Below, piece after piece: positions 1 to 64,000 of a DNA stretch of 64,000 bases. The DNA lies in NCBI GenBank assembly GCA_030220185.1, contig JASPKZ010001598.1:157001-221000 (forward strand), in the 5' to 3' direction. The notes under the pieces are model-generated. The model saw only the letters and a list, made by a program, of their open reading frames with translations, made no database searches and was not told where the DNA came from. Within the stretch, counting starts at the first letter, position 1, and each line of letters begins with the position of its first letter. The DNA comes from Diploptera punctata (Eukaryota > Arthropoda > Insecta > Blattodea > Blaberidae). Made by a program: the position numbers and the translations under genes.

Positions 1-202
1 AACTAAGGTTGCATCTAAAATACATATTAATATTGACAGATTCTATCTTATACTTGTGATGTTTAAGGTTGACACATTCTCATGTAAATTCGTATTTCGT
101 CTTGCTAATATTTTATTCCTAATTTTATTAAAGAGCGATTGCACGAAAATGTCATACCGAGGTGAAAATTTTGAAACTGACGCAGGAATAAATATGTTGA
201 TG

Positions 203-231
203 CACGCTACCTCGAGATCACAGCGGTGGAC
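203..231 (-). repeat. SINE1 5' end fragment
   Basis: These 29 bases are the reverse complement of the first bases of the SINE1 family (full copies at 3226 and 59174). The fragment holds the tRNA-like start, including CTCGAGGTAGC-like bases, but neither the B box nor the tail. It is a truncated relic. Confidence 0.75.
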
Positions 232-904
232 TTATCTATTATAATTTCATATTATTTTGTAATATTTGTATAATATTTGCAGCTCCAGAACATTGAAGTC
301 TAAATAAAATTCAGATATGTCAGTCAGTCACAGAATATAGTCAGTCAGTCACACGCCATATATTAGGTTATAACTCTGGTCTTAATTGTGATTTTTGTTT
401 CGTTTTTTATTGAGAATGTAACTTGAAATGTGTCCTCCAAACGGTATTTTGGAAAATTGAATTAGGAATCACACTTCAGAGCATGATGCAGATGAACATG
501 TTAAGCTGCATGATAAGTTGACATTTATGTCAGTCACACATACTTTGATAGATAATAAATAGCACTTTTTTCTTCAAAAGTTGTATATTTAAGTACAGTC
601 TTAACCACACACTATTCCTCTATCATATCACGTAGATAACACCCCTAATTTCAATCAATTGTAATATTTACGAAACCATTTTGCTGCAAAAGTGCATTGT
701 AAATGTCAGTCAGTCACATATGGAATTGCTCTAAACTGTTTGTAACCCCTGTCATTGACTTTCTTTTGTGTAGAGTGTAAGTAACCTGAACTCTTACTGG
801 AAGTCCTGTCTTCACCTCATGAAATCCTATATATGTATGTACTCCTCGGCCCGCTACCTATCCAAAGATATTATTAAGATACCGATTTATTAAGAACGCT
901 TTTC
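232..904. other. No gene recognised; short TCAGTCAGTCAC motifs
   Basis: AT-rich sequence with no convincing coding region. The motif TCAGTCAGTCAC or a shortened form recurs near 319, 340, 529 and 704, which suggests an old, dispersed simple repeat. Nothing else is identifiable. Confidence 0.5.
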
Positions 905-1020
905 GGATACCCCTACAAATCCATAAAATAGTCAATCTAAAGAAATATTAGTCCTGCAAGGAATACGACAAGGAGATCCATTAAGTCCCATATTGTTCAC
1001 AAAAATAATAGATTAAATAA
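905..1020 (+). mobile_element. LINE reverse transcriptase fragment (motif B)
   Basis: The plus-strand frame beginning at 951 reads VLQGIRQGDPLSPILF, the conserved RT block just upstream of the catalytic (Y/F)ADD box in non-LTR retrotransposons. The frame stops soon after, at TKIID*. The next LINE piece (1030-1850) is on the opposite strand and begins at the following RT block. The two may be halves of one copy with a 5' inversion. Confidence 0.75.
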
Positions 1021-1029
1021 AATAATTAT

Positions 1030-1850
1030 CTTCTTCATCTTCTTCGGCTTTCCCCCACATATAGGTTTGCCGTCTTCAGTTTCCATTTATCTCTACAATT
1101 CCAATCTCCCTCTTCCAAATTCCTATCATGCATTATAGTTCTGACGTAGGTTTTCCATTCCCATCTTGGTCTGCCACGTTTATTTCTTCCAGGGGGTGAC
1201 CACTGGTATATATATTTTTGGTCATCTTTCATTTTTCATTCTTTGTACATGGCCATACCATTTAAGCGTTTGATTTTCAATCCTCTTAACAACAGATGTG
1301 ATGACATTCATTTCTCTCCAAAGGAATTCATTTCTTATTTTATCCTGTCTTGTTTTTTTTTTTTTTTTGGAGGCTTCTTCTAAAATAATCAAATTCAACT
1401 GCTCTAATTTCATTCTTTTGTAATTCCATCGAAGACCAAGTTTCACTTCCATATGACAAAATATTCTGTATTATGCTCTTATAAATTTTCATTTTAGTTT
1501 CCTTTGTAATATTTTTGTTCCAAATTATTCCATGTAATATCCTAATTTCATGTTTTGTCATTGCAATTTTAGTCTGTACATCTCTCTCACAGGTACCTGA
1601 ACTTGTAATTATTGACCCAAGATATTTAAAAAATTCACATTTTTTTATTTTCCCTGTTTCGAGTATGAGGTCATCCACATCCTTTCCCAAACACATATAT
1701 TCTGTTTTCTGTAAATGTATATTCAGTCCCCATTTTTTATATTCTTCCATTAGTTTATTTATCATATATTTCATATCACTTCATCCCCTGGAAAAATTAT
1801 TTAATCATCTGCAAACAACAATATAATTAATATCACATATATTCTAGAGT
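1030..1850 (-). mobile_element. LINE RT C-terminal part, frameshifted pseudogene
   Basis: Read on the minus strand, three overlapping frames together give the C-terminal half of a non-LTR RT. The catalytic FADD box lies at 1804-1815, followed at once by a stop codon. Then come FFKYLGSIITSSG, a YGSETW block, and the LKWYGHVQRM and GRNKRGRPRWEW blocks typical of the tail after the polymerase. A poly-T run (poly-A on the coding strand) near 1353-1369 causes one frameshift. The protein is inactive. The clade cannot be assigned by eye. Confidence 0.85.
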
Positions 1851-2440
1851 GAGGTAATCTCTATACCCCCTTAAGATAATTGGTGTACTGATGCTGCGCA
1901 ATTGAGTATTGAAAGAAGGTTTCACTTAAGATACAGGGTACACACTAATGAAGACGCCTCCTAAAATCACTGGATTGCGTGACTTGGGAAGGTACTCAAT
2001 TAAAACATAACAAAGCACACAGTGGATGCTACTCCATCTCGTGGTGTAAATAATTTTATGACACAAGCTTTTTCCTTTCTTTTTTATTACCACTATTGCA
2101 AAGAACGCGAGTAGTTATATGGTTCTAGGCAAGATGGAGTTATGTTTCTACCTCATTAGGACCTAAAACAAATGCCGACAGACTTACACTAAAAAAGAGC
2201 ATTTCGCACTTGCAGTTTCTTCAAAGGAAAATCAGCACAAAGAATCTTTCTGAAAACAATTTCCAATTTTGGCTAGTAGGCCTATGTCCATATTTTAAAT
2301 TTCTTTTTGCGCGATAGTGCGTTTTGTCGTCCTTAGAGCAATGGCGACCATGATTGAAAGTTCAACTTCCTACACTTCGAGGTTGCCAACCTAAATAATT
2401 ATTCAGTAATATTACATTTACACCCACGTGCGGGAAGTAA
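1851..2440. other. No feature recognised
   Basis: AT-rich sequence without a recognisable coding region, RNA gene or repeat family shared with the rest of the window, apart from one TAGGCCTA octamer at 2277. Confidence 0.5.
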
Positions 2441-3190
2441 AACCACTACCAGTAGATTCATGGCCGAGCGGACATAAGCTCTCCATACATCCCTATCCTG
2501 AGCTAAAGTTTTCTAATCATTCCCTGTATAATCTACTTCCCTCAAATCATAGTTAATATTATTCTCCCGCCTCATTACGGGTCTACCAAATGAGCATTTT
2601 CCTTCTGGTTTTCCTACAAGAAGGTTCCATGCACGTTTTTCATTCCCCATTCGTGCTACATGTCCTGCCCAACGCAGTCTACGAGACTTAACTGTTCTTA
2701 TTATATCTCGCTTGCAATAAAGACCATGTAGTACACACTAGTATGTAGTATTCTCCATTCACCTACCTGTTCATCTCTCTTTGGTCCAAAAATTGTCCTA
2801 AGAAGTTTATTCTCAAATATTCTTAATATCCTTTTCCCCCTTATCGTAAGACTACATTTCTCGCATCCATATACTCGTAATATAGTCTAACTGGTAGGAT
2901 AACAGTTTTATGTATTTTCAGTTTAACGTTTTTTTAAGGAATTGGGACGTCAAAAGTCTCTGCAATGCATAATAGCACGCATTTCCAGAAATGAGCCTAT
3001 GTTTAATTTCTTTACTATTTGTGATTACTGTTCCTAGGTATTTGAATTCAGCCACTTCCTCAAAATTTCCATCATTTGTCATTAGTGTCCATTTCCATTA
3101 TATAATGTATTCCTATGTGTGACCATATATTTAGTTTTATTGATATTTATTTCCAGTCCCAATTTCTTAGTGGTATTCAATAATGTGTGC
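2441..3190 (-). mobile_element. LINE-A 3' fragment (5'-truncated)
   Basis: The minus strand matches the LINE-A tail seen at 11161, 21633, 46632, 57367 and 63396. In order it carries the HRLNSGNACYYA-like block, a degraded GCET block, RTVKSRRLRWAGHVARM, GKPEGKRPVGRPRMRWENN and AQDRDVWRAYVRAAMN. Frames are broken throughout. This is the region after the RT palm of a non-LTR retrotransposon. Confidence 0.85.
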
Positions 3191-3225
3191 TTGTTGGCCG
3201 TAATTAAACTGATTAACTCCATTTA

Positions 3226-3559
3226 GTCCACCGCTGTGGTCTCGAGGTAGCATGCTGCCTTGTCACGCAGAGGGCCCGGGTTCGATCCCCGGTCGGGGCA
3301 GTTTTTCTGGGTGAGGTTTATATCGGGGTTTTTCCTCACCTGTAAGACAAATGTCAGGAAAACTTAAGGCCCAAACGGTCCCCGAAATCATATGGCTATC
3401 ATCATTATCATTATCATCATCACCATCATCCTTCACCGGTGTGGAAAGCAACGGGAAGCTACTACACCTACACAATTCCCTAGTAAAGCTGCAAGCATAG
3501 CATGAAAATGCTATGATTGCAGTGAAGGACCTGACTTCGGGCAGAATTACTATGGATGG
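3226..3559 (+). mobile_element. SINE1a, full length, with target-site duplication
   Basis: A tRNA-derived SINE of 334 bp. Its head contains the Pol III B box GGTTCGATCCCC. The body has GGTGAGG and CAAACGGTCCCCGAAAT blocks, a variable CAT-repeat stretch, a short hairpin (CATAGCAT/ATGCTATG) and the terminal TATGGATGG. It is flanked by AACTCCATT at 3215-3223 and 3560-3568. It is inserted at the edge of LINE-A debris. Confidence 0.9.
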
Positions 3560-3604
3560 AACTCCATTAATAAACCATTCCTCATAGGCCTACAATCTAA
3601 ATGA

Positions 3605-4270
3605 TAAATAAAATTTAAGATCCTCGTGTCACCTTAACACCATCTATCTATCTGTATCCATTGTATAATTTACTCCTCTCAAATCTGGCTAATGTTATTC
3701 TCCCATCTCGTACTCGGCCTAACTACTGAAGGGTTTATCCGTGTTCCTCTTTCATTTCCCCATTAGTGCTACATGCCCTGTCCACCTGCCCATAGCAATC
3801 TAATGAGAATTTACTGTTCTTGTTACATCTCGCTTCACACTGATATAATTAGTATTCTCCATTCCCCTTTTTTTTCTTCTCCTCTCTTTGGTCCAAACAT
3901 TTTCGAGAGAATTTTATGAAAACTCGTATTTTTTTCTCCTCCCTTAAAACAAGAGTCAAGTTTTCGCAAACATACAACAGGATTTTAACTGGAAGAATAA
4001 CAGTTAATATAATTTTCAATTTAACGTTTTTAGAGAGAAGTTAATATGACATGAGACCCTGTAATACACAATAGCATGCATTTCCATAACTGAGCCTATA
4101 TTTAATTTATTTCTGCGCGCCATTCCTGTTTGTAATTATTATTTATAGATATTTGAATTCAGCCACTTCTTCAAAATTTCCCTCATTTGTAATTAAATGT
4201 TCCATTTTCATTGTATAATGAATTTCTATGTATAAAAAAACGTATATTTAGTTTTACTGATGTTTACTTC
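3605..4270 (-). mobile_element. LINE-A 3' fragment, strongly decayed
   Basis: A second minus-strand copy of the LINE-A tail, more diverged than the one at 2441. It shows the same order of blocks (GCGAAA-type promoter-distal region, LHALQ-like region, tail), many indels and no open frame. Confidence 0.65.
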
Positions 4271-4274
4271 CAGC

Positions 4275-4355
4275 CATAATTCTCTTCCATCCCATGTCAG
4301 AGACTGTCAAACTTTAACATCTTTCAGAAACAAATTGAATATTTTTATTAACTAA
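4275..4355 (+). mobile_element. LINE C-terminal remnant (NSLPSHVRDC type)
   Basis: The frame reads HNSLPSHVRDCQTLTSFRNK and ends at TAA. The WNSLP..(V/I)R.C.....FK pattern is the C-terminus of a Jockey/CR1-like LINE family. The same pattern occurs at 8140, 41890, 49670, 55438 and 62215. Confidence 0.65.
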
Positions 4356-4482
4356 CTGACAGAAACATCTCAGTAATAGAATTTTTTAAAACTTTTAACA
4401 ATTTGTAACAGTTTATTATTGTGTATTTTTTTAAATTTTTATGCACAGTAGATTGGAGCAGTTCTTTCATTATATATATATA

Positions 4483-4590
4483 CAGGGTGGACCGCTCGAA
4501 TGGACCTAATTTCAATTGCTTGTTACTGGCAAACGGTTGAAGATAGAAACTTAAAACAACGTTCATAGTACAGAAAAACTCACCAAGTTT
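4483..4590 (+). repeat. Mariner left terminal inverted repeat
   Basis: 108 bp beginning CAGGGTGG, directly after a TA. It pairs with 5701-5808 with one mismatch. This is much longer than the roughly 30-bp TIRs of classic mariners. Confidence 0.95.
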
Positions 4591-4669
4591 CGAATCCTGT
4601 CGGTAGATGGCACAAAGATACGTTTCTCGTTCTTAGATTTAATTGTTTGTGAAAATAGCGACTCCGCAG

Positions 4670-5689
4670 ATGAAAGCGCAAGCTGTTTTGTGGTATGCGG
4701 AGTTTAAATCAATCATTAGAGTTCAAAGGGAGTTCCGGCGTGTGTTTAACCGTGATGCTCCAACTGCTAGAAGCATAAAGAAGTGGCGTGATACATTATT
4801 AGCTACAGGATCTGTGTTGAAGAAGCATGGTGGTGGTCGCAGAGCATCCGATGAAATGGTAGCAAATGTTCAAGCCGCATTTGAGCGAAGCCCCCGGAAG
4901 TCATTAAGAAGAGCTTCGCGGGAACTTCAAATACCAAAATCGACATTACAACGGATTGTCCACAAACGCCTCAAACTGCACGCATATAAAGTGCAGTTAG
5001 TGCAACGTCTGGAGCCGAATGACATGCCGAAACGAGTGGAATTCGCCAATACGATGCTGGACCGTCTCGGCGCTGATCCTGACTTCATGACCAAGATTTT
5101 CTTCTCGGACGAAGCCACTTTCCATTTGTCAGGCAAGGTAAACCGGCATAATGTGCGGATCTGGGGATCGGAGAATCCTCACGCTATTCAAGAGCATGTT
5201 CGTGATAGTCCGAAGATGAATGTTTGGTGCAGTTTGTCACATAATAAGGTCATTGGACCGTTTTTCTTCGCCGAGAAAACTGTTCGTGGTACCACATATC
5301 TTGACATGCTGGAGCAGTTCTTCTTTCCACAAATTGAACAACTGCAGCCTAACATCGTTTTCCAGCAAGATGGTGCTCCTCCCCACTGGTCCAATGAAGT
5401 TCGTACGACTTTGGACAACATTTTCCCTGGCCGTTGGATTGGTAGGGGAGGACCAATCGCGTGGCCCCCGAGATCTCCCGATTTAACACCACTGGATTTC
5501 TTTCTCTGGGGCTATGTCAAAGATAAAGTTTACACCACCCCAGTCAAAGACCTTCGTGATCTTCGTGAGCTCATCATAGAGGCTATTGAGAACATTCCAG
5601 AAGACATACTCCAACGTACTTGGCAAGAAATTGTTCATCGCTTTGATATCGTCACAGTGACTGCTGGGGCTCATATAGAGATGTGGTGA
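4670..5689 (+). CDS. Mariner transposase, DD41D family
   Basis: Cut-and-paste transposase of the Tc1/mariner (IS630) superfamily, acting in the nucleus on its own inverted repeats. The first ATG in the open frame is at 4670, giving 339 residues. The frame is open upstream to 4643 but only through a TTG. An N-terminal helix-turn-helix DNA-binding region (about residues 1-110, with GGGRRAS linker and RIVHKRL) precedes the catalytic domain. The aspartates lie in FFSDEATF (D147), VFQQDGAPPHW (D234) and SPDLTPLDFF (D276). The last two are separated by 41 residues, counting the D of LTPLD as catalytic, as in mariners. All three are present and there is no stop or frameshift. A promoter is not obvious; expression would come from the element or neighbouring DNA. 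Confidence 0.93.
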   Translation: MKAQAVLWYAEFKSIIRVQREFRRVFNRDAPTARSIKKWRDTLLATGSVLKKHGGGRRASDEMVANVQAAFERSPRKSLRRASRELQIPKSTLQRIVHKRLKLHAYKVQLVQRLEPNDMPKRVEFANTMLDRLGADPDFMTKIFFSDEATFHLSGKVNRHNVRIWGSENPHAIQEHVRDSPKMNVWCSLSHNKVIGPFFFAEKTVRGTTYLDMLEQFFFPQIEQLQPNIVFQQDGAPPHWSNEVRTTLDNIFPGRWIGRGGPIAWPPRSPDLTPLDFFLWGYVKDKVYTTPVKDLRDLRELIIEAIENIPEDILQRTWQEIVHRFDIVTVTAGAHIEMW

Positions 5690-5700
5690 TCTGGATATCA

Positions 5701-5808
5701 AAACTTGGTGAGTTTTTCTGTAATATGAACGTTGTTTTAAGTTTCTATCTTCAACCGTTTGCCAGTAACAAGCAATTGAAATTAGGTCCATTCGAGCGGT
5801 CCACCCTG
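5701..5808 (-). repeat. Mariner right terminal inverted repeat
   Basis: Inverse of 4483-4590, ending CCACCCTG before the duplicated TA. The transposase stop codon is only 11 bp upstream. Confidence 0.95.
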
Positions 5809-5895
5809 TATATATATATATATATATATATGTTATGATTAAATGTTTAACATTGAGCAATGCAAGCTTAATATGGTATGATAAGAAAAATAAAT

Positions 5896-5963
5896 GCCTG
5901 GACGGATTCGAACCCGGATCTCTGAGTCTGTACCTCAGTGTGATATCCATTACACCACCAGGC
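5896..5963 (-). tRNA. tRNA-like sequence, anticodon loop reads ACA; probably not functional
   Basis: The minus strand has a 5'-GCCTGG/CCAGGC acceptor pairing, a D-arm with GTAATGGATATCAC, a 5-bp anticodon stem CTGAG/CTCAG with loop GTACAGA (ACA, cysteine codon UGU), and a T-arm with GGGTTCGAATCC. An ACA anticodon is not the normal eukaryotic tRNA-Cys (GCA), and the sequence lies in a mobile foldback arm. It is more likely a tRNA-derived mobile sequence than a decoding gene. Confidence 0.55.
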
Positions 5964-6195
5964 GAATCCAATTCAAACATTTATTTTTCTTATATATGTA
6001 TTATATTCTCCATTATTACTAGATGTCGCGAGAACTCGGTCTTCACTGCCATCTAGTAGCTGACTATAACAAGTAAGCAAATTAAAGAGAAAATTTTTAC
6101 TTTATAGCAGTGACGCTTTATCGATGTTCTCGCGACATCTAGTAATAATGGAGAATATAACACATATAAGAAAAATAAATGTTTGAATTGGATTC

Positions 6196-6264
6196 GCCTG
6201 GTGGTGTAATGGATATCACACTGAGGTACAGACTCAGAGATCCGGGTTCGAATCCCGTCCAGAC
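6196..6264 (+). tRNA. tRNA-like sequence, second inverted copy
   Basis: The plus-strand twin of 5896-5963. It carries one extra C in the T-arm (AATCCCGTCC) and an altered last stem base (CCAGAC), so the acceptor stem is weakened. It has the same ACA loop. Confidence 0.5.
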
Positions 6265-6285
6265 ATTTATTTTTCTTATCATACC

Positions 6286-6351
<66 letters not shown>
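6286..6351. repeat. (TA)n(GA)n microsatellite
   Basis: About ten TA units followed by about 22 GA units, at the right edge of the foldback element. Confidence 0.95.
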
Positions 6352-6354
<3 letters not shown>

Positions 6355-6549
6355 ATATTATTTACTAGTTTTAATTTTAATTTGCTTTAACTTTATTGCA
6401 TTATTAGATCTTATTTTCAGTATCTGATATTGTGATTTTGTGATTTGAACCTAAAATAAAAATGTTTGTCCTGGTGAGTGGAATATAAGGTCACATGGCC
6501 TTAACTCCACCAGACTAAATAAATAAATGATTTACTATTTATTTATTTA

Positions 6550-6870
6550 AAAACATATTAAGAAATATATAAGAAAAACGTTCGAAATGGTATGGACACC
6601 TCATAAGAGTGGAAAAAGAGAGAATGCCAAAGAATACCCTTAATTGGAAAGCTAATGGAAGAAGTGGAAGAGGCAGGCCTAGAGAGCGATGGATGGATGG
6701 ATGGATGGATGGATGGATGGATGGATGGATGGATGGATGGATGGATGGATGGATGGATGGATGGATGGATGGAGTGAAGAGAAGCATGGAAACTAGAGAT
6801 TTGAGAGAAGAAGAGGCTTTTGACAGGAACCTCTGGCGACAAATCATTTTGGGTTGAAGGAGAAACACTG
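6550..6870 (+). mobile_element. LINE-C tail containing an expanded (GATG)n tract
   Basis: A second copy of the family at 15056. It carries WYGHLI-like, [17 protein letters not shown] and RNLWRQII blocks of the LINE C-terminal tail. The short GGATGGATGG in the related copy has expanded here to more than 20 units at 6688-6772, so the microsatellite was born inside the retrotransposon. Confidence 0.8.
6688..6772. repeat. (GATG)n microsatellite
   Basis: About 21 uninterrupted 4-bp units within the LINE-C tail. It encodes repeated WMDG in one frame and HPSI on the other strand; neither is a real protein. Confidence 0.97.
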
Positions 6871-7006
6871 TATTGTGGAATATTCCTAAATTAAAAAATA
6901 GTTATTTACTTATTTATTTTACCTGATGGAGTTGAGACCTTAAGGTATTCTCTTCCACTTCACCAGGTTAAATTGTATATAGAATAAAAATTATGATAAA
7001 TGATAT

Positions 7007-7343
7007 CCATCTATAGTTATTCTGCCAGAAGGCAGGTCCTTCACTGCAATCATAGCATTTTCATGCTATGCTTGCAGCTTTACTAGGGAATGGTGTAGGT
7101 GTGGTAACTTCCCGTTGCTTTCCACACCGGTGAAGGATGATGATGATGATGATGATGATAAGGTTGATGATGAAGATGACGGCCATATGATTTCGGGGAC
7201 TGTTTGGGTCTTAAAGTTTTCCTGACATTTGTCTTACAGGTGAGGAAAAACCCCGATAAAAAACTCACCCAAAAAACTGCCCCGACCGGGGATCGAACCC
7301 GGGCCCGCTGCGTGACAAGGCAGCACGCTACCTCGAGACCACA
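7007..7343 (-). mobile_element. SINE1a, minus strand
   Basis: Same head (B box GGTTCGATCCCC), CAAACAGTCCCCGAAAT block, GAT-repeat stretch, hairpin and TAGATGG end as at 3226. Only the outermost bases of the head are missing. Confidence 0.9.
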
Positions 7344-7344
7344 T

Positions 7345-7772
7345 TATATAATAGATAATTAAAGAATACACAATATAAAGTTGACTAGGGAAAGAAAAAA
7401 ATAGTAATAATAATAATAATAATAACAAAAAAATAATAACCTATAATTAGATTAAGTAAATGGCTTGGTAAAAAAAATTAATATACAGTAATAAAAGTAT
7501 ACACATAACATGATTATATAACTCAGAAAAGAAAGCCATATATGAGCCAACAATTGACTATTACAAAGATAAATACCAATTAGATAGTATAACTGTCACA
7601 GGATTGATGATCGGGGCAAGAGGTACTATACCAGGATTCTTAGCCAAATTTTGGAATTCCTTAGATTTGGACAGGGTGTATTTTTCTAAAATTGCCATCA
7701 ATTTCAATTTTAAGAAACCATATGTACAAAATTTCTACTTTATAGTATGTATACTTCAATTAGGCCTACAAT
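7345..7772. other. No feature recognised
   Basis: AT-rich. There is a short (ATA)n run near 7404-7425 and one TAGGCCTA at 7761. No coding similarity is visible. Confidence 0.5.
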
Positions 7773-7787
7773 TTGAATTTTTTAAAT

Positions 7788-8044
7788 ACTTACTTACTAC
7801 TCACTGGCACTATCGAACCCGTAGGTTCATGGCCGCACGGACATAAGCTCTCCATACATCCCTATCCCGAGCAAATGCTTTCCAATCATTCCCTGTACAA
7901 TCCACCTCCCCCAAATCATAGTTAATGTTATTCTCCCACCTCATCCTTGATCTGCCAACTGGGCGTTTTCCCTCTGGCTTTCCTACAAGAAGCCTCCATG
8001 CAAGTCTTTCACTCCCCATACGTGCAACATGTCCTGCCCATCGC
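7788..8044 (-). mobile_element. LINE-A tail, 257 bp, with 15-bp target-site duplication
   Basis: The minus strand carries the last part of LINE-A (GKPEGKRPVGRSRMRWENN, RDVWRAYVRAAMN) and ends in an (AGTA)n tail. It is flanked by TTGAATTTTTTAAAT at 7773-7787 and 8045-8059. Severe 5' truncation plus a long duplication is classic target-primed insertion. Confidence 0.93.
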
Positions 8045-8139
8045 TTGAATTTTTTAAATGCATTTACAAAATGTATTTCATCATTTCCAAAAATTAATTG
8101 CCTGTATCACTTTGTCCTTGAGGCAATCCTCTAATGAGG

Positions 8140-8310
8140 AAAGTTGTACTATATAATAATAATAAAAGTAAGGAAATATGAAGTTAGTTTCTTTTTAAAC
8201 TGTTTTTGAGTAGGGCAGTCCTTGATGTACGAGGGGAGGGAATTCCAGAGTCGTGTGGCTGAAACAAGGATGGGTGAGGAATAGTGATGTTCAATGTAGA
8301 AGAACCTAGT
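8140..8310 (-). mobile_element. LINE C-terminal remnant (RLWNSLP type)
   Basis: The minus strand reads SATRLWNSLPSYIKDCPT, the same C-terminal pattern as at 4275 and 55438. It is followed by decayed 3' UTR. Confidence 0.6.
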
Positions 8311-8395
8311 GTTACTCAATAAAAAATGTGTTCATCTAAACATCACAATCATCACCTTGTTTAGCACGCATGTATAGATTATTAAATGTTAATGA

Positions 8396-9645
8396 TACTT
8401 ACTTACTTACTCACTGGCACTATCGAACCCAAAGGTTCATGGCCGCGCGGACATAAACTCTCCATACATCCCTATCCTGAGCTATTGCTTTCCAATCATT
8501 CCCTGTATAATCTACTTCCCTCAAATCATAGTTAATGTTGTTCTCCCACCTCATTCTTGGCCTACCAACTGGGCGTTTTCCCTCTGGCTTTCCTACAAGA
8601 AGCTTCCATGCACGTCTTTCATTCCCCATACGTGCAACATGTCCTGCCCATCGCAGTCTACGAGACTTAACTGTTCTTATTATATCTGGCTTCCTATAAA
8701 GACCATGTAGTTCATTGTTATGTAGTCTTCTCCATTCACCTCTCTATTCATCTCTCTTTGGTCCAAAAATTTTCCTCCGATTGAGGGTCTTTCCACTTTT
8801 CAGCGGTTGCCCTTTTACCAGCCGGCTGCTAGCCCTTCACATCCACATGTGTCAATCACAGAGGTAGATGATCAACAGCCAGTGTAGGGGTGACATGTGG
8901 TTAGCATGTCGAGTCCCCCAGCCGTTATAGCTGGTTCCTCAACCTGGAGCCGCTACTTATTGTAGCTACCCAATTGCCTCACGATGCTGGGTGGGCACCG
9001 GTCCCATACTGGCCGAAATACCATGAGAAAATTTCTTCCCCCATGGAGACTCGAACCAGCGCAAGTCCCGTAGCTCTGCGCCAAGGCTTCCTACCTTAAC
9101 TTTATTCTCAAATACTCGTAATCTCCTTTCCTCCCTTAAAGTAAGAGTCCATGTTTCGCACCCATATAATATAACTGGTAGAATAATAGTTTTATATATT
9201 TTCAGCTTAACGTTTTTTGAAAGGAGTTGGGACATCAAAAGTCTATGCAGTGCATAATAGCATGCATTTCCAGAATTGAGCCTATGTTTAATTTCTTTGT
9301 GCATCTCATTCCTAATAAAGTCTTAACATTCCATGTTCCTAGGAACATGTCCCTGTGTTTGAGCCTTTGGCATGGGTTCCCTGAAGTAGTCCCCGCCCGG
9401 AGAACCGAATGGGGGACTATTTGACCTGCGGAAAATTTTACCCCAGATGAACCCATGTCCGCATTTCTTGACGGTTGTATTTTTACGGCGAAAGATCGTC
9501 ACTCTTTCGCCCAAGGTACTTTTTTCGTCTGGCTTATCACCTTCGACCAGTCCGGCATGGGTAACCCTATCGGCAGCAATGCTACCGCCGGCATAGCTCT
9601 CAGGATCATTCAAGCACGCAAGCCATTCCACCACGACAAGGTAAA
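8396..9645 (-). mobile_element. Internally deleted LINE-A with both ends, carrying a SINE3 insert
   Basis: Minus-strand copy. From 9645 down to about 9311 is a 5' leader ending in an ATG frame that reads MFLGTWNVKTLL, the start of an apurinic-type endonuclease domain. At about 9310 it jumps directly to the post-RT tail (MHKEIKHRLNSGNACYYA, YGCETWTLTLREERRLR), which continues to the (AAGT)n end near 8400. The endonuclease core and the RT palm are absent. Short TAATGAT repeats flank the whole copy. SINE3 interrupts it at 8777-9099. Confidence 0.75.
8777..9099 (-). mobile_element. SINE3, minus strand, inserted in LINE-A
   Basis: Matches the fuller copy at 15841. It has a tRNA-like head with GGTTCGAGTCTCC, a body with GGGTGGGCACCGGTCCC (inverse), and the 3' end CAATCGG. 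The first bases of the head are missing. The LINE-A sequence resumes on both sides. Confidence 0.88.
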
Positions 9646-9659
9646 GATAATGATTCATG

Positions 9660-10150
9660 AAGAAATTAACCGGTAATTTTATTACAGCTAATGTAAAAAC
9701 TATGCATGAACTTCCTGGCTATAAGTTTATGATAGTTAACCGCAATTGGTAGTCCAGACACATTCTAAATATGCTAAATAGTGATGGTCTCTTGACGCAT
9801 TAACTGGGAGACAATTGTGTTGTTTGTTCCAGTGTGAACGCCATCATTAGCGTTTCTTCACTAGTATGTTTGTTAAACATATACTAACGCTAATACCACA
9901 GTCATCAAATAACGCTTTGTCCCTCTCTAACTTCTCACGGTATACTAGGTCTGTTAGCAACTGCTGCACTCTGTAATGAACTCATTGTCCTCACGCCATT
10001 ATGTCGAGCTGTGCTGCCTACCATTTACAATTTTTTAATTAGTTGCGCTTATCAAGTTAGGTTATTGTCAACAAAATCCAATTGCTAAACTGAAATTGTA
10101 ACTTTTCTTATTAAAAGAAGCGCTCTAACAAGGTGTTTTGGGACAAATTA
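9660..10150. other. No feature recognised
   Basis: Sequence with no recognised repeat, coding block or RNA gene. Confidence 0.45.
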
Positions 10151-10157
10151 CATTACA

Positions 10158-10470
10158 TAATCATCATCATCATCATCACTCCAGGGATTAGGCAATTGCC
10201 CGTTCCGACTTCATAATGCATCAGCCCAACATCTTCTAGGTCTTCCAACATCACGTCTTCCTCTTGCTTGATAATTTCTTGCTAACAATGGATATCTCTC
10301 CTTACTCATTCCATCCATGTGATCAACTCATTTCTGTCTGTAATTCGTGACTTTATCCAATAAAGGCTGTACTTTCAATTCTTCTCTTATATCCTCATTT
10401 CTTATTCTATCAAGTCTTGTACATCCTTTTACTTGTCTTAGGAACCTCATCTCCGCCGTCTGTATTCTTA
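10158..10470 (-). mobile_element. LINE tail (RFLRQVKGCTR family)
   Basis: The minus strand reads EMRFLRQVKGCTRLDRIRNE, then DHMDGMSKERYP and GRRDVGRPRRCW, and ends in a (GAT)n tract. This is the C-terminal tail of a non-LTR retrotransposon; a related copy is at 27200. One in-frame stop makes it a pseudogene. Confidence 0.85.
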
Positions 10471-10611
10471 CATAATCATGAAAAATTATTTAATAGCCTA
10501 TTGCTTGATCCCGATGGACTCGCCTGTGGTTCAGAAGATCACGGATTCATGCCCGGCCAATGTCGCTGGTTATTTCTATGTTGCACAGAATAATGGGCTA
10601 GAGTAATTTTT

Positions 10612-10779
10612 TTTTCAGGACAAGCAAAATAAACTTCAAGGTGAACTCTAAAAACCTATGTTCGGCTACAAATTCCGTGTTTTAAAATATTTACTTTTTA
10701 TAATCCAAAACACAGAATATGTAGACGAACATACTTTTTGTATAGATCACCTTGAAGTTTATTTTGCTTGTCCTGAAAA
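10612..10779. mobile_element. Short foldback MITE
   Basis: Inverted arms of about 75 bp start TCAGGACAAGCAAAATAAAC on the left and are mirrored at 10743-10779. Arm identity falls towards the centre. There is no coding capacity and the superfamily is unknown. Confidence 0.7.
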
Positions 10780-10994
10780 GTTTTTTATTATTATTTTATT
10801 TTATTTTATTTTATTTTTGCATAAGCGCACCACAGATTTGTGGGCACCATAGATTTCCGTTCGTGTCGTAGATTTACGGCAAGTAAAAACCCATAGGCCA
10901 GCAATCTCATGATAAAATGTATTATTCCTTTGACGCCCAAATATTCATTATGACGTTAATAACCTGAGTTGTTGTTCTAAGACTAAGCTTTGAC

Positions 10995-11057
<63 letters not shown>

Positions 11058-11104
11058 AATAATTTATTATTATTATAATTTTAATCATAATAATAATAAT
11101 AATA

Positions 11105-11160
<56 letters not shown>
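10995..11160. repeat. (AAT)n and (ATT)n microsatellites
   Basis: Two long trinucleotide tracts of opposite phase with a short AT-rich spacer, which together can form a hairpin. Confidence 0.95.
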
Positions 11161-11161
<1 letters not shown>

Positions 11162-11478
11162 TGAACTACATGGTCTTTATAGGAAGCCAGATATAATAAG
11201 AACAGTTAAGTCTCGTAGACTGCGATGGGCAGGACATGTTGCACGTATGGGGAATGGGAGAGTTGCATGGAAGCTTCTTGTAGGAAAGCCAGAGGGAAAA
11301 CGCCCAGTTGGTAGACCAAGAATGAGGTTGGAGAATAACATTAACTATGAGTTGAGGGAAGTAGATTATACAGGGAATGATTGGAAAGCATTAGCTCAGG
11401 ATAGGGATGTATGGAGAGCTTATGTCCGTGCGGCCATGAACCTACTGGTTCAATAGTGCCAGTGAGTAAGTAAGTAAG
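11161..11478 (+). mobile_element. LINE-A tail
   Basis: The plus strand holds LHGLYRKPD-like, RLRWAGHVARM, GKPEGKRPVGRPRMR and RAYVRAAMN blocks, ending in (GTAA)n. The last 69-codon block is open but lacks any catalytic part. Confidence 0.9.
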
Positions 11479-11509
11479 TATTATTATTATTTACACCGGT
11501 AGGCCTATA

Positions 11510-11660
11510 CACATTTTCAATGTTTACATATTCTAATGTGTCTAAAGTTTTATTTAGCTTTTCCACTCGTCCCAAACCATCCACTCCAATGTCCTCCAGT
11601 CCTCTTATTCTCATTTCAGTTCTTATTTCTTGCATCCATGAGTTTCGAGTTATTTGTTTC
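11510..11660 (-). mobile_element. LINE-B tail end
   Basis: The minus strand matches the end of the family at 27955 and 52650: the TRGCKK / RTRGLEDIGVDG region and the LNKTLDTLEYVNIEN trailer. Confidence 0.7.
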
Positions 11661-11672
11661 TACCAATTTTTT

Positions 11673-11674
<2 letters not shown>

Positions 11675-11705
<31 letters not shown>

Positions 11706-11706
11706 T
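11675..11706. repeat. (TAA)n microsatellite
   Basis: About ten TAA units between two LINE fragments. Confidence 0.9.
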
Positions 11707-11712
11707 TTATTT

Positions 11713-12159
11713 AGAATTTTTGCAACATCTTCCAGCGCCCAAATAATCTACTTCATTCTCCTCCATATCTATAATTCCAATCTCCATCGTCCAATCCTTT
11801 TTCCCTCACGCTACTCAAAACACCACCAATCCACGTTCTTTTTGGCCGTCCTCTTCCTGTTCTACCAAGTGGCAACCATTCTAAGTATTCTTCTTGGGAA
11901 TCTGTCCTCTGCCATTCTTTTTACATGACCTTACCATCTTAATTGTTTGTTTTCTTTAAGAAACACAAAACTGAAGTTTGAACATTAATCTTTTGTTTAA
12001 TTACACTGTTTATCATTTTATCTCTTCTAGAAATTCCACCTGAACGCCTTCAAAGATCCATTTCTGCAGAATTTAATTTACTTTTTGATCTGGATTTTAT
12101 TCCAATGTTTCTGTACCGTATGTCATTGCACTACTTATTATTGTATTTAAAATGTTTTC

Positions 12160-12165
<6 letters not shown>
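11713..12165 (-). mobile_element. LINE tail, frameshifted
   Basis: The minus strand contains NTIISSAMTYGTETLE, the C-terminal YG(T/S/C)ET block, then EWLPLGRTGRGRPKRTWIGG and GDWNYRYGGE. Stops and frameshifts lie between them. Confidence 0.8.
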
Positions 12166-12193
<28 letters not shown>

Positions 12194-12221
12194 TAATTAT
12201 TAAATATTAGTTGGCCTATTA

Positions 12222-12228
12222 TTATTAC

Positions 12229-12314
<86 letters not shown>
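12222..12314. repeat. (ATT)31 microsatellite
   Basis: The longest uninterrupted trinucleotide tract in the window. It translates to poly-N or poly-I, which explains a spurious open frame. Confidence 0.97.
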
Positions 12315-12315
<1 letters not shown>

Positions 12316-12785
12316 ATAATGATAAGTTTGAACATAGGCCTATGACACCATCTCTGGAAATCACTACCGTTGTTAACCAAAGATTGTCCAACTAATAAAA
12401 AGTTTAACCTCTGCCTCTGTAGGTACTTTTACGTGTCCCACGCCACATGGACCTTTCAGGGACACGATCTCTTTAAACTACATATATTTTTGTATCACAA
12501 GGATATGAAAGGCCTCCCTGAATCAGCTCAATGTTGGGCCCACATGTGAGGTAACATGAACATTCAAGACAAGGCATCTACCATTCACTCATTCATTCAT
12601 ACCAAACATGATGAATATAATAAGGTCGATTTTGATGGTCTGATGTTGTTCGGGAACTATTTGAACCTTATGTTTTCCCAATTTTTGAATTACAAGAAAA
12701 TTGTCCCGACCGGTGATCGAATTCGTGTCCCTTCACAAAAGGAATGACGTTACGGCGAGAAATCAGAAGTGGACAATTATTTATT
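12315..12785. other. No gene recognised; possible SINE head relic
   Basis: Mostly unassigned. The stretch near 12705-12735 (inverse of GAATTCGATCACCGGTCGGGAC) resembles the SINE1 B-box region, but no body or tail follows. Confidence 0.35.
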
Positions 12786-12786
12786 C

Positions 12787-13561
12787 TTATTTTATTTCTT
12801 TATTGCAAATGGGCCCATGTAGTCCTGACAATGTAGGCCTACGAGGTGTTTCCTTTGAATCCATATTTTCCTCTTTTCTTGGCTATGGGCTTGCATTCTC
12901 TCATCTGTCCATGTTCCAGTTTTTTTCTTCCGTTTGTCCTTTTGGTCAATTTGCCACTTATGCGCTTTAATTCTAAAGATATATTTGTGTTGCATATCTT
13001 CTTTAGTAATTCCTGCCAACTTAAAGTCATTTTTGTTTACATCACCAATTCACCAATCCATTCCATAGTAACCACTTGTGCTTTACTTCTGTTTTCGTTG
13101 AATTCCATTATTTGTTTTGTAAGCCTATTTGAGTTTTCTTTCGTTTAATATGTCCATAAATTTTTAATCTTTGTTTTATAATGTCACTGTGATTGTCTTT
13201 ATATAATTTTATTTATTTTTACTTTTGAGTCCATATGCTTCATCAATGACTTACAGACCTAACCTTTTTATCATTTTGCATTCTTTTCCACTATATTTTC
13301 GATGTATTTTTTGCTGTTAAAATTATTTTTTCTGCTCCATAGACGTACTCTAGTTATTATTATGTATTTGTTTCAGGCTTGTTTCTGTTATATATACAGA
13401 TATCCTCAACCAAAATATACACTTATTTTCTTCCATACGTCACGGTCTTGCGTGTCTGCTTCTATTATATTCCTCTTTTTCATGTTGTCTTGAATTCCCT
13501 TTATCCACGTTGGCTTTGGTATACCATGTTTCTCTTTTCCAGGAGGTATCCATTTCAATAC

Positions 13562-13562
<1 letters not shown>
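12787..13562 (-). mobile_element. LINE tail, decayed
   Basis: On the minus strand the upstream part (13562 to about 13380) reads LKWIPPGKEKHGIPKPTWIK and AQDRDVW-type residues. The downstream part (13060 to 12787) reads AGITKEDMQHKYIFRIK and GTWTDERMQAHSQEKRK. Both are C-terminal tail motifs of LINEs but probably of two different copies. The middle is too decayed to align by eye. Confidence 0.65.

Positions 13563-13563
<1 letters not shown>

Positions 13564-13614
<51 letters not shown>
13564..13614. repeat. (ATT)n microsatellite
   Basis: Seventeen ATT units between two LINE fragments. Confidence 0.95.
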
Positions 13615-13615
13615 G

Positions 13616-14952
13616 TCTTATGAAGCAGACATAAAACCAGAAAAAATAAGTTACGATATATATAATTCAATAGTGAGAAGTACTGTCTCATATGGAGCTG
13701 AAATTTGAAAATTCAACAAAAACTTATGTTGGTGGAAATGGATTTCTTGAAAGGAGCAGCAAGATGTTCAATGTTTGAAAAAAATAATACTGTCATACAA
13801 GAAAAATGAGTTGAATGCAGGCTTTCACGGCCGGTAATCATAATGTTGAGTGATTCCGGGTTATGTGGCCGTGGTCCATAGTTGGTGTTGATACCAGACG
13901 TTTCGATAGTAATTGGGATTTCTTCTTCCGGAGTGTCTCCAGGTGTCTAATACGTAAATAACTTTCCTCCCCGTAGAGGCGTTTAATAGTTGAATGCAGG
14001 CTTTCACGGCCGGTAATCATAATGTTGAGTGATTCCGGGTTATGTGGCCGTGGTCCATAGTTGGTGTTGATACCAGACGTTTCGATAGTAATTGGGATTT
14101 CTTCTTCCGGAGTGTCTCCAGGTGTCTAATACGTAAATAAATTTCCTCCCCGTAGAGGCGTTTAATAGTTGAATGCAGGCTTTCACGGCCGGTAATCTTA
14201 ATGTTGAGTGATTCCGGGTTATGTGGCCGTGGTCCATAGTTGGTGTTGATACCAGACGTTTCGATAGTAATTGGGATTTCTTCTTCCGGAGTGTCTCCAG
14301 GTGTCTAATACGTAAATAACTTTCCTCCCCGTAGAGGCGTTTAATAGTTGAATGCAGGCTTTCACGGCCGGTAATCATAATGTTGAGTGATTCCGGGTTA
14401 TGTGGCCGTGGTCCATAGTTGGTGTTGATACCAGACGTTTCGATAGTAATTGGGATTTCTTCTTCCGGAGTGTCTCCAGGTGTCTAATACGTAAATAACT
14501 TTCCTCCCCGTAGAGGCGTTTAATAGTTGAATGCAGGCTTTCACGGCCGGTAATCATAATGTTGAGTGATTCCGGGTTATGTGGCCGTGGTCCATAGTAG
14601 GTGTTGATACCAGACGAAACGTCTGGTATCAACACCAACTATGGACCACGGCCACATAACCCGGAATCACTCAACATTAAGAAAAATGAGTATTAGATAT
14701 TCAATAGTACATTAAATAAGATATAAGCAATTAAATTGGTATGGGCAAGTACGACGTGTAGTAGAAGAAAGGTTATCCAGAAAAACACTGGAATGATGTA
14801 CACCTGGAAGAAGAAAGAATTACCTGGAAACTCGTGGATGCAAGAAATAATATCTGGAATGAGAACAAGAGGACTGGGGGACATTGAGTGGATGGATAGA
14901 GACGAGTGGAGAAGAAAAATAAAACTTTAGGCTCAGAAAGATGTGTAAACAT
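13616..14952 (+). mobile_element. LINE-B tail split by a tandem-repeat insertion
   Basis: The two halves are 13616-13810 and 14679-14952. The first reads IYNSIVRSTVSYGAE; the second continues with the NWYG(H/Q)VRR, CTPGRRK and RGLGDI blocks. The copies at 27955 and 52650 lack the interruption. The split carries a 12-bp duplication, AAGAAAAATGAG, at 13799-13810 and 14679-14690. Confidence 0.88.
13811..14678. repeat. 179-bp tandem array (4 full units plus part) with inverted end
   Basis: Units start at 13811, 13990, 14169, 14348 and 14527 with TTGAATGCAGGCTTTCACGG and an exact 179-bp period. They are almost identical. The fifth unit breaks after about 88 bp and is followed by the inverse of its own start (14622-14678), making a palindromic right end. 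The array sits in LINE-B with a 12-bp target duplication, so it inserted as a unit. 179 is not a multiple of three, so the repeated minus-strand frames are not a repeat protein. Confidence 0.93.
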
Positions 14953-14978
14953 AAAAAATCTCTATATAAATAAATAAA

Positions 14979-14980
<2 letters not shown>

Positions 14981-15053
<73 letters not shown>
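14981..15053. repeat. (ATT)n microsatellite
   Basis: About 24 units between LINE-B and LINE-C. Confidence 0.95.
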
Positions 15054-15055
<2 letters not shown>

Positions 15056-15330
15056 GGGAAATTATGCAAGTTGAAAAAAACATTAGGAAAAATAGAAGAA
15101 AAACGTTTGAATTGGTATGGACACCTCATAAAGATGGAAGAAGAGAGAATACCAAAGAAGATCCATAATTGGAAAGCTAATGGAAGAAGTGGAAGAGGCA
15201 GGCCTAGAGAACGATGGAAGGATGGATGGAGTGAAGAAAAGTATGGAAGCTAAAGATTTGAGGGAAGAAGATGCTTTAGACAGGAACCTCTGGCGACAAA
15301 TCACTTTGGGTTGAAGGACAAACACTGTAA
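15056..15330 (+). mobile_element. LINE-C tail
   Basis: The frame reads KRLNWYGHLIKMEEERIPKK, then [17 protein letters not shown], followed by a frameshifted RNLWRQITLG trailer. It keeps the unexpanded GATGGATGGA found as a long repeat at 6688. Confidence 0.85.
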
Positions 15331-15345
15331 TGATTCATATTTATT

Positions 15346-15765
15346 CTTCTTCTTCTTCTTCTTCCTTCCAAGTATTAGGCCAAGGCCTGTTACGATCCTA
15401 TAGAAAATTTTCCCTCCCAGGGAAATTCTCGTATAAGACTTGAAAGCATAATAATAGTCCCTTCGATTGGTTGCTGGCCAAAGGAAGGCAAGACCAGTGA
15501 TGGGGCTGCCATCTTATAGCCTCTGGTCAGGCTTTTCTGGAGAAGAAAAGAAAATAAAGGAAAGAAGAATGGAAGAAAGGAAAGACTCCCTAGCCCTCGG
15601 ATGCCCTAATAGCGTCGGGGTCGAAAAAAACAAGAGTTAACCAAGAGAGGTTAGATAGTAAAGTTAAAAGAGTGCAAAATACAAGTAAGTGGAAGAAATG
15701 TTTTGCTCAGCTTGGGCACCTTGTGGTCGCCATCCACATATCCCCTAGATGAGGACCCCTGACTA
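15346..15765 (-). mobile_element. SINE5, minus strand
   Basis: Inverse of the 46203-46616 element. The 3' end carries CTAATACTTGGAAGGAAGAAG on the minus strand and the start is near CCCCTCAGGGGTCC. It has no open frame. Confidence 0.88.
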
Positions 15766-15768
15766 AAA

Positions 15769-15788
15769 ATTATTATTATTATTATTAC

Positions 15789-15840
<52 letters not shown>
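15769..15840. repeat. (ATT)n microsatellite
   Basis: Near-perfect tract directly upstream of SINE3. Confidence 0.95.
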
Positions 15841-16190
15841 GTCCCGCGCCGTAGCCGAGCGGTTAAGGTAGGAAGCCTTGGCGCAGAGCTACGGGACTTG
15901 CGCTGGTTCGAGTCTCCATGGGGGAAGAAATTTTCTCATGGTATTTCGGCCAGTATGGGACCGGTGCCCACCCAGCATCGTGAGGCAATTGGGTAGCTAC
16001 AATAAGTAGCGGCTCCAGGTTGAGGAACCAGCTCTAATGGCTGGGGGACTCGACATGCTAACCACATGTCACCCCTACACTGGCTGTTGATCATCTACCT
16101 CTGTGATTGACACATGTGGATGTGAAGGGCCAGCAGCCGGCTGGTAAAAGGGCAACCGCTGAAAAGTGGAAAGACCCTCAATCGGATCGG

Positions 16191-16192
<2 letters not shown>
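15841..16192 (+). mobile_element. SINE3 with a Leu/Ser-type tRNA head
   Basis: The head reads GTAGCCGAGCGGTTAAGG, the D-arm signature of class II (Leu/Ser) tRNAs, followed by a long variable region and the B box GGTTCGAGTCTCC. The body contains GGGACCGGTGCCCACC and a run ending in CAATCGGATCGG. It is inserted in an (ATT)n tract, so target duplications cannot be read. Confidence 0.9.

Positions 16193-16270
<78 letters not shown>
16193..16270. repeat. (ATT)n microsatellite
   Basis: About 26 units directly downstream of SINE3. Confidence 0.95.
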
Positions 16271-17031
16271 CGGGAATAAATAATGTATCTTTCAGATCTA
16301 CAAATGAAATAAAAACATAACATTATCAATTACCCACAAAATATTATAAATGTGTATAATTGATGAAGAAGATGGCTTGACACAGGTGTATCCCAAGAAG
16401 TTGACATGCAGTAAAAACGAGAAATGTGTCTTAAGTAATGATAATGGAAATGTGAACTGTGAGAAGAGTAATTAACACCCCAAGTGGGAACAAGTAAATC
16501 TCTTGTTTTGATTGGCAATTCAGAACTGCCTACTAATTTCTAAAGTTATTTACCATCGTCATAACAAGCCAACGATCGTGACCGACCAGTTGCAGCAACA
16601 ACTTAGAAAACAATATGCTGATTGTTCCAAAATGACTTTCTCTTTGGCGTTTTATTACCGCACACATTATTTGTTTTACAATTTCTAAAACAACGTAGCC
16701 CTTGTGTCTGCCTTTTCCTGAACAAAGAATATAATTCACGCTGAAACTTCAGTGGCATTCATTCGGCAATTAACTTAAATTACACTTTTTTAAAAATCTA
16801 TTTACAAAACACGAATATGTATTAAGGCAACATTGTTGGATAAACTACGGAATCTAAATTAAATTATAGACCTTCTAGATGCTTTGTTTGCTCGGATCAG
16901 AAACACGAATCATCATTATTAGAACCAGATTTTAATTTTTTTTCGTAATGTGTACAACACTCCTTTAAATATTTATACCTAGCTCAGATTAACTGACCCC
17001 CTCATAAGAAAAACAATAAATTTAAAAATGT
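16271..17031. other. No feature recognised
   Basis: AT-rich, non-repetitive within this window, with only short frames that lack conserved motifs. Confidence 0.5.
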
Positions 17032-17040
17032 AGTTTATAA

Positions 17041-17447
17041 TATATCGGCCGCGGTGGACTAGTGGTTATGCTCCTTTCTTCTGGTTCCGATAGGGTCGTG
17101 GGTTCACACCTGGCCGGGGTCGATGGATTTTTTAGGATGGAAAAATCCAAGGGGCAAGTCCTCCGGGAGGGACTTTAGGCCGTAGGTCCCGAGTCTGAAG
17201 ATTTTCAGGCTCGTAAATCCTTAAGCCTGAATGAAAAGGCCTCTAAGCAAAATTGACCGAATTTTCCCGTCCTAGTACTACCTTGGTTTCCTAGATGTCA
17301 GTATGAGGCGGAACGCTGACCACGGACCACTCAAATGACATCTATAGGAAAACAAGTGTAACTAAATTAATATGGTTCAAATTCTTCCCTGTAGGGGGAG
17401 AGCGCCTAAATCTCTGTTAAGGGAAACATGGGCTTACAAGAAGAAGA
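17041..17447 (+). mobile_element. SINE2, full length, with target-site duplication
   Basis: A tRNA-like head (GGCCGCGGTGGACTAGTGG, degenerate B box GGTTCACACCTGG) is followed by a roughly 330-bp body with AAGCCTGAATGAAAAGGCC and GTCCTAGTACTACCTTGG blocks and an (AAG)n end. It is flanked by AGTTTATAA at 17032-17040 and 17448-17456. Confidence 0.92.
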
Positions 17448-17449
17448 AG

Positions 17450-17960
17450 TTTATAAAGTAATATGTAAAGAAAGATTTGGAATGGATTCCACCTGGGAAA
17501 GGAAAGAGAGATCGACCAAGATTTAAATGGATAATCATTTTTTTTTAGATAGATAGATGGAAAGCTCTGTGGCCATCACTTAAGTGTTGGCGGGGAGCGA
17601 TCCATTTTGGTCCTCCTTAATAGGTAGAACCCCGGGTTCCTGTAAAATACATTAGCCCCGGTTTAAATTTTGAATTCAAATTTGAAATTAATTAGCAGAG
17701 TGAAGTCGGAAGCGGACCTTTTGGGGGTTCTATTCCAGCATTTGCTCTTTGGATTGAGGGAAACCGCTTAAAACCTCAATCGGAATAGTCGATCACGAGG
17801 GATCTTGCCAAGTTTGGCTGATATAAGAAGAGGTATGAGGAAGATAGGTCTGGAAGAATTGGACTGGGAAGATAGAGAAGAGTGGAGGAAGAAGATAAAA
17901 AATTAAGAGGCTTAGGGCACAGGAATATGTTTTATCACATTGTAAAACTGTTTATAAATA
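17450..17960 (+). mobile_element. LINE tail split by an unclassified insert
   Basis: 17460-17533 reads DLEWIPPGKGKRDRPRFKWI. The frame resumes at about 17816 with ADIRRGMRKIGLEELDWEDR and EEWRKKIKN*. These are adjacent blocks in related LINE tails, so the 17536-17815 segment is an insertion. Confidence 0.85.
17536..17815. mobile_element. Unclassified 280-bp insert in a LINE tail
   Basis: Contains a TAGATAGATAGATGG start, GGCGGGGAGCGATCC and AACCCCGGGTTCC blocks, and ends near CTTGCCAAGTTT. It has no coding frame. It may be another SINE or MITE, but no second copy is recognised here. Confidence 0.55.
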
Positions 17961-18356
17961 AATGTAAATATTGCAATGAATTTTGCCATCAAATTTTCTT
18001 GAATGTGTGCTTAATTTACGATAAAAAAGAAGAACGGGTACATAATGCACCAGCACCAGCGCCACCATCAATTGGTAGGCTGAAACCATCTGTAAAAATG
18101 TGCATCCATTCAGGAGCAGCGTATCTTAAATGTATTATTTCCACTGACATTTTTTCTAGGATAAATGAGGAAGTTTCAAATTTCTTTACGTATAAACCTC
18201 TTTGAAAGATAGTTCATGACCATAAAATTTGATAGTCTGTACTTTGAAAGACAACTTAATTTCTTTTCAATATAAATTCCAACTAAAATTTTGTTTAAAA
18301 AAGATATTAGGCCTATTTCTGAGAAATAATCTGTAGGAATTCTAGAGTCGCCTTTT
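17961..18356. other. No feature recognised
   Basis: AT-rich spacer with one TAGGCCTA at 18308 and no conserved frame. Confidence 0.45.
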
Positions 18357-19103
18357 ACACAGACTATTTAATTCATGTCCCAAATGGGAGCCAATGACCA
18401 ATCACATTTCAATGAATTTTGATTTACAACCAATCACAGTCGTTTTTCACCTCGATTTTATCAATTCAATTTTATCATATTAAAATCAAGCTCCTCCTTT
18501 TTAACATTCTGAATAGGCCAGACCATTATTTTGCAGACTGACTCTCTAAGAAGTACGTTGAATATAACAATTTATATGTTAAGATGTAAGAATTTTAGAA
18601 TGCATATGGCTACCAGGTTGCATATATAGTGCACGAATGTAACCAGATAGTGCTTGCGGGGTATAATATAAAAACATTTGTAGCAATTGATTATACCACA
18701 AAAAAAAAAGAAAACACTGTTTGCACTTTCTTAAACGTATAATTTTCCAGCTAATAACGTTCCAGAAAAATATAATTGACATATTTACATCATAGGACAT
18801 CAGAAATTAATTAATATACAGTTTGATGTGTTTCATTTTTTTTCTCCACTAGCGTGCATTCTTACAATATTGCGATTCTTTGGCAATAAATAATTGATCT
18901 GGTTGCAGTGAAGAACAAGTGAAACATAACAAACGTTTCTCATTTGTTTTCAATCATCGCCGTTTGTATTAAATATATAAATATTTTAAAATAACTATAT
19001 TTAAATAATGATTTGTGAGTAAACAGCTTAATTTTATTCGTTAAATAGTCGTAACAAATGTCAAATTTCTAGATACATTGGAAATCACTCGTAGCATTAC
19101 TTA
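18357..19103 (+). mobile_element. Element M, copy 1 (unclassified, noncoding)
   Basis: About 750 bp. The left module (18360-18480) contains ACCAATCACATTTCAATGA and a second ACCAATCAC. The remainder includes GCACTTTCTTAAACG, CTCCACTAG(C/G)GTGCATTC and the end CATTACTTATGA. Two further copies form a nested inverted pair at 32985-34890. No open frame exists. The paired CCAAT motifs look promoter-like, but that is only a resemblance. Confidence 0.75.
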
Positions 19104-19638
19104 TGAAAAAAGAATCTATTGTATATTAACTTATTTAATTTCATGCTTATTCGATTGACTAGGTATAATGAAATAATTCATTCTGCTTTATTTTCCATGC
19201 TGAATAAAGTTATAAGGGAAAAAATGGTTTGTCCTGGGGAAGAGTGATTTCTGCGCATGACCACCCATTGTGCTCTTTAAATCAGCTAGCGGATCGGATA
19301 ATGATGAGTATGCTAATGCCATCTGATGTTAGAAGCAGGTATTAAAATAAAGTGTAAAAGACAATTGGCAGTCGCAGTATTTTGTTTTAAGATATTTGAC
19401 ACCACAAGAGCAATGCAAACTGGTTACCCCCCATCTAGACCCCCTTCAATTCACAAAGGAACAACGACTTAACGTCAACATATTGTAACAAAGCAACTTT
19501 TTGGGGGGGGGGGGGGGGGAAGTCATGAGTGAATGTCTTTTCAAATAGTTCAAGGAAAATCTGCAGTGGAAATCTGCGCCTATAGAGGTTTTCACGTCTA
19601 GAAAATAGCTACAGTGGACACATTCAAACATAGTTATA
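19104..19638. other. No gene recognised; G17 homopolymer
   Basis: AT-rich sequence. A run of 17 guanines lies at 19503-19519 and could form a G-quadruplex or be a sequencing-prone site. Confidence 0.5.
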
Positions 19639-19852
19639 CTTGACGATTTTATTATTAATTTAACACTTCTCATAGAAGGATAAATTATATTTGAAGAGAA
19701 AAATTTTCGCCTAGACCGGGACTCGAACCCGGGACCCTTGGCTTCCGGGCCAAGTGCTCTATCAACTGAGTCCCGGTCTAGGCGAAATTTTTTCTCTTCA
19801 AATATAATTTATCCTTCTATGAGAAGTGTTAAATTAATAATAAAATCGTCAA
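19639..19852. repeat. Palindrome at the left end of the tRNA-like array
   Basis: 84-bp arms (19639-19722 and 19769-19852) are inverse copies of each other around a 46-bp centre. The arms contain the array spacer start and the 3' half of the tRNA-like unit. On the minus strand the first bases of the tRNA-like unit are replaced by the inverse of its own 3' end, as expected from a fold-back template switch at a GACTC/GAGTC microhomology. Confidence 0.9.
19708..19784 (-). tRNA. tRNA-like unit 0, rearranged, minus strand
   Basis: The T-arm with GGGTTCGAGTCCC and a CTTGG/CCAAG stem are kept. The 5' end is the perfect inverse of the 3' end over 16 bp (GCCTAGACCGGGACTC), so the usual acceptor and D-arm start are lost. 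It is not a functional tRNA. Confidence 0.7.
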
Positions 19853-20012
19853 TAGAAGCCCTACTGGCTATAAAGTAGTGTTAAATTCCCAATAAATGTC
19901 TTCTTAACTAAGAAGCCGCCATTTGCAAAGATAGAAGCTATGGTTTCAAGCATTTGGCGCGAGGGAATTACAACGTACATAAGAGAAAAAATTTGCATCT
20001 AGATCGTAACTC

Positions 20013-20086
20013 GCCTCGGTAGCTCAGTTGGTAGAGCACTTGGCCCGGAAACCCAAGGGTCCCGGGTTCGAGTCCCGGTCTAGGCG
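20013..20086 (+). tRNA. tRNA-like unit 1
   Basis: A box TAGCTCAGTTGG and B box GGTTCGAGTCC are intact. The anticodon arm reads CTTGGCCCGGAAACCCAAG, which breaks the outer pairs found in units 2-5. The arm is 19 nt rather than 17. Acceptor GCCTCGG/TCTAGGC has one mismatch and one G-T pair. Confidence 0.65.
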
Positions 20087-20311
20087 AATTTTTTTTCTTC
20101 AAATATAATTTATCCTTCTATGAGAAGTGTTAAATATAATAAAAATCGTCAATAGAAGCCCTACTTGCTATAAAATAGTGTTAAATTCCCAATAAATGTC
20201 TTCTTAACTAAGAAGCCGCCATTTGCAAAAATAGAAGCTATGGTTTCAAGCATTTGGCGCGAGGGAATTACAACGTACATAAGAGAAAAATTTGCGTCTA
20301 GATCGTAACTC

Positions 20312-20385
20312 GCCTCGGTAGCTCAGTTGGTAGAGCACTTGGTCCGGAAAGCCAAGGGTCCCGGGTTCGAGTCCCGGTCTAGGCG
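20312..20385 (+). tRNA. tRNA-like unit 2
   Basis: Same promoter boxes. The anticodon arm has a T substitution (CTTGGTCCGG). With a 6-bp stem the 7-nt loop would read (T/C)CGGAAA, anticodon GGA (serine), but position 33 is not U. A T-run follows. Confidence 0.65.
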
Positions 20386-20612
20386 AAAATTTTTCTCTTC
20401 AAATATAATTTATCCTTCTATGAGAAGTGTTAAATTAATAATAAAATGGTCAATAGAAGCCCTACTTGCTATAAAGTAGTGTTAAATTCCCAATAAATGT
20501 CTTCTTAACTAAGAAGCCGCCATTTGCAAAAATAGAAGCTATGGTTTCAAGCATTTGGCGCGAGGGAATTACAACGTACATAAGAGAAAAATTTGCGTCT
20601 AGATCGTAACTC

Positions 20613-20686
20613 GCCTCGGTAGCTCAGTTGGTAGAGCACTTGGCCCGGAAAGCCAAGGGTCCCGGGTTCGAGTCCCGGTCTAGGCG
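20613..20686 (+). tRNA. tRNA-like unit 3 (array consensus)
   Basis: Consensus unit: acceptor GCCTCGG, D-arm GCTC...GAGC, extended anticodon stem CTTGGC/GCCAAG with loop CCGGAAA, T-arm CCGGG/CCCGG, discriminator G, then GAAAATTTTT. The two extra anticodon-arm bases and C33 argue against a decoding tRNA. Pol III transcription is plausible. Confidence 0.7.
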
Positions 20687-20913
20687 AAAATTTTTCTCTT
20701 CAAATATAATTTATCCTTCTATGAGAAGTGTTAAATTAATAATAAAATCGTCAATAGAAGCCCTACTTGCTATAAAGTAGTGTTAAATTCCCAATAAATG
20801 TCTTCTTAACTAAGAAGCCGCCATTTGCAAAGATAGAAGCTATGGTTTCAAGCATTTGGCGCGAGGGAATTACAACGTACATAAGAGAAAAATTTGCGTC
20901 TAGATCGTAACTC

Positions 20914-20987
20914 GCCTCGATAGCTCAGTTGGTAGAGCACTTGGCCCGGAAAGCCAAGGGTCCCGGGTTCGAGTCCCGGTCTAGGCG
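20914..20987 (+). tRNA. tRNA-like unit 4
   Basis: As unit 3 except GCCTCGA in the acceptor (G to A), which restores an A-T pair at the last acceptor position. Confidence 0.65.
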
Positions 20988-21214
20988 AAAATTTTTCTCT
21001 TCAAATATAATTTATCCTTCTATGAGAAGTGTTAAATTAATAATAAAATCGTCAATAGAAGCCCTACTTGCTATAAAGTAGTGTTAAATTCCCAATAAAT
21101 GTCTTCTTAACTAAGAAGCCGCCATTTGCAAAGATAGAAGCTATGGTTTCAAGCATTTGGCGCGAGGGAATTACAACGTACATAAGAGAAAAATTTGCGT
21201 CTAGATCGTAACTC

Positions 21215-21288
21215 GCCTCGGTAGCTCAGTTGGTAGAGCACTTGGCCCGGAAAGCCAAGGGTCCCGGGTTCGAGTCCCGGTCTAGGCG
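21215..21288 (+). tRNA. tRNA-like unit 5
   Basis: Identical to unit 3. The array ends about 20 bp downstream, where a minus-strand SINE2 begins. Confidence 0.7.
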
Positions 21289-21307
21289 AAAATTTTTCTC
21301 TTCAAAT

Positions 21308-21600
21308 ATTAGTTACACTTGTTTTCGTAGATGTCATGAGTGGCCCGGGGTCAGCATTCCGCCTCATGGTGACATCTAGGAAGCCAAAGCCAAGGTAGTA
21401 CTAGGACGGGATCGTTCGGTAAATTTTTCACAGAGGACTTTTATTCAGCCTTGTGATTCTATTACGAGCCTGAAAATCTCTTCAGACTCAGAACCCATGG
21501 CTTAAAGTCCCTTCTGGAGGAATTGTTCCTTCCCGTCTTTAAAAAATCGATCACGGCCGGGTTTGAAACAGAGACCGTCAGGACTAGACCACGGCAGTTT
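21308..21600 (-). mobile_element. SINE2, minus strand, diverged
   Basis: The minus strand shows the tRNA-like head with CCGTGGTC and a decayed B box, the GACTTTAAGCC and GTCCTAGTACTACCTTGG blocks, and the TTACACTTG region near its truncated 3' end. It directly abuts the tRNA-like array. Confidence 0.85.
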
Positions 21601-21632
21601 GTTTATCTAAATTATTATTATTATTTTATATG

Positions 21633-22089
21633 GGTGCAAAACACGGGTTCTTACTTTAAGGGAGGAAAGGAGATTAAAAGTATTTGAGAATAAAGTACTT
21701 AGGAACATTTTTGGACCAAAGAGAGATGAACAAACAGGTGAATGGAGAAGACTACATAATAATGTACTACATGGTCTTTATAGGTAGCCAGATATAATAA
21801 GAACAGTTAAGTATCGTAGACTGCGATGGGCAGGACATGTTGCACGTATGGGGAATGAAAGACGCGCATGGAAGCTTCTTGTAGGAAAACCAGAGGGAAA
21901 ACGCCCAGTTGGTAGACCAAGAATGAGGTGGGAGAATAACATTAACTATGATTTGAGGGAAGTAGATTGTACAGGGAATGATTGGAAAGCATTAGCTCAG
22001 GATAGGGATGTATGGAGAGTTTATGTCCGTGCGGCCATGAACCTACGAGTTCGATAGTGCCAGCGAGTAAGTAAGAGTAAGTAAGTAAG

Positions 22090-22093
<4 letters not shown>
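21633..22093 (+). mobile_element. LINE-A tail
   Basis: Runs from the TLREERRLKVFENKVL region through FGPKRDEQTGEWRRLHNN, RLRWAGHVARM, GKPEGKRPVGRPRMRWENN and ALAQDRDVWRVYVRAAMN to a (GTAA)n end. It is among the better-kept copies and has one stop after IGS/PDIIRTV. Confidence 0.92.

Positions 22094-22155
<62 letters not shown>
22094..22155. repeat. (ATT)n microsatellite
   Basis: About 20 units following the LINE-A (GTAA)n tail. Confidence 0.95.
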
Positions 22156-22160
<5 letters not shown>

Positions 22161-22189
22161 ATCATATTAGCAAATGAAACAAACTGAAT

Positions 22190-22770
22190 ATTTGGCAATA
22201 ATTATAGATAACATTGAAGGTGCAGGAAAAGAGAATATAAAGCATAGAATTGAATTGAGTAGCAAAATAATATCATAGTAAAATTCTAAATGGTGGGATA
22301 AGATTATTTGGAAAGACGCCAAAAAAAATATTGGTAAAAGATTTGTGGAATCTGTTACAATATATAGAAGTGAGGTATGGGCAATCAATAAGTACTACAA
22401 GAATATACTAATAGCTCTAGAAGTGGATTATTTACGCAGAAGTGCCAGAAAGTCTAAATTACAACATGTCACAAATAAGGAAATTAGAAACATAACAGAA
22501 GCAGAAGAAAGCATAATTGAAAGAAGTGAGGAGAAGGAATTAACATGATTAAAACATATTTTAAGAATGGAAGATGAGAGAATGCCGAAACAACTACATC
22601 AATGGCAACCGACCAGAAAGAAGAAAAGAGGGAGACCAAAGTTAACATGGAAGGAAAGCAAGAGGATAGCAATACAAGCAACAGGGTTAAGCTATTGAGG
22701 ATGCCCAAGATCGTAGCCTTTGAAAGTTTGGTACGGGAAGACGATAGCAGCTGTAAAAAAACCGAAGATA
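22190..22770 (+). mobile_element. LINE tail, decayed
   Basis: Contains ESVTIYRSEVWAINKYYK (the YGSEVW block with G changed to R), VDYLRRSARKSKL, RMEDERMPKQLHQW and KKRGRPKLTWKES. Several stops interrupt the frame. Confidence 0.85.
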
Positions 22771-22791
22771 CATAGATCATTGTCCTATTAA

Positions 22792-23011
22792 CCCTTAAAT
22801 TCGTAATGTATCCTTTTGGATACACCAGTTGGTTTAATTAATTTAATATTTTTAATAAATCAGAAAAAAACGAACGAAAAGAAACCACTTAAATATGTGT
22901 CTAATTATATAAAATACCTAATAATAACAGTTATAAAAGATTCCGTTTTCAGTGCGGTCCGCCACATTCAAATAACTGACACAAGACATTTGTCTTTTGC
23001 CAATTTAAGGG
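22792..23011. mobile_element. piggyBac-type MITE, copy 1
   Basis: 220 bp with ends CCCTTAAATT...AATTTAAGGG, flanked on both sides by TTAA (22788-22791, 23012-23015), the piggyBac target. Internal ATGTATCCTTTTGGATACA and GCGGTCCGCCACATTC are shared with the copy at 37673. It is noncoding. Confidence 0.9.
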
Positions 23012-23062
23012 TTAAATGTATCAGGCTAAACAAATTGCAATAGACTATATCCACTAACAACT

Positions 23063-23451
23063 AGTCCACTGCTGTGGTCTCGGGGTAGCGTGGTGCCTTG
23101 ACACGCAGCGGGCCCGGGTTCGATCCCCGGTCGGGACAGTTTTTCTGGGTGAGGTTTTTATCGGGGTTTTTCCTCACCTGTAAGACAAATGTCAGGAAAA
23201 CTTTAAGGCCCAAACGGTCCCCGAAATCATATGGCCATCGCAATCATCATCATTCATATTCATCTTGGGTTAAGCTTAGGGTTAGGGACTCTCCTGGCGC
23301 ACCATTAATCATCATCATCACCCATCATATCATCGGGGCAACGTAACCCCGCCTTCCAGGCGCCCTAACCTCAGAAGTGCGTTACAAGTACGCCATGCCA
23401 GGAGAGAAACCAGGAATGCCGAAAGACAACCCTGGGACATTTGAAAAAAAA
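23063..23451 (+). mobile_element. SINE1b (long-tail subfamily) with 16-bp target-site duplication
   Basis: Head and body match SINE1a up to CCCCGAAATCATATGGCCAT. The 3' part then differs: CTCTCCTGGCGCACC, GGCGCCCTAACCTCAG, ACGCCATGCCAGGAGAG and an A-rich end. Duplications of ATATCCACTAACAACT lie at 23047-23062 and 23452-23467. Confidence 0.93.
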
Positions 23452-23475
23452 ATATCCACTAACAACTGATTAAAA

Positions 23476-23478
<3 letters not shown>

Positions 23479-23521
<43 letters not shown>
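23479..23521. repeat. (AT)n microsatellite
   Basis: About 21 AT units. Confidence 0.95.
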
Positions 23522-23523
<2 letters not shown>

Positions 23524-23771
23524 CAAGATGGATGCATCAGAATATCGACCCGAGGTCCCTAATACAAGTCTCAAATGCTACCTCCTATAATCATCGTTTC
23601 ACAACCTGTGGGATACGCCAAATATTTCAAGAGGTTCGCCGAAATTTTTTCCCTAATGGCGAGTTTCGATGTTAAGTCTATTATTGTTTTCTTCATTTCT
23701 GCAGCATTGTAATAATAATAATATTATTATTAATTATTATTAATAACATTATTATTATTATTATTATTATT

Positions 23772-24014
23772 AATCCCGATGGGGTCAGGATTTTTAAACT
23801 GACCCAAACCTTCTGGCGGCACTATGGCCCTGGGGTCGAGTCGTCCTCTTACGAAAATGAATACCAGACTTTTGTTCTGTGGTAAAAGCGGCTGTCACGC
23901 AGGGCCGACAACCCGGCTGACATCAAGTGCCGATTGTCTAGAAAAAGTGGGAGCCTTAACATCCTACTACCCCAAGGTCCTCCTAAGGCCTGTAGTGGGA
24001 TCACTTTACTTTAC

Positions 24015-24015
<1 letters not shown>
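23772..24015 (+). mobile_element. SINE4, 5'-truncated
   Basis: Inverse match to 37262-37556 without the tRNA-like head. Shared blocks include CCTTCTGGCGGCAC, CCGGCTGACATCAAGTGCCG and CCTGTAGTGGGAT. It ends (ACTTT)n then (ATT)n. Confidence 0.85.
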
Positions 24016-24053
<38 letters not shown>

Positions 24054-24055
<2 letters not shown>

Positions 24056-24982
24056 TGATTAATACTCGGCGTGCGCTGCTACGCCTAAATAAATGAAAAT
24101 TAATGTGCTTTTATGTTCAGTTGAATAAGAAAGAGAAAAAATAATTATAAATGTATATTTTTAAATACCCTTGCTGATTACCCGGCGTTGCCCGGGAATC
24201 TACATATCCCGATCTTCTTGACATAAATCAGCTGAAATACGAAAATTAACGTGTTTTATGTTTAGTTAACTAAGTCAAGGGTAAAATGTATATCGTAATT
24301 ATTTTTAGATACCCCGTGCTGTTTACTCGGTGTTGTCTGGGAATCTACTCATCCCGATCTTCTTGGCATAAATAAGCTGAAAGACAAAAATTAATGTACT
24401 TTGTATGTTTAGTATAATGAAAAATAATTATAAATGTATGTCGTAATTATTTTAAGATTCCCCGTGCTGATTACCCGGTGTTGCCCGGGAATATACTTAT
24501 CTCTATCTTCTTCGCATAAATGAGCTAAAAGACAAAATTCGTTATTATGAGTTATCCGTAAAAGAATACCCGCCATGTGCTGCTATGCTTGCACTGAAAT
24601 CTACATACTTGTCTCGATCTTCTTGGCATCAATGAAAGACAAGAATGGTTATTGTGAGTTATCCGTAAGAGATAATCATATGCTGTCGCGGACTTTTTCA
24701 TAGAGCTTTTTGAGATATTCAATTCTGTGTACGTTAATTTTGTGTATTTGTTATGGTTTAGGCAGCGTAAGCCATTTAAGCGTCCATAGAGTTATTTTTT
24801 TCAGTTTTCCACTATAAAGGGCGAATTTTAAGGGTGTAGGAGTTGAGTACCACAACTCTCTTATAGCCGATGTTCATCCCGGGAGTCTCCTGAATATTTT
24901 ACAAAAAGCCCCATCACAATCGGATGAACGGTATGGCCGTGCATAAAGTACGAACAAACAAAAATTCATTTTTATATATTAG

Positions 24983-24985
<3 letters not shown>
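24054..24985 (+). mobile_element. Element L, copy 1 (unclassified interspersed repeat)
   Basis: Starts TAATACTCGGCGTGCGCTGC. It contains repeats of a TACCCGG(C/T)GTTGCCCGGGAATC block and ends AAGCCCCATCACAATCGGATG...ATATATTAGATTA. Related copies are at 38685 and 58986. It has no open frame. This end type is common in insect genomes, but I cannot name the superfamily. Confidence 0.7.
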
Positions 24986-25048
<63 letters not shown>

Positions 25049-25049
25049 G
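24985..25049. repeat. (ATT)n microsatellite
   Basis: About 21 units at the 3' end of element L. Confidence 0.95.
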
Positions 25050-26287
25050 TTTCAAAATTAAATGAACGCAATAATGCCCCTTGTTACATGTGTAACATCG
25101 AGAATAAATCACATTAATTCCATAATAAACTAAAATTTACCGCGAATACCTTATTTAAAGTTATGTAACAACGTTATGAATGTATTTGATTTCGCTACAA
25201 CTAGGCCTACACGTTGTATAACTTTAATTTTTAAGCCGTAACTTGAATAAATTTTGGTTTTAACCGTTAAGGGTTAAGTTAATTTAAGGTCATTAAACTT
25301 TTTGCTTGGATTTAAATTTTATGCATGTCTACCGTATGTATATTTCAAAGTCAGTGCTTCACCCAAACTCAGATCGTTGTGGAAGGGGCTCGCGGGTCGA
25401 AAAAAGATTGGGAATCGCTGGCCTAAGCCTATTCGTATGGTTGAATCATTGAGTTCGGTTTTAAACTTAATTTTTTTAGTAGTTTTAGCGTAGTCACTGA
25501 AATATACTACTGGATAATTATAGGTACATAATCCAAACTTATGTGGTAGAACAAAGAAGAGGTCATTAAAAAATGATTAGAAAAGATATAGGCTTATCGA
25601 ATTCTTGTTTTTCCAGCAGAGAGACTAAATTGAAGACTCTCTTTGTCGGGAATTTCCCAGAGGACATAAACATGGTTCGTTAGTTACTTTTAACACAAAA
25701 AAATTTGTAGCAAATGTTCCGTGGATTTGCTCTGTTTTAAATCAGAAAATGTGAATATATCAATCAAACCATTTAGAGCTAAGGAAACTGGTCACATTAT
25801 TACGTCACATGTCAAACAATCAGCCATGATAGAGCTGTCTCTATTAACATTCCTGCAGAGTCCGATATAAAACGAAACAGCATTCAAATTACTAAATGAT
25901 GAGTTTATATTATTACCACTACAGCGTCGTAAAATTTCTCCATATGGACACAGGTAATTGTCAATTATAGTATGTTCTGCCCTCTAATGAAGTCATTAAT
26001 TCTTCTTTTACACGGAAAAAAATTAAAGTAACTATTTTATATGTAGCGTAACATAAATAATCTTAATTATATTATTTGTTTCTTTTTTGTCTCGGAAGAT
26101 CCTGGTGCATTTAAATGAAAGCATGGAATCATGGGAAATTGCCATTGTCTTTCATTAAAAGCTGTAATAATTCTCAACCATTTTGAATTTTTGTTCTAAT
26201 ATAAATTTTAAGTATTGTTATTCTAACTAAAAAGTTGAGATAAATGCATCAATATTATCAACTTATATAAGATTCATGATGTGTTCC
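25050..26287. other. No feature recognised
   Basis: About 1.2 kb of AT-rich sequence with one TAGGCCTA (25202), no conserved reading frame and no second copy in this window. Confidence 0.5.
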
Positions 26288-26478
26288 GTTGAGGTATTAT
26301 TCAAAATTAGTATAAAATTATGGAATATTCACCTGAAAGGTCCGTCTCCTCAATTTAATTAATTATTTAACTGTAGTTGGATGATGGGACAAGTCCCGAA
26401 AGCGCTACAGTTAAATAATTAATTAAATTGAGGAGACGGACCTTTCAGGTGAATATTCCATAATTTTATACTAATTTT
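26288..26478. mobile_element. Penelope-like terminal palindrome P1
   Basis: Perfect 73-bp inverted arms (26303-26375 and 26406-26478) enclose a 30-bp hammerhead-like core. The arm sequence (GGTCCGTCTCCTCAA, AATATTCACCTGAAAGG) is the 3' end of the PLE at 39618, which has GIY-YIG coding sequence, so this is a solo inverted pair of PLE ends. The left side carries CCGTTGAGG, also seen at other PLE ends here. Confidence 0.85.
26371..26410 (+). ncRNA. Hammerhead-like core H1 (mutated)
   Basis: TGGATGA stands in place of CTGATGA, followed by stem II GGGAC/GTCCC, GAAA, a palindromic stem III GCGC, then TA and CAG for stem I. The altered core probably prevents cleavage. Confidence 0.55.
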
Positions 26479-26598
26479 GCAACAATATAATTTAATAACT
26501 TTTAATAATAAACAACTAAAATTTTCATAATAGAAACAACTGAAATTTTAATAATGGAAACAATTGAATTTTAATAAAATAAAAAACAATTAAAACTA

Positions 26599-27004
26599 TC
26601 GGCCGCGGTGGACCAGTGGTTATGCTCCTTGCCTCTGGTCCCGAGGGTAGCGGGTTCAAACCCGGCCGGGGTCGATGGATTTTTTGGATGGAAAAATTCA
26701 AGGAGCAAGTGCTCCAGGAGGGACTTTAAGCCGTGCGTCCCGAGTCTGAAGATGTTCAGACTTGTAAAAGATACTTAAGCCTGAATGAAAAGGCCTCTAA
26801 GCAAAATTTACCGAATTTTCCCGTCCTAGTACTACCTTGGTTTTCTAGATGTCAGTATGAGGCGGAACGCTGACCACGGAGCACTCAAATTACATCTATA
26901 CGAAAATAAGTGTAACTAAATTTGTATGGTTCAAATTCTTCCCTGTAAGGCGAAAGCGCCTTAATCTCTGTTAAGGGAAACACGGGCTTACAAGACACAA
27001 GAAG
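26599..27004 (+). mobile_element. SINE2, full length, with target-site duplication
   Basis: Head GGCCGCGGTGGACCAGTGG with B box GGTTCAAACCCGG, then the same body as at 17041. Flanking duplications AACAATTAAAA(C/T)TAT lie at 26584-26598 and 27005-27019. The B box is better preserved than at 17041. Confidence 0.95.
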
Positions 27005-27199
27005 AACAATTAAAATTATCTATTGGAGAAGGAAAGACTTTTTTTAAAAATGATGAAAAGTGCACTAACTCGAAAAAAAAGAGTAATTTTTTAATTGTGC
27101 CACTATTGCAGTCAATGAGCGATATATATTTTTATTAGTCGAATGTAATGGAAATTCATTTCACAATATCCGAGAGTAATAAAGACCTTTCATATAATT

Positions 27200-27560
27200 T
27201 TTAGTCTTCTTCTTCCTCTTCTTCTTTTTCTTCTTCTTCTTCTTCTTCACTTCACGGGCTAGGCAAATTGCCTGTTCCGCCTCACAGTTGTTCTGTCCAT
27301 CTTTTCACTGGCCTTCCTACATTCCTTGAACCTCTTGGCTTGTAGTCAAATGCTGCTTTTCGTAATCTTGTTACGTTCATTCTTTCTACATGCCTAAACT
27401 AGTTTTCTGTATATTCTTTGATTTTATCATTCAATGGATATACATTTAAATCTGTTCTTATATCTTCTTTCTTTATCCGGTCCATTCTTGTGCAGCCTTT
27501 TGTTCTTCTAAGGAAGTTCAATTCTACGCTTTGTATTCTACTTTGAATTTCTTTGGTCTA
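27200..27560 (-). mobile_element. LINE tail (NFLRRTKGCTR family)
   Basis: The minus strand reads VELNFLRRTKGCTRMDRIKK, RHVERMNVTRLRK and GSRNVGRPVKRWTEQL, ending in (GAA)n. It is the same family as 10158 and carries one in-frame stop. Confidence 0.88.
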
Positions 27561-27717
27561 TAATTTTTAGTACTAAATTTAATAAAGAAATCTACTAACC
27601 AATAATATATCAATGAAGATCAATTTGTATTTATGTAAAGCATTTTTTTCAAGATGAGCCACTAAGAGTAAACATCCAATTAGAGAATAAAATAATAGAA
27701 CAAGTGAGCAATTTTAA

Positions 27718-27935
27718 TTACTTCTTCTTCTTCCTTCCAAGTATTAGGCCAAGGCCTGTTACGATCCTATAGAAAATTTTCCCTCCAGCGTTTCATAGGA
27801 CGGCCCAGAGATCTTCGTCCTCTTGGTATATAATATTATAAACAGCTTTGGGCATCCGATTTGAACTCACACTTTCAAAACGGTGTTTCCAATTTAGTTC
27901 GTGCTGTTTAATATATTCCAAAATTGGCGTAGTCT
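27718..27935 (-). mobile_element. LINE tail whose 3' end is shared with SINE5
   Basis: The minus strand reads YIKQHELNWKHRFESVSSNR, MPKAVYNII and a GRPMKRW-type block. It then ends GGAAAATTTTCTATAGGATC, the two GGCC-rich half sites, and CTAATACTTGGAAGGAAG. The last roughly 60 bp are almost identical to the end of SINE5 (46203-46616). Confidence 0.82.
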
Positions 27936-27954
27936 TCAATTATTTTAAGATATA

Positions 27955-28335
27955 ACAAATACTTATGTCGATGGAAAAGGATTTCTTGAGGAGAGCAGCA
28001 AGATGTTCAAAATTAGACAAAATAAGAAATACTGCCATAAGAGAAAAAATGAATATTGATTATTCAATAGTAGATTATATATGGTACAAGCAATTAAATT
28101 GGTATGGGCATGTACGACGAATGCAAGAAGAAAGATTACCCAGGAAAACATTGGAATGGTGTCCACCTGGAAGAAGGAGGAGAGGAAGACCTCGAAACTC
28201 GTGGATGCAGTAATTAAGAACTGGAATGAGATCAAGAGGACTGGAGGACATACACTGGATGGAGAGAGACGAGTGGAGAAACTTTAGGCACAGAAAGATG
28301 TGTAAACATTAAAATTCTGTATATAAATAAATAAA
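27955..28335 (+). mobile_element. LINE-B tail
   Basis: Reads MEKDFLRRAARCSKLDKIRN, then NWYGHVRRMQEERLPRKTLE and PPGRRRRGRPRNSWMQ, with a frameshift before ERRVEK. It is followed by the AATAAATAAATT end. Confidence 0.9.
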
Positions 28336-28737
28336 TTTCCAAATTAATGTGTCTGGTGAAAGTGAATGATAGAAAATGAATAAAAGACCTGACAGTCCTG
28401 TTCTAGTGATATTTTAATTAAATAATATAGTCATATTCATGAAAGGGACAGTAACGTATGCAATTTGTGAACATATGCATATGCTAACAGTGGAAACAGG
28501 TTAATTTTCTCATAGCTTGCTTTGATAGATGTCTACAACTACTCCATTGCACGCATCATTAATTCTACTTTCTTAAATTATGCAAAACTTATAAATATTA
28601 TATCAACTAAATATTTATTACAATCATACTTGATCAATATATTACTCTGTCACAGTCACAAGGAATAAATTATATTCACTATAATATTTTATTTCATATT
28701 ATGTCTCGTTACATTTATTTGCTATTAAAAAGTAAAT
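28336..28737. other. No feature recognised
   Basis: AT-rich spacer between LINE-B and a PLE. Confidence 0.45.
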
Positions 28738-28905
28738 AATATGATGAAGGTTAAAAATTAAATTGTACCTGTTGGTAGGTGCCGTCTTCCTCAACTTTGT
28801 TAAAATAATCAATTGAGTTGGTGTTTACTTGATGAAAATCCATATTTATTAATTAAATAAAAATAAAACGTAGTTTTATTTGATTTTCATATTTATTATA
28901 TAATT

Positions 28906-28947
28906 CAGTGACAGCTGTTTCGGCACACTGTACCTTCTTCAGACATG
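28906..28947 (-). ncRNA. Hammerhead-like ribozyme H2
   Basis: The minus strand reads CTGAAGA (CUGANGA consensus), stem II GGTAC/GTGCC with one G-T pair, GAAA, palindromic stem III CAGCTG, then the GTC cleavage triplet. Both invariant core strands are intact. Confidence 0.75.
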
Positions 28948-29205
28948 TTAACAAATTATGAATTGTGTTCCAACTGATCTAAGCAACAATACAACAATAT
29001 TAATTTAATTTTTTTAATTTAACAAAGGGGATTCATTCAAATCAAGTTGAGAATTTAATAGTTTTTTACTACTTTTAAATTTATTAATTTCTACAGCCTC
29101 CAAAAACTTGATTTGAATGAATCCCCTTTGTTAAATTTAAAAATTTAAATTAATATTGTTGTATTGTTGCTTAGATCAGTTGGAACACAATTCATAATTT
29201 GTTGA

Positions 29206-29248
29206 CATGTCTGAAGAAGGTACAGTGTACCGAAACAGCTGTCACAGA
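29206..29248 (+). ncRNA. Hammerhead-like ribozyme H3
   Basis: CTGAAGA at 29211-29217, stem II GGTAC/GTACC with loop AGT, GAAA at 29232-29235, stem III CAGCTG, and predicted cleavage after GTC at 29243. TGT/ACA starts stem I. The palindromic stem III suggests it works as a dimer. Confidence 0.78.
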
Positions 29249-29323
29249 ATTATATAATAAACATGAAAATCAAATAAAACTACGTTTTATTTTTATTTGT
29301 TAAAATATTGTATATAAAATTAA

Positions 29324-29361
29324 CTGGAGCGCTTTCGGAAGTTATCTTCCATCTTCTGCAG
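29324..29361 (-). ncRNA. Hammerhead-like core H4 (one core change)
   Basis: CAGAAGA replaces CTGAAGA. Stem II GGAAG/CTTCC with loop ATAA, GAAA, stem III GCGC and TCC are intact. Confidence 0.55.
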
Positions 29362-29570
29362 GTTGAGTTTCGCTACTTGTTGTTGTGTACGGTGATGTAT
29401 ACTCCAACTGTTTGTAGCAGCAACTGACTTGTTTTGAAAAACAACACCGTACACAACAACAACAACAAGTAGTGGAAACTCAACCTGCAGAAGATAAAAA
29501 CAAGTCAGTTGCTGCTACAAACAGTTGGAGTATACATCACCGTACACAACAACAAGTAGCGGAAACTCAA

Positions 29571-29610
29571 CCTGCAGAAGATGGAAGATAACTTCCGAAA
29601 GCGCTCCAGT
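29571..29610 (+). ncRNA. Hammerhead-like core H5 (one core change)
   Basis: Inverse partner of H4 with the same CAGAAGA core, stem II GGAAG/CTTCC, GAAA at 29597-29600, GCGC and TCC. Stem I pairs CTG with CAG. Confidence 0.55.
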
Positions 29611-29733
29611 TAATTTTATATACAATAGTTTAACAAAGTTGAGGACGACGGCACCTACCAACAGGTACAATCTAATTTTTATCTTTCATCATATGACTTC
29701 ACCCCAACGGAATTTGATATGAATTTTACTAAT

Positions 29734-30070
29734 AATAAATAATAGTTACAAAAACTAAAATAACACGCTTTATTAGAAAACTAAACTAAACAATAAAAAA
29801 TAAATAATAGTTCAAAAAATTGAAACAACACGCTTTACTAGAAAACCGAACTAAAAAATGAAAAATAATTTTAATTTCCAACACGCTTGGGATAAAATTA
29901 AAGTGGTTAACAAAAAAATCATCTCCAACACATCTAGAATAAAACTAGAGTTATCTAAAAAAATAATAATAATTTTACCATCAAAAGCGAGGGGTGCTAT
30001 TTACGGTTTTTACGTTTTCTTCTTAGAGACTTTACTTTTACCGATATCTGCTTATTATCAATATATTAAT
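29734..30070 (+). mobile_element. Element R, copy 1
   Basis: Contains ACACGCTTTATTAGAAAAC twice near its start, then CAACACGCTTGGGATAAAAT, and ends near TATATTAATTGATGTAGAGC. It shares about 220 bp with the palindrome at 31733-32398. Its 71-codon frame is not conserved in the other copies. Confidence 0.65.
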
Positions 30071-30092
30071 TGATGTAGAGCACCACAACCTT

Positions 30093-30437
30093 TGTATGGG
30101 CCCGGGTTCATTCACCGGTCGGGACAAGTATCCTGGGTGAGGGTTTTTTCGGGGTGTTTCCTCACCTGTCAGATAAATGTCAGGAAGCTTTAAGGCCCAA
30201 ACGGTCCTGGAACACCATCTGGCCATCATTATCATCAATATGATATTCGCCTAATTAGCTTAAGTTTAGTTTAAGGCCTCTGCTGACGCATCATTACCAT
30301 CATCAACAACTCTCATATCATAGGGGCAGCGTAACCCCGCTTCCAGGCGCTCCAACCGCAGATGAGGGTTACAAGTACGCCATGCCAGGAGAGATCACCA
30401 CTGTTGAAATGACAACCTGGAGCATTTGGAGAAAAAA
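30093..30437 (+). mobile_element. SINE1b, 5'-truncated
   Basis: Begins near the B box (GGGTTCATTCACCGGTC) and runs through the SINE1b tail to GCATTTGGAGAAAAAA. Confidence 0.82.
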
Positions 30438-30536
30438 TGTTGCAATCGGAACTTTTAGAACCTAAAAATCCGGTCCCTAAATGACATAAAATAATACCCA
30501 TTTACAGCATCAAACTAATTTTATTAAGTTTGAATA
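30438..30536. repeat. Duplicated block, left copy
   Basis: ACTTTTAGAACCTAAAAATC through GCATCAAACTA reappears at 31247-31316 with a few changes. The interval between holds a SINE1b and a LINE tail. Confidence 0.85.
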
Positions 30537-30547
30537 ATGTGTTTTGG

Positions 30548-30910
30548 GTCCACCGCTCTGGTTTCGAGGTAGCGTGCTGCCTCATCACGCCGGGTTCGAT
30601 CCCCGGTCGGGACAAGATTCCGGAGTTTTTTTTGGCGTTTTTCCTCACCTGTAAGATGAATATCAGGAAACGTGAAGGCCCAAACGGTCCCCGGACACCA
30701 TCTGGCCATCATAATCATATTCGCGTAATTAGCTTAAGTTTAGTTAAAGTCCTCCCTTGGGGCATCATTAACACCTTTATCAACTCTCAAATCATCGGGG
30801 CTGCGTAAACCCGTCATCCAGGCGCCCCAGCCTCAGAAGTGGGTTACAAGTACGCCATGCCAGGAGAGAACACCAGAAATGTCGAAATGACAACCTGGGC
30901 ATTTGAAAAA
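30548..30910 (+). mobile_element. SINE1b
   Basis: Head GTCCACCGCTCTGGTTTCG with B box GGTTCGATCCCCGG, the body, and the SINE1b tail (ACGCCATGCCAGGAGAG) ending in poly-A. GTTGCA-type sequence follows both this copy and the one at 30093. Confidence 0.9.
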
Positions 30911-30934
30911 AAAAATGTTGCATTATTAACTTAT

Positions 30935-31250
30935 CATCATCATCCGGTTCATGGCAGCTGCCGCCGTCTTCCGGAAACCAAACGCCATTCCTCTCTATCC
31001 ATCCATTGATCTTCCTCCATCCGTCTGATATTCATAGCTGCTTGTACCCCTTCTATTCAAGTTTTGTTCGGTCTTCCTCCTTTCCATTGGGATCCATTCC
31101 ATAACAATTTTTGGCAATCTTTGCTCTGGCATTCGTGTGACATGACCATACCACTGCAATATTTTTTTTCTATGATGTCTATGATGTCCGGCTCCTCTTG
31201 TACACCCATAATTTCCCTTATTTCTTTATTTCGTATTCTATCAATGTTAA
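30935..31250 (-). mobile_element. LINE tail
   Basis: The minus strand reads NIDRIRNKEIREIMGVQEEP, MVMSHECQSKDCQ-like residues and DQWMDREEWRLVSG, a LINE C-terminal tail with frame breaks. Confidence 0.75.
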
Positions 31251-31316
31251 CTTTTAGAACCTAAAAATCCGGTCCCTAAATGACGTAAAATAATACCCAT
31301 TTATCGCATCAAACTA
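31247..31316. repeat. Duplicated block, right copy
   Basis: Second copy of 30445-30514. The sequence diverges at the end into ACACGCTTTATATTAGC. Confidence 0.85.
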
Positions 31317-31554
31317 CTTTTTACACGCTTTATATTAGCTTGACCTGTATCTATCTATGTAACAGATTCTTTCAACGCGATTTTCACCCACTTAAAATCA
31401 TTGGATCGACTTGAAACTTTGTATACTTGTAAAGGATCAATGACAATACAATAATTTCATAAATGTTTCTAAAATCCTGGCCAGAATCAGCAGAAAATCA
31501 AAATAATAAAAACCGGTATAATAGGTTGCGGACTTATCAACTTCTTACTCAATC

Positions 31555-31638
31555 GTTGTAAGAGCTCAGTTGGTCGAGCGATGAAATGTAGTGGTATATA
31601 CTTTCATAAGTCGCTGGTTCAAATCCGGCTGGGAGGAA
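31555..31638 (+). pseudogene. tRNA-Tyr-like pseudogene with intron-like insert
   Basis: Resembles nuclear tRNA-Tyr. It has D-arm GCTCAGTTGGTCGAGC, an anticodon stem ATGAA/TTCAT enclosing tGTAg (GTA, Tyr) and an extra TGGTATATAC at the usual intron site, then GTCGCTGGTTCAAATCCGGC for the variable and T-arm. The 5' acceptor strand does not pair with the 3' TGGGAGG, so it is probably dead. Confidence 0.75.
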
Positions 31639-31732
31639 TTTTTAGTAGTGTATTAATTTTAGCTCATATTACAACAGTATCGAATTTAAAGATATTTACA
31701 TTTTTATCTAACTCTGTAAAATATTAAAAGTA

Positions 31733-32398
31733 AAAAATAAATAATAGTTTTAAAAAACTAAAACAACACGCTTTATTAGAAAACCGAACTAAAAAATGAA
31801 AAATAATTTTAATTTGCAACACGCTTGGGATAAAATTAAAGTGGTCAACAAAAAAATCATCTTCAACATATCTAGAATAAAACTAGAGTTATCTACAAGA
31901 AATATAATTTTACCATCAAAAACGTGGGGTGCTCTATATCAATTAATATATTGGATATTAAACAGATATTGGTAAAAGAAAGTCTCTAAGAAGAAAACGT
32001 AAAAACTATAAAAAGCACCCCACGCTTTTGATGGTAATTTTTTTTTTCAGATAACTAGTTTTATTCTAGATGTGTTGGAGATGATTTTTTTGTTGACCAC
32101 TTTAATTTTATCCCAAGCGTGTTGGAAATTAAAATTGTTTCACAACAGTCAAGAAATAAGAAGATTAAAAAGAAATAAAATATTAGAACTTCCTTTCATT
32201 TTTGCATAAAATGTTGTATAATGGAGTGCTATCAATGGGCAGTATTCTCCTAACAAGTTATGTATTTTAACAAATTTACTTATTGTCTTTTCAAGATAGA
32301 TTGTAAATTAACAATAAAGTTATTAAAAAATTTTTTAGTTCGGTTTTCTAATAAAGCGTGTTGTTTTAGTTTTTTAAACTATTATTTATTATTAAGTT
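31733..32398. mobile_element. Element R palindrome (copies 2 and 3)
   Basis: 31733-31950 is repeated in inverse orientation at 31965-32145 and 32325-32398, around a short centre. The right arm is interrupted by about 175 bp (32150-32324) with no match in the left arm. Shared marks include CAACACGCTTGGGATAAAAT and ACACGCTTTATTAGAAAAC. Confidence 0.75.
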
Positions 32399-32984
32399 TG
32401 AATAGAGTGAGTTTTGGAACTGCACTTTGCAATTAGTTTATAACGATTGTAAAATAATTCCAGATGATATCGTAATAAGAGATAAACCATTGAAAATCGC
32501 TCTCACGATTCTAAATCTGTTTATATGCAGATAAAATCACAGACAAGCCTGAGAGACATCTTTATACGAGTGACCACACTAGAGTCTCATACATAAATGT
32601 TTGAAAACCGCGCACGAATATGTGAGGGGAAGAAAAAAAAAACAATGTAATAAAATATACTCCTATTGCAAGACACTTATGGTTAAAGGATACAAAAGAG
32701 AGCACAGAATAAAAAAAAGGAGAAACTCTGAATTTCCAGAGAGTAGCAGAATTTATAGCTATTTCAAGCATATCAAGACAAGAGTTTTATCTCTGTATAC
32801 AAATAAAACTTTCATCAGTAGTGTTTGTTCTGTGAGCCTGACCTCACGACTGTTTCGTGCTTTACTAAACAATCAAGAATTTCGTCATTTGAATTAAAAT
32901 ATCATGCAGAAGATATTGACATCAGAAAACATACATACAACCGTAGTCAACAAGAGAGGGATTTATCAATGTTTTTAGAAGGAC
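32399..32984. other. No feature recognised
   Basis: AT-rich, with no conserved frame or shared repeat. Confidence 0.45.
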
Positions 32985-33559
32985 TATTTAACTTATGCCC
33001 CAAATGGGAGTCAATGACCAATCACATTTCAATGATTTTTTATTTACAACCAATCACAGTCGTGTTTCGCCTAGAACTTACCAATTGAAGTATATCATAA
33101 GTAATGCCACGAGTGATTTCCAATTCACGACTCACGAAGTGAGGAGTGAATTTATCTAGAGAATTTGGAAATCAAGAGTGGCATTTGTTAGGACTATTTA
33201 ACGAATAAAATTAAGCTGTTTACTCACAAATCATTATTTAACTGTAGTTATTTTAAAATATTTATATATTTAATGTAAACGGCGGTGTTTGAAAACAAAT
33301 GTGAAACGATTGGTACGCTTCATTTGCTTCTTTTGTTCTCACTGCAATCAGATCTTATTATTTATTGCCAAAGGATCACAATGTTGTAAGAATGCACCCT
33401 AGTGGAGAAATGTATAACCAACCTAATAGGTATTAATTAATTTCTGATGTCCTATGATGTAAATATGTCAATTATATTTTTCTGCAACGTCATTTCCTGG
33501 AAAATAATTCGTTTAAGAAAGTGCAAACAGTGTTTTTTTTGTGGTATAATCAATTGTTA

Positions 33560-33903
33560 AATCACATATAAAAGAAAAAATGCAGGTACAATATTCAATG
33601 TTAGATTTTATAAAGAAGAAACAATTAAATTGGTACGGACACAATAGAAGGATGGAAGAAGGAAGACTACCTAAGATAATCATGGATTGGGAACCACAGG
33701 GAAGGAAAAAGAAGGGTAGACCATCTATTACGTGGATTCAGGGAATCAATGAAGCTAAGAGGGAATGGGAAATAGAAGAAGATATATGGATGAACAGACA
33801 GGAATGGAAAAATGTGTTGAAACAAATGTGTAGTTAACTGTGAACATGGGTACCGGAAAAATGTATATTCATTGTAAAAGTCGGAATAATAATAAAAAAA
33901 ATA
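33560..33903 (+). mobile_element. LINE tail inserted in element M, with 14-bp target-site duplication
   Basis: The frame reads KKKQLNWYGHNRRMEEGRLP, PQGRKKKGRPSITWIQG and RQEWKNVLKQMCS*. It is flanked by ATAATCAATTGTTA at 33546-33559 and 33904-33917. It is a clean 344-bp 5'-truncated insertion. Confidence 0.92.
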
Positions 33904-34279
33904 ATAATCAATTGTTACAAATGTTTTTATATTATCTCTCGCATTCGCTTTCTGTTGACATTCATGCACTATATATGCAATCTCGTAGCCGTATTTCTTA
34001 GAGAGTCAGTCACTGCAAAATAATGCTTATGTACTATTCAGAATGTTAAAAAGGAGGTGCTGTCTTTATTGTGATAAACTTTAGTTGGTAAATTTTAGGC
34101 GAAGCACGACTGTGATTGGTTGCAAATAAAAAATCATTGAAATGTTATTGGTCATTGACTCCCATTTGGGGCATGAGTTAATTAGTCATAATAAAGAAAG
34201 CACCTTCTTTTTAACATTCTTGAATAGGTCATGGCATTATTTTGCAGTGACTGACTCTCCAAGAAATGCGGCTACCGGA

Positions 34280-34294
34280 ATATGTATGTATATA

Positions 34295-34344
<50 letters not shown>
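34280..34344. repeat. (AT)n microsatellite
   Basis: An interrupted (AT)n tract of about 65 bp inside the right arm of element M. Confidence 0.93.
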
Positions 34345-34347
<3 letters not shown>

Positions 34348-35083
34348 CATGAATGTCAACAGAAAGCGCATGCAAGAGATAATATAAAAAAAATTGTAAC
34401 AATTGATTGTACCACAAAAAAAAAACAACTGTTTGCACTTTCTTAAACGAATTATTTTCCAGGAAATGACGTTCCAGAAAAATGTAATTGATATATTTAC
34501 AATAGGACAACAGAAATTAATTAATACCTATAACGTTGGTTATAAATTTCTCCACTAGGGTGCATTCTTACAATATATTTAATACCTATAACGTTGGTTA
34601 TACTAGGGTGCATTCTTACAACATTGCAATCTTTTGGCAATAAATAATATGATCTGGTTGCAGTGATGAACAAAGGAAGCAAATGAAGCGTACCAATCAT
34701 TTCTCATTTGTTTTCAAACATCGCCGTTTACATTAAATATATAAATATTTAAAAATAACTATAGTTAAATAATGATTTGTGAGTAAACAGCTTAATTTTA
34801 TTCGTTAAATAGTCTTAATAAATGCCACTCTTGATTTCCAAATTCTCTAGATAAATTGGAAATCACCCGTGGCGTTACTTATGATAACAATAATAAGATC
34901 TGTTGTCTTTGACATCGTTCGATTTCTAATAACAAGAAACCGGATTATATACATTTGCATATTCCAAATGCATTTTCATATTTAGACCTTTTTTCACCTG
35001 TTATTTCGTATTTTAACTAAAAACTAGTGATAACGCAAATTTTTGCGCTATATTTACAACATTTTAAAAATCTGTCTTGTTTT

Positions 35084-35521
35084 ACAATGAACATTTCAAG
35101 GCCATCAAAAGTGTAGTAAACAATTTCGATAGAGCAGAGGCTTTGGCAGTTCGTGACTGCAAGGAATCTTTAACGATTCTAGTATTTAAAAAAAAAAACA
35201 TTGCTGTGATTAGCACTAATTTTTTCCATACACCTGCAACTATTGAATAGCTTAAAACTCAAGGTTTGGCGTTGATTGATTCTATTCAGGAAGACCAAAA
35301 CATCGGTGGAAAGATCAAGACCATCTTCACTAGGTTTACCGTACAGGCCACATGGCCTAAAACGAATTTGTTCATGATGATGATGATGATTCTATTCAGT
35401 TAATGGATAAAATCCAACTGAACTCCTCATTGCTGGAGGTATTTCCGAACAAATTTAAAGAAAAGTTTGAAAACATTTTGAACGATATCCAGACGTTGAA
35501 ACGTTGTGTCAAACATTTCTA
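35084..35521 (+). pseudogene. hAT-like transposase pseudogene, middle part
   Basis: One frame runs YNEHFKAIKSVVNNFDRAEA, continues to HTPATIE, meets a single stop, then KTQGLALIDSIQ. It resumes after a LINE insertion with LMDKIQLNSSLLEVFPNKFK and FENILNDIQTL. The helical, charged composition and the relation to the DVER-type end at 37008 suggest a domesticated-looking or mobile hAT-type transposase common in insects. It is inactivated by the stop, the insert and loss of continuity. The assignment rests on recall of the family pattern. Confidence 0.5.
35290..35387 (+). mobile_element. 98-bp LINE 3' end inserted in the pseudogene, with 12-bp target-site duplication
   Basis: Encodes the very end of a LINE tail (a GRPKHRWKDQD-like frame), then GGCCACATGGCC and (GAT)n. 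It is flanked by GATTCTATTCAG at 35278-35289 and 35388-35399. It is the same 3' end as the LINE at 36645. Confidence 0.92.
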
Positions 35522-35865
35522 TATTTGAAAGACAACAATTGTGGCTTCCCTTACTCTTAAATGATGATGAGGCTTCTGCCTCAATGTGTGAAGTGATTTT
35601 TAAGAACCCAAATTGTTATAAATGTTTTATGGGCCGGGTGGGAGAACAGTGCCTTTTTATTTACGCACTTTAACAGTACATAATTGGCATACATATTAAT
35701 CAAATACTATATATAACGTATTTCAATCTGGGAAAGTTATCATCATTTGTTTATTTTCTCGTAAATATGAAAATAAAGTGGGACTATTTCCTCTCATGAC
35801 CACGAAGGTTACAACAGTTCTTACTTCTAACCAGCGATAAACCACCGATTATCACAACGATGAGC

Positions 35866-35955
35866 ACCGATGACCACAGATACACCACCGATGACCACAG
35901 ATACACCACCGATGACCACAGATACACCACCGATGACCACAGATATACCACCGTT
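35866..35955. repeat. 21-bp minisatellite
   Basis: About four and a half copies of CCGATGACCACAGATACACCA, with the outer copies diverged. Confidence 0.93.
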
Positions 35956-36572
35956 ACAGCATATCAGTGGCTTCAACAAATTATGTCCGAATTTGTCTTT
36001 TACATATTTAACCGCTTAAAATAATAAAAGGATGTTCCCTGGAATTCACCTACGTTAGAGTAATTGATTTAGTTTCCATCCAATGATTTAGGTTTGGTTA
36101 GCTTTTAGTTTCCTTGCATTTTAAATCTGATTTAATACGTAACATAAATGCCCTCTTCATATCTGTTATTCTATGGACCATTCAACATGTCTGACGGTTA
36201 CAATGTAAAATCATATCTCCACTACTTCATTTCATGATAGGTTTCAATATTTTGACGATGGTTAAATCCCAGAGGTAAATGGTATCATCAACACTTCGTA
36301 ATACTTTAAATTACATCAAAAATTGCATAAGTCGCGTAAGTAAAAAGCTGGTCTTGTACAACCCCACCGTTTTATGAAATTCATAACACACAATATAACC
36401 ATATGTAGTATTTTCTAACACACTTTTAGACGATTTATGTAATTCATAACACTCCTTCAAAACCATAAGTTAATATTTCTGTTTTACAATGTATAGTATA
36501 ATATTGTTATAGTAAGCTACAACCCTAACATGCCTTTGTGGCGAAATAGGGTTTCAAAATATTTGGAGATTC

Positions 36573-36573
<1 letters not shown>
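35956..36573. other. No feature recognised
   Basis: AT-rich spacer with no conserved coding block. Confidence 0.45.

Positions 36574-36621
<48 letters not shown>
36574..36621. repeat. (TAA)n microsatellite
   Basis: About 16 TAA units upstream of the LINE tail. Confidence 0.95.
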
Positions 36622-36623
<2 letters not shown>

Positions 36624-36644
36624 TTTGTGTCAAATTAATAGTTT

Positions 36645-37005
36645 TATAAATAGGACGGGCTAAAAGAAACTCTCATAAACTTCAAGTAAGCCAAATGCGC
36701 TTCTTACGATCATTGTTAGGAGTTAATAGACTGGATCACCAAAGGAACACTATTAGCAGAGGAAAAACTTGGAGTAACAAGTTTAAATGAAGATTATACA
36801 AAGATTACAACAAGAATGGAAAAATCATCTGAGGAGAATGGCAAGAAATAGGACTTTCAAAATTGGCATTCCGATATACCCCTAATGGACATAGGGACCA
36901 AGGAATACCAAAACATGGTGGAAAGAGCAAGACCATCCTTCGCTAGTTTTACCGTCAGGCCACATGGCCCCCTACCTAAAAAAAAAAACGAATTTGTTCA
37001 TCATG
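36645..37005 (+). mobile_element. LINE tail
   Basis: Contains LQVSQMRFLRSLLGVNRLDH, a RM.R.RTFKIG-type block and CAAGACCATCCTTCGC, then GGCCACATGGCC and CATCATGATGAT. Its 3' end is the one found alone at 35290-35387. It ends exactly where the hAT-like frame resumes. Confidence 0.85.
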
Positions 37006-37007
37006 AT

Positions 37008-37190
37008 GATAGTTTTTGCCAGAAATAATGAATGTCAAAATAGCACCCAAATTAAAATACTGACCAATTACTTCAATGACGTAGAACGGCCAATTTCTGT
37101 TTATAAACTTATTTTGAGCGATCGAAGACACAACCTTACTACCGAACATTTGGAACAGTACCTGATCGTTTCTGTTTACAATAGTAGCTA
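37008..37190 (+). pseudogene. hAT-like transposase C-terminus (dimerisation region)
   Basis: The frame reads NYFNDVERPISVYKLILSDR, then RHNLTTEHLEQYLIVSVYN and a stop. The DVERxxSxYKxxLSDxR...EhLeqyLi pattern matches the C-terminal dimerisation segment of hAT-type transposases. It is probably the end of the pseudogene begun at 35084, now separated from it by about 1.5 kb including a LINE tail. Confidence 0.6.
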
Positions 37191-37261
37191 AATATAGAAT
37201 ATTTTAATTTGTGAACAATATTTTTTCCTGATACTGATTTATAATAATTTATCATATTAAG

Positions 37262-37556
37262 TAAGTAATCCCACTACAGGCCTCAGGAGGCCCTTGGGGT
37301 AGTAGGAGGTTAAGGCTCCCACTATTTCTAGACAATCGGCACTTGATGTCAGCCGGGTTGTCAGCCCTGCGTGACGGCCGCCTTTACCCCCAGAACAAGC
37401 GTCTGGTACTCATTTCCGTTAGAGGCTGAGTCGACCCCAGGGCCAAAGTGCCGCCAGAAGGTTTGGGCCAGTTTAAAATTCCTGACCTCACCGGGACTGA
37501 AACCCCTTAGACCTTCCGGCTTGTAGCTCAGTGCCTTAACCACTTAAATAGATAAT
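37262..37556 (-). mobile_element. SINE4 with tRNA-like head
   Basis: The minus strand starts AGTGGTTAAGGCACTGAGC, with the B-box-like GGTTTCAGTCCCGGTGAGG, then the body shared with 23772 (CGGCTGACATCAAGTGCCG) and the end CCTGTAGTGGGATTAC. It is more complete than the copy at 23772. Confidence 0.87.
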
Positions 37557-37672
37557 ACAACTACTAATTATTATGTTAATTGACAAATAAAATATCTAAT
37601 AATGTAATAACTATGTTTTTTATTATTATTATTTGGTATTGCATATATTGACATTTTCCATGCATATTTTAA

Positions 37673-37892
37673 CCCTCAAATTCGTAATGTATCCTTTTGG
37701 ATACATCAGTTGGTTCAATTAATTTAAATATTTTAAATAAATCAAAAGAAAACGAACAAAAAGAAACCACTTAAATGTGTGTCTCATTATACAATATACC
37801 TAATAATAGCAGTTACACAAGATTCCTGTTTCACTGCGGTCCGCCACATTCAAATAACTAACAGAAGAAATTTGGTTTTGCCAATTTAAGGG
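37673..37892. mobile_element. piggyBac-type MITE, copy 2
   Basis: 220 bp, CCCTCAAATT...AATTTAAGGG, flanked by TTAA at 37669-37672 and 37893-37896. It is closely related to the copy at 22792. Confidence 0.9.
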
Positions 37893-37977
37893 TTAAGCAT
37901 TTTTCGTGCATATTTGAATGCATATTTCGAGCTTGTTATGTTGCATGAAATCCGGTCTCTACTAATAACAAATATTA

Positions 37978-38225
37978 TCGGTCCATCCAAGCTCCTGATT
38001 GTAGATGTTTCTCCTTCATGTATAAGCATATTCCTTGACTCCAAGAAGATTTAAGTCTTCCTCTGCTTCGTCTTCCCTCAGGTTTCCATTTCAAAACACA
38101 TGTTGGTAATCGATCCTCTTCCATCCGCTGGACATGTCCGTACCATCTTAATTGCTGAGTTTTAATATAATATAAAATATTGTCTTCAATCTTCATTTTC
38201 TCCCTTATAACCGAGCTCCTAGTTT

Positions 38226-38226
<1 letters not shown>
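37978..38226 (-). mobile_element. LINE tail
   Basis: The minus strand reads RSSVIREKMKIEDNILYYIK, QQLRWYGHVQRMEEDRLPT and PEGRRSRGRLKSSWSQG. Its upstream side is an (ATT)n tract at 38228-38286. Confidence 0.87.

Positions 38227-38227
<1 letters not shown>

Positions 38228-38286
<59 letters not shown>
38228..38286. repeat. (TAA)n microsatellite
   Basis: About 19 units. Confidence 0.95.
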
Positions 38287-38288
<2 letters not shown>

Positions 38289-38684
38289 TATATTGAAGGA
38301 TTAGACCTGTTGGTCTGTTCCGACTCAAAATTATTCACACCATCTTTTCAAAGGTACATTAAAAGCGTTAAATAAATCAACAAATAAAATAGGTCACCAG
38401 ATAAATGATGAAAAAACAAAATATATTATCTGTGATGAAAGTAAGAGATAGGCTATAAAAGAAAGGAACAACAAATACGGTACAAGTAGAGAATTTTAAA
38501 TGCGAAAAAGTTTAATGTTTTGTTTTTCTGGGGATTTAGATTAACAATAATGATGAGATTAAAGAGGAAATAAGTAAGAAAATTCTAAATGCCAATAAAT
38601 GTTACTATGGAATGGTAAAATATTTTAAATCAAAATATCTCACTTTTAACGCAAAAATCGGATTATATAAGACACTAGCTAATA

Positions 38685-39617
38685 CCCGGCGTGCGCTGCT
38701 ACTCCTAAATAAATGATATTTGTTTTTACGTTTAGTTGAATAAGTAAAAGGAATAATAATTATAAATTTATGTCATTTTTTTATTAGATACCCCGTGCTG
38801 ATTACCCGGCATTGCCCAGGAATCTACGTATCCCGATGTATTTGGCATAAATGAGCTGAAAGACAAAATTTGTTATTTCGAGTTATCCGTGCTGCTGCTC
38901 TGCTTGTACGTGAATCTACTCATCCTGATCTTCTTGGGATCAATGAAAGACAAAAATGGTTATTGTGAGTTACTCCTAAAAGATAAACATATGCAGCCGC
39001 GGGCTTTTTTATAGAGTTTTTTTGAGGCATTCAATTTTATGTACATTATTTTGGTGTATTTGTTATGGTTTAGGCAAAATAAGTCATTTAAGCGCACAAT
39101 AAGCCACTTTTATTTTACTTTTCTCTGCAAAGGGCGGTTTTTAAGGGTGAAGGGTTTGAGCATTAAAATTCTCTTGTAGCCTATAACCTTCCCGGGATAA
39201 TCCTGAACATTTTGCAAAAAGCCCCATCACAAAAGGCAGTGCACGCTTGTCCGGCAATCTCCTTACCCCGTTCTTATTGGCATCAATGAAAGACAAAAAA
39301 GATAAACATATGCTGTCGCGGACTTTTTTGTAGAGTTTATTGAGATATTCAATTCATTGTAAATTAATTTTGAGCATTTGTTGTGGTTTAGGCAGCGTAA
39401 GCCATTTAAGCGTCAAAAAAGGATTTTTTCACTTTTTTCACTATAAAGGGTGATTTTTAAGGGTGTAGGAGTTGAGTATCACAACTCTCTTATGGCCTAT
39501 GTTCATCCCGGGAATCTCCTGAACATTTTGCAAAAAAAAACATCACAATCGGATCAACGGTATGGCCGCGCATAAAGTATGTACGAACGAACAAACAAAC
39601 ATTTTTATATATTAGAT
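38685..39617 (+). mobile_element. Element L, copy 2
   Basis: Starts TAATACCCGGCGTGCGCTGC and ends CAATCGGATCAACGG...ATATATTAGAT. It contains two diverged copies of the CCATTTAAGCG / GTTATGGTTTAGGCA segment. Confidence 0.75.
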
Positions 39618-39676
39618 TTATAAATATAAAATTATAGAATATTCACCTGAAAGGTCCGTCTCCTCAACTTAATTAA

Positions 39677-40200
39677 TCATTTAACTGTAGCGCTTTCGGG
39701 ACTTGTCCCATCATCGGCAGGATTCAAAACTGGTGTTTCACTGAAGATCTGGTAGAGGGGGTTGCATGTATTGGGTTCGTTTTCGTTTATCAGGCTGTCG
39801 TTGTGAGCTGCTTTCATGATTTCCATCTCTTCGAGTACGTTTATCTTCGCTGGATTATTTTCTCTGTGCATTACTGTTAGGGTGTTTAATATTTAACATG
39901 CGATGTCCTTCATGGATAACGTGTTTTGCATAGCTTGATTTCCCTTCTGCGTAAATGAAGTCTCGAAAATGTTCTTTGAATCTGATGTTAAAACTCCTGT
40001 TTGTCCTTCCTATATAAAATTTGTTGCAGTCCTTACATGTCAGTTTATAAACTCCTTTGCTGTTGAAAATGTTACTTTCTTCAATGTTATTGTTTTTTTA
40101 AGTTGTTTAATTTGTTATTGGTTTTGTATGCTACTTTTACGTTTTTATCGGCTTTCTTTAGTGCATTGGCTAATTTTGTCGTTTCTTTTCCTGTGTATGT
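39677..40200 (-). pseudogene. PLE GIY-YIG endonuclease, C-terminal part
   Basis: Nicks target DNA during PLE retrotransposition. On the minus strand the GVY motif is at 40047-40055 (GVYKLTC) and YIG at 40008-40016 (FYIGRTNR), followed by RFKEHFRDF and SSYAKHV. Upstream residues AYKTNNKLNN match the linker after the RT. A frameshift near 40085 and another near 39875 break the frame; the last segment then reads NVLEEMEIMKAAHND and ends DDGTSPESATVK*. The RT domain is absent. The terminal DDGTSPE codons are the hammerhead stem II sequence. Confidence 0.88.
39685..39720 (-). ncRNA. Hammerhead-like core H6 (one core change)
   Basis: CCGATGA (consensus CTGATGA), stem II GGGAC/GTCCC, GAAA, stem III GCGC, TAC. 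It overlaps the last codons of the endonuclease frame. Confidence 0.6.
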
Positions 40201-40351
40201 AAGTGCCTCAACGGAAAGATTGTGCTAACGTATGGAAGTGAAACTTGGGCAGATAAATGAAATAAATGACAACTAAAATGTGATTAAAGTTGTAAGAAAA
40301 CTGAATCTCATGTGATATTAGTACTATAGCATAGTGTTAATCAAATGTGCG

Positions 40352-40470
40352 TAAATGGAGAAAAGGGTAAGGTGCGAGTTGGCAAACAATATTCAGTTAC
40401 TTCGGTATGAAAGTATGAAAGTATCTGAATATTGTTTACCGCACCCAACCCTTTTTGCCATTTAGACAAA
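40352..40470. repeat. Inverted repeat (hairpin) about 45-bp arms
   Basis: AATGGAGAAAAGGGTAAGG...AATATTCAG is mirrored by CTGAATATTG...CCCTTTTTGCCATT, with a short centre. It may be a small MITE. Confidence 0.65.
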
Positions 40471-40499
40471 TTGGAATAATGGGACCACTAAAATCACTT

Positions 40500-41130
40500 G
40501 AAATGGTTTGGACTGAAAACACCTTTGCTCAGCTCGGAATTTTTGAAAGGAAAATTCTTAGAAAAATATATGGACCCATTCAGGAAAGAGGTGCTATTAT
40601 GCATTGCAGGGACTCTTACGTCCCAACTCCTTTAAAATAAAGTTAAACTAAAAATATATAAAACTATTATCCTACCAGTTATATTATATGGTTGCGAAAC
40701 GTGGACTCTTACTTTAAGGGAGAAAAGGAGATTACGATTATGTGAGAATAAAGCTCTTAGAAAAATGTTTGGACCAAAGAGAGATGAACAGACAGGTAAA
40801 TGGAAAAGACTACATAACAATGAACTACATGGTCTTTACAGGAAGCCGGATATAATAATAACAATTAAGTCTCGTAGACTGCGATGGGCAGGATATATGC
40901 CACGAATGGGGAATGAAAGACGTGCATGAAAGCTTCTTGTAGGAAAACAAGAAGGAAAACGCCCTGTTGGTAGACCAAGAATGAGGTGGGAAATTAACAT
41001 TAACTATGATTTGAGGGATGTAGATAATACATGAAATGATTGGAAATCATTAGCTCAGGATAGGGATGTATGGAGAGCTTATGTCCGCGCGGCCATGAAC
41101 TTGCGTGTTTCGATAGTGCCAGTGAGTTAG
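40500..41130 (+). mobile_element. LINE-A tail, with a chimeric start
   Basis: Begins with an ERKILRKIYGP block of another LINE fused at about 40585 to the LINE-A CYYALQ region. It then follows YGCETWTLTLREKRRLR, FGPKRDEQTGKWKRLHNN, RLRWAG and RDVWRAYVRAAMN. Stops at codons such as TGAAAGC show it is dead. Confidence 0.87.
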
Positions 41131-41618
41131 TTATTCAGGAAAGAGGATAATGGCTAATGCGACAGCGACATAATGAGGAATTATGCGTCAGATGTTGTAA
41201 AAGAATCCCCTAAAATCCCTCGCGGCCATGAACATCGGGGTTCAATCGTAAATTATTTTGGCATTAAGATCTAAATTCATTAATTGTTTACGAGAAACAA
41301 AGTTTCTTACTCCTCAACTCTATATCAATAACCATGATTTCTGAGAGCTTGTTTTTCTCTTATATAGGTGAGACGTGGAAATAGAGAAAAAAAGGTTTGG
41401 AGCCATATTTGGACGTGCAACATAGATTACAAGTAGACCCTGGTATGACAAATAGCCTGACAGTTGGACAGCAGAGCTGACGTGAAGACTGCATTCTTCA
41501 CATGTCAAATGGTCAGCCACACACAGTTATCAATATAACACATTTGCATATTAACAGTATTAAGAGTTTTATATGAAAACATCATCTAGAAAATGAAGAT
41601 TATAAAAAGTCTCAAATT
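41131..41618. other. No feature recognised
   Basis: Unassigned sequence with no conserved frame. Confidence 0.45.
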
Positions 41619-41885
41619 TAAACTTCTTCTTCTTCTTCTTCTTCATCTTCTTCTTCTTCTTCTTCCTCTACGCATGAAAGCTGGCAGCTTGTTGCGTCTT
41701 CATTTACTTCAGGTTCGGGGTATGGTGACATCCTTCCATCGTACTTGTGGTCTTCCTAAAGGCCTTTTCTGCTGAGGTGTCCAGTCTCGTACTCTCTTCA
41801 CTAATCTACTGTTTATGTCATCATTCCAATTTAGCCTAAATGACAGAAGAACTTTACATTCACATACCTTACTATTCCAAATTCT
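41619..41885 (-). mobile_element. LINE tail with (GAA)n end
   Basis: The minus strand reads LLSFRLNWNDDINSRLVKRV and QQKRPLGRPQVRWKDV. The (CTT)n tract at 41622-41666 is its 3' simple-repeat end. Confidence 0.8.
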
Positions 41886-42400
41886 GCACACATATTTACC
41901 AACTTATTTAACAACACGTTTTCAACATTTATCGGCTCATCACAATTTAGGAACAAGATCACAAGACTCTTCTTTACTTTTGATACCACAACACAGGACC
42001 TGTCTGTACTCTGAATCTTACACAATATCTATGGCTAGAGCATGGAACTCACTTCCCAGTCATGTCAGGGACTGTCAATCGCTATCATTATTTAAATCCA
42101 AATTAACTGATATCTTAAGTTCGACACAATGAAAACATTAACTACATAACAACTATATAGAGCATTCTATTAATAATCATGTAGGAAGCTACTTGCTTTA
42201 TTTTATATCATTTTAATTTTATTATATTCTATGTTTTTGTTAGCATTAGCTAGTATTATATCCATCATCATTGTATTTGTTTAGTCTGTATTTTAATATC
42301 TTAAAATTGTAATATGTACGTAATTTTTGTATAATTTTACTATTCGCTGGTTGAGTGGAAGAGAAGGCCTTATTGCCTTAACTCTGCCAGCTAAAATAAA

Positions 42401-42402
<2 letters not shown>
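41886..42402 (+). mobile_element. LINE C-terminus and 3' UTR (ARAWNSLP type)
   Basis: The frame reads TRFQHLSAHHNLGTRSQDSS, then MARAWNSLPSHVRDCQSLSL and FKSKLTDILS*. The roughly 270-bp 3' UTR ends GAGTGGAAGAGAAGGCC...TGCCTTAACTCTGCCAGC, a conserved end also seen inverted at 55438. It joins an opposite-strand LINE tail at 41885. Confidence 0.85.

Positions 42403-42471
<69 letters not shown>
42403..42471. repeat. (ATT)n microsatellite
   Basis: About 23 units, the tail of the preceding LINE. Confidence 0.95.
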
Positions 42472-42474
42472 TAT

Positions 42475-42595
42475 CCTGTGGGAAGCAACGGGAAGCTACC
42501 ACACCTACAATTCCCTAGTAAAGCTGCAAAGCATAGCATGAAAACGCTATGATTGCAGTGAAGGACCTGCCCTCGGGCAGAATTACTATGGATAA
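42475..42595 (+). mobile_element. SINE1a 3' fragment
   Basis: Only the last roughly 120 bp are present: GGAAGCAACGGGAAGC, the CATAGCATG hairpin and AGAATTACTATGG. Confidence 0.85.
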
Positions 42596-42597
42596 AT

Positions 42598-43095
42598 CAT
42601 TTATCCAGAGGTTTATAGGTTCAATTTCACGTTCTTCTCTAATAACAGAGCTGCGAACTTTCTCTCTCAGCGATTTTCCTACGATTTGTTTTTTTTAATT
42701 TTAATTTCGGTTGTTTCATTAATGTGTTTTGTTTTTTGAGTTTCTGTTCGGCATTCACAACCATATGTTAGAACTGGTCTTATGACAGATTTGTAAATTC
42801 TTACGTTTGTATCTATTCTTAAATATTTATTTTTCCAAACAGTATTGTTTAAACATTCCGATATTTTGTTTGCATTATTTGCTTGATGGAGGATTTCATC
42901 TGTTATTCTGTAGATGCTATGAATTTCTATTCCTAAATATTTGAACTTTATGACCTGTTCTATACTTTTCCCTTCTATTTCTAAATTAACACTGCGTGAG
43001 TCCTTGGATTTTGCCATTGATTTGTTGAGATTTTCATGTTATATTTTGTTGCAATTATTCTAAATTTGTGCAATAGCATTTGTAAATCATCTTCT
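42598..43095 (-). mobile_element. LINE RT C-terminal part
   Basis: The minus strand reads KSIEQVIKFKYLGIEIHS, ANNANKISECLNNTVWKNKY and SVIRPVLTYGCE, then a KIVGKSLREKVRSSVIREER trailer after a poly-A frameshift. It is the connection/tail of a non-LTR RT. Confidence 0.87.
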
Positions 43096-43215
43096 CTTTT
43101 TTACAATTAGAACTGTACCATCAGCACAAATTTAAACAATCGCCAATAAATTTAAAAAGTCCAACATGCAAGACTTAAAAGTATAATTTATAGTCCCATT
43201 TTGCTGGTTTGTTGA

Positions 43216-44218
43216 AAATCACATCATCATCGTCATCTTCAAGGTATGGGCGGGCCTGTTGAGCCGTTCCGCTCTCCGATGCACAATATGCTACAGGTCG
43301 TCCTTCCAACGTTGTTTTTGTTTGCCTACATTTCTTCTGCCTTGAGTTTTATAATGAAACATCTGTTTTGCTAAACGATTATTTGGCATTCTTTGTACAT
43401 GTTCAAACCAATTACATTTATTTTTGTATATTCTCTCGTTTATATTATATATTTGTAATTCATCTCTGATATCTTGACTTTTCTTTTGATCTCTTAAAGA
43501 TACACCTGCAACGGATCTCCGAAATCTCATTTCTATTTTCTCAATTTTATGTTTATCAGAGATCGTTAAAGGCCAAGTCTCAGACCCGTATATTAACGTT
43601 GGAACGGCTACTGTTTTGTAAAATTTCAATTGAGTTTCCCTTGTGGTCTTATTTCTCAAATATCTTCTTATTGAACCACATATTTGTTGAAATTTCCCTA
43701 ATTTCTTCTCCATGTCCAAATTTTGCAGGTACGATATCTTGCATCCCAAATAAATTAAAACTAGTTACTTGTTCAATGATGTTTGTTCCAATTACAATTT
43801 TTGTCCTTTTATGCTTAGTTTCAAAAAATGCGATTGACTTTGTTTTCTCTGTTGATATATTTAAATTATAATCTTTTATTAATTTCCATAATTTATAAAC
43901 TTATTTTTTGTAGTTTCTGAGGAAGGTACAATGATCTGGTCATCTGCAAAAAATAAAAGACAATTCATTTCCATACCGTTTATCATGAAGTGTTCGTATA
44001 AAAGAGTTTGCGATATACTAATGATATCATCTAAATATAGGCCTACATTAAAAAGTTTTGGCGAAAGAGAGCAACCTTGTGGATGTCCATTGTTGATTTC
44101 TATGTAATTGAAAAAATATTTCTTTTGTTAAATTGGAGGAACTCAATATCTGATGCCAGCTTATTGCAGAGAAAACAAATCATGCATAACCGTATGTTAT
44201 TACCAGGAAATATGGACA
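43216..44218 (-). mobile_element. LINE RT pseudogene with two palm motifs
   Basis: On the minus strand, GHPQGCSLSPKLFN (motif B) is at about 44080-44040 and LLFFADDQIIVPSSE (catalytic FADD) near 43965. After a frameshift comes the tail: YGSETWPLTISDKHKIEK, RRSVAGVSLRDQKKSQD, HVQRMPNNRLAKQM and GRRNVGKQKQRW. A GGAACGGCTCAACAGG stretch and (GAT)n end it near 43220. The mariner at 44221 truncates or interrupts its upstream side. Confidence 0.88.
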
Positions 44219-44220
44219 TA

Positions 44221-45101
44221 CGAGGGCGGATCGGAATAATTTTTTTTCTGCCTTGGTATTGCAGCTAGAATGTTGAAATTTCACAGAGATATAGTTTGGT
44301 ATTTTTTTCTCAGGTGCACCTCTTGCGAGAGAAGCTTGAACTATGCAACAAAGATGGCGCGCATGCTACAGTCGTCCACCTGTGAGGATCGGAAAGTAAC
44401 GCACAATAATTTTTTTAAAAAAGTTTAATAGTAAAAAAAAGGAAAAAATCACAAATGAACTTACATCTTTTACCTACTTTTCGACATAGTCACCAACTTT
44501 CTCAACACATTTTTCCCATCGTGTTACCAGTTTCAATATGCCCTGTTCGTAGAAGTCCGTTTGGTTGGAGTGTAGCCATATGCGCACTGCTGATTTCACT
44601 TCCACATCTGTCTCAAAGCGTTTGCCGGCCAGGAATTTCTTCATGGGACCAAACAGATGCACACGCCGGTCGTTCAGAATTGCCGCCTCAATGCCTCTGA
44701 CATTCTGCGGGATTGCTGCTGTTGTCGGCCGGCCGAGGCGTGGCGAATCACTAAGGTTCACGCGTCCCTCTTGGAAGAATGTGCACCACCTGGAGACATT
44801 GCTACGGTCCATACAATCATCCCCATACACGCCACGCATGTCCCTGTGAATTTCTCTGGGTTTATGCCCTTTGGCCCACAAAAATCGAACAACACTTCTC
44901 TGTTCCTCACAGGTGGACGACTGTAGCATGCGCGCCATCTTTGTTACATAGTTCAAGCTTCTCTCGCAAGAGGTGCACCTGAGAAAAAAAATACCATCTG
45001 TAGTGAAAACTTCAAGCTACATCTCTGTGAAATTTCAACATTCTAGATGCAATACCAAGGCAGAAAAAAATTATTGTGCGTTACTTTCCGATCCGCCCTC
45101 G
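44221..45101 (-). mobile_element. Internally deleted mariner with a duplicated inverted end
   Basis: Ends CGAGGGCGGATCGGAA are flanked by TA (44219-44220, 45102-45103). The 44221-44388 segment is an inverse copy of the transposase 5' end plus TIR (44904-45101). A second, inner TIR-like sequence, GGATCGGAAAGTAACGCAC, at 44386 marks the original 3' end. Its 881-bp span therefore joins an internal deletion with an inverted duplication. Confidence 0.85.
44474..44938 (-). pseudogene. Mariner transposase lacking the catalytic domain
   Basis: A 154-codon open frame from ATGGCGCGC. Its N-terminal DNA-binding region (EEQRSVVRFLWAKGHKPREI, NVSRWCTFFQEGR, DSPRLGRPTT) is fused at about NDRRV|HLFGPMKK to the C-terminal segment KSAVRIWLHSNQTDFYEQG and RWEKCVEKVGDYVEK. 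All three catalytic aspartates lie in the missing part. A folded DNA-binding protein could still be made, which could act as a competitor if expressed. That is inference. Confidence 0.88.
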
Positions 45102-45407
45102 TATTAAGAAAATGGAGAGTGGTGAATGAGATATAACAGGGATTTATAATAGTTGTATAAATCAACAAATATTATTACAGATATTAAAGTAAACAGACTT
45201 AGATGGGCAGTACATATAAAGAGGATAGGTAAAATGAAACAGTTAGATGGATTATGGATGGTAAACCAGAAGGAAGATCGATACTAGTAAAATTAACGAT
45301 AAATTTCCGTTGAGGTATTAGTTCACAGTAATATAATGTAAGGTTAAAAACTATAAAATAGTTACCTTGTAGGTTCATCTCCTCAACTTAAAGTTATTTT
45401 AAAAACT

Positions 45408-45443
45408 CTGTAGGCCTTTTGGGACTAGTCCCATCATCAGCAC
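45408..45443 (-). ncRNA. Hammerhead-like core H7 (GAAA changed to AAAA)
   Basis: CTGATGA is intact at 45434-45440. Stem II GGGAC/GTCCC, stem III GGCC and the TAC cleavage region are intact. The G of GAAA is A, which should abolish cleavage. Confidence 0.65.
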
Positions 45444-45479
45444 AACGCATTAGTCCGTACTTGTTGACCCTTCAACATT

Positions 45480-45824
45480 AGATTCAAGGAACATTTCAGA
45501 GATTTCATTTATAATGGAGGAAAATCAAGTTACGCAAAACATGTAATTCAGGCTGGACACCATATGCATAACATCGATAACGCCCTCACAATAGTACATG
45601 GAGAAAACATTTCAACGAGAATAAATATACTGGAGGAAATCGCAATCCTAAGAGAAATCAACAACAACCTGATTCTCAATGAATACACACCCAGTCCACA
45701 CAATCCTCTGTACAAAATTCTCACAACCAAGTCAGTGCTTCAACAAGGGTCAACAAGTACGGACCTAATGCATTCTGCTGATGATGGGACTAGTCCCGAA
45801 AGACCTACAGAGTTTTTAAAATAA
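45480..45824 (+). pseudogene. PLE endonuclease C-terminal fragment
   Basis: The frame is open from the arm junction: RFKEHFRDFIYNGGKSSYAK, HVIQAGHHMHNIDNALTIVH, INILEEIAILREINNNL, ending ADDGTSPERPTEFLK*. It aligns block by block with the P4 endonuclease. The GIY-YIG motifs themselves are lost because the copy begins downstream of them. Confidence 0.87.
45775..45811 (+). ncRNA. Hammerhead-like ribozyme H8, consensus core
   Basis: CTGATGA at 45778-45784, stem II GGGAC/GTCCC, GAAA at 45798-45801, stem III GACC (GGCC in H7), then TAC. Stem I pairs TTCTG with CAGAG. It is embedded in codons for DDGTSPE. Confidence 0.75.
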
Positions 45825-46079
45825 CTTAAGTTGAGGAGATGGACCTACAAGGTAACTATTTTATAGTTTTTAACCGTACTTTACATTACCAGAAGGAAGA
45901 TGGAGAACTGGAAGATCGAGTTTGAAATGGATGTAGCACTACATAATGTCGAACCCTTAAAACTCAATAATTGGTGGATGGTTGTCAGAGAAACCTGGAG
46001 AAAAACTCTGAAGGAAGCGTTGACCCACCCAGGATTATTCTGCTAATAATGATGATGGTGTGCTATTACCTCATTACAT

Positions 46080-47500
46080 ATTTGACATTAATTTAAATGA
46101 TACAGTTTTCGGATACTTTTGAAATTCACAACGGGTTAAAGCAAGGAGATGCACTATCTCCTCAACCATTCAATTTTGTATTAGAATAGAACATGCCATC
46201 AACCCCTCAGGGGTGCTCATCTAGGGGATATGTGGATGGCGACCACAAGGTGCCCAAGCTGTGCAAAACATTTCTTCCACTTACTTGTGTTTTTGCACTC
46301 TTTTAACTTTACTATCTACCTCTCTTGGTTAACTCTTGTTTTTTCGACCCCAACGCTATTAGGGCATCCGAGGGCTAGGGAGTCCTTCCTTTTTTCCATT
46401 TCTTCTTTCCTTTATTTCCTTTTCTTCTCCAGAAAAGCCTGACCAGAGGATATAAGATGGCACCCCATCACTGGTCTTGCCTTCCTTTGGCCAGCAACCA
46501 ATTGAAGGGACTATTATTATGCTTTCAAGTCTTATACGAGAATTTCCCATAAGGGAAAATTTTCTATAGGATCGTAACAGGCCTCGGCCTAATACTTGGA
46601 AGGAAGAAGAAGAAGAAGAACATGCCATCAAATCTTTGGAGAATGATGAATGCCTACAACTCAATTATATTAGTTTATGCTCATGATGTAGTATTACTGA
46701 GCGATAGCGAAGAGATACTGAAGGTCAAGACGCACACTCTATTGAGTAACACTAAGAAATTGGGACTGGAAGTAAATATCAATAAAACTAAATATATGTT
46801 CACATATAGAAATTCGTTATAGCCGTATAATGAAAATGGAGAACATATTAAGGAAATTTTGAAGAAGTGTCTGATTTCAAGTACACCTACTTAGGAACAA
46901 TAATCACAAATAGGAATGAGATGCACAAAGAAATTAAACATAGGCTCAATTCTGGAAATGCGTGCTATTATGCATTACAGAGACTCTTGACGTCCCAGCT
47001 CCTTTCAAAAAAGTTAAACTGAAAATATATAAAAAGTTATTTTGCCATTTATATTACATGGATACGAAACATGGACTCTTATTTTAAGGGAGAAGAAGAT
47101 TACGAATATTTGAGAATGAAAATGTCTTAAGAAAATGTTTAGGCCAAAAATAAATGAACAGACAGATGAATGGAGAAAACTACTTAACAGTGAACTACAT
47201 GCTATTTATAAGAATCCAGATATAATAAGAACAGTTACGTCTCTTAGACTGCGATAGACAGGACATGTGGCACGTATGGGGATGAAAGAGGTGCATGGAA
47301 GCTTCTTGTAGGAAAACCAGAGGGAAAACGCCCAGTTTGGTAGACTAAGAATGAGGTGGAAGAATAAGAGTATCCATGATTTGAGGAAGTAGAATATACA
47401 GGAGATGATTTGGAAAACATTAGCTCAGGATAGGGATGTATGGAGAACGTATGTCCACGCAGCCATGAACTTACGGGTTCGATAGAGCCAGTGAGTTAGT
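46080..47500 (+). mobile_element. LINE-A copy reaching the RT palm, split by SINE5
   Basis: The left part reads EIHNGLKQGDALSPQPFNFV (motif B). After SINE5 comes LVYAHDVVLLSDSEEILK, in which the first Asp of the YADD catalytic box is His. Then LGLEVNINKTKYMF, FKYTYLGTIITNRNEMHKEI, the HRLNSGNACYYALQ block and the LINE-A tail with a (GTTA)n end. Many frameshifts follow. It is the longest LINE-A copy here. Confidence 0.9.
46203..46616 (+). mobile_element. SINE5, full length, with 15-bp target-site duplication
   Basis: 414 bp, starting CCCCTCAGGGGTGC and ending CTAATACTTGGAAGG(AAG)n. It is flanked by AGAACATGCCATCAA at 46188-46202 and 46617-46631 within LINE-A. The source of its head is unclear; no good B box is seen. 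Its 3' end matches the LINE at 27718. Confidence 0.92.
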
Positions 47501-47505
47501 TAGTG

Positions 47506-47538
<33 letters not shown>

Positions 47539-47597
47539 AAAACTACCGATTAATATTTATATTACTTCATTAAAATATTAAATAAATTGAACTAATA

Positions 47598-47636
<39 letters not shown>

Positions 47637-47637
47637 C
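47598..47637. repeat. (AT)n microsatellite
   Basis: About 20 AT units with one interruption. Confidence 0.95.
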
Positions 47638-47639
47638 AC

Positions 47640-48005
47640 AATCAGAAGATATATTGTAAATTTAAAGGCTAATTAAAAAGTATGGTTTAGGCCTACTTTG
47701 AGACGAACCATATACGAGCATATTTTTAATTTCGGGTTTGAGGAAAATCCCCACCACTTCTAATTGTCGGATTCTGTTGATTTCTGGATCCGTTCTTTTG
47801 AATAGTATATACTGAGTTTCGTTGTGAAAAATTGAGAATTCCGACCCTTCCGTTGGTGCGATTTTTAAATGTTTGTTTCAAGTGAACTCCTACACCTAAT
47901 AGTCCGATTTTCGTGGTTAACGAACACGACCTAATTTTTTTCTAATTAATTGCTATATGCGAGGTTTGGTTCTGATGAAACGAAAATTGCGGCCGCTAGA
48001 GTGTT
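47640..48005 (-). repeat. Element O fragment
   Basis: Shares ATACTGAGTTTCGTTGTGAA and GTGAACTCCTACACCTAAT with the 300-bp tandem repeat at 60462-61250. It is noncoding. The relative orientation of the blocks is partly uncertain. Confidence 0.55.
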
Positions 48006-48012
48006 AATAAAT

Positions 48013-48403
48013 ACAAACACCGCTGTGATCTCGAGGTAGCGTGCTGCTTTGTCACTCAGTATGACCGGGTTCGATTCCGATCGTAACAGGTTTCCTGGGT
48101 GAGGTTTTTTCGGGGTTTTCCTCACCTGTAAGATGGATATCAGGAAACATTAAGGCCCAAACGGTCCCCGAACACCATCTGGCCATCATTATCATCAATA
48201 TCATATTCACCTAATTAGCTTAAGTTTGGTTTAAGGCCTCTCCTGGCGCATCATTACCATCATCATCAACTCTCATATCATTGGGGCATCGTAACACCGC
48301 CTTCCAGGCGCCCCAACCTCAGAAGTGGGTTACAAATACGCCATGCCAGGAGAGAACACCAGAAATGTCGAAATGAAAACCTGGGATATTTGGAAAAAAT
48401 ATA
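48013..48403 (+). mobile_element. SINE1b
   Basis: Head ACCGCTGTGATCTCGAGG, decayed B box GGTTCGATTCCGATCG, body and SINE1b tail ending CTGGGATATTTGGAAAAAAT. Confidence 0.9.
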
Positions 48404-48407
48404 ATAT

Positions 48408-48738
48408 CCATCCATCCATAGTAATTCTGCCCGAAGGCATGTCCTTCAATGCACTCATATCATTTTCATGCTATGCTTGCAGCTTTACTAGGGAATTGTA
48501 GGTGTGGTAGCTTCCCGTTCCACACCGGTGAAGGATGATGATGATGATAAGGATGATGATGATGGTCATATGATTTCGGGGACCGTTTTGGCCTTAAAGT
48601 TTTCCTCGCATTTGTCTTACAGGTGAGGAAAAACCTCGATAAAAACCTCACCCAGAAAAACTGCCCCGACCGGAGATCAAACCCGGGCCCGCTGCGTGAC
48701 AAGGTAGCACTCTACCTCGAGACCACAGCGGTGGACAA
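48408..48738 (-). mobile_element. SINE1a, minus strand
   Basis: A nearly complete copy directly behind the SINE1b, with the head at 48738 (GTCCACCGCTGTGGTCTCG on the minus strand) and CCATCC at 48408. Confidence 0.9.
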
Positions 48739-49160
48739 TATATATATATATATAAATTTTAATCACGGTCATTTTCTATGACTACTAGATAGGATCGGTG
48801 AATTTCTGCAAAAAAATTTATAAAATATTTTCACGACATCAAGCTCAATAGCTCCATTCCTGTAAATATAGCATAATTATAAAGTGAATTTGTAATCATT
48901 TAGGGGTTGTGGAAAGCCCTGTAAATAATGGTCATCATTGAATGAAACCAGTCTTGATTGCAGATAACGTTTCTACTTCCTTTTATTTATTTATTTAGCT
49001 TGGTAGATCTAAGGCTTCAAGTGGCCGTCTCTTCCATTCAATCAGGACAAAATGTCATATTGAAATCTAAGACCCATAAAATGTACATTATCATCATCAT
49101 AGTACATTCACGAATTCAGGCCATTCGTTGACCCGTTTCGGCCTCAAGAGAAACACCATC
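48739..49160. other. Mostly unassigned; LINE 3'-end-like stretch near 48985-49060
   Basis: The segment TTTATTTATTTAGCTTGG...GGCCGTCTCTTCCATTCAAT resembles the inverted 3' end of the LINE at 41886 and 55438. The rest is unassigned. Confidence 0.45.
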
Positions 49161-49164
49161 CAGA

Positions 49165-49497
49165 AGTCTTTTGAGTGGACGGCCTAGCTACCAAAACTTT
49201 TCAAGACACACTACTGCAAACTTACAACAGTACTACTACCATCAGTTCAAATAGGAAACAAAATACACACTACATCCCAGGACTAACTGAACTACTTCGA
49301 CAGAAAAGACAAATAAGAAGAAAATGGCAACGTCTAAGACTACGAGAAGACAAACGACAACTCAACTTAATCACTAAAAGAATAAATCGACATATTCACA
49401 ACCATAAATTCAAACAACTCGACGAACAACTAAAGACTGCAGTTGAAAACGACAAAACTTGGAAAATAATCAAAAATTTCACACATAGGCAATAGTT
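49165..49497 (+). mobile_element. LINE fragment between endonuclease and RT
   Basis: The frame reads FQDTLLQTYNSTTTISSNRK, then LTELLRQKRQIRRKWQRLRL and KQLDEQLKTAVENDKTWKII, ending at a stop. The P(x)L..LL..KR..RR.WQR pattern is the linker between the endonuclease and RT of Jockey/CR1-like LINEs. It is a rare internal fragment with neither end. Confidence 0.7.
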
Positions 49498-49669
49498 TCA
49501 ACTAATAAACATTACCCACTGTTAAATTCAGTCAGTTGTTTATAATGAACGCAAATGTTGCCAACAAAGATGTTATTTTACTATTATTTATTATTTTGAA
49601 AACATAATCGCGCAAAAAAAATGTACAACGCTCGTTTGTGAAGTGTTTTACAGAATCTCGGAAATTAAA

Positions 49670-49905
49670 AACCTCGCTATCGCTCGGTTTTTAAACATTT
49701 CCTCACTACTGTAAAATCCACTTCCCAACCTCGCATCGTAATATAGATTATTAGACAACAGGTAACTGCATAAGCGTGACTTAAAAGTGACAAGTGTGCG
49801 GCAACCTCTGATATCTTGAGGGAGGGAATTCCAGGAGCGGGCAGAAGATACTGTGAATGAAGTGGAACAAGAGGAAGAATCCCCAAAAAAAACCTGCCTT
49901 GGTAT
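49670..49905 (-). mobile_element. LINE C-terminus (SARSWNSLP type)
   Basis: The minus strand reads SFTVSSARSWNSLPQDIRGC, RTLVTFKSRLCSYLL and a short trailer. It is the same class as 55438. Confidence 0.75.
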
Positions 49906-49984
49906 CTGATTTATCCACTTAGAATGAGAGAAGAAGAGAGGGGGAAAGGAAGAATTTTGTAAATTACTTTAGAATGGAGGGTCC

Positions 49985-50450
49985 AAGGGTCAGGCAATGT
50001 AGTTTCCATTGCAAACACGCAGCCTCTGCATATCAACTCCTCTCCCAACTTGCTCGAGGTGGACCTGCTAATCCGAGTAACCCAAATCAAGGTTGTGGTA
50101 TAGAATCCCTTCGGCGATTTGGGTCGAAGAACTGATGGGAAGAGGGGTTCCTTTATCTGGGATGATAAGAGACCCATACTCAGGGAAACAAGAGTAAAGT
50201 CCACAACGACAACTAATTTTTAATAGGTTGACGGAAGTGGCAACCCTCTAGATTGGATTAGTACATCCAGGAGCTGGACCTAAAGCTTCGAGGTGGCAGC
50301 CCCACCAATTGTCTACTCTGCATAGCGTTGGTACCGCGATCAGAGGAAAACACATTACTCGTATTCTTCACAACTTGGAATGTCAGAGAACTAAACACAA
50401 AAGACGGAACAGGCAACTCTTGCCTAAACCAGAAAGTGAAGAAGACTTTA
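49985..50450 (+). mobile_element. LINE 5' leader and endonuclease start
   Basis: About 390 bp shared with 52165-52620, including AATCAAGGTTGTGG, CCTTCGGCGATTTGGGTC and TCTACTCTGCATAGC(G/T)TTGG, followed by a frame that reads VFFTTWNVRELNTKDG. TWNVR(E/T)L is the first strand of the LINE endonuclease domain. The copy then stops after about 60 codons. Confidence 0.72.
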
Positions 50451-50559
50451 GAATGGAAAGCCGAAGACAAAAGAACTCTACAAGCTCCATGGCCGAGATG
50501 CGAAGTCGGAAAACAGAAAAGGAGCGCAAGAGTCTAACCACTTGAGCCACCGAGCTGCG

Positions 50560-50934
50560 AGATAAAATGTAAATTAAAAAAATATATATATTCGCTACAA
50601 GTTGAAACAATAACAGAGAGTTATTTGTAACTATCTTATTCGTAGTTCGTTGAAGACAAAATTCTATTCAAACATAGATCATTCAAGATCAAACTAACAT
50701 TTTTATTTTGTTATGTTCGTGTCACAATTTTAAACAATTGAGAAGCAGCCGCCTTAGGTAATTGATGGACAGGCCGTCTGCAGCGCCACATGCAAGTTAA
50801 AACAATTTATTCGTCTCTCCCGTTACACTTATCTCTATCTTTGTTCAATATCATCAACTCTAAGTATATTCATCCAAAAGATACCACCGTATAACACCAG
50901 CCTGGTATCATATTTCCTTGCATCTATCATAATA
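50560..50934. other. No feature recognised
   Basis: Unassigned sequence. Confidence 0.45.
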
Positions 50935-51175
50935 ACCTTAAAAATCCAAGGAGAAATTCTTCCGGGAGGGACTTGAAGCCGTGGGTCCCGAATCTGAAGA
51001 TTTTCGTACTCGTAAAAGATCCTTAAGCCTGAATAAAAATGCGTTTAAGCAAAATTTACCAACCTCAACGTCTTAGTAATACCTTAGTTGCCTGTTAGAT
51101 GTCTCACTTGGTGGTTTGTTGACCGCATGTCGTCCATGACATCTATATGCAAACAAGGTAACTAAAATATATTAA
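50935..51175 (+). mobile_element. SINE2, 5'-truncated
   Basis: Starts in the body (AAAAATCCAAGGAGAAATTC), keeps GGTCCCGAATCTGAAGAT and CCTTAAGCCTGAAT, and ends in a decayed TCTGTTAAGG region. Confidence 0.85.
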
Positions 51176-51237
51176 TTTGGAATAGCAACTCCTTATAAAG
51201 GAAAGGCTATGACTCAACAATGGGCTATGACATTATA

Positions 51238-51660
51238 CAGGGTGATTCAGAATAAGTATTACAGACTTGTAGGGGTTGTAGAAGGGACTTAATAAAGTTT
51301 TGATAAGGAACCCATGTCCGGAAACGTACAATTTCGATGGAAAATAAGTTTGTAGATCGAAACACAATGGGCTGATATCGCGTGTCTTGTGTTTTGGAAT
51401 AAGCATTTCAGACTTTTAGGGGTTGTATCAAGTGTGGTTCCATGTGAGGACCCTGTTGCTCGTTACAAAAGTGTTGCTGCGACGCACGTTTTGATACACA
51501 CGCCACACAAGACTTGGTGTGTGCTAAATAATTTATGCTCCCGCCAGAATTCGTGCAAGAAGATCTTCCTCCGACTCGACAATGTCCTAGAGGAAAAAGA
51601 TAAGTGGGCAGACCCCTTAAAAGATGGAATGTGATGTAATCACCATTGACATAGTGTGTG
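51238..51660 (+). mobile_element. Tc1/mariner-like left end fragment
   Basis: TA followed by CAGGGTGATTCAGAATAAG looks like a Tc1/mariner terminus. CAGAATAAGTATTACAGACT is echoed at about 51396. No matching right end or transposase frame is seen, so this is a partial copy or another element type. Confidence 0.45.
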
Positions 51661-51930
51661 TGTAAATAAACAGGCTTACGGCTATAGAAAAGAATAAAAA
51701 GAAGAAGAAAATTTACATATATATTACTCTCACGTAATTATTCGTGTATTGCAACAATACATTGTGTGTTTTTCCGTTTTTTACTTGAATTTATGTAGCT
51801 GATACAGAATCCCAGAATTTTCATTTAAATGAGCATAGAGCAATGCTGTCCAACTTCCTTATGTACTAGGGAGCATCTGACTGATGTCTCTGGAAGAGCG
51901 GGCGCCAAGTAACAATTCCGCTACCACCAT
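51661..51930. other. No feature recognised
   Basis: AT-rich spacer. Confidence 0.45.
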
Positions 51931-51934
51931 ACTC

Positions 51935-52080
51935 ATCATCATCATCATCTTAAGGCACTACAACTACAAAATTGAATGTTTTGGCCTTCTCAATAATCTT
52001 CCTCCAGACTCTTCTATCTTCTGCCAATTTCAGGTTTGTCACCCTCATCTTCAATCACTAATTCTGCCACAGCCATACTA
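51935..52080 (-). mobile_element. Possible LINE 3' end with (GAT)n
   Basis: A (CAT)n run is followed by TTGGCCTTCTCAATAATCTTCC. On the minus strand this resembles the end of LINE tails with a terminal (GAT)n. Weak evidence. Confidence 0.4.
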
Positions 52081-52082
52081 GC

Positions 52083-52122
<40 letters not shown>
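52083..52122. repeat. (CTA)n microsatellite
   Basis: About 13 units. Confidence 0.93.
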
Positions 52123-52123
<1 letters not shown>

Positions 52124-52164
52124 GCTATAACAACTATTACTTCTTCACTTCCTGGTCCAAGTGT

Positions 52165-52620
52165 ATCCATGCGCAATATAGTTCCCATTGTGAACACTCA
52201 GCCTCTGCGTACCAACTCCTTTCCCAACCTGCGCGAGGTGGACCTACTAATCCGAGTAACCCACATCAAGGTTGTGGTATAGAATCCCTTCGGCGATTTG
52301 GGTCATAGAACTGATGGGAAGAGGGAGTCCTTTCTCTGGGATGATAAGAGATCCATGCTCGGGGACACAAGAGTAAAGTCCACAACAACTAATTTTTAAT
52401 AGGTTGGCGGAAGTGGCAACTCTCTAGATGGGGTTAGTACATCTACAAACCTAAAGGTTATACACTCTTGTTGAAGGACTCAAAAACTGAGAATAAATTT
52501 ATTATTTTCAGACTGAAGCTTTGAGGTGGCAGCCCCACCAATGGTCTACTCTGCATAGCTTTGGTACCGCGATCAGAGGAAACACATTACTCTTCTTCAC
52601 AATAGAAACTCAGACGGGCT
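52165..52620 (+). mobile_element. LINE 5' leader, second copy
   Basis: Matches 49995-50400, with about 70 extra bp at 52441-52513. It ends at CTTCTTCACAATAGAAACTC, where the related copy enters the endonuclease frame, and then joins an opposite-strand LINE-B. Confidence 0.78.
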
Positions 52621-52649
52621 TAATCAAAGAACAACTACTACTAAAAATA

Positions 52650-53220
52650 ATAATTCTATTTATATACGGAATTTTAATGTTTACACATCTTTCTGTACCT
52701 AAAGTTTTATTTTTCTTCTCCACTCGTCTCTCTCCATCCATTTCATGTCCTCCAGTCATCTTGCTCTCATTCCAGTTTTTTATTTCCTGTATCCACGAGT
52801 TTCGAGGTCTTCCTCTCCTCCTTCTTCCAGGTGGACATCATTCCAATGTTTTCTTGGGTAATCTTTGTTCTTGCATTCGTCGTACGTGCCCATACCAATT
52901 TAATTGCTTATAGACTACTATTGAATAACCAATATTCATTTTTTCTCTTATGACAGTATTTCTTATTTTGTCTAATTTTGAATATCTTGCTGCTCTCCCC
53001 AAGAAATCCATTTCCATCGTGATACGTATTTGTTCTAAGTTTTGTTGAATTTCCAAACTTCAGCTCCATATGTGACAGTACTTCTCACTATTGAATTATA
53101 TATTTGTAACTTATTTTTCCTGGTTATATGTCTGTTCCATAAGACTCCATTCATCATTGCTGTTATTGCTCTACCTTTATTTATTCTGTTCTTAATATCA
53201 CTATAATAATTATTATAATA
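52650..53220 (-). mobile_element. LINE-B tail, longest copy
   Basis: The minus strand reads DIKNRINKGRAITAMMNGVL, NRHITRKNKLQIYNSIVRST, VTYGAEVW, EMDFLGRAARYSKLDKIRN and NWYGHVRRMQEQRLPKKTLE, with frameshifts. It provides the uninterrupted reference for the split copy at 13616-14952. Confidence 0.9.
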
Positions 53221-53444
53221 ATAATGTAATGAAAAAATTATAGCTGCAACATGCGTCATCCAAATGCGAGTCAGTCCGGCAGGCTCGATTTTTATTTTTG
53301 ATGATGCTCATAGAAGAAAATGCGACTTCGCAATGGCATTCGAACCAAAACAATAATAAATTTGCAACACTAACGACAATGGGATATTTATTCCCGTCCA
53401 CTAGAGTCCAAAAAATGACCGCAAGTTGCATGGGAGGATTTTAA

Positions 53445-53675
53445 CCCTTAACTTAACAATGTATCTATTAAGATACACTGATTTCATTTTTTATTTATTT
53501 TCTTTATAAAAACAATAAAAAAACAAATGATTATAAAGTACTTAAGTTTGTGTCAAATTATGCAATAATGTAGCCTACAATAATAACTTAAAATTTTTAC
53601 ATTATGTTGTTTTCTTTGAGGTCCGAAACATTTAAATATCTAGCACGAGAAATTATTGTTTCGCCAATTTAAGGT
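53445..53675. mobile_element. piggyBac-type MITE, copy 3 (diverged)
   Basis: Ends CCCTTAACTT...AATTTAAGGT, flanked by TTAA (53441-53444, 53676-53679). It shares ATGTATC...GATACA and GAGGTCCG(A) with the other copies but is more diverged. Confidence 0.8.
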
Positions 53676-53804
53676 TTAAGGAATATTTCAATTTTACATT
53701 TATAATTCTGGAAGTTTATACTTTCTGAATATTTCACAAACGCTCCCACTAAGCTCACTAAAGTTAACAGAAATTAATTCCCATATAAATTAAAAATTAT
53801 TTAA

Positions 53805-53878
53805 TAAATAAATTTGGATTTTCATCAAGTAAACACCAATTCAGTTGATTAAAAATTATTCAATTAACACGAATTTAT
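53805..53878 (-). mobile_element. PLE P2-family end fragment
   Basis: The minus strand carries GGTGTTTACTTGATGAAAAT, as found immediately inside the left end of P2 (28820) and, diverged, of P7 (61625). Confidence 0.65.
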
Positions 53879-54534
53879 CACAAACTGTTTTAAGCAAAAT
53901 AAGGCAAGATGTCAGGCGGGCATAACAAAAATATATTTCGGGTGCCGCGTTGGACAGGGCTGGTATAGGATCTCTGGAGATAAGTAGCAGTGTCTAGTAG
54001 AATCGCTCAATGTCTTGATTCCGACCACCTGAGTTTTGTTCTGCCCCGGCATACCTGTTCAAAGCTTTCTATCTTACTCACATACCAAATTTACCTTCTT
54101 CATAAATATCTGCCCTCTTTGTTCATCCATATATAAAAAAAGAAATACAAATAATATCCCTTGTCCTTCTTAACAACATGACAGCTCCAATTCTTTAAGC
54201 CAATATTAATACGACTCCCAGCTTTTGTATACAATATGAAAAGTAAGGGCAGCGTTGTCAATCAGACCGTTCTCATTATAATGGTAAGGTAAGATCAGAA
54301 CAACCTCCATCCAAATCATATCTCTTCAATTCGTTAATTGTATACAAACAAGCCAGTTTACTTCACTTCAAAAAATATTATACTTCCTGGGGCCTAACTT
54401 AATCCTTCTAAACTCCATGGTGATGGAGTTAAGACTGTAAGGTCTTCTCTTCCACATCATCAGCGTTAAATAATGCATATAATAACAATTTGAATTATGT
54501 ATTACTTGATTAAAGATACATAGTAGATATATGA
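53879..54534. other. No gene recognised
   Basis: Unassigned, apart from a LINE 3'-end-like stretch near 54415-54465 (GGAGTTAAGACTGTAAGGTC). Confidence 0.45.
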
Positions 54535-54613
54535 TGAAAGATAAAAATTATATTGTACCTGTTGGTAGGTGCCGTCGTCCTCAACTTTGTTATTATATTG
54601 TATATAAAATTAA

Positions 54614-54650
54614 CTGGAGCGCTTTCGGAGTTACCTTCCATCTTCAGCTA
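54614..54650 (-). ncRNA. Hammerhead-like ribozyme H9
   Basis: The minus strand has the intact core CTGAAGA, then stem II TGGAAG...CTCC (one base shortened), GAAA, stem III GCGC and TCC. It is the only member of this type with the consensus first core strand. Confidence 0.65.
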
Positions 54651-54703
54651 CAAACAGTTGGAGTATACATCACCGTACACAATAACAAGTAGTGGAAACT
54701 CAA

Positions 54704-54742
54704 CCTGCAGAAGATGGAAGGTAACTTCCGAAAGCGCTCCAG
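54704..54742 (+). ncRNA. Hammerhead-like core H10 (one core change)
   Basis: CAGAAGA, stem II GGAAG/CTTCC, GAAA at 54730-54733, GCGC, TCC. Confidence 0.55.
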
Positions 54743-54917
54743 TTAATTTTATATACAATATAATAACAAAGTTGAGGACGACGGCACCTACCAACAGGTA
54801 CAATCTAATTTTTATCTTTCATCGTATGACTTCACCTCAACGGAATTTGATGTGAATTTTACTAGTATTGATAATAGATATACTCTACACAATATAGAGT
54901 TGACAGATGAAAGAAAG

Positions 54918-54919
<2 letters not shown>

Positions 54920-54979
<60 letters not shown>
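54920..54979. repeat. (TAA)n microsatellite
   Basis: About 20 units. Confidence 0.95.
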
Positions 54980-54982
<3 letters not shown>

Positions 54983-55295
54983 TCCATCTACAATAATTCT
55001 GCCCGAGGGCAGGTCTTTCACTGCAATCGTAGCATTTTCATGCTATCCTTTGCAGCTTTACTAGGGAATTATAGGTGTGGTATTATAACTTCCTGTTGCT
55101 TTCCACATCGGTGAAGGATGATAATGATGGCCGGATGATTTTCGGAGACCGTTGGGCCCTAAGCTTCCTAACATTTGTCTTACAGATGAGGAAAAACCCC
55201 GAAAAAACACCTCTCCTAGGAGCCTGTACCGACCGAGAATCGAACCCGGGCCCGCTGCGTGACAAGGCAGTACGCTACCTCGAGACCACAGCGAT
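54983..55295 (-). mobile_element. SINE1a, minus strand, between microsatellites
   Basis: Head GTCCATCGCTGTGGTCTCG, decayed B box GGTTCGATTCTCGG, and terminal TAGATGG. It is inserted in a (TAA)n tract, now seen on both sides. Confidence 0.9.
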
Positions 55296-55299
55296 GGAC

Positions 55300-55300
<1 letters not shown>

Positions 55301-55368
<68 letters not shown>

Positions 55369-55369
55369 C
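55301..55369. repeat. (AAT)n microsatellite
   Basis: About 22 units. Confidence 0.95.
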
Positions 55370-55437
55370 ATTCATTCTGAGAATTTTTCTCATCATTGAT
55401 GGTTTTCTCCAAGCAATAATAATAATAATAATAATAA

Positions 55438-55632
55438 TACTTTATTTATTCTGGCAGAGTTAAGGCCATAAGGCCCTCTCTTCCACTCAATCAGCACAAA
55501 TACAAATAAATATTCGACAAATATAGATATACACTATACTAATTATAAACAGTTAAAGATACAATAAATGTAGCAATGTAAATGTCATGTACAAACAACA
55601 TTTTATAGGGTAATAACAATAATGATACGATG

Positions 55633-55689
<57 letters not shown>

Positions 55690-55890
55690 TAAATATGATA
55701 CATTATACGGGAAACACCAATTAATATATATATCTTACACTGGATAATAATGAAGTCGAGTTTAGAGCAAATATAAATTTAGATTTCTTTTAAAAGATGC
55801 CAATGTCCGGCAGCCCCTTATTTCTTGTGGTAGGGAATTCCAGTTGCGAGAAGTGGAGATGGTATATGACATGGCCCTTAGTAATTAACA
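55438..55890 (-). mobile_element. LINE C-terminus and 3' UTR (SRNWNSLP type)
   Basis: The minus strand reads MSYTISTSRNWNSLPQEIR, GCRTLASFKRNLNLYLL*, then a 3' UTR interrupted by (TTA)n and ending GGCCTTAACTCTGCCAG. It is the inverse-orientation relative of 41886. Confidence 0.85.
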
Positions 55891-56090
55891 TGAATTAAAT
55901 AAAAAGAAATAAATATAAATGACTACGGACTTATAGACTATCAGTTTGCAACAAACATTCACAAATATCCCTGAATTAAAGTTCTCAATCGTTTTCTGTC
56001 CTCTGTGTCTTCATCTGTTACACCAAATTTCCTCATTGAATTTTGAATGTTGTACTTCCAAGTATTTCTTGGTCTTCCTTTTCTGTTTCT

Positions 56091-56092
<2 letters not shown>

Positions 56093-56160
<68 letters not shown>

Positions 56161-56169
56161 GCTGCTGCT
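56093..56169. repeat. (CTA)n microsatellite
   Basis: About 25 units. Translation gives poly-L, not a gene. Confidence 0.95.
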
Positions 56170-56311
56170 AATAATAATAATAATAACCTATAATTTCATT
56201 AAGTAATTGGCCTGGTAAAGAAAGTTTAAAATATCTAGGAATAAAAATTCTATCCGCTCATGAACTGATCCTCAACAAAACAAAACCATGTAGACTGCTC
56301 GCTTTTCATTG

Positions 56312-57364
56312 GTTATGGACACCGACGTACGATGTAGAAGCAATAAGTACGCGAAAAAGTAGTACCCTTCACTGAATTAAAAATGTGTCCTCTGAATTTG
56401 TTATTCTTCGTGAATGAAAATAATAATGTTCAAAACATAGGAAACATTATAAAAATATACCTAATCAATAATTACAGCTTAAAATAGTTTACTACATATG
56501 GATGATGCTTTGAGTCATGCTTCCAGTCGATTCTGATGCAACAAAATGGCTGAAGGTATCGAGCCTTCTGTTGCTGTGCTGCCACCTATTTTAAAAAAAA
56601 AACAAGTCTTGCAAACCTATGACTAGTGGCCAAAAAAACAGTTATTTTAAATGTATTTCACAAGTTCAGTGAAAAATCTCACCAGCTTTCTTGTAATCTA
56701 CTCCATTCAAAGATCACATGTCTTATTTACTTCACATGTGTTCTCTGTCAATGTGACAGTAATTGTGGCGCGAATGGCGGAAGGATGCAATTAGCGTTTG
56801 TTTATGTCATGATGATTCTAAGAGCGGATAAGGTAGATGACCCTTGAACTCACATCTATATTTTATCCGCTCTTGAACTGATCATAACATAAACAATGCC
56901 AATTGTATCCTTCCGCTATTCTTACCACAGTTACTGTCACTTTGACATGGACCACATGTGAAGTATATAAAACATGTGATCGTTGAATGGGATACTCGTA
57001 GATTACAAGAGAGCTGGTGAGATTTTTCACAGAACTTGTGAAAAACATTTAAAATAACATATTTGACCACTTGTTAATGGTTTGCCAGATTTGCGTTTTA
57101 AAAATTTTGATGGCGCCACAGCAACACGACATCTTCAGCTATATTGTTGCATCAGAATCGACTGAAGCATGACCCAAATGCATCATCCATATGTAATAAA
57201 CTATTTTAATTTGTAATTATTCAACAGGTATAGGGCCTATTTAGAATACTTTCTATGTTTTGAATATTATTATATTCATTCACGAAGAACAGAGGACATA
57301 TTTTTAACTTAAAGTAGGGAAGAATTTTTTCGCGTACTTCTACATCGTACGTCGGTGTCCGTAA
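56312..57364. mobile_element. Large foldback element, about 510-bp arms
   Basis: Arms 56312-56838 and 56851-57364 are inverse copies with clear divergence and several small indels, closing on a centre of about 12 bp. The outer ends read GGTTATGGACACCGACGTAC and its mirror. The middle of the arms includes CACATGTGAAG and TTTATCCGCTCTT. The paired frames near 56630 and 57065 resemble each other only because of the palindrome. The superfamily is unknown. Confidence 0.88.
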
Positions 57365-57366
57365 CA

Positions 57367-58410
57367 AACTAACTTACTGGCATTATCGGACCCGTAGGTT
57401 CATGGCCACGCGGACATAAGCTCTCCATACATCACTATCCTGAGCTAATGTTTTCCCATCATTCCCTGTATAAACTACTTCCCACAAATCATAGTTAATG
57501 TTATTCTCCCACCTCCTTCTTGGTCTACCAACTGGGCGTTTTCCATCTGGTTTTCCTACCAGAATCTTCTATGCACGTCTTTCATTCCCCCATCCGTACC
57601 ACATGTCCTGCCCAGCGCAGTCTACGAGACTTAACTGTTCTCATTATATCTGGCTTCCTATAAAGACCATGTAATTCACTGTTATGCAGTCTTCTCCATT
57701 CACCTGTCTGTTCATCTGTCTTTGGTCCAAAAATTTTCCTAAGAACTTTATTCTCAAATACTCATAATCTCCTTCTCTGCCTTAAAGTAAGAGTCCATGT
57801 TTCGCACCCATATAGTATAACTGGTAGAATAATCTTAATATATAAAAATTGCATGTCACGTTGTTTGTCCGCGATGGAATCCTAAACTACTGAACCGATC
57901 TTAATAAAATTTTGCATACTGTGTGCAGTTTGATCCAACTTGAGACTTAGGGTAGTTTATAACTAAATTTATAGTCGCATTATTTTTTATTGCAAATTAT
58001 TTATTTATTATTCAACAAAGAGTTATAATTATCTGTGAGTTCCATACGATTCTAACAGATGGCGGTGTAATTATCTGTGAGTTCCATACGATTCTAACAG
58101 ATGGCGGTGTAAGGTAATTTGGTACGGTAATTGGTTTATTATTTAACAAAGAGAGATCCAGATGGCTATGCTTTTTGTTGCAACCGCGAATTTCAATTGA
58201 ATTACAAATATTGATTATTTCATAATTTAAGTGTGTTCAGTGTTTATTTTATTTTCAATATTATTAATTTCGTGTGTAAGTATTAGTTTTAAGTAATCTG
58301 GCTGAAAGACAGTAACTTAATTAAAATTTTTAACGTATACCTTAGCCACAGCAACGCAAACGTTTTTAAAAGGAGTTGGGAAGTCAAGATTCTCTGTAAT
58401 GCATAATCAG
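57367..58410 (-). mobile_element. LINE-A tail split by element N
   Basis: 57367-57834 is the usual LINE-A tail on the minus strand (GKPDGKRPVGRPRRRWENN, RLRWAGHVVRM, DEQTGEWRRLHN). 58358-58410 resumes the upstream block (TLHYREST/SQLLLK-like). Other copies lack the intervening 520 bp. Confidence 0.87.
57835..58357 (+). mobile_element. Element N inserted in LINE-A
   Basis: Starts CTTAATATATAAAAATTGCA and TGTTTGTCCGCGATGGAATCC, and ends near TTAGCCACAGCAACGC. The start resembles common insect nonautonomous elements, possibly Helitron-like. It contains an exact 42-bp tandem duplication at 58026-58067 and 58068-58109. Confidence 0.65.
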
Positions 58411-58985
58411 GTACAAATGTTACTTTTTTTCATTTAGGGATTAATCTAATGCTAAAGAGACTGCTTAGCGATAATGTATGCATTAAATAATGGACATAAA
58501 CCAATAACAAATGACATTCAATAATTTACGAGTTACTTCATTTGATGACGTATATTTTAGACATGGCGTATAATATGCTGGTGTGTGATCATTATTCATC
58601 CGCCTTTAGTGCCATTATATTGGGAAATTATTTTCGGCTAGATGGCGAACATCGATTCACGAGTTAATCGTTCGGGATTAATAGAGTGTAATCTGTGCTA
58701 ACTAATGTTGACAAAAGGCCGCGTGCAACTAAAGCAGACGCCATTGATAATTCTCTCTCATTAATAATGGATTACTCTCCAACGCAGACGCTTCAATAAT
58801 GGAATATATACTGATTGCTATCTGCACCTAAATCTCATCACAATATCATCCTCCCCTCCGTTAACTACACAAGATAATAGAATAAAAAAATATCCCTACA
58901 AAATCACAAAAGAATCTCAGTGCTATGTGCTGTGTTGAATCATCGCAATAGTGCTACGCAAGTTTAGAAAGAAGTGAACTAAATA
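58411..58985. other. No feature recognised
   Basis: Unassigned sequence. Confidence 0.45.
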
Positions 58986-59173
58986 TTATATTAGAAAATA
59001 CCTAATACCCGGCATGCGCTGCTACGCCTAAATAAATTAAATGCGTTTCTATGTTCTTCTTGTCCTTCACTTCCTGGTTTAGGCAAGAGTTGCCTGTTCC
59101 GTCTTCACTAATATGTTTCTATGTTTAGTTGAATAATTAAGAAGAAAATTAATCATAAATTTATATCGTAATT

Positions 59174-59509
59174 GTCCACCGCTGTGATCTCGAGTTGGCG
59201 TGCTGCCTTGTCACGCAGCGGGCCCGGGTTAGATCCCCGGTTGGGGCAGTTTTTCTGGATGAGGTTTTATCGGGGTTTTTCCTCACCTGTAAGACAAATG
59301 TCAGGAAAACTTTAAGACCCAAACGGTCCCCGAAATCATATGGCCATCATCATCATCCTTATCATCATCATCATCATCATCCTTCACCGGTGTGGAAAGC
59401 AACGGGAAGCTGCCATACCTACAATTCCCTAGTAAAGCTGCAAGCATAGCATGAAAAATGCTATGATTGCAGTGAAGGACCTGGCTTCGGGCAGAATTAT
59501 TATGGATGG
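59174..59509 (+). mobile_element. SINE1a, full length, with 11-bp target-site duplication
   Basis: 336 bp from GTCCACCGCTGTGATCTCG to TATGGATGG, flanked by ATATCGTAATT at 59163-59173 and 59510-59520. This defines the exact ends of the family. The B box has one change (GGTTAGATCCCC). Confidence 0.95.
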
Positions 59510-59529
59510 ATATCGTAATTATTTTTAGA

Positions 59530-59982
59530 GATAATTAACAGTATAATGAAACCATCTTTAGTACAAAAGAACACAATATTACAGCTATATAAGGTTCTCG
59601 CTAGACCAGTATTAAGATATAGTAGTGAAGCATGGACAATACGAAGAAGAGATGAAAGCCGAATAATAGCAAAAGAGATGCGATTTATGCGCCGTATAGC
59701 AGGCTGTACAAAGTAGGACCGTAAAAGAAATGAGAAAATTATGGGAGAGTTGGCTGTAGAACCCATTCTCCACCATATAAAAAAACTACCAGAACAACTG
59801 GAAACCCCATATTCAATTAATGTCATCTCATAGAATTCCAAAAGCCATGCTCCGTTACTGCCCCCAGGTAAAAGATCGCTGGGACGTCCAAAAAAGCGCT
59901 GGATTGAAAATTCCTCTTTGAGACCGTAACAGGCCTCATGGCCTAATACTTGCATGGATGATGATGATGATGATGATGATGA
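59530..59982 (+). mobile_element. LINE tail inserted in element L
   Basis: The frame reads MKPSLVQKNTILQLYKVLAR, PVLRYSSEAWTIRRRDES and KEMRFMRRIAGCTK*, then HHIKKLPEQL and PGKRSLGRPKKRWIENSS, ending GGCCTCATGGCCTAATACTT and (GAT)n. The 3' end resembles that of SINE5. Confidence 0.88.
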
Positions 59983-60461
59983 TTTTTAAGATCTTCTTGG
60001 TGTAAATGAGCTGAAAGATAAAATTTGTTATTGAGTGTTATCCGTAAAAGAATTACCGCCGTGTGCTGCTACGCTTGTCCGGGAATGGAGTCATCCCCAT
60101 CTTCTTGGAATCAATCAGCTGAAAGATAAAAATGGTTATCGTGAACCGTAAATGATAGACATATTATGCTATCGCGGACTTATTTTTGTAGGTTTTCTTA
60201 GATAGGCCTATTCAATTCTGTGTGGATCTACATTAATTTGGAGTAGCCTATATGTTATGGTTTATACAGCATAAGTCATTTAAGAATCCGAATGTACCGA
60301 CAATTACGTTTTTCACTAAAAAGGGTAATTTTTAAGGGTGAAGAAGTTGATATTACAACTCTCTAATAGCCTAAAACCCTCCCGGGAGAACCTGAATATT
60401 TTGCAAAAAGCCCCATCATAGTCGGATGAACAGACAGACAGACAGACATTCGTTTATATAT

Positions 60462-61250
60462 ATATATATTATTCCCGGCTGTTGCCTTCGTATTTTTTTC
60501 GTTTCAGGTGAACTCCTACACCTAATGGTTTTAGAGTATAATAGATAGAGGTTAAACACTCGCCGAAGCTGAAAAACCATATGTACAAACGTAGGCTTAT
60601 ACATTGCGACGAAGCTAATATGGCGGTGATAGAGTCAATTTTTAATTTCGAATTTCTGATAAATATTCAATTGTAATAGTCGAATTTCACTCATTTTTTG
60701 ACAATATCTAGCTCCCTTGTTTTATTTTAATAGCATATACTGAGTTTCGTTTTGAAACATTGAAAATTGACACAGCTAGGGCGATTTTTATTTTTTTAGG
60801 TGAACTTCTACGCCTAATCGTTTTAAACTAAAATGTACGGCGGGTAAACACTCGTCGTACCTGAAAACCTGCAGGCTATGTAAAAAAAGATATACATTGC
60901 GACGAACCAAACATGGCGGTTGCTAGAATCTACTTTTAATATTAGATTTCAGATAGGCCTAAATCCCCATTTCAAATGATCGGATTCCACTTATTTTTTA
61001 ATACTACATACACCGATTTATTTTAAAGTCGTATACTGAGTTTCGTTGTGAAACATCGAAAATTACTACTGCTAGAGCGATTTTTAAATTTTTGTTTCAT
61101 GTTAACTCTTACACTTGATGGTTCTAGAGTATAACAGATGGCTGCTAAGCACTCACTGTACTTGAAAACCTGTACGTACATATTTTCAAGTCAAAAGACT
61201 TTCTACTTTCCCAGTTTTGCGAGCACAAATATAGACAGACTGAATTTTTA
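60462..61250 (+). repeat. Element O: about 300-bp tandem repeat, 2.5 units
   Basis: Units start near 60508, 60800 and 61101 with GTGAACTCCTACACCTAAT or a diverged form. Each contains ACATTGCGACGAA(G/C)C, ATGGCGGT and ATACTGAGTTTCGTT. Divergence is high. A fragment lies at 47640. Confidence 0.75.
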
Positions 61251-61489
61251 TATAGGGGCCTAAAGATTGCCTTAAAATGTAGATGGTCTTTTCCATTCCA
61301 TTCCAATAACTTAGATTAATCTCGCACCTTATAGGTAATCCTATTTTTTACATGTTCACACGTCATCAGGACCTTTCGGTGAGACATGTCGGGAGAGGGT
61401 TTTAAACTATGGATCATTCACAAATTGTTTTACTCCCCAAGAGCATGGATGATCTCCCGAATGGGTGTAGATGGTTTATTATTTATTTA

Positions 61490-61575
61490 TTTATTTATTT
61501 ATTTATTCAACCTGGTGGAGTTAAGGTCATGTGGCCTTCTATTCTACACACCAGGACAAACGTAATTATGTTACA
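61490..61575 (-). mobile_element. LINE 3' end with (ATTT)n
   Basis: (TTTA)n is followed by CCTGGTGGAGTTAAGGTCAT and GTGGCCTTCTATTCTAC, the inverse of the conserved LINE end at 42350. Confidence 0.65.
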
Positions 61576-61611
61576 TTACAATATAACAATCACAATTAAG
61601 TAATCAATTAA

Positions 61612-61910
61612 ATTTGTTTTTACTTCATGAAAATCCATATCTATTTAATTAAATAAAAATAAAACTTAAATGATTTTCATATTTATTAAATTTATAGTAA
61701 AGATTGTTTATATAAAAAATGTTTGTTTACATTCAGTTGCATAGTTACAGTTGTTATGTACTTGAGTTTATATATAATAACAAAATTCTTTCATTTGTAA
61801 TCATGTCTGAAGAAGGTACAAAGTACCGAAACAGCTGTTACGAATTTATATTTTAATAAATATGAAAATCATATAAAACTTTAAGTTTTATTTTTATTTA
61901 ATTAAATAAA
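61612..61910 (+). mobile_element. Penelope-like terminal element P7
   Basis: Short inverse arms (TTTAATTAAATAAAAATAAA at 61648 and its mirror ending 61906) surround an AT-rich centre and one hammerhead-like motif. It is the same family as P2, more diverged. Confidence 0.75.
61802..61842 (+). ncRNA. Hammerhead-like ribozyme H11
   Basis: CTGAAGA at 61807-61813, stem II GGTAC/GTACC with loop AAA, GAAA at 61828-61831, stem III CAGCTG, then GTTA. Both core strands are intact. The cleavage triplet is GTT instead of GTC. Confidence 0.72.
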
Positions 61911-62214
61911 AACCCTGGTATTAAATTCTAAATGAAAATTTGATCAACATGGTAATATTTATAAGATTAAAATCGATAACATAATAATGTTAATGATAAT
62001 TAAAATTAAAACTATAACTAATAATAAAATGTACACAAGGAAGATAAATTAAATTATTTGGTAGATTGTCCGTGTCTAATGTTCATAAAAATATATATAA
62101 TCAACTAATTTGTAAGTTAAATAATATTTAAAACAAACAACTGAAAATATTGGTTAATCTTAATACTATATTCATTAAAAAAAGTTTGCATTGTTATTAA
62201 TTGCTAAAAGAATA
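61911..62214. other. No feature recognised
   Basis: Very AT-rich spacer. Confidence 0.45.
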
Positions 62215-62330
62215 CTATCAGTCAGGTGTATAAACTATTTATTAAATGACACTTCAGTTTGTTTTTTTTTAATGATGTTATAGTTCGACAGTCTCTGACA
62301 TAGGACGAAAGGGCTATTTTAAGGAGAAAA
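62215..62330 (-). mobile_element. LINE C-terminal remnant
   Basis: The minus strand reads ALSSYVRDCRTITSLKKNK, the (N)SLPSYVRDC pattern seen at 4275 and 41886. Confidence 0.6.
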
Positions 62331-62439
62331 TAGTCAAAGCAACGATTAAATTTTGCACAGAAACTCTAATTTAGGCTTGCGATTCTTTTACAAACCAGAA
62401 ACATCTCCATTTTCAGAACCTGTAAACCACAATTTATTT

Positions 62440-63375
62440 TTGGATACCTTTAACAAATGCAGATGATATGGTATTATTGGCTACCTCAGAGGATTGTTCT
62501 AAATTAACAGCAGAAAACATTCAGTGAAATTTCAACCGAAAAATCTAAAATAAAACTTGGCAAAAGTCTACGAGGCAGCACAATATTATATAGGAATTAG
62601 AATAATGGGAGTTTTGGGGGGGGGGTAATCAAATAGCAGGTTCCGGAGACATATGTACTCAAACTGTGATTGGAGAATAGGTTATAAATGCGAGACTATT
62701 AGTAATCTGGTGCACAAGTATGTATAACTTTGAATAACAGAATAAAATATAATATTAATGAGATTATGATCGGTGCAGAACCTGTCAGGAGTAAAATTGT
62801 ACTTGCAGTACAATTTTTGAGTAGGTAAATAATTGTACATATCTAGGATTCAATATCTCATAAGAAGAAGGAAAGGATGTAAATGCAAAAATATCAACAT
62901 TCTTACGGATTCTAGGGTTAATAAATTCTATCTTCAAGCCACAGATAGACCAAAAACCATCAAGACTAAAAGTGTACATATATAAAACACTGGCTCTTCC
63001 AACTCTTTTGTATGGTAGCGAAGTATGGACAATGAAACAGAGAAGAAATACAGAGACTTAGATCTGCTGAAATGAGATACCTTCAGAGGTCTGCAAGGAT
63101 GTAGGCCTACACTACTAGTTCGCAAAAAAAAATGAAGACATCTTAGAAGAATTACACATGGAACTTTTAGAATTTCTGATTATAAGTCAAGATGGATGCA
63201 ACATGTTCATCAAATGGAAGATCACAGAATACCCAAACAAATGTTAAACAATCAACCTGCAGGAAGAAGAAGACCAGGACGTCCACTCAAAATACTTTTG
63301 GAGGGTATTTCTATTGAGGCCGAAACAGGTCAACATGGCCTAAATTCGTGAATGGACTATGATGATGAAGAGATT
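62440..63375 (+). mobile_element. LINE RT C-terminal part, heavily decayed
   Basis: ADDMVLLATSEDCSKL near 62459 is the catalytic (Y)ADD box, with N in place of Y. Further on come KSVHI, YGSEVWTMKQ (frameshifted), MEDHRIPKQMLNNQPAGRRR and PGRPLKILLEG. It ends GGTCAACATGGCCTAAATTC and (GAT)n. Confidence 0.82.
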
Positions 63376-63395
63376 ATCAACATTTCTAATGATTT

Positions 63396-63755
63396 AATAA
63401 TAGCTGACATAAGCTGACATAAGCTCTCCATATATCCCTATCTAGAGCTAATGTTTTCCAATAATTCCCTGTATAATCTACTTCCCTCAAATCATAGTTA
63501 ATGTTATTCTCCCACCTCATTCTCGGTCTATCAACTGGGCGTTTTCCCTCTGGTTTTCCTACAAGAAGCTTCCATGTACGTCTTTCATTCCCCATTCGTG
63601 CTACATGCCCTGCCCATCGTACTCTGCGAGACTTAACTGTTCCTATTACATCTGCCTTCCTATAAAGACCATGTAGTTCACTGATAAGTAGTCTTCTCCA
63701 TTCACCTATCTGTTCATCTCTCTTTGGTCCAAAAAAATTCCTAAGAACTTTCTTC
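63396..63755 (-). mobile_element. LINE-A tail
   Basis: The minus strand has DEQIGEWRRLLISELHGLYR, RRVRWAGHVARM, GKPEGKRPVDRPRMRWENN and LDRDIWRAYVS. The 3' simple-repeat end is lost. Confidence 0.88.
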
Positions 63756-63767
63756 TTGTACCTTGTA

Positions 63768-64000
63768 AGACCATGTTTCCCTTAACAGAGATTTAGGCGC
63801 TCTCCCCCTACAGGGAAGAATTTGAACCATACTAATTTAGTTACACTTCTTTTCATATAGATGTCATAGGAGTGGTCCGTGGTCAGCGTCCCGCCTCATA
63901 CTGACATCAAGGAAACCAAGGTAGTAAACTAGGACGGGAAAATTCGATAAATTTTGTTTAGAGACCTTTCATTCAGGCTTAAGGATCTTTTACGAGCCTG
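63768..64000 (-). mobile_element. SINE2, minus strand, continues beyond the window
   Basis: Starts (on the minus strand) outside the window. Visible are AAGCCTGAATGAAAGGTC, CCTTGGTTTCC, GACCACGGACCACTCC and GTTAAGGGAAACATGG. It lies directly against LINE-A. Confidence 0.9.

What the first reader, a model, noticed from the sequence alone, without database searches (positions are those of the whole stretch)
26288..61910. Eleven hammerhead-ribozyme-like motifs in seven Penelope-like palindromes, of four sequence types
Seen: CTGA(A/T)GA-type strand, short stem II, GAAA, a palindromic 4-6 bp stem III (GCGC, GGCC/GACC or CAGCTG) and a UH site recur at 26371, 28906, 29206, 29324, 29571, 39685, 45408, 45775, 54614, 54704 and 61802. 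Two copies carry adjacent PLE endonuclease coding sequence. Established: hammerhead ribozymes are known in PLE terminal repeats. Inference: the number and variety in 36 kb of one genome suggest several PLE lineages, some recent. H3, H8, H9 and H11 keep both core strands.
Basis: partly seen in the sequence, partly recalled or inferred. Interest (0 to 1): 0.85.

Follow-up and report, generated by a model that had tools for sequence, protein, structure and literature searches.

The report
Two-ended Penelope insertions carrying hammerhead motifs
The stretch is littered with short palindromic copies of Penelope retrotransposons that carry small self-cutting RNA motifs, and genome copies suggest each insertion is made by copying one RNA into DNA from both sides of the cut, which would explain a long-standing oddity of these elements.

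Summary
All eleven motifs exist. Eight fit a minimal type I hammerhead descriptor (shuffles: mean 0.37, max 2 of 60), and stems I and II change in step between four families. Rfam scores none. H2 is also intact; H9's core is made by an inversion breakpoint. The copies are Penelope-like elements. Two families have about 17,000 and 21,000 exact hammerhead 3' halves in the 3.1 Gb host genome.

What matters more is the palindrome. Copies are two antisense cDNAs meeting head to head inside one target duplication, most often 12 bp. One outer end stops at a proximal reverse-transcription start (P). The other stops about 47 nt further, at the end of the 'tail' (D). Exactly one end had the tail in 61 of 63 resolved copies. 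Some D arms are tail only, and two insertions are just the P-D segment. Published self-priming cannot make these; two-site target-primed reverse transcription can, perhaps on one RNA, because inner ends coincide beyond chance. The hammerhead looks dispensable: 60 of 75 sampled motifs of the young family have C at position U4, and cDNA ends do not pool at the cleavage site. Membership is ordinary; the mechanistic inference was not found in my searches.

The parts
26275..26487 (.). E1: family B head-to-head copy (H1); tail on left end (26284-26294 tail motif), P end on right
   Evidence: TSD weak (6 bp), boundaries approximate
26372..26412 (+). H1 hammerhead remnant, C3/U4 lost at the inversion junction
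28742..29735 (.). E3: family D head-to-head copy (H4/H5), tail on right (29702-29712), TSD TAAATAATA; interrupted by E2
28808..29295 (.). E2: family A head-to-head copy nested in the left arm of E3; tail on left, P end on right; 12 bp TSD TTTGTTAAAATA at 28796-28807 and 29296-29307
28906..28945 (-). H2 hammerhead, family A, core intact (CTGAAGA), stem I 2 bp
29204..29243 (+). H3 hammerhead, family A, core intact, predicted cleavage 29243/29244
29324..29364 (-). H4 hammerhead, family D, U4A
29569..29609 (+). H5 hammerhead, family D, U4A
39623..40217 (-). E4: family B copy (H6) with GIY-YIG coding sequence; P end on left; only an 11-nt tail motif (40206-40216) on right, no TSD found; right end unclear
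39685..39723 (-). H6 hammerhead, family B, U4C
39858..40097 (-). GIY-YIG endonuclease coding fragment, PF01541 E 7.7e-05
45282..45887 (.). E5: family C head-to-head copy (H7/H8); tail on left, P end on right; TSD ACCAGAAGGAAGAT(C/G)GA (14 bp exact)
45408..45446 (-). H7 hammerhead, family C, G12A
45468..45824 (+). PLE endonuclease C-terminal reading frame running into H8
   Evidence: no Pfam match
45772..45810 (+). H8 hammerhead, family C, core intact, stem I at least 5 bp, one stem III mismatch
53802..53847 (+). Solo tail: family A P-to-D segment only, flanked by 13 bp TSD ATTAAAAATTATT
54530..54870 (.). E6: family D head-to-head copy (H9/H10); P end on left, tail on right; TSD ATA(G/A)TAGATA
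54614..54653 (-). H9 hammerhead-like; CTGAAGA created by the inversion junction, stem II bulged
54702..54742 (+). H10 hammerhead, family D, U4A
61603..61899 (.). E7: family A head-to-head copy (H11); tail on left, P end on right; TSD AATTAA(G/A)TA
   Evidence: exact part of TSD 6 bp
61802..61841 (+). H11 hammerhead, family A, core intact, UU cleavage site

Best explanation
These are short copies of four families of Penelope-like retrotransposons (ORF with RT then GIY-YIG, then minimal hammerhead, then a pLTR of about 55-70 bp, then what looks like the ORF start). SHOWN: a typical copy is two antisense cDNAs of the element's 3' end joined head to head inside one target-site duplication, most often 12 bp. 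One outer end lies at the proximal start site P, the other at the distal start site D about 47 nt downstream. INFERRED: the element protein makes a staggered double cut. Each 3' end primes reverse transcription on the transposon RNA, one at P and the other at D, most likely on the same RNA molecule. The P-primed RT leads and the D-primed RT trails. The two cDNAs are then joined by microhomology or small filler, giving the palindrome. The hammerhead sits at the ORF/pLTR boundary, may cut multimeric transcripts in families with an intact core (A, C), and is not needed for insertion.
For: PLE identity: GIY-YIG PF01541; RVT_1 1.6e-09 and a GIY-YIG match just under its cut-off upstream of the hammerhead in genome copy L044, RT weakly like telomerase RT. 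Hammerhead: 8 hits vs 0.37 in shuffles; stem II, covariation score reached by 1 of 500 shuffles; all three stem I pairs and two of five stem II pairs change on both sides between families. Exactly one tail: family B 39 of 40 resolved of 60 loci; family A 16 of 17 resolved of 20 loci; window 6 of 6 clear copies. Coin-flip probability for 61 of 63: 2e-16. One insertion event: exact TSD of 7 bp or more in 29 of 36 copies vs 10.7% of mispaired flanks. Both arms RNA-templated: tail-only D arms with TSD 11-14 bp in L020, L024, L042, L045, L051 and L070, L077; solo tails in the window and L053. Same template: inner ends of the two arms within 20 nt in 13 of 36 (permuted mean 4.6, max 12 in 10,000); P arm longer in 25, D in 9, equal 2, p=0.009. 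Junctions differ between copies of one family. Independent biochemistry: the Anolis PLE protein extends both strands and starts RT at two adjacent sites whose interval is the tail (PMC11167929, abstract and main text read).
Against: Same-RNA use is indirect: arm lengths correlate weakly (r = 0.22 on logs), only 3 of 24 copies have private variants shared by both arms, and the partner arm is the closest arm for only 20 of 48 arms. The D arm is longer in 9 of 36 copies. L009 has only 12 nt of tail and L078 none; L086 pairs doubtfully. 20 of 60 family B loci and 3 of 20 family A loci were not resolved at both ends. Some P ends lie 20-60 nt short of P (L022, L049, L077, L081, L084, L086). 7 of 36 copies have no exact TSD of 7 bp. 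PMC11167929 saw no difference in start site between strands in vitro. End typing was read by me from BLAST hits, not blind. Hammerhead cleavage was not tested.
Confidence: 0.72

Rival explanations
1. Self-priming: a fold-back of an antisense PLE RNA (published proposal) or of the first cDNA copies one arm from the other, giving a hairpin that integrates.
For: Proposed for palindromic PLE junctions in Adineta vaga (PMC3846280, Discussion read). Near-equal arms (inner ends within 50 nt) in 20 of 36 copies would fit.
Against: One arm cannot supply the tail that it lacks; tail-only D arms opposite long P arms share almost no sequence (L020, L024, L042, L045, L051); solo tails exist. Two junctions with equal inner ends (L034, L036) leave no hairpin loop.
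Confidence: 0.12
2. Two-ended TPRT on two different RNA molecules, with start sites chosen by dimer geometry and not by one shared template.
For: Explains the one-tail rule if the protein dimer is asymmetric; the partner arm is the closest arm for only 20 of 48 arms.
Against: Inner ends coincide far more than permuted pairs, and the P arm usually leads; L036, L012 and L050 share private variants between arms.
Confidence: 0.2
3. The hammerhead drives the cycle: self-cleaved or circular RNA, as in retrozymes, is the template, so arms should end at the cleavage site.
For: Hammerheads recur at the ORF/pLTR boundary in all four families; tandem hammerhead units occur (L013, L047, L083). E1 and L065 arms end 3 nt from the site, and one outer end (L081) lies 2 nt after it.
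Against: Inner ends within 3 nt of the cleavage site: 2 of 72 in family B (values tabulated) and none among the family A hits. The core is CCGATGA in 60 of 75 family B anchors, yet that family has 16,858 exact 3' halves. In Anolis, ribozyme mutants do not affect insertion in vitro (PMC11167929).
Confidence: 0.05
4. Chance motifs or post-insertion inversions of ordinary copies.
For: Rfam finds no hammerhead.
Against: Descriptor and covariation controls; reversed-pattern genome controls 0 against 16,858 and 20,839; TSDs around the whole palindrome.
Confidence: 0.01

Closest known systems
Penelope/Poseidon-type EN-containing PLEs (D. virilis Penelope, Anolis PAc, Adineta Pen2a)
   Same: RT plus GIY-YIG ORF, pLTRs in inverted orientation, optional tail (31 bp in Adineta, 30-40 bp generally) on one inverted pLTR, TSD 8-10 bp, AC-rich start-site region (PMC3846280 and PMC11167929, parts read)
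   Different: Here many copies are very short, tail lengths are about 44-48 nt, TSDs most often 12 bp, the one-tail rule is counted, and solo-tail insertions are seen
Minimal type I hammerhead ribozymes of PLEs (Cervera and de la Pena 2014; not held, known from passages of PMC6155905 and PMC7229834)
   Same: Minimal type I fold without a proper helix III, in PLE terminal repeats; type I motifs with weak helix III are described as working far better as dimers
   Different: H6 and most sampled family B motifs have C, and H4/H5/H10 have A, at U4; one extra nucleotide follows A9 in all 11; family A stem I is only 2-3 bp
L1 twin priming (recalled, no call)
   Same: Two primers on one RNA give an inverted internal junction
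   Different: In L1 it is occasional and leaves one inverted segment; here both ends are 3' ends of the RNA and it looks like the normal route
Metazoan retrozymes (PMC7229834, passages)
   Same: Type I hammerheads in small repeats, suspected PLE mobilisation
   Different: Retrozymes are tandem 170-400 nt units with canonical hammerheads; here head-to-head, with minimal motifs

Membership tests
Penelope-like element (EN-containing) | GIY-YIG endonuclease C-terminal to RT | tested here: met
   PF01541 in E4; in L044 RVT_1 and then, downstream on the same strand, a GIY-YIG match just under its cut-off
Penelope-like element (EN-containing) | RT related to telomerase RT | tested here: inconclusive
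   Telomerase RT chains matched only at E 0.02-0.06, behind another RT at 0.009
Penelope-like element (EN-containing) | pLTRs, inverted, optional tail, TSD | tested here: met
Hammerhead ribozyme type I | Conserved core CUGANGA...GAAA...UH with three stems | tested here: inconclusive
   Core met by H2, H3, H8 (one stem III mismatch), H11; deviates in, or is a breakpoint product in, the other seven
Hammerhead ribozyme type I | Rfam covariance model above gathering score | tested here: not met
   that minimal PLE variants without a stem III loop lie outside the models is my inference
Hammerhead ribozyme type I | Compensatory changes in stems | tested here: met
   stem II, (three of five measures reached by 1 of 500 shuffles, two not unusual); stem I and stem II by hand register
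Hammerhead ribozyme type I | Self-cleavage | not testable with these tools
   needs RNA
Retrozyme | Non-coding tandem monomers 170-400 bp with canonical hammerhead | tested here: not met
   head-to-head copies, several with PLE coding sequence

The most novel reading that the evidence does not exclude
PLE integration is normally two-ended: a staggered cut is used by both DNA ends, and each insertion uses two fixed RT start sites (P and D) flanking a stem-loop at the start of the ORF on one RNA, so that palindromes, one-sided tails and solo tails are all products of one reaction that differs from LINE TPRT. The hammerhead is a dispensable passenger in the most recent expansion.
Probability: 0.5. 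Interest if true: 0.75.

Novelty: new member of a known kind. Interest (0 to 1): 0.56.

Why it matters
How Penelope-like elements insert, and why their copies have inverted ends and a tail on one side only, is still open (the 2013 and 2024 papers read here leave the replication cycle unsettled). About 38,000 exact family A and B motif matches in one genome give a readable record of the reaction, and the sample agrees with the two start sites and two-strand extension seen in vitro in Anolis. It also supplies genomic evidence that hammerhead cleavage is not needed for insertion.

Tried and rejected
Rfam at gathering and at E up to 10: no hammerhead. Protein search with the E5 reading frame: no hit. 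Viral contig scan for a B/C-type hammerhead with intact core: 0. Monomer and dimer folds of six motifs with ViennaRNA: stem II forms in all six monomers; the minimum-energy dimer is an extended duplex in H2, H3, H6 and H8, while H11 shows both stems II plus an intermolecular stem III; no activity can be read from this. No own covariance model was built, because MAFFT misaligned stem I and III of family A (A1) and stem II (A2). I first thought that E7's short arm ended at the cleavage site; one search puts it 11 nt away. I expected the D arm always to be shorter; it is not (9 of 36). A count of CCGATGA cores genome-wide did not complete, so the U4C share rests on 60 of 75 anchors and on 1,548 exact CTGATGA forms against 16,858 exact 3' halves (the two patterns do not cover the same stretch). 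That U4 changes cripple a hammerhead is recalled, not looked up. Genome counts for families C and D were not obtained (for D, unanswered). The host species was not determined.
Full report
WHAT IS THERE. The window is 64 kb of a 3.12 Gb genome (contig C1591) dense in repeats (482 inverted-repeat pairs of 40 nt or more). All eleven motifs of the finding are present. A descriptor of a minimal type I hammerhead, shaped on these motifs, gives 8 hits with at most one core mismatch and 4 with none; 60 dinucleotide shuffles give mean 0.37 (max 2) and 0.05 (max 1). Rfam gives no hammerhead at gathering or at E up to 10. Stem II, four pairs counted on 10 distinct rows: pair 3 is G-C, A-U, U-A or U-G. 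The percentage paired, the cells changed on both sides and the covariation score are each reached in 1 of 500 shuffles, but the number of pairs with a change on both sides (435 of 500) and of further pair types (213 of 500) are not unusual. In the hand register, stem II pair 5 is C-G or G-C, and the three stem I pairs switch between families (G-C/U-A, U-A/G-C, C-G/U-A or U-G). All eleven have one extra nucleotide after A9.

FAMILIES AND CORES. A (H2, H3, H11): core CTGAAGA, stem III ACAGCTGT. B (H1, H6): CCGATGA in H6. C (H7, H8): CTGATGA. D (H4, H5, H10): CAGAAGA. H9 seems intact, but its CTGAAGA is the point where the left arm of E6 switches strand. Intact cores outside a breakpoint are therefore H2, H3, H8 and H11. 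In 75 family B anchors from 60 genome loci, 60 read CCGATGA, 4 CTGATGA and 11 something else; the four have 6-23% pLTR mismatch against a median of 1.5% for the sixty. So the U4-to-C change seems to mark the young expansion. Exact CTGATGA forms number 1,548 against 16,858 exact family B 3' halves. Family A has 20,839 exact 3' halves. The reversed-pattern control is 0 in each of these three searches.

PLE IDENTITY. The H6 copy encodes a GIY-YIG domain on the minus strand (PF01541, 7.7e-05). Genome copy L044 has, on one strand in order, an RVT_1 fragment (1.6e-09), a GIY-YIG match (3.7e-04, below the curated cut-off) and the hammerhead; a further 268-aa frame upstream has no Pfam match. The RT is weakly like telomerase RT (E 0.02-0.06). 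In E4 and E5 the coding frame runs into the hammerhead (ADDGTSPE...).

ANATOMY OF THE PALINDROMES. Read outwards in RNA sense, each arm is [ORF 3' end]-hammerhead-pLTR-end. One outer end stops at P (about 67 nt after the cleavage site in B, 55-62 in A). The other goes on 44-48 nt, through an ATG that I take for the ORF start, to D. In one search, E2 and E7 share both end points, and E3 and E6 do to within about 3 nt. E2 is nested in E3 with a 12 bp duplication, which fixes its ends. In the window, 6 of 6 clear copies (E1, E2, E3, E5, E6, E7) have the tail at one end only; E1 and E7 have only 6 bp of exact TSD. E4 is unclear: an 11-nt tail motif at 40206 and no TSD; at up to one mismatch that motif is expected 0.67 times in the window by chance.

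GENOME TEST. Family B: 40 loci had both ends recognisable. 39 have exactly one tail; L009 has 12 nt of tail at one end; none has two. Family A: 17 loci had both ends in the fetched region; 16 have exactly one tail (L086 pairs doubtfully, no TSD), L078 none. Together with the window this is 61 of 63; a fair coin gives 2e-16. Leaving out the five tail-only family B arms, which could not be seen without a tail, leaves 34 of 35 in family B (1e-09). Of the 20 unresolved family B loci, 8 show an exact repeat of 8 bp or more close to the inner end of the single arm (no mispaired control was run for this), and in L026 and L056 the few bases in between match the last 9 and 12 or so nt of the tail: very short D arms. 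The other 12, among them all three with the tail at the visible end (L035, L046, L062), gave nothing. L079 in family A is a D arm alone with a TSD by eye.

ONE EVENT, TWO TEMPLATED ARMS. For 36 copies (35 loci plus E1; L009, L013, L023, L044, L047 and E4 left out as complex or unclear) an exact TSD of 7 bp or more is present in 29, against 10.7% of mispaired flanks; 12 bp is the commonest length. So the palindrome was there at insertion. In L020, L024, L042, L045, L051 (B) and L070, L077, L080 (A) the D arm is tail only or nearly so, opposite a longer P arm. Neither arm can be a copy of the other, which excludes fold-back synthesis, cDNA or antisense RNA, for these copies. Two family A insertions are just the P-D segment with a TSD: window 53802-53847 (13 bp) and L053 657-708 (about 11 bp by eye).

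COUPLING. Inner ends of the two arms lie within 20 nt in 13 of 36 copies (permuted pairs: mean 4.6, never reached in 10,000) and within 50 nt in 20 of 36 (mean 8.4, never reached). The P arm reaches further in 25, the D arm in 9, equal in 2 (p = 0.009). Junctions show -11 (insert) to +7 (microhomology) bases. This fits two reverse transcriptases following each other on one RNA, P ahead of D. It is not proof: log arm lengths correlate only at 0.22, arms of one copy share private variants in only 3 of 24 copies, and the partner arm is the closest arm for 20 of 48. The P-D interval folds in A and B as a 5-bp stem with an AC-rich loop whose 3' base is at D (single-sequence folds without control; family D folds otherwise).

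LITERATURE. Inverted pLTRs, a tail on one of them, 8-10 bp TSDs and a proposal of self-priming on an antisense template are in PMC3846280 (passages and Discussion read). PMC11167929 (abstract and main text read) shows that the Anolis protein cuts and extends both strands, that RT starts at two adjacent internal sites whose interval is the tail, that the two strands do not differ in start site, and that ribozyme mutants do not change insertion. In the parts I read it does not link the two start sites to the two DNA ends. Searches for Penelope with twin priming (3 papers, listing only) and for PLE with TPRT and GIY-YIG (5 papers, listing; besides PMC11167929 one was opened for passages) showed no such model; most subscription journals and all preprints are outside this library. 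Other searches. The 2014 paper on PLE hammerheads is not held; its content is known from passages in PMC6155905 and PMC7229834.

HAMMERHEAD ROLE. If self-cleaved RNA were the template, cDNA inner ends should pool at the cleavage site. Of 72 inner ends in family B, 2 lie within 3 nt (E1, L065; values tabulated), and none of the family A hits does; one outer end there (L081) lies 2 nt after the site. With a C at U4 in most sampled motifs of the young family, cleavage seems not to be needed for spread. That U4C is crippling is recalled; cleavage was not tested.

VERDICT. The finding is real and its reading supported: minimal PLE hammerheads of four families, a new member of a known kind. The more interesting result is the two-ended insertion signature, which can be tested on the copies behind some 38,000 motif matches.

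Noticed in passing
window 20013-21288 (+): Five near-identical tRNA genes at about 301-bp spacing.
   Followed up: no
window 5894-5964 (-) and 6195-6266 (+): Two tRNA-like genes in inverted orientation, largely within a 101-bp 97% inverted repeat.
   Followed up: no
window 44474-45016 (-): Fragment with a Mos1-type transposase HTH (PF17906), near a pair of 92-bp inverted repeats at 44302-44393 and 44899-44990.
   Followed up: no
window 56703-56990: Hairpin with 96-nt arms, 84% complementary, overlapping a weak mir-577 match below cut-off.
   Followed up: no
window 29441-29500: Internal partial duplication of the ORF end inside E3, so its spacer is not a simple junction.
   Followed up: partly
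G000 C5:3618273-3618413 and C6:1272029-1272132; L083, L047, L013: Tandem hammerhead units on one strand (three at 61-bp spacing in C5), the arrangement in which a loop-less stem III could act as a dimer.
   Followed up: no
L044 2773-3874: A LINE-like RT frame (by eye) lies between the two arms of a 4-kb head-to-head PLE copy; later insertion or template switch not decided.
   Followed up: no
L081 200-396 (-): A family A arm whose outer end lies 2 nt after the hammerhead cleavage site instead of at P; single case.
   Followed up: no
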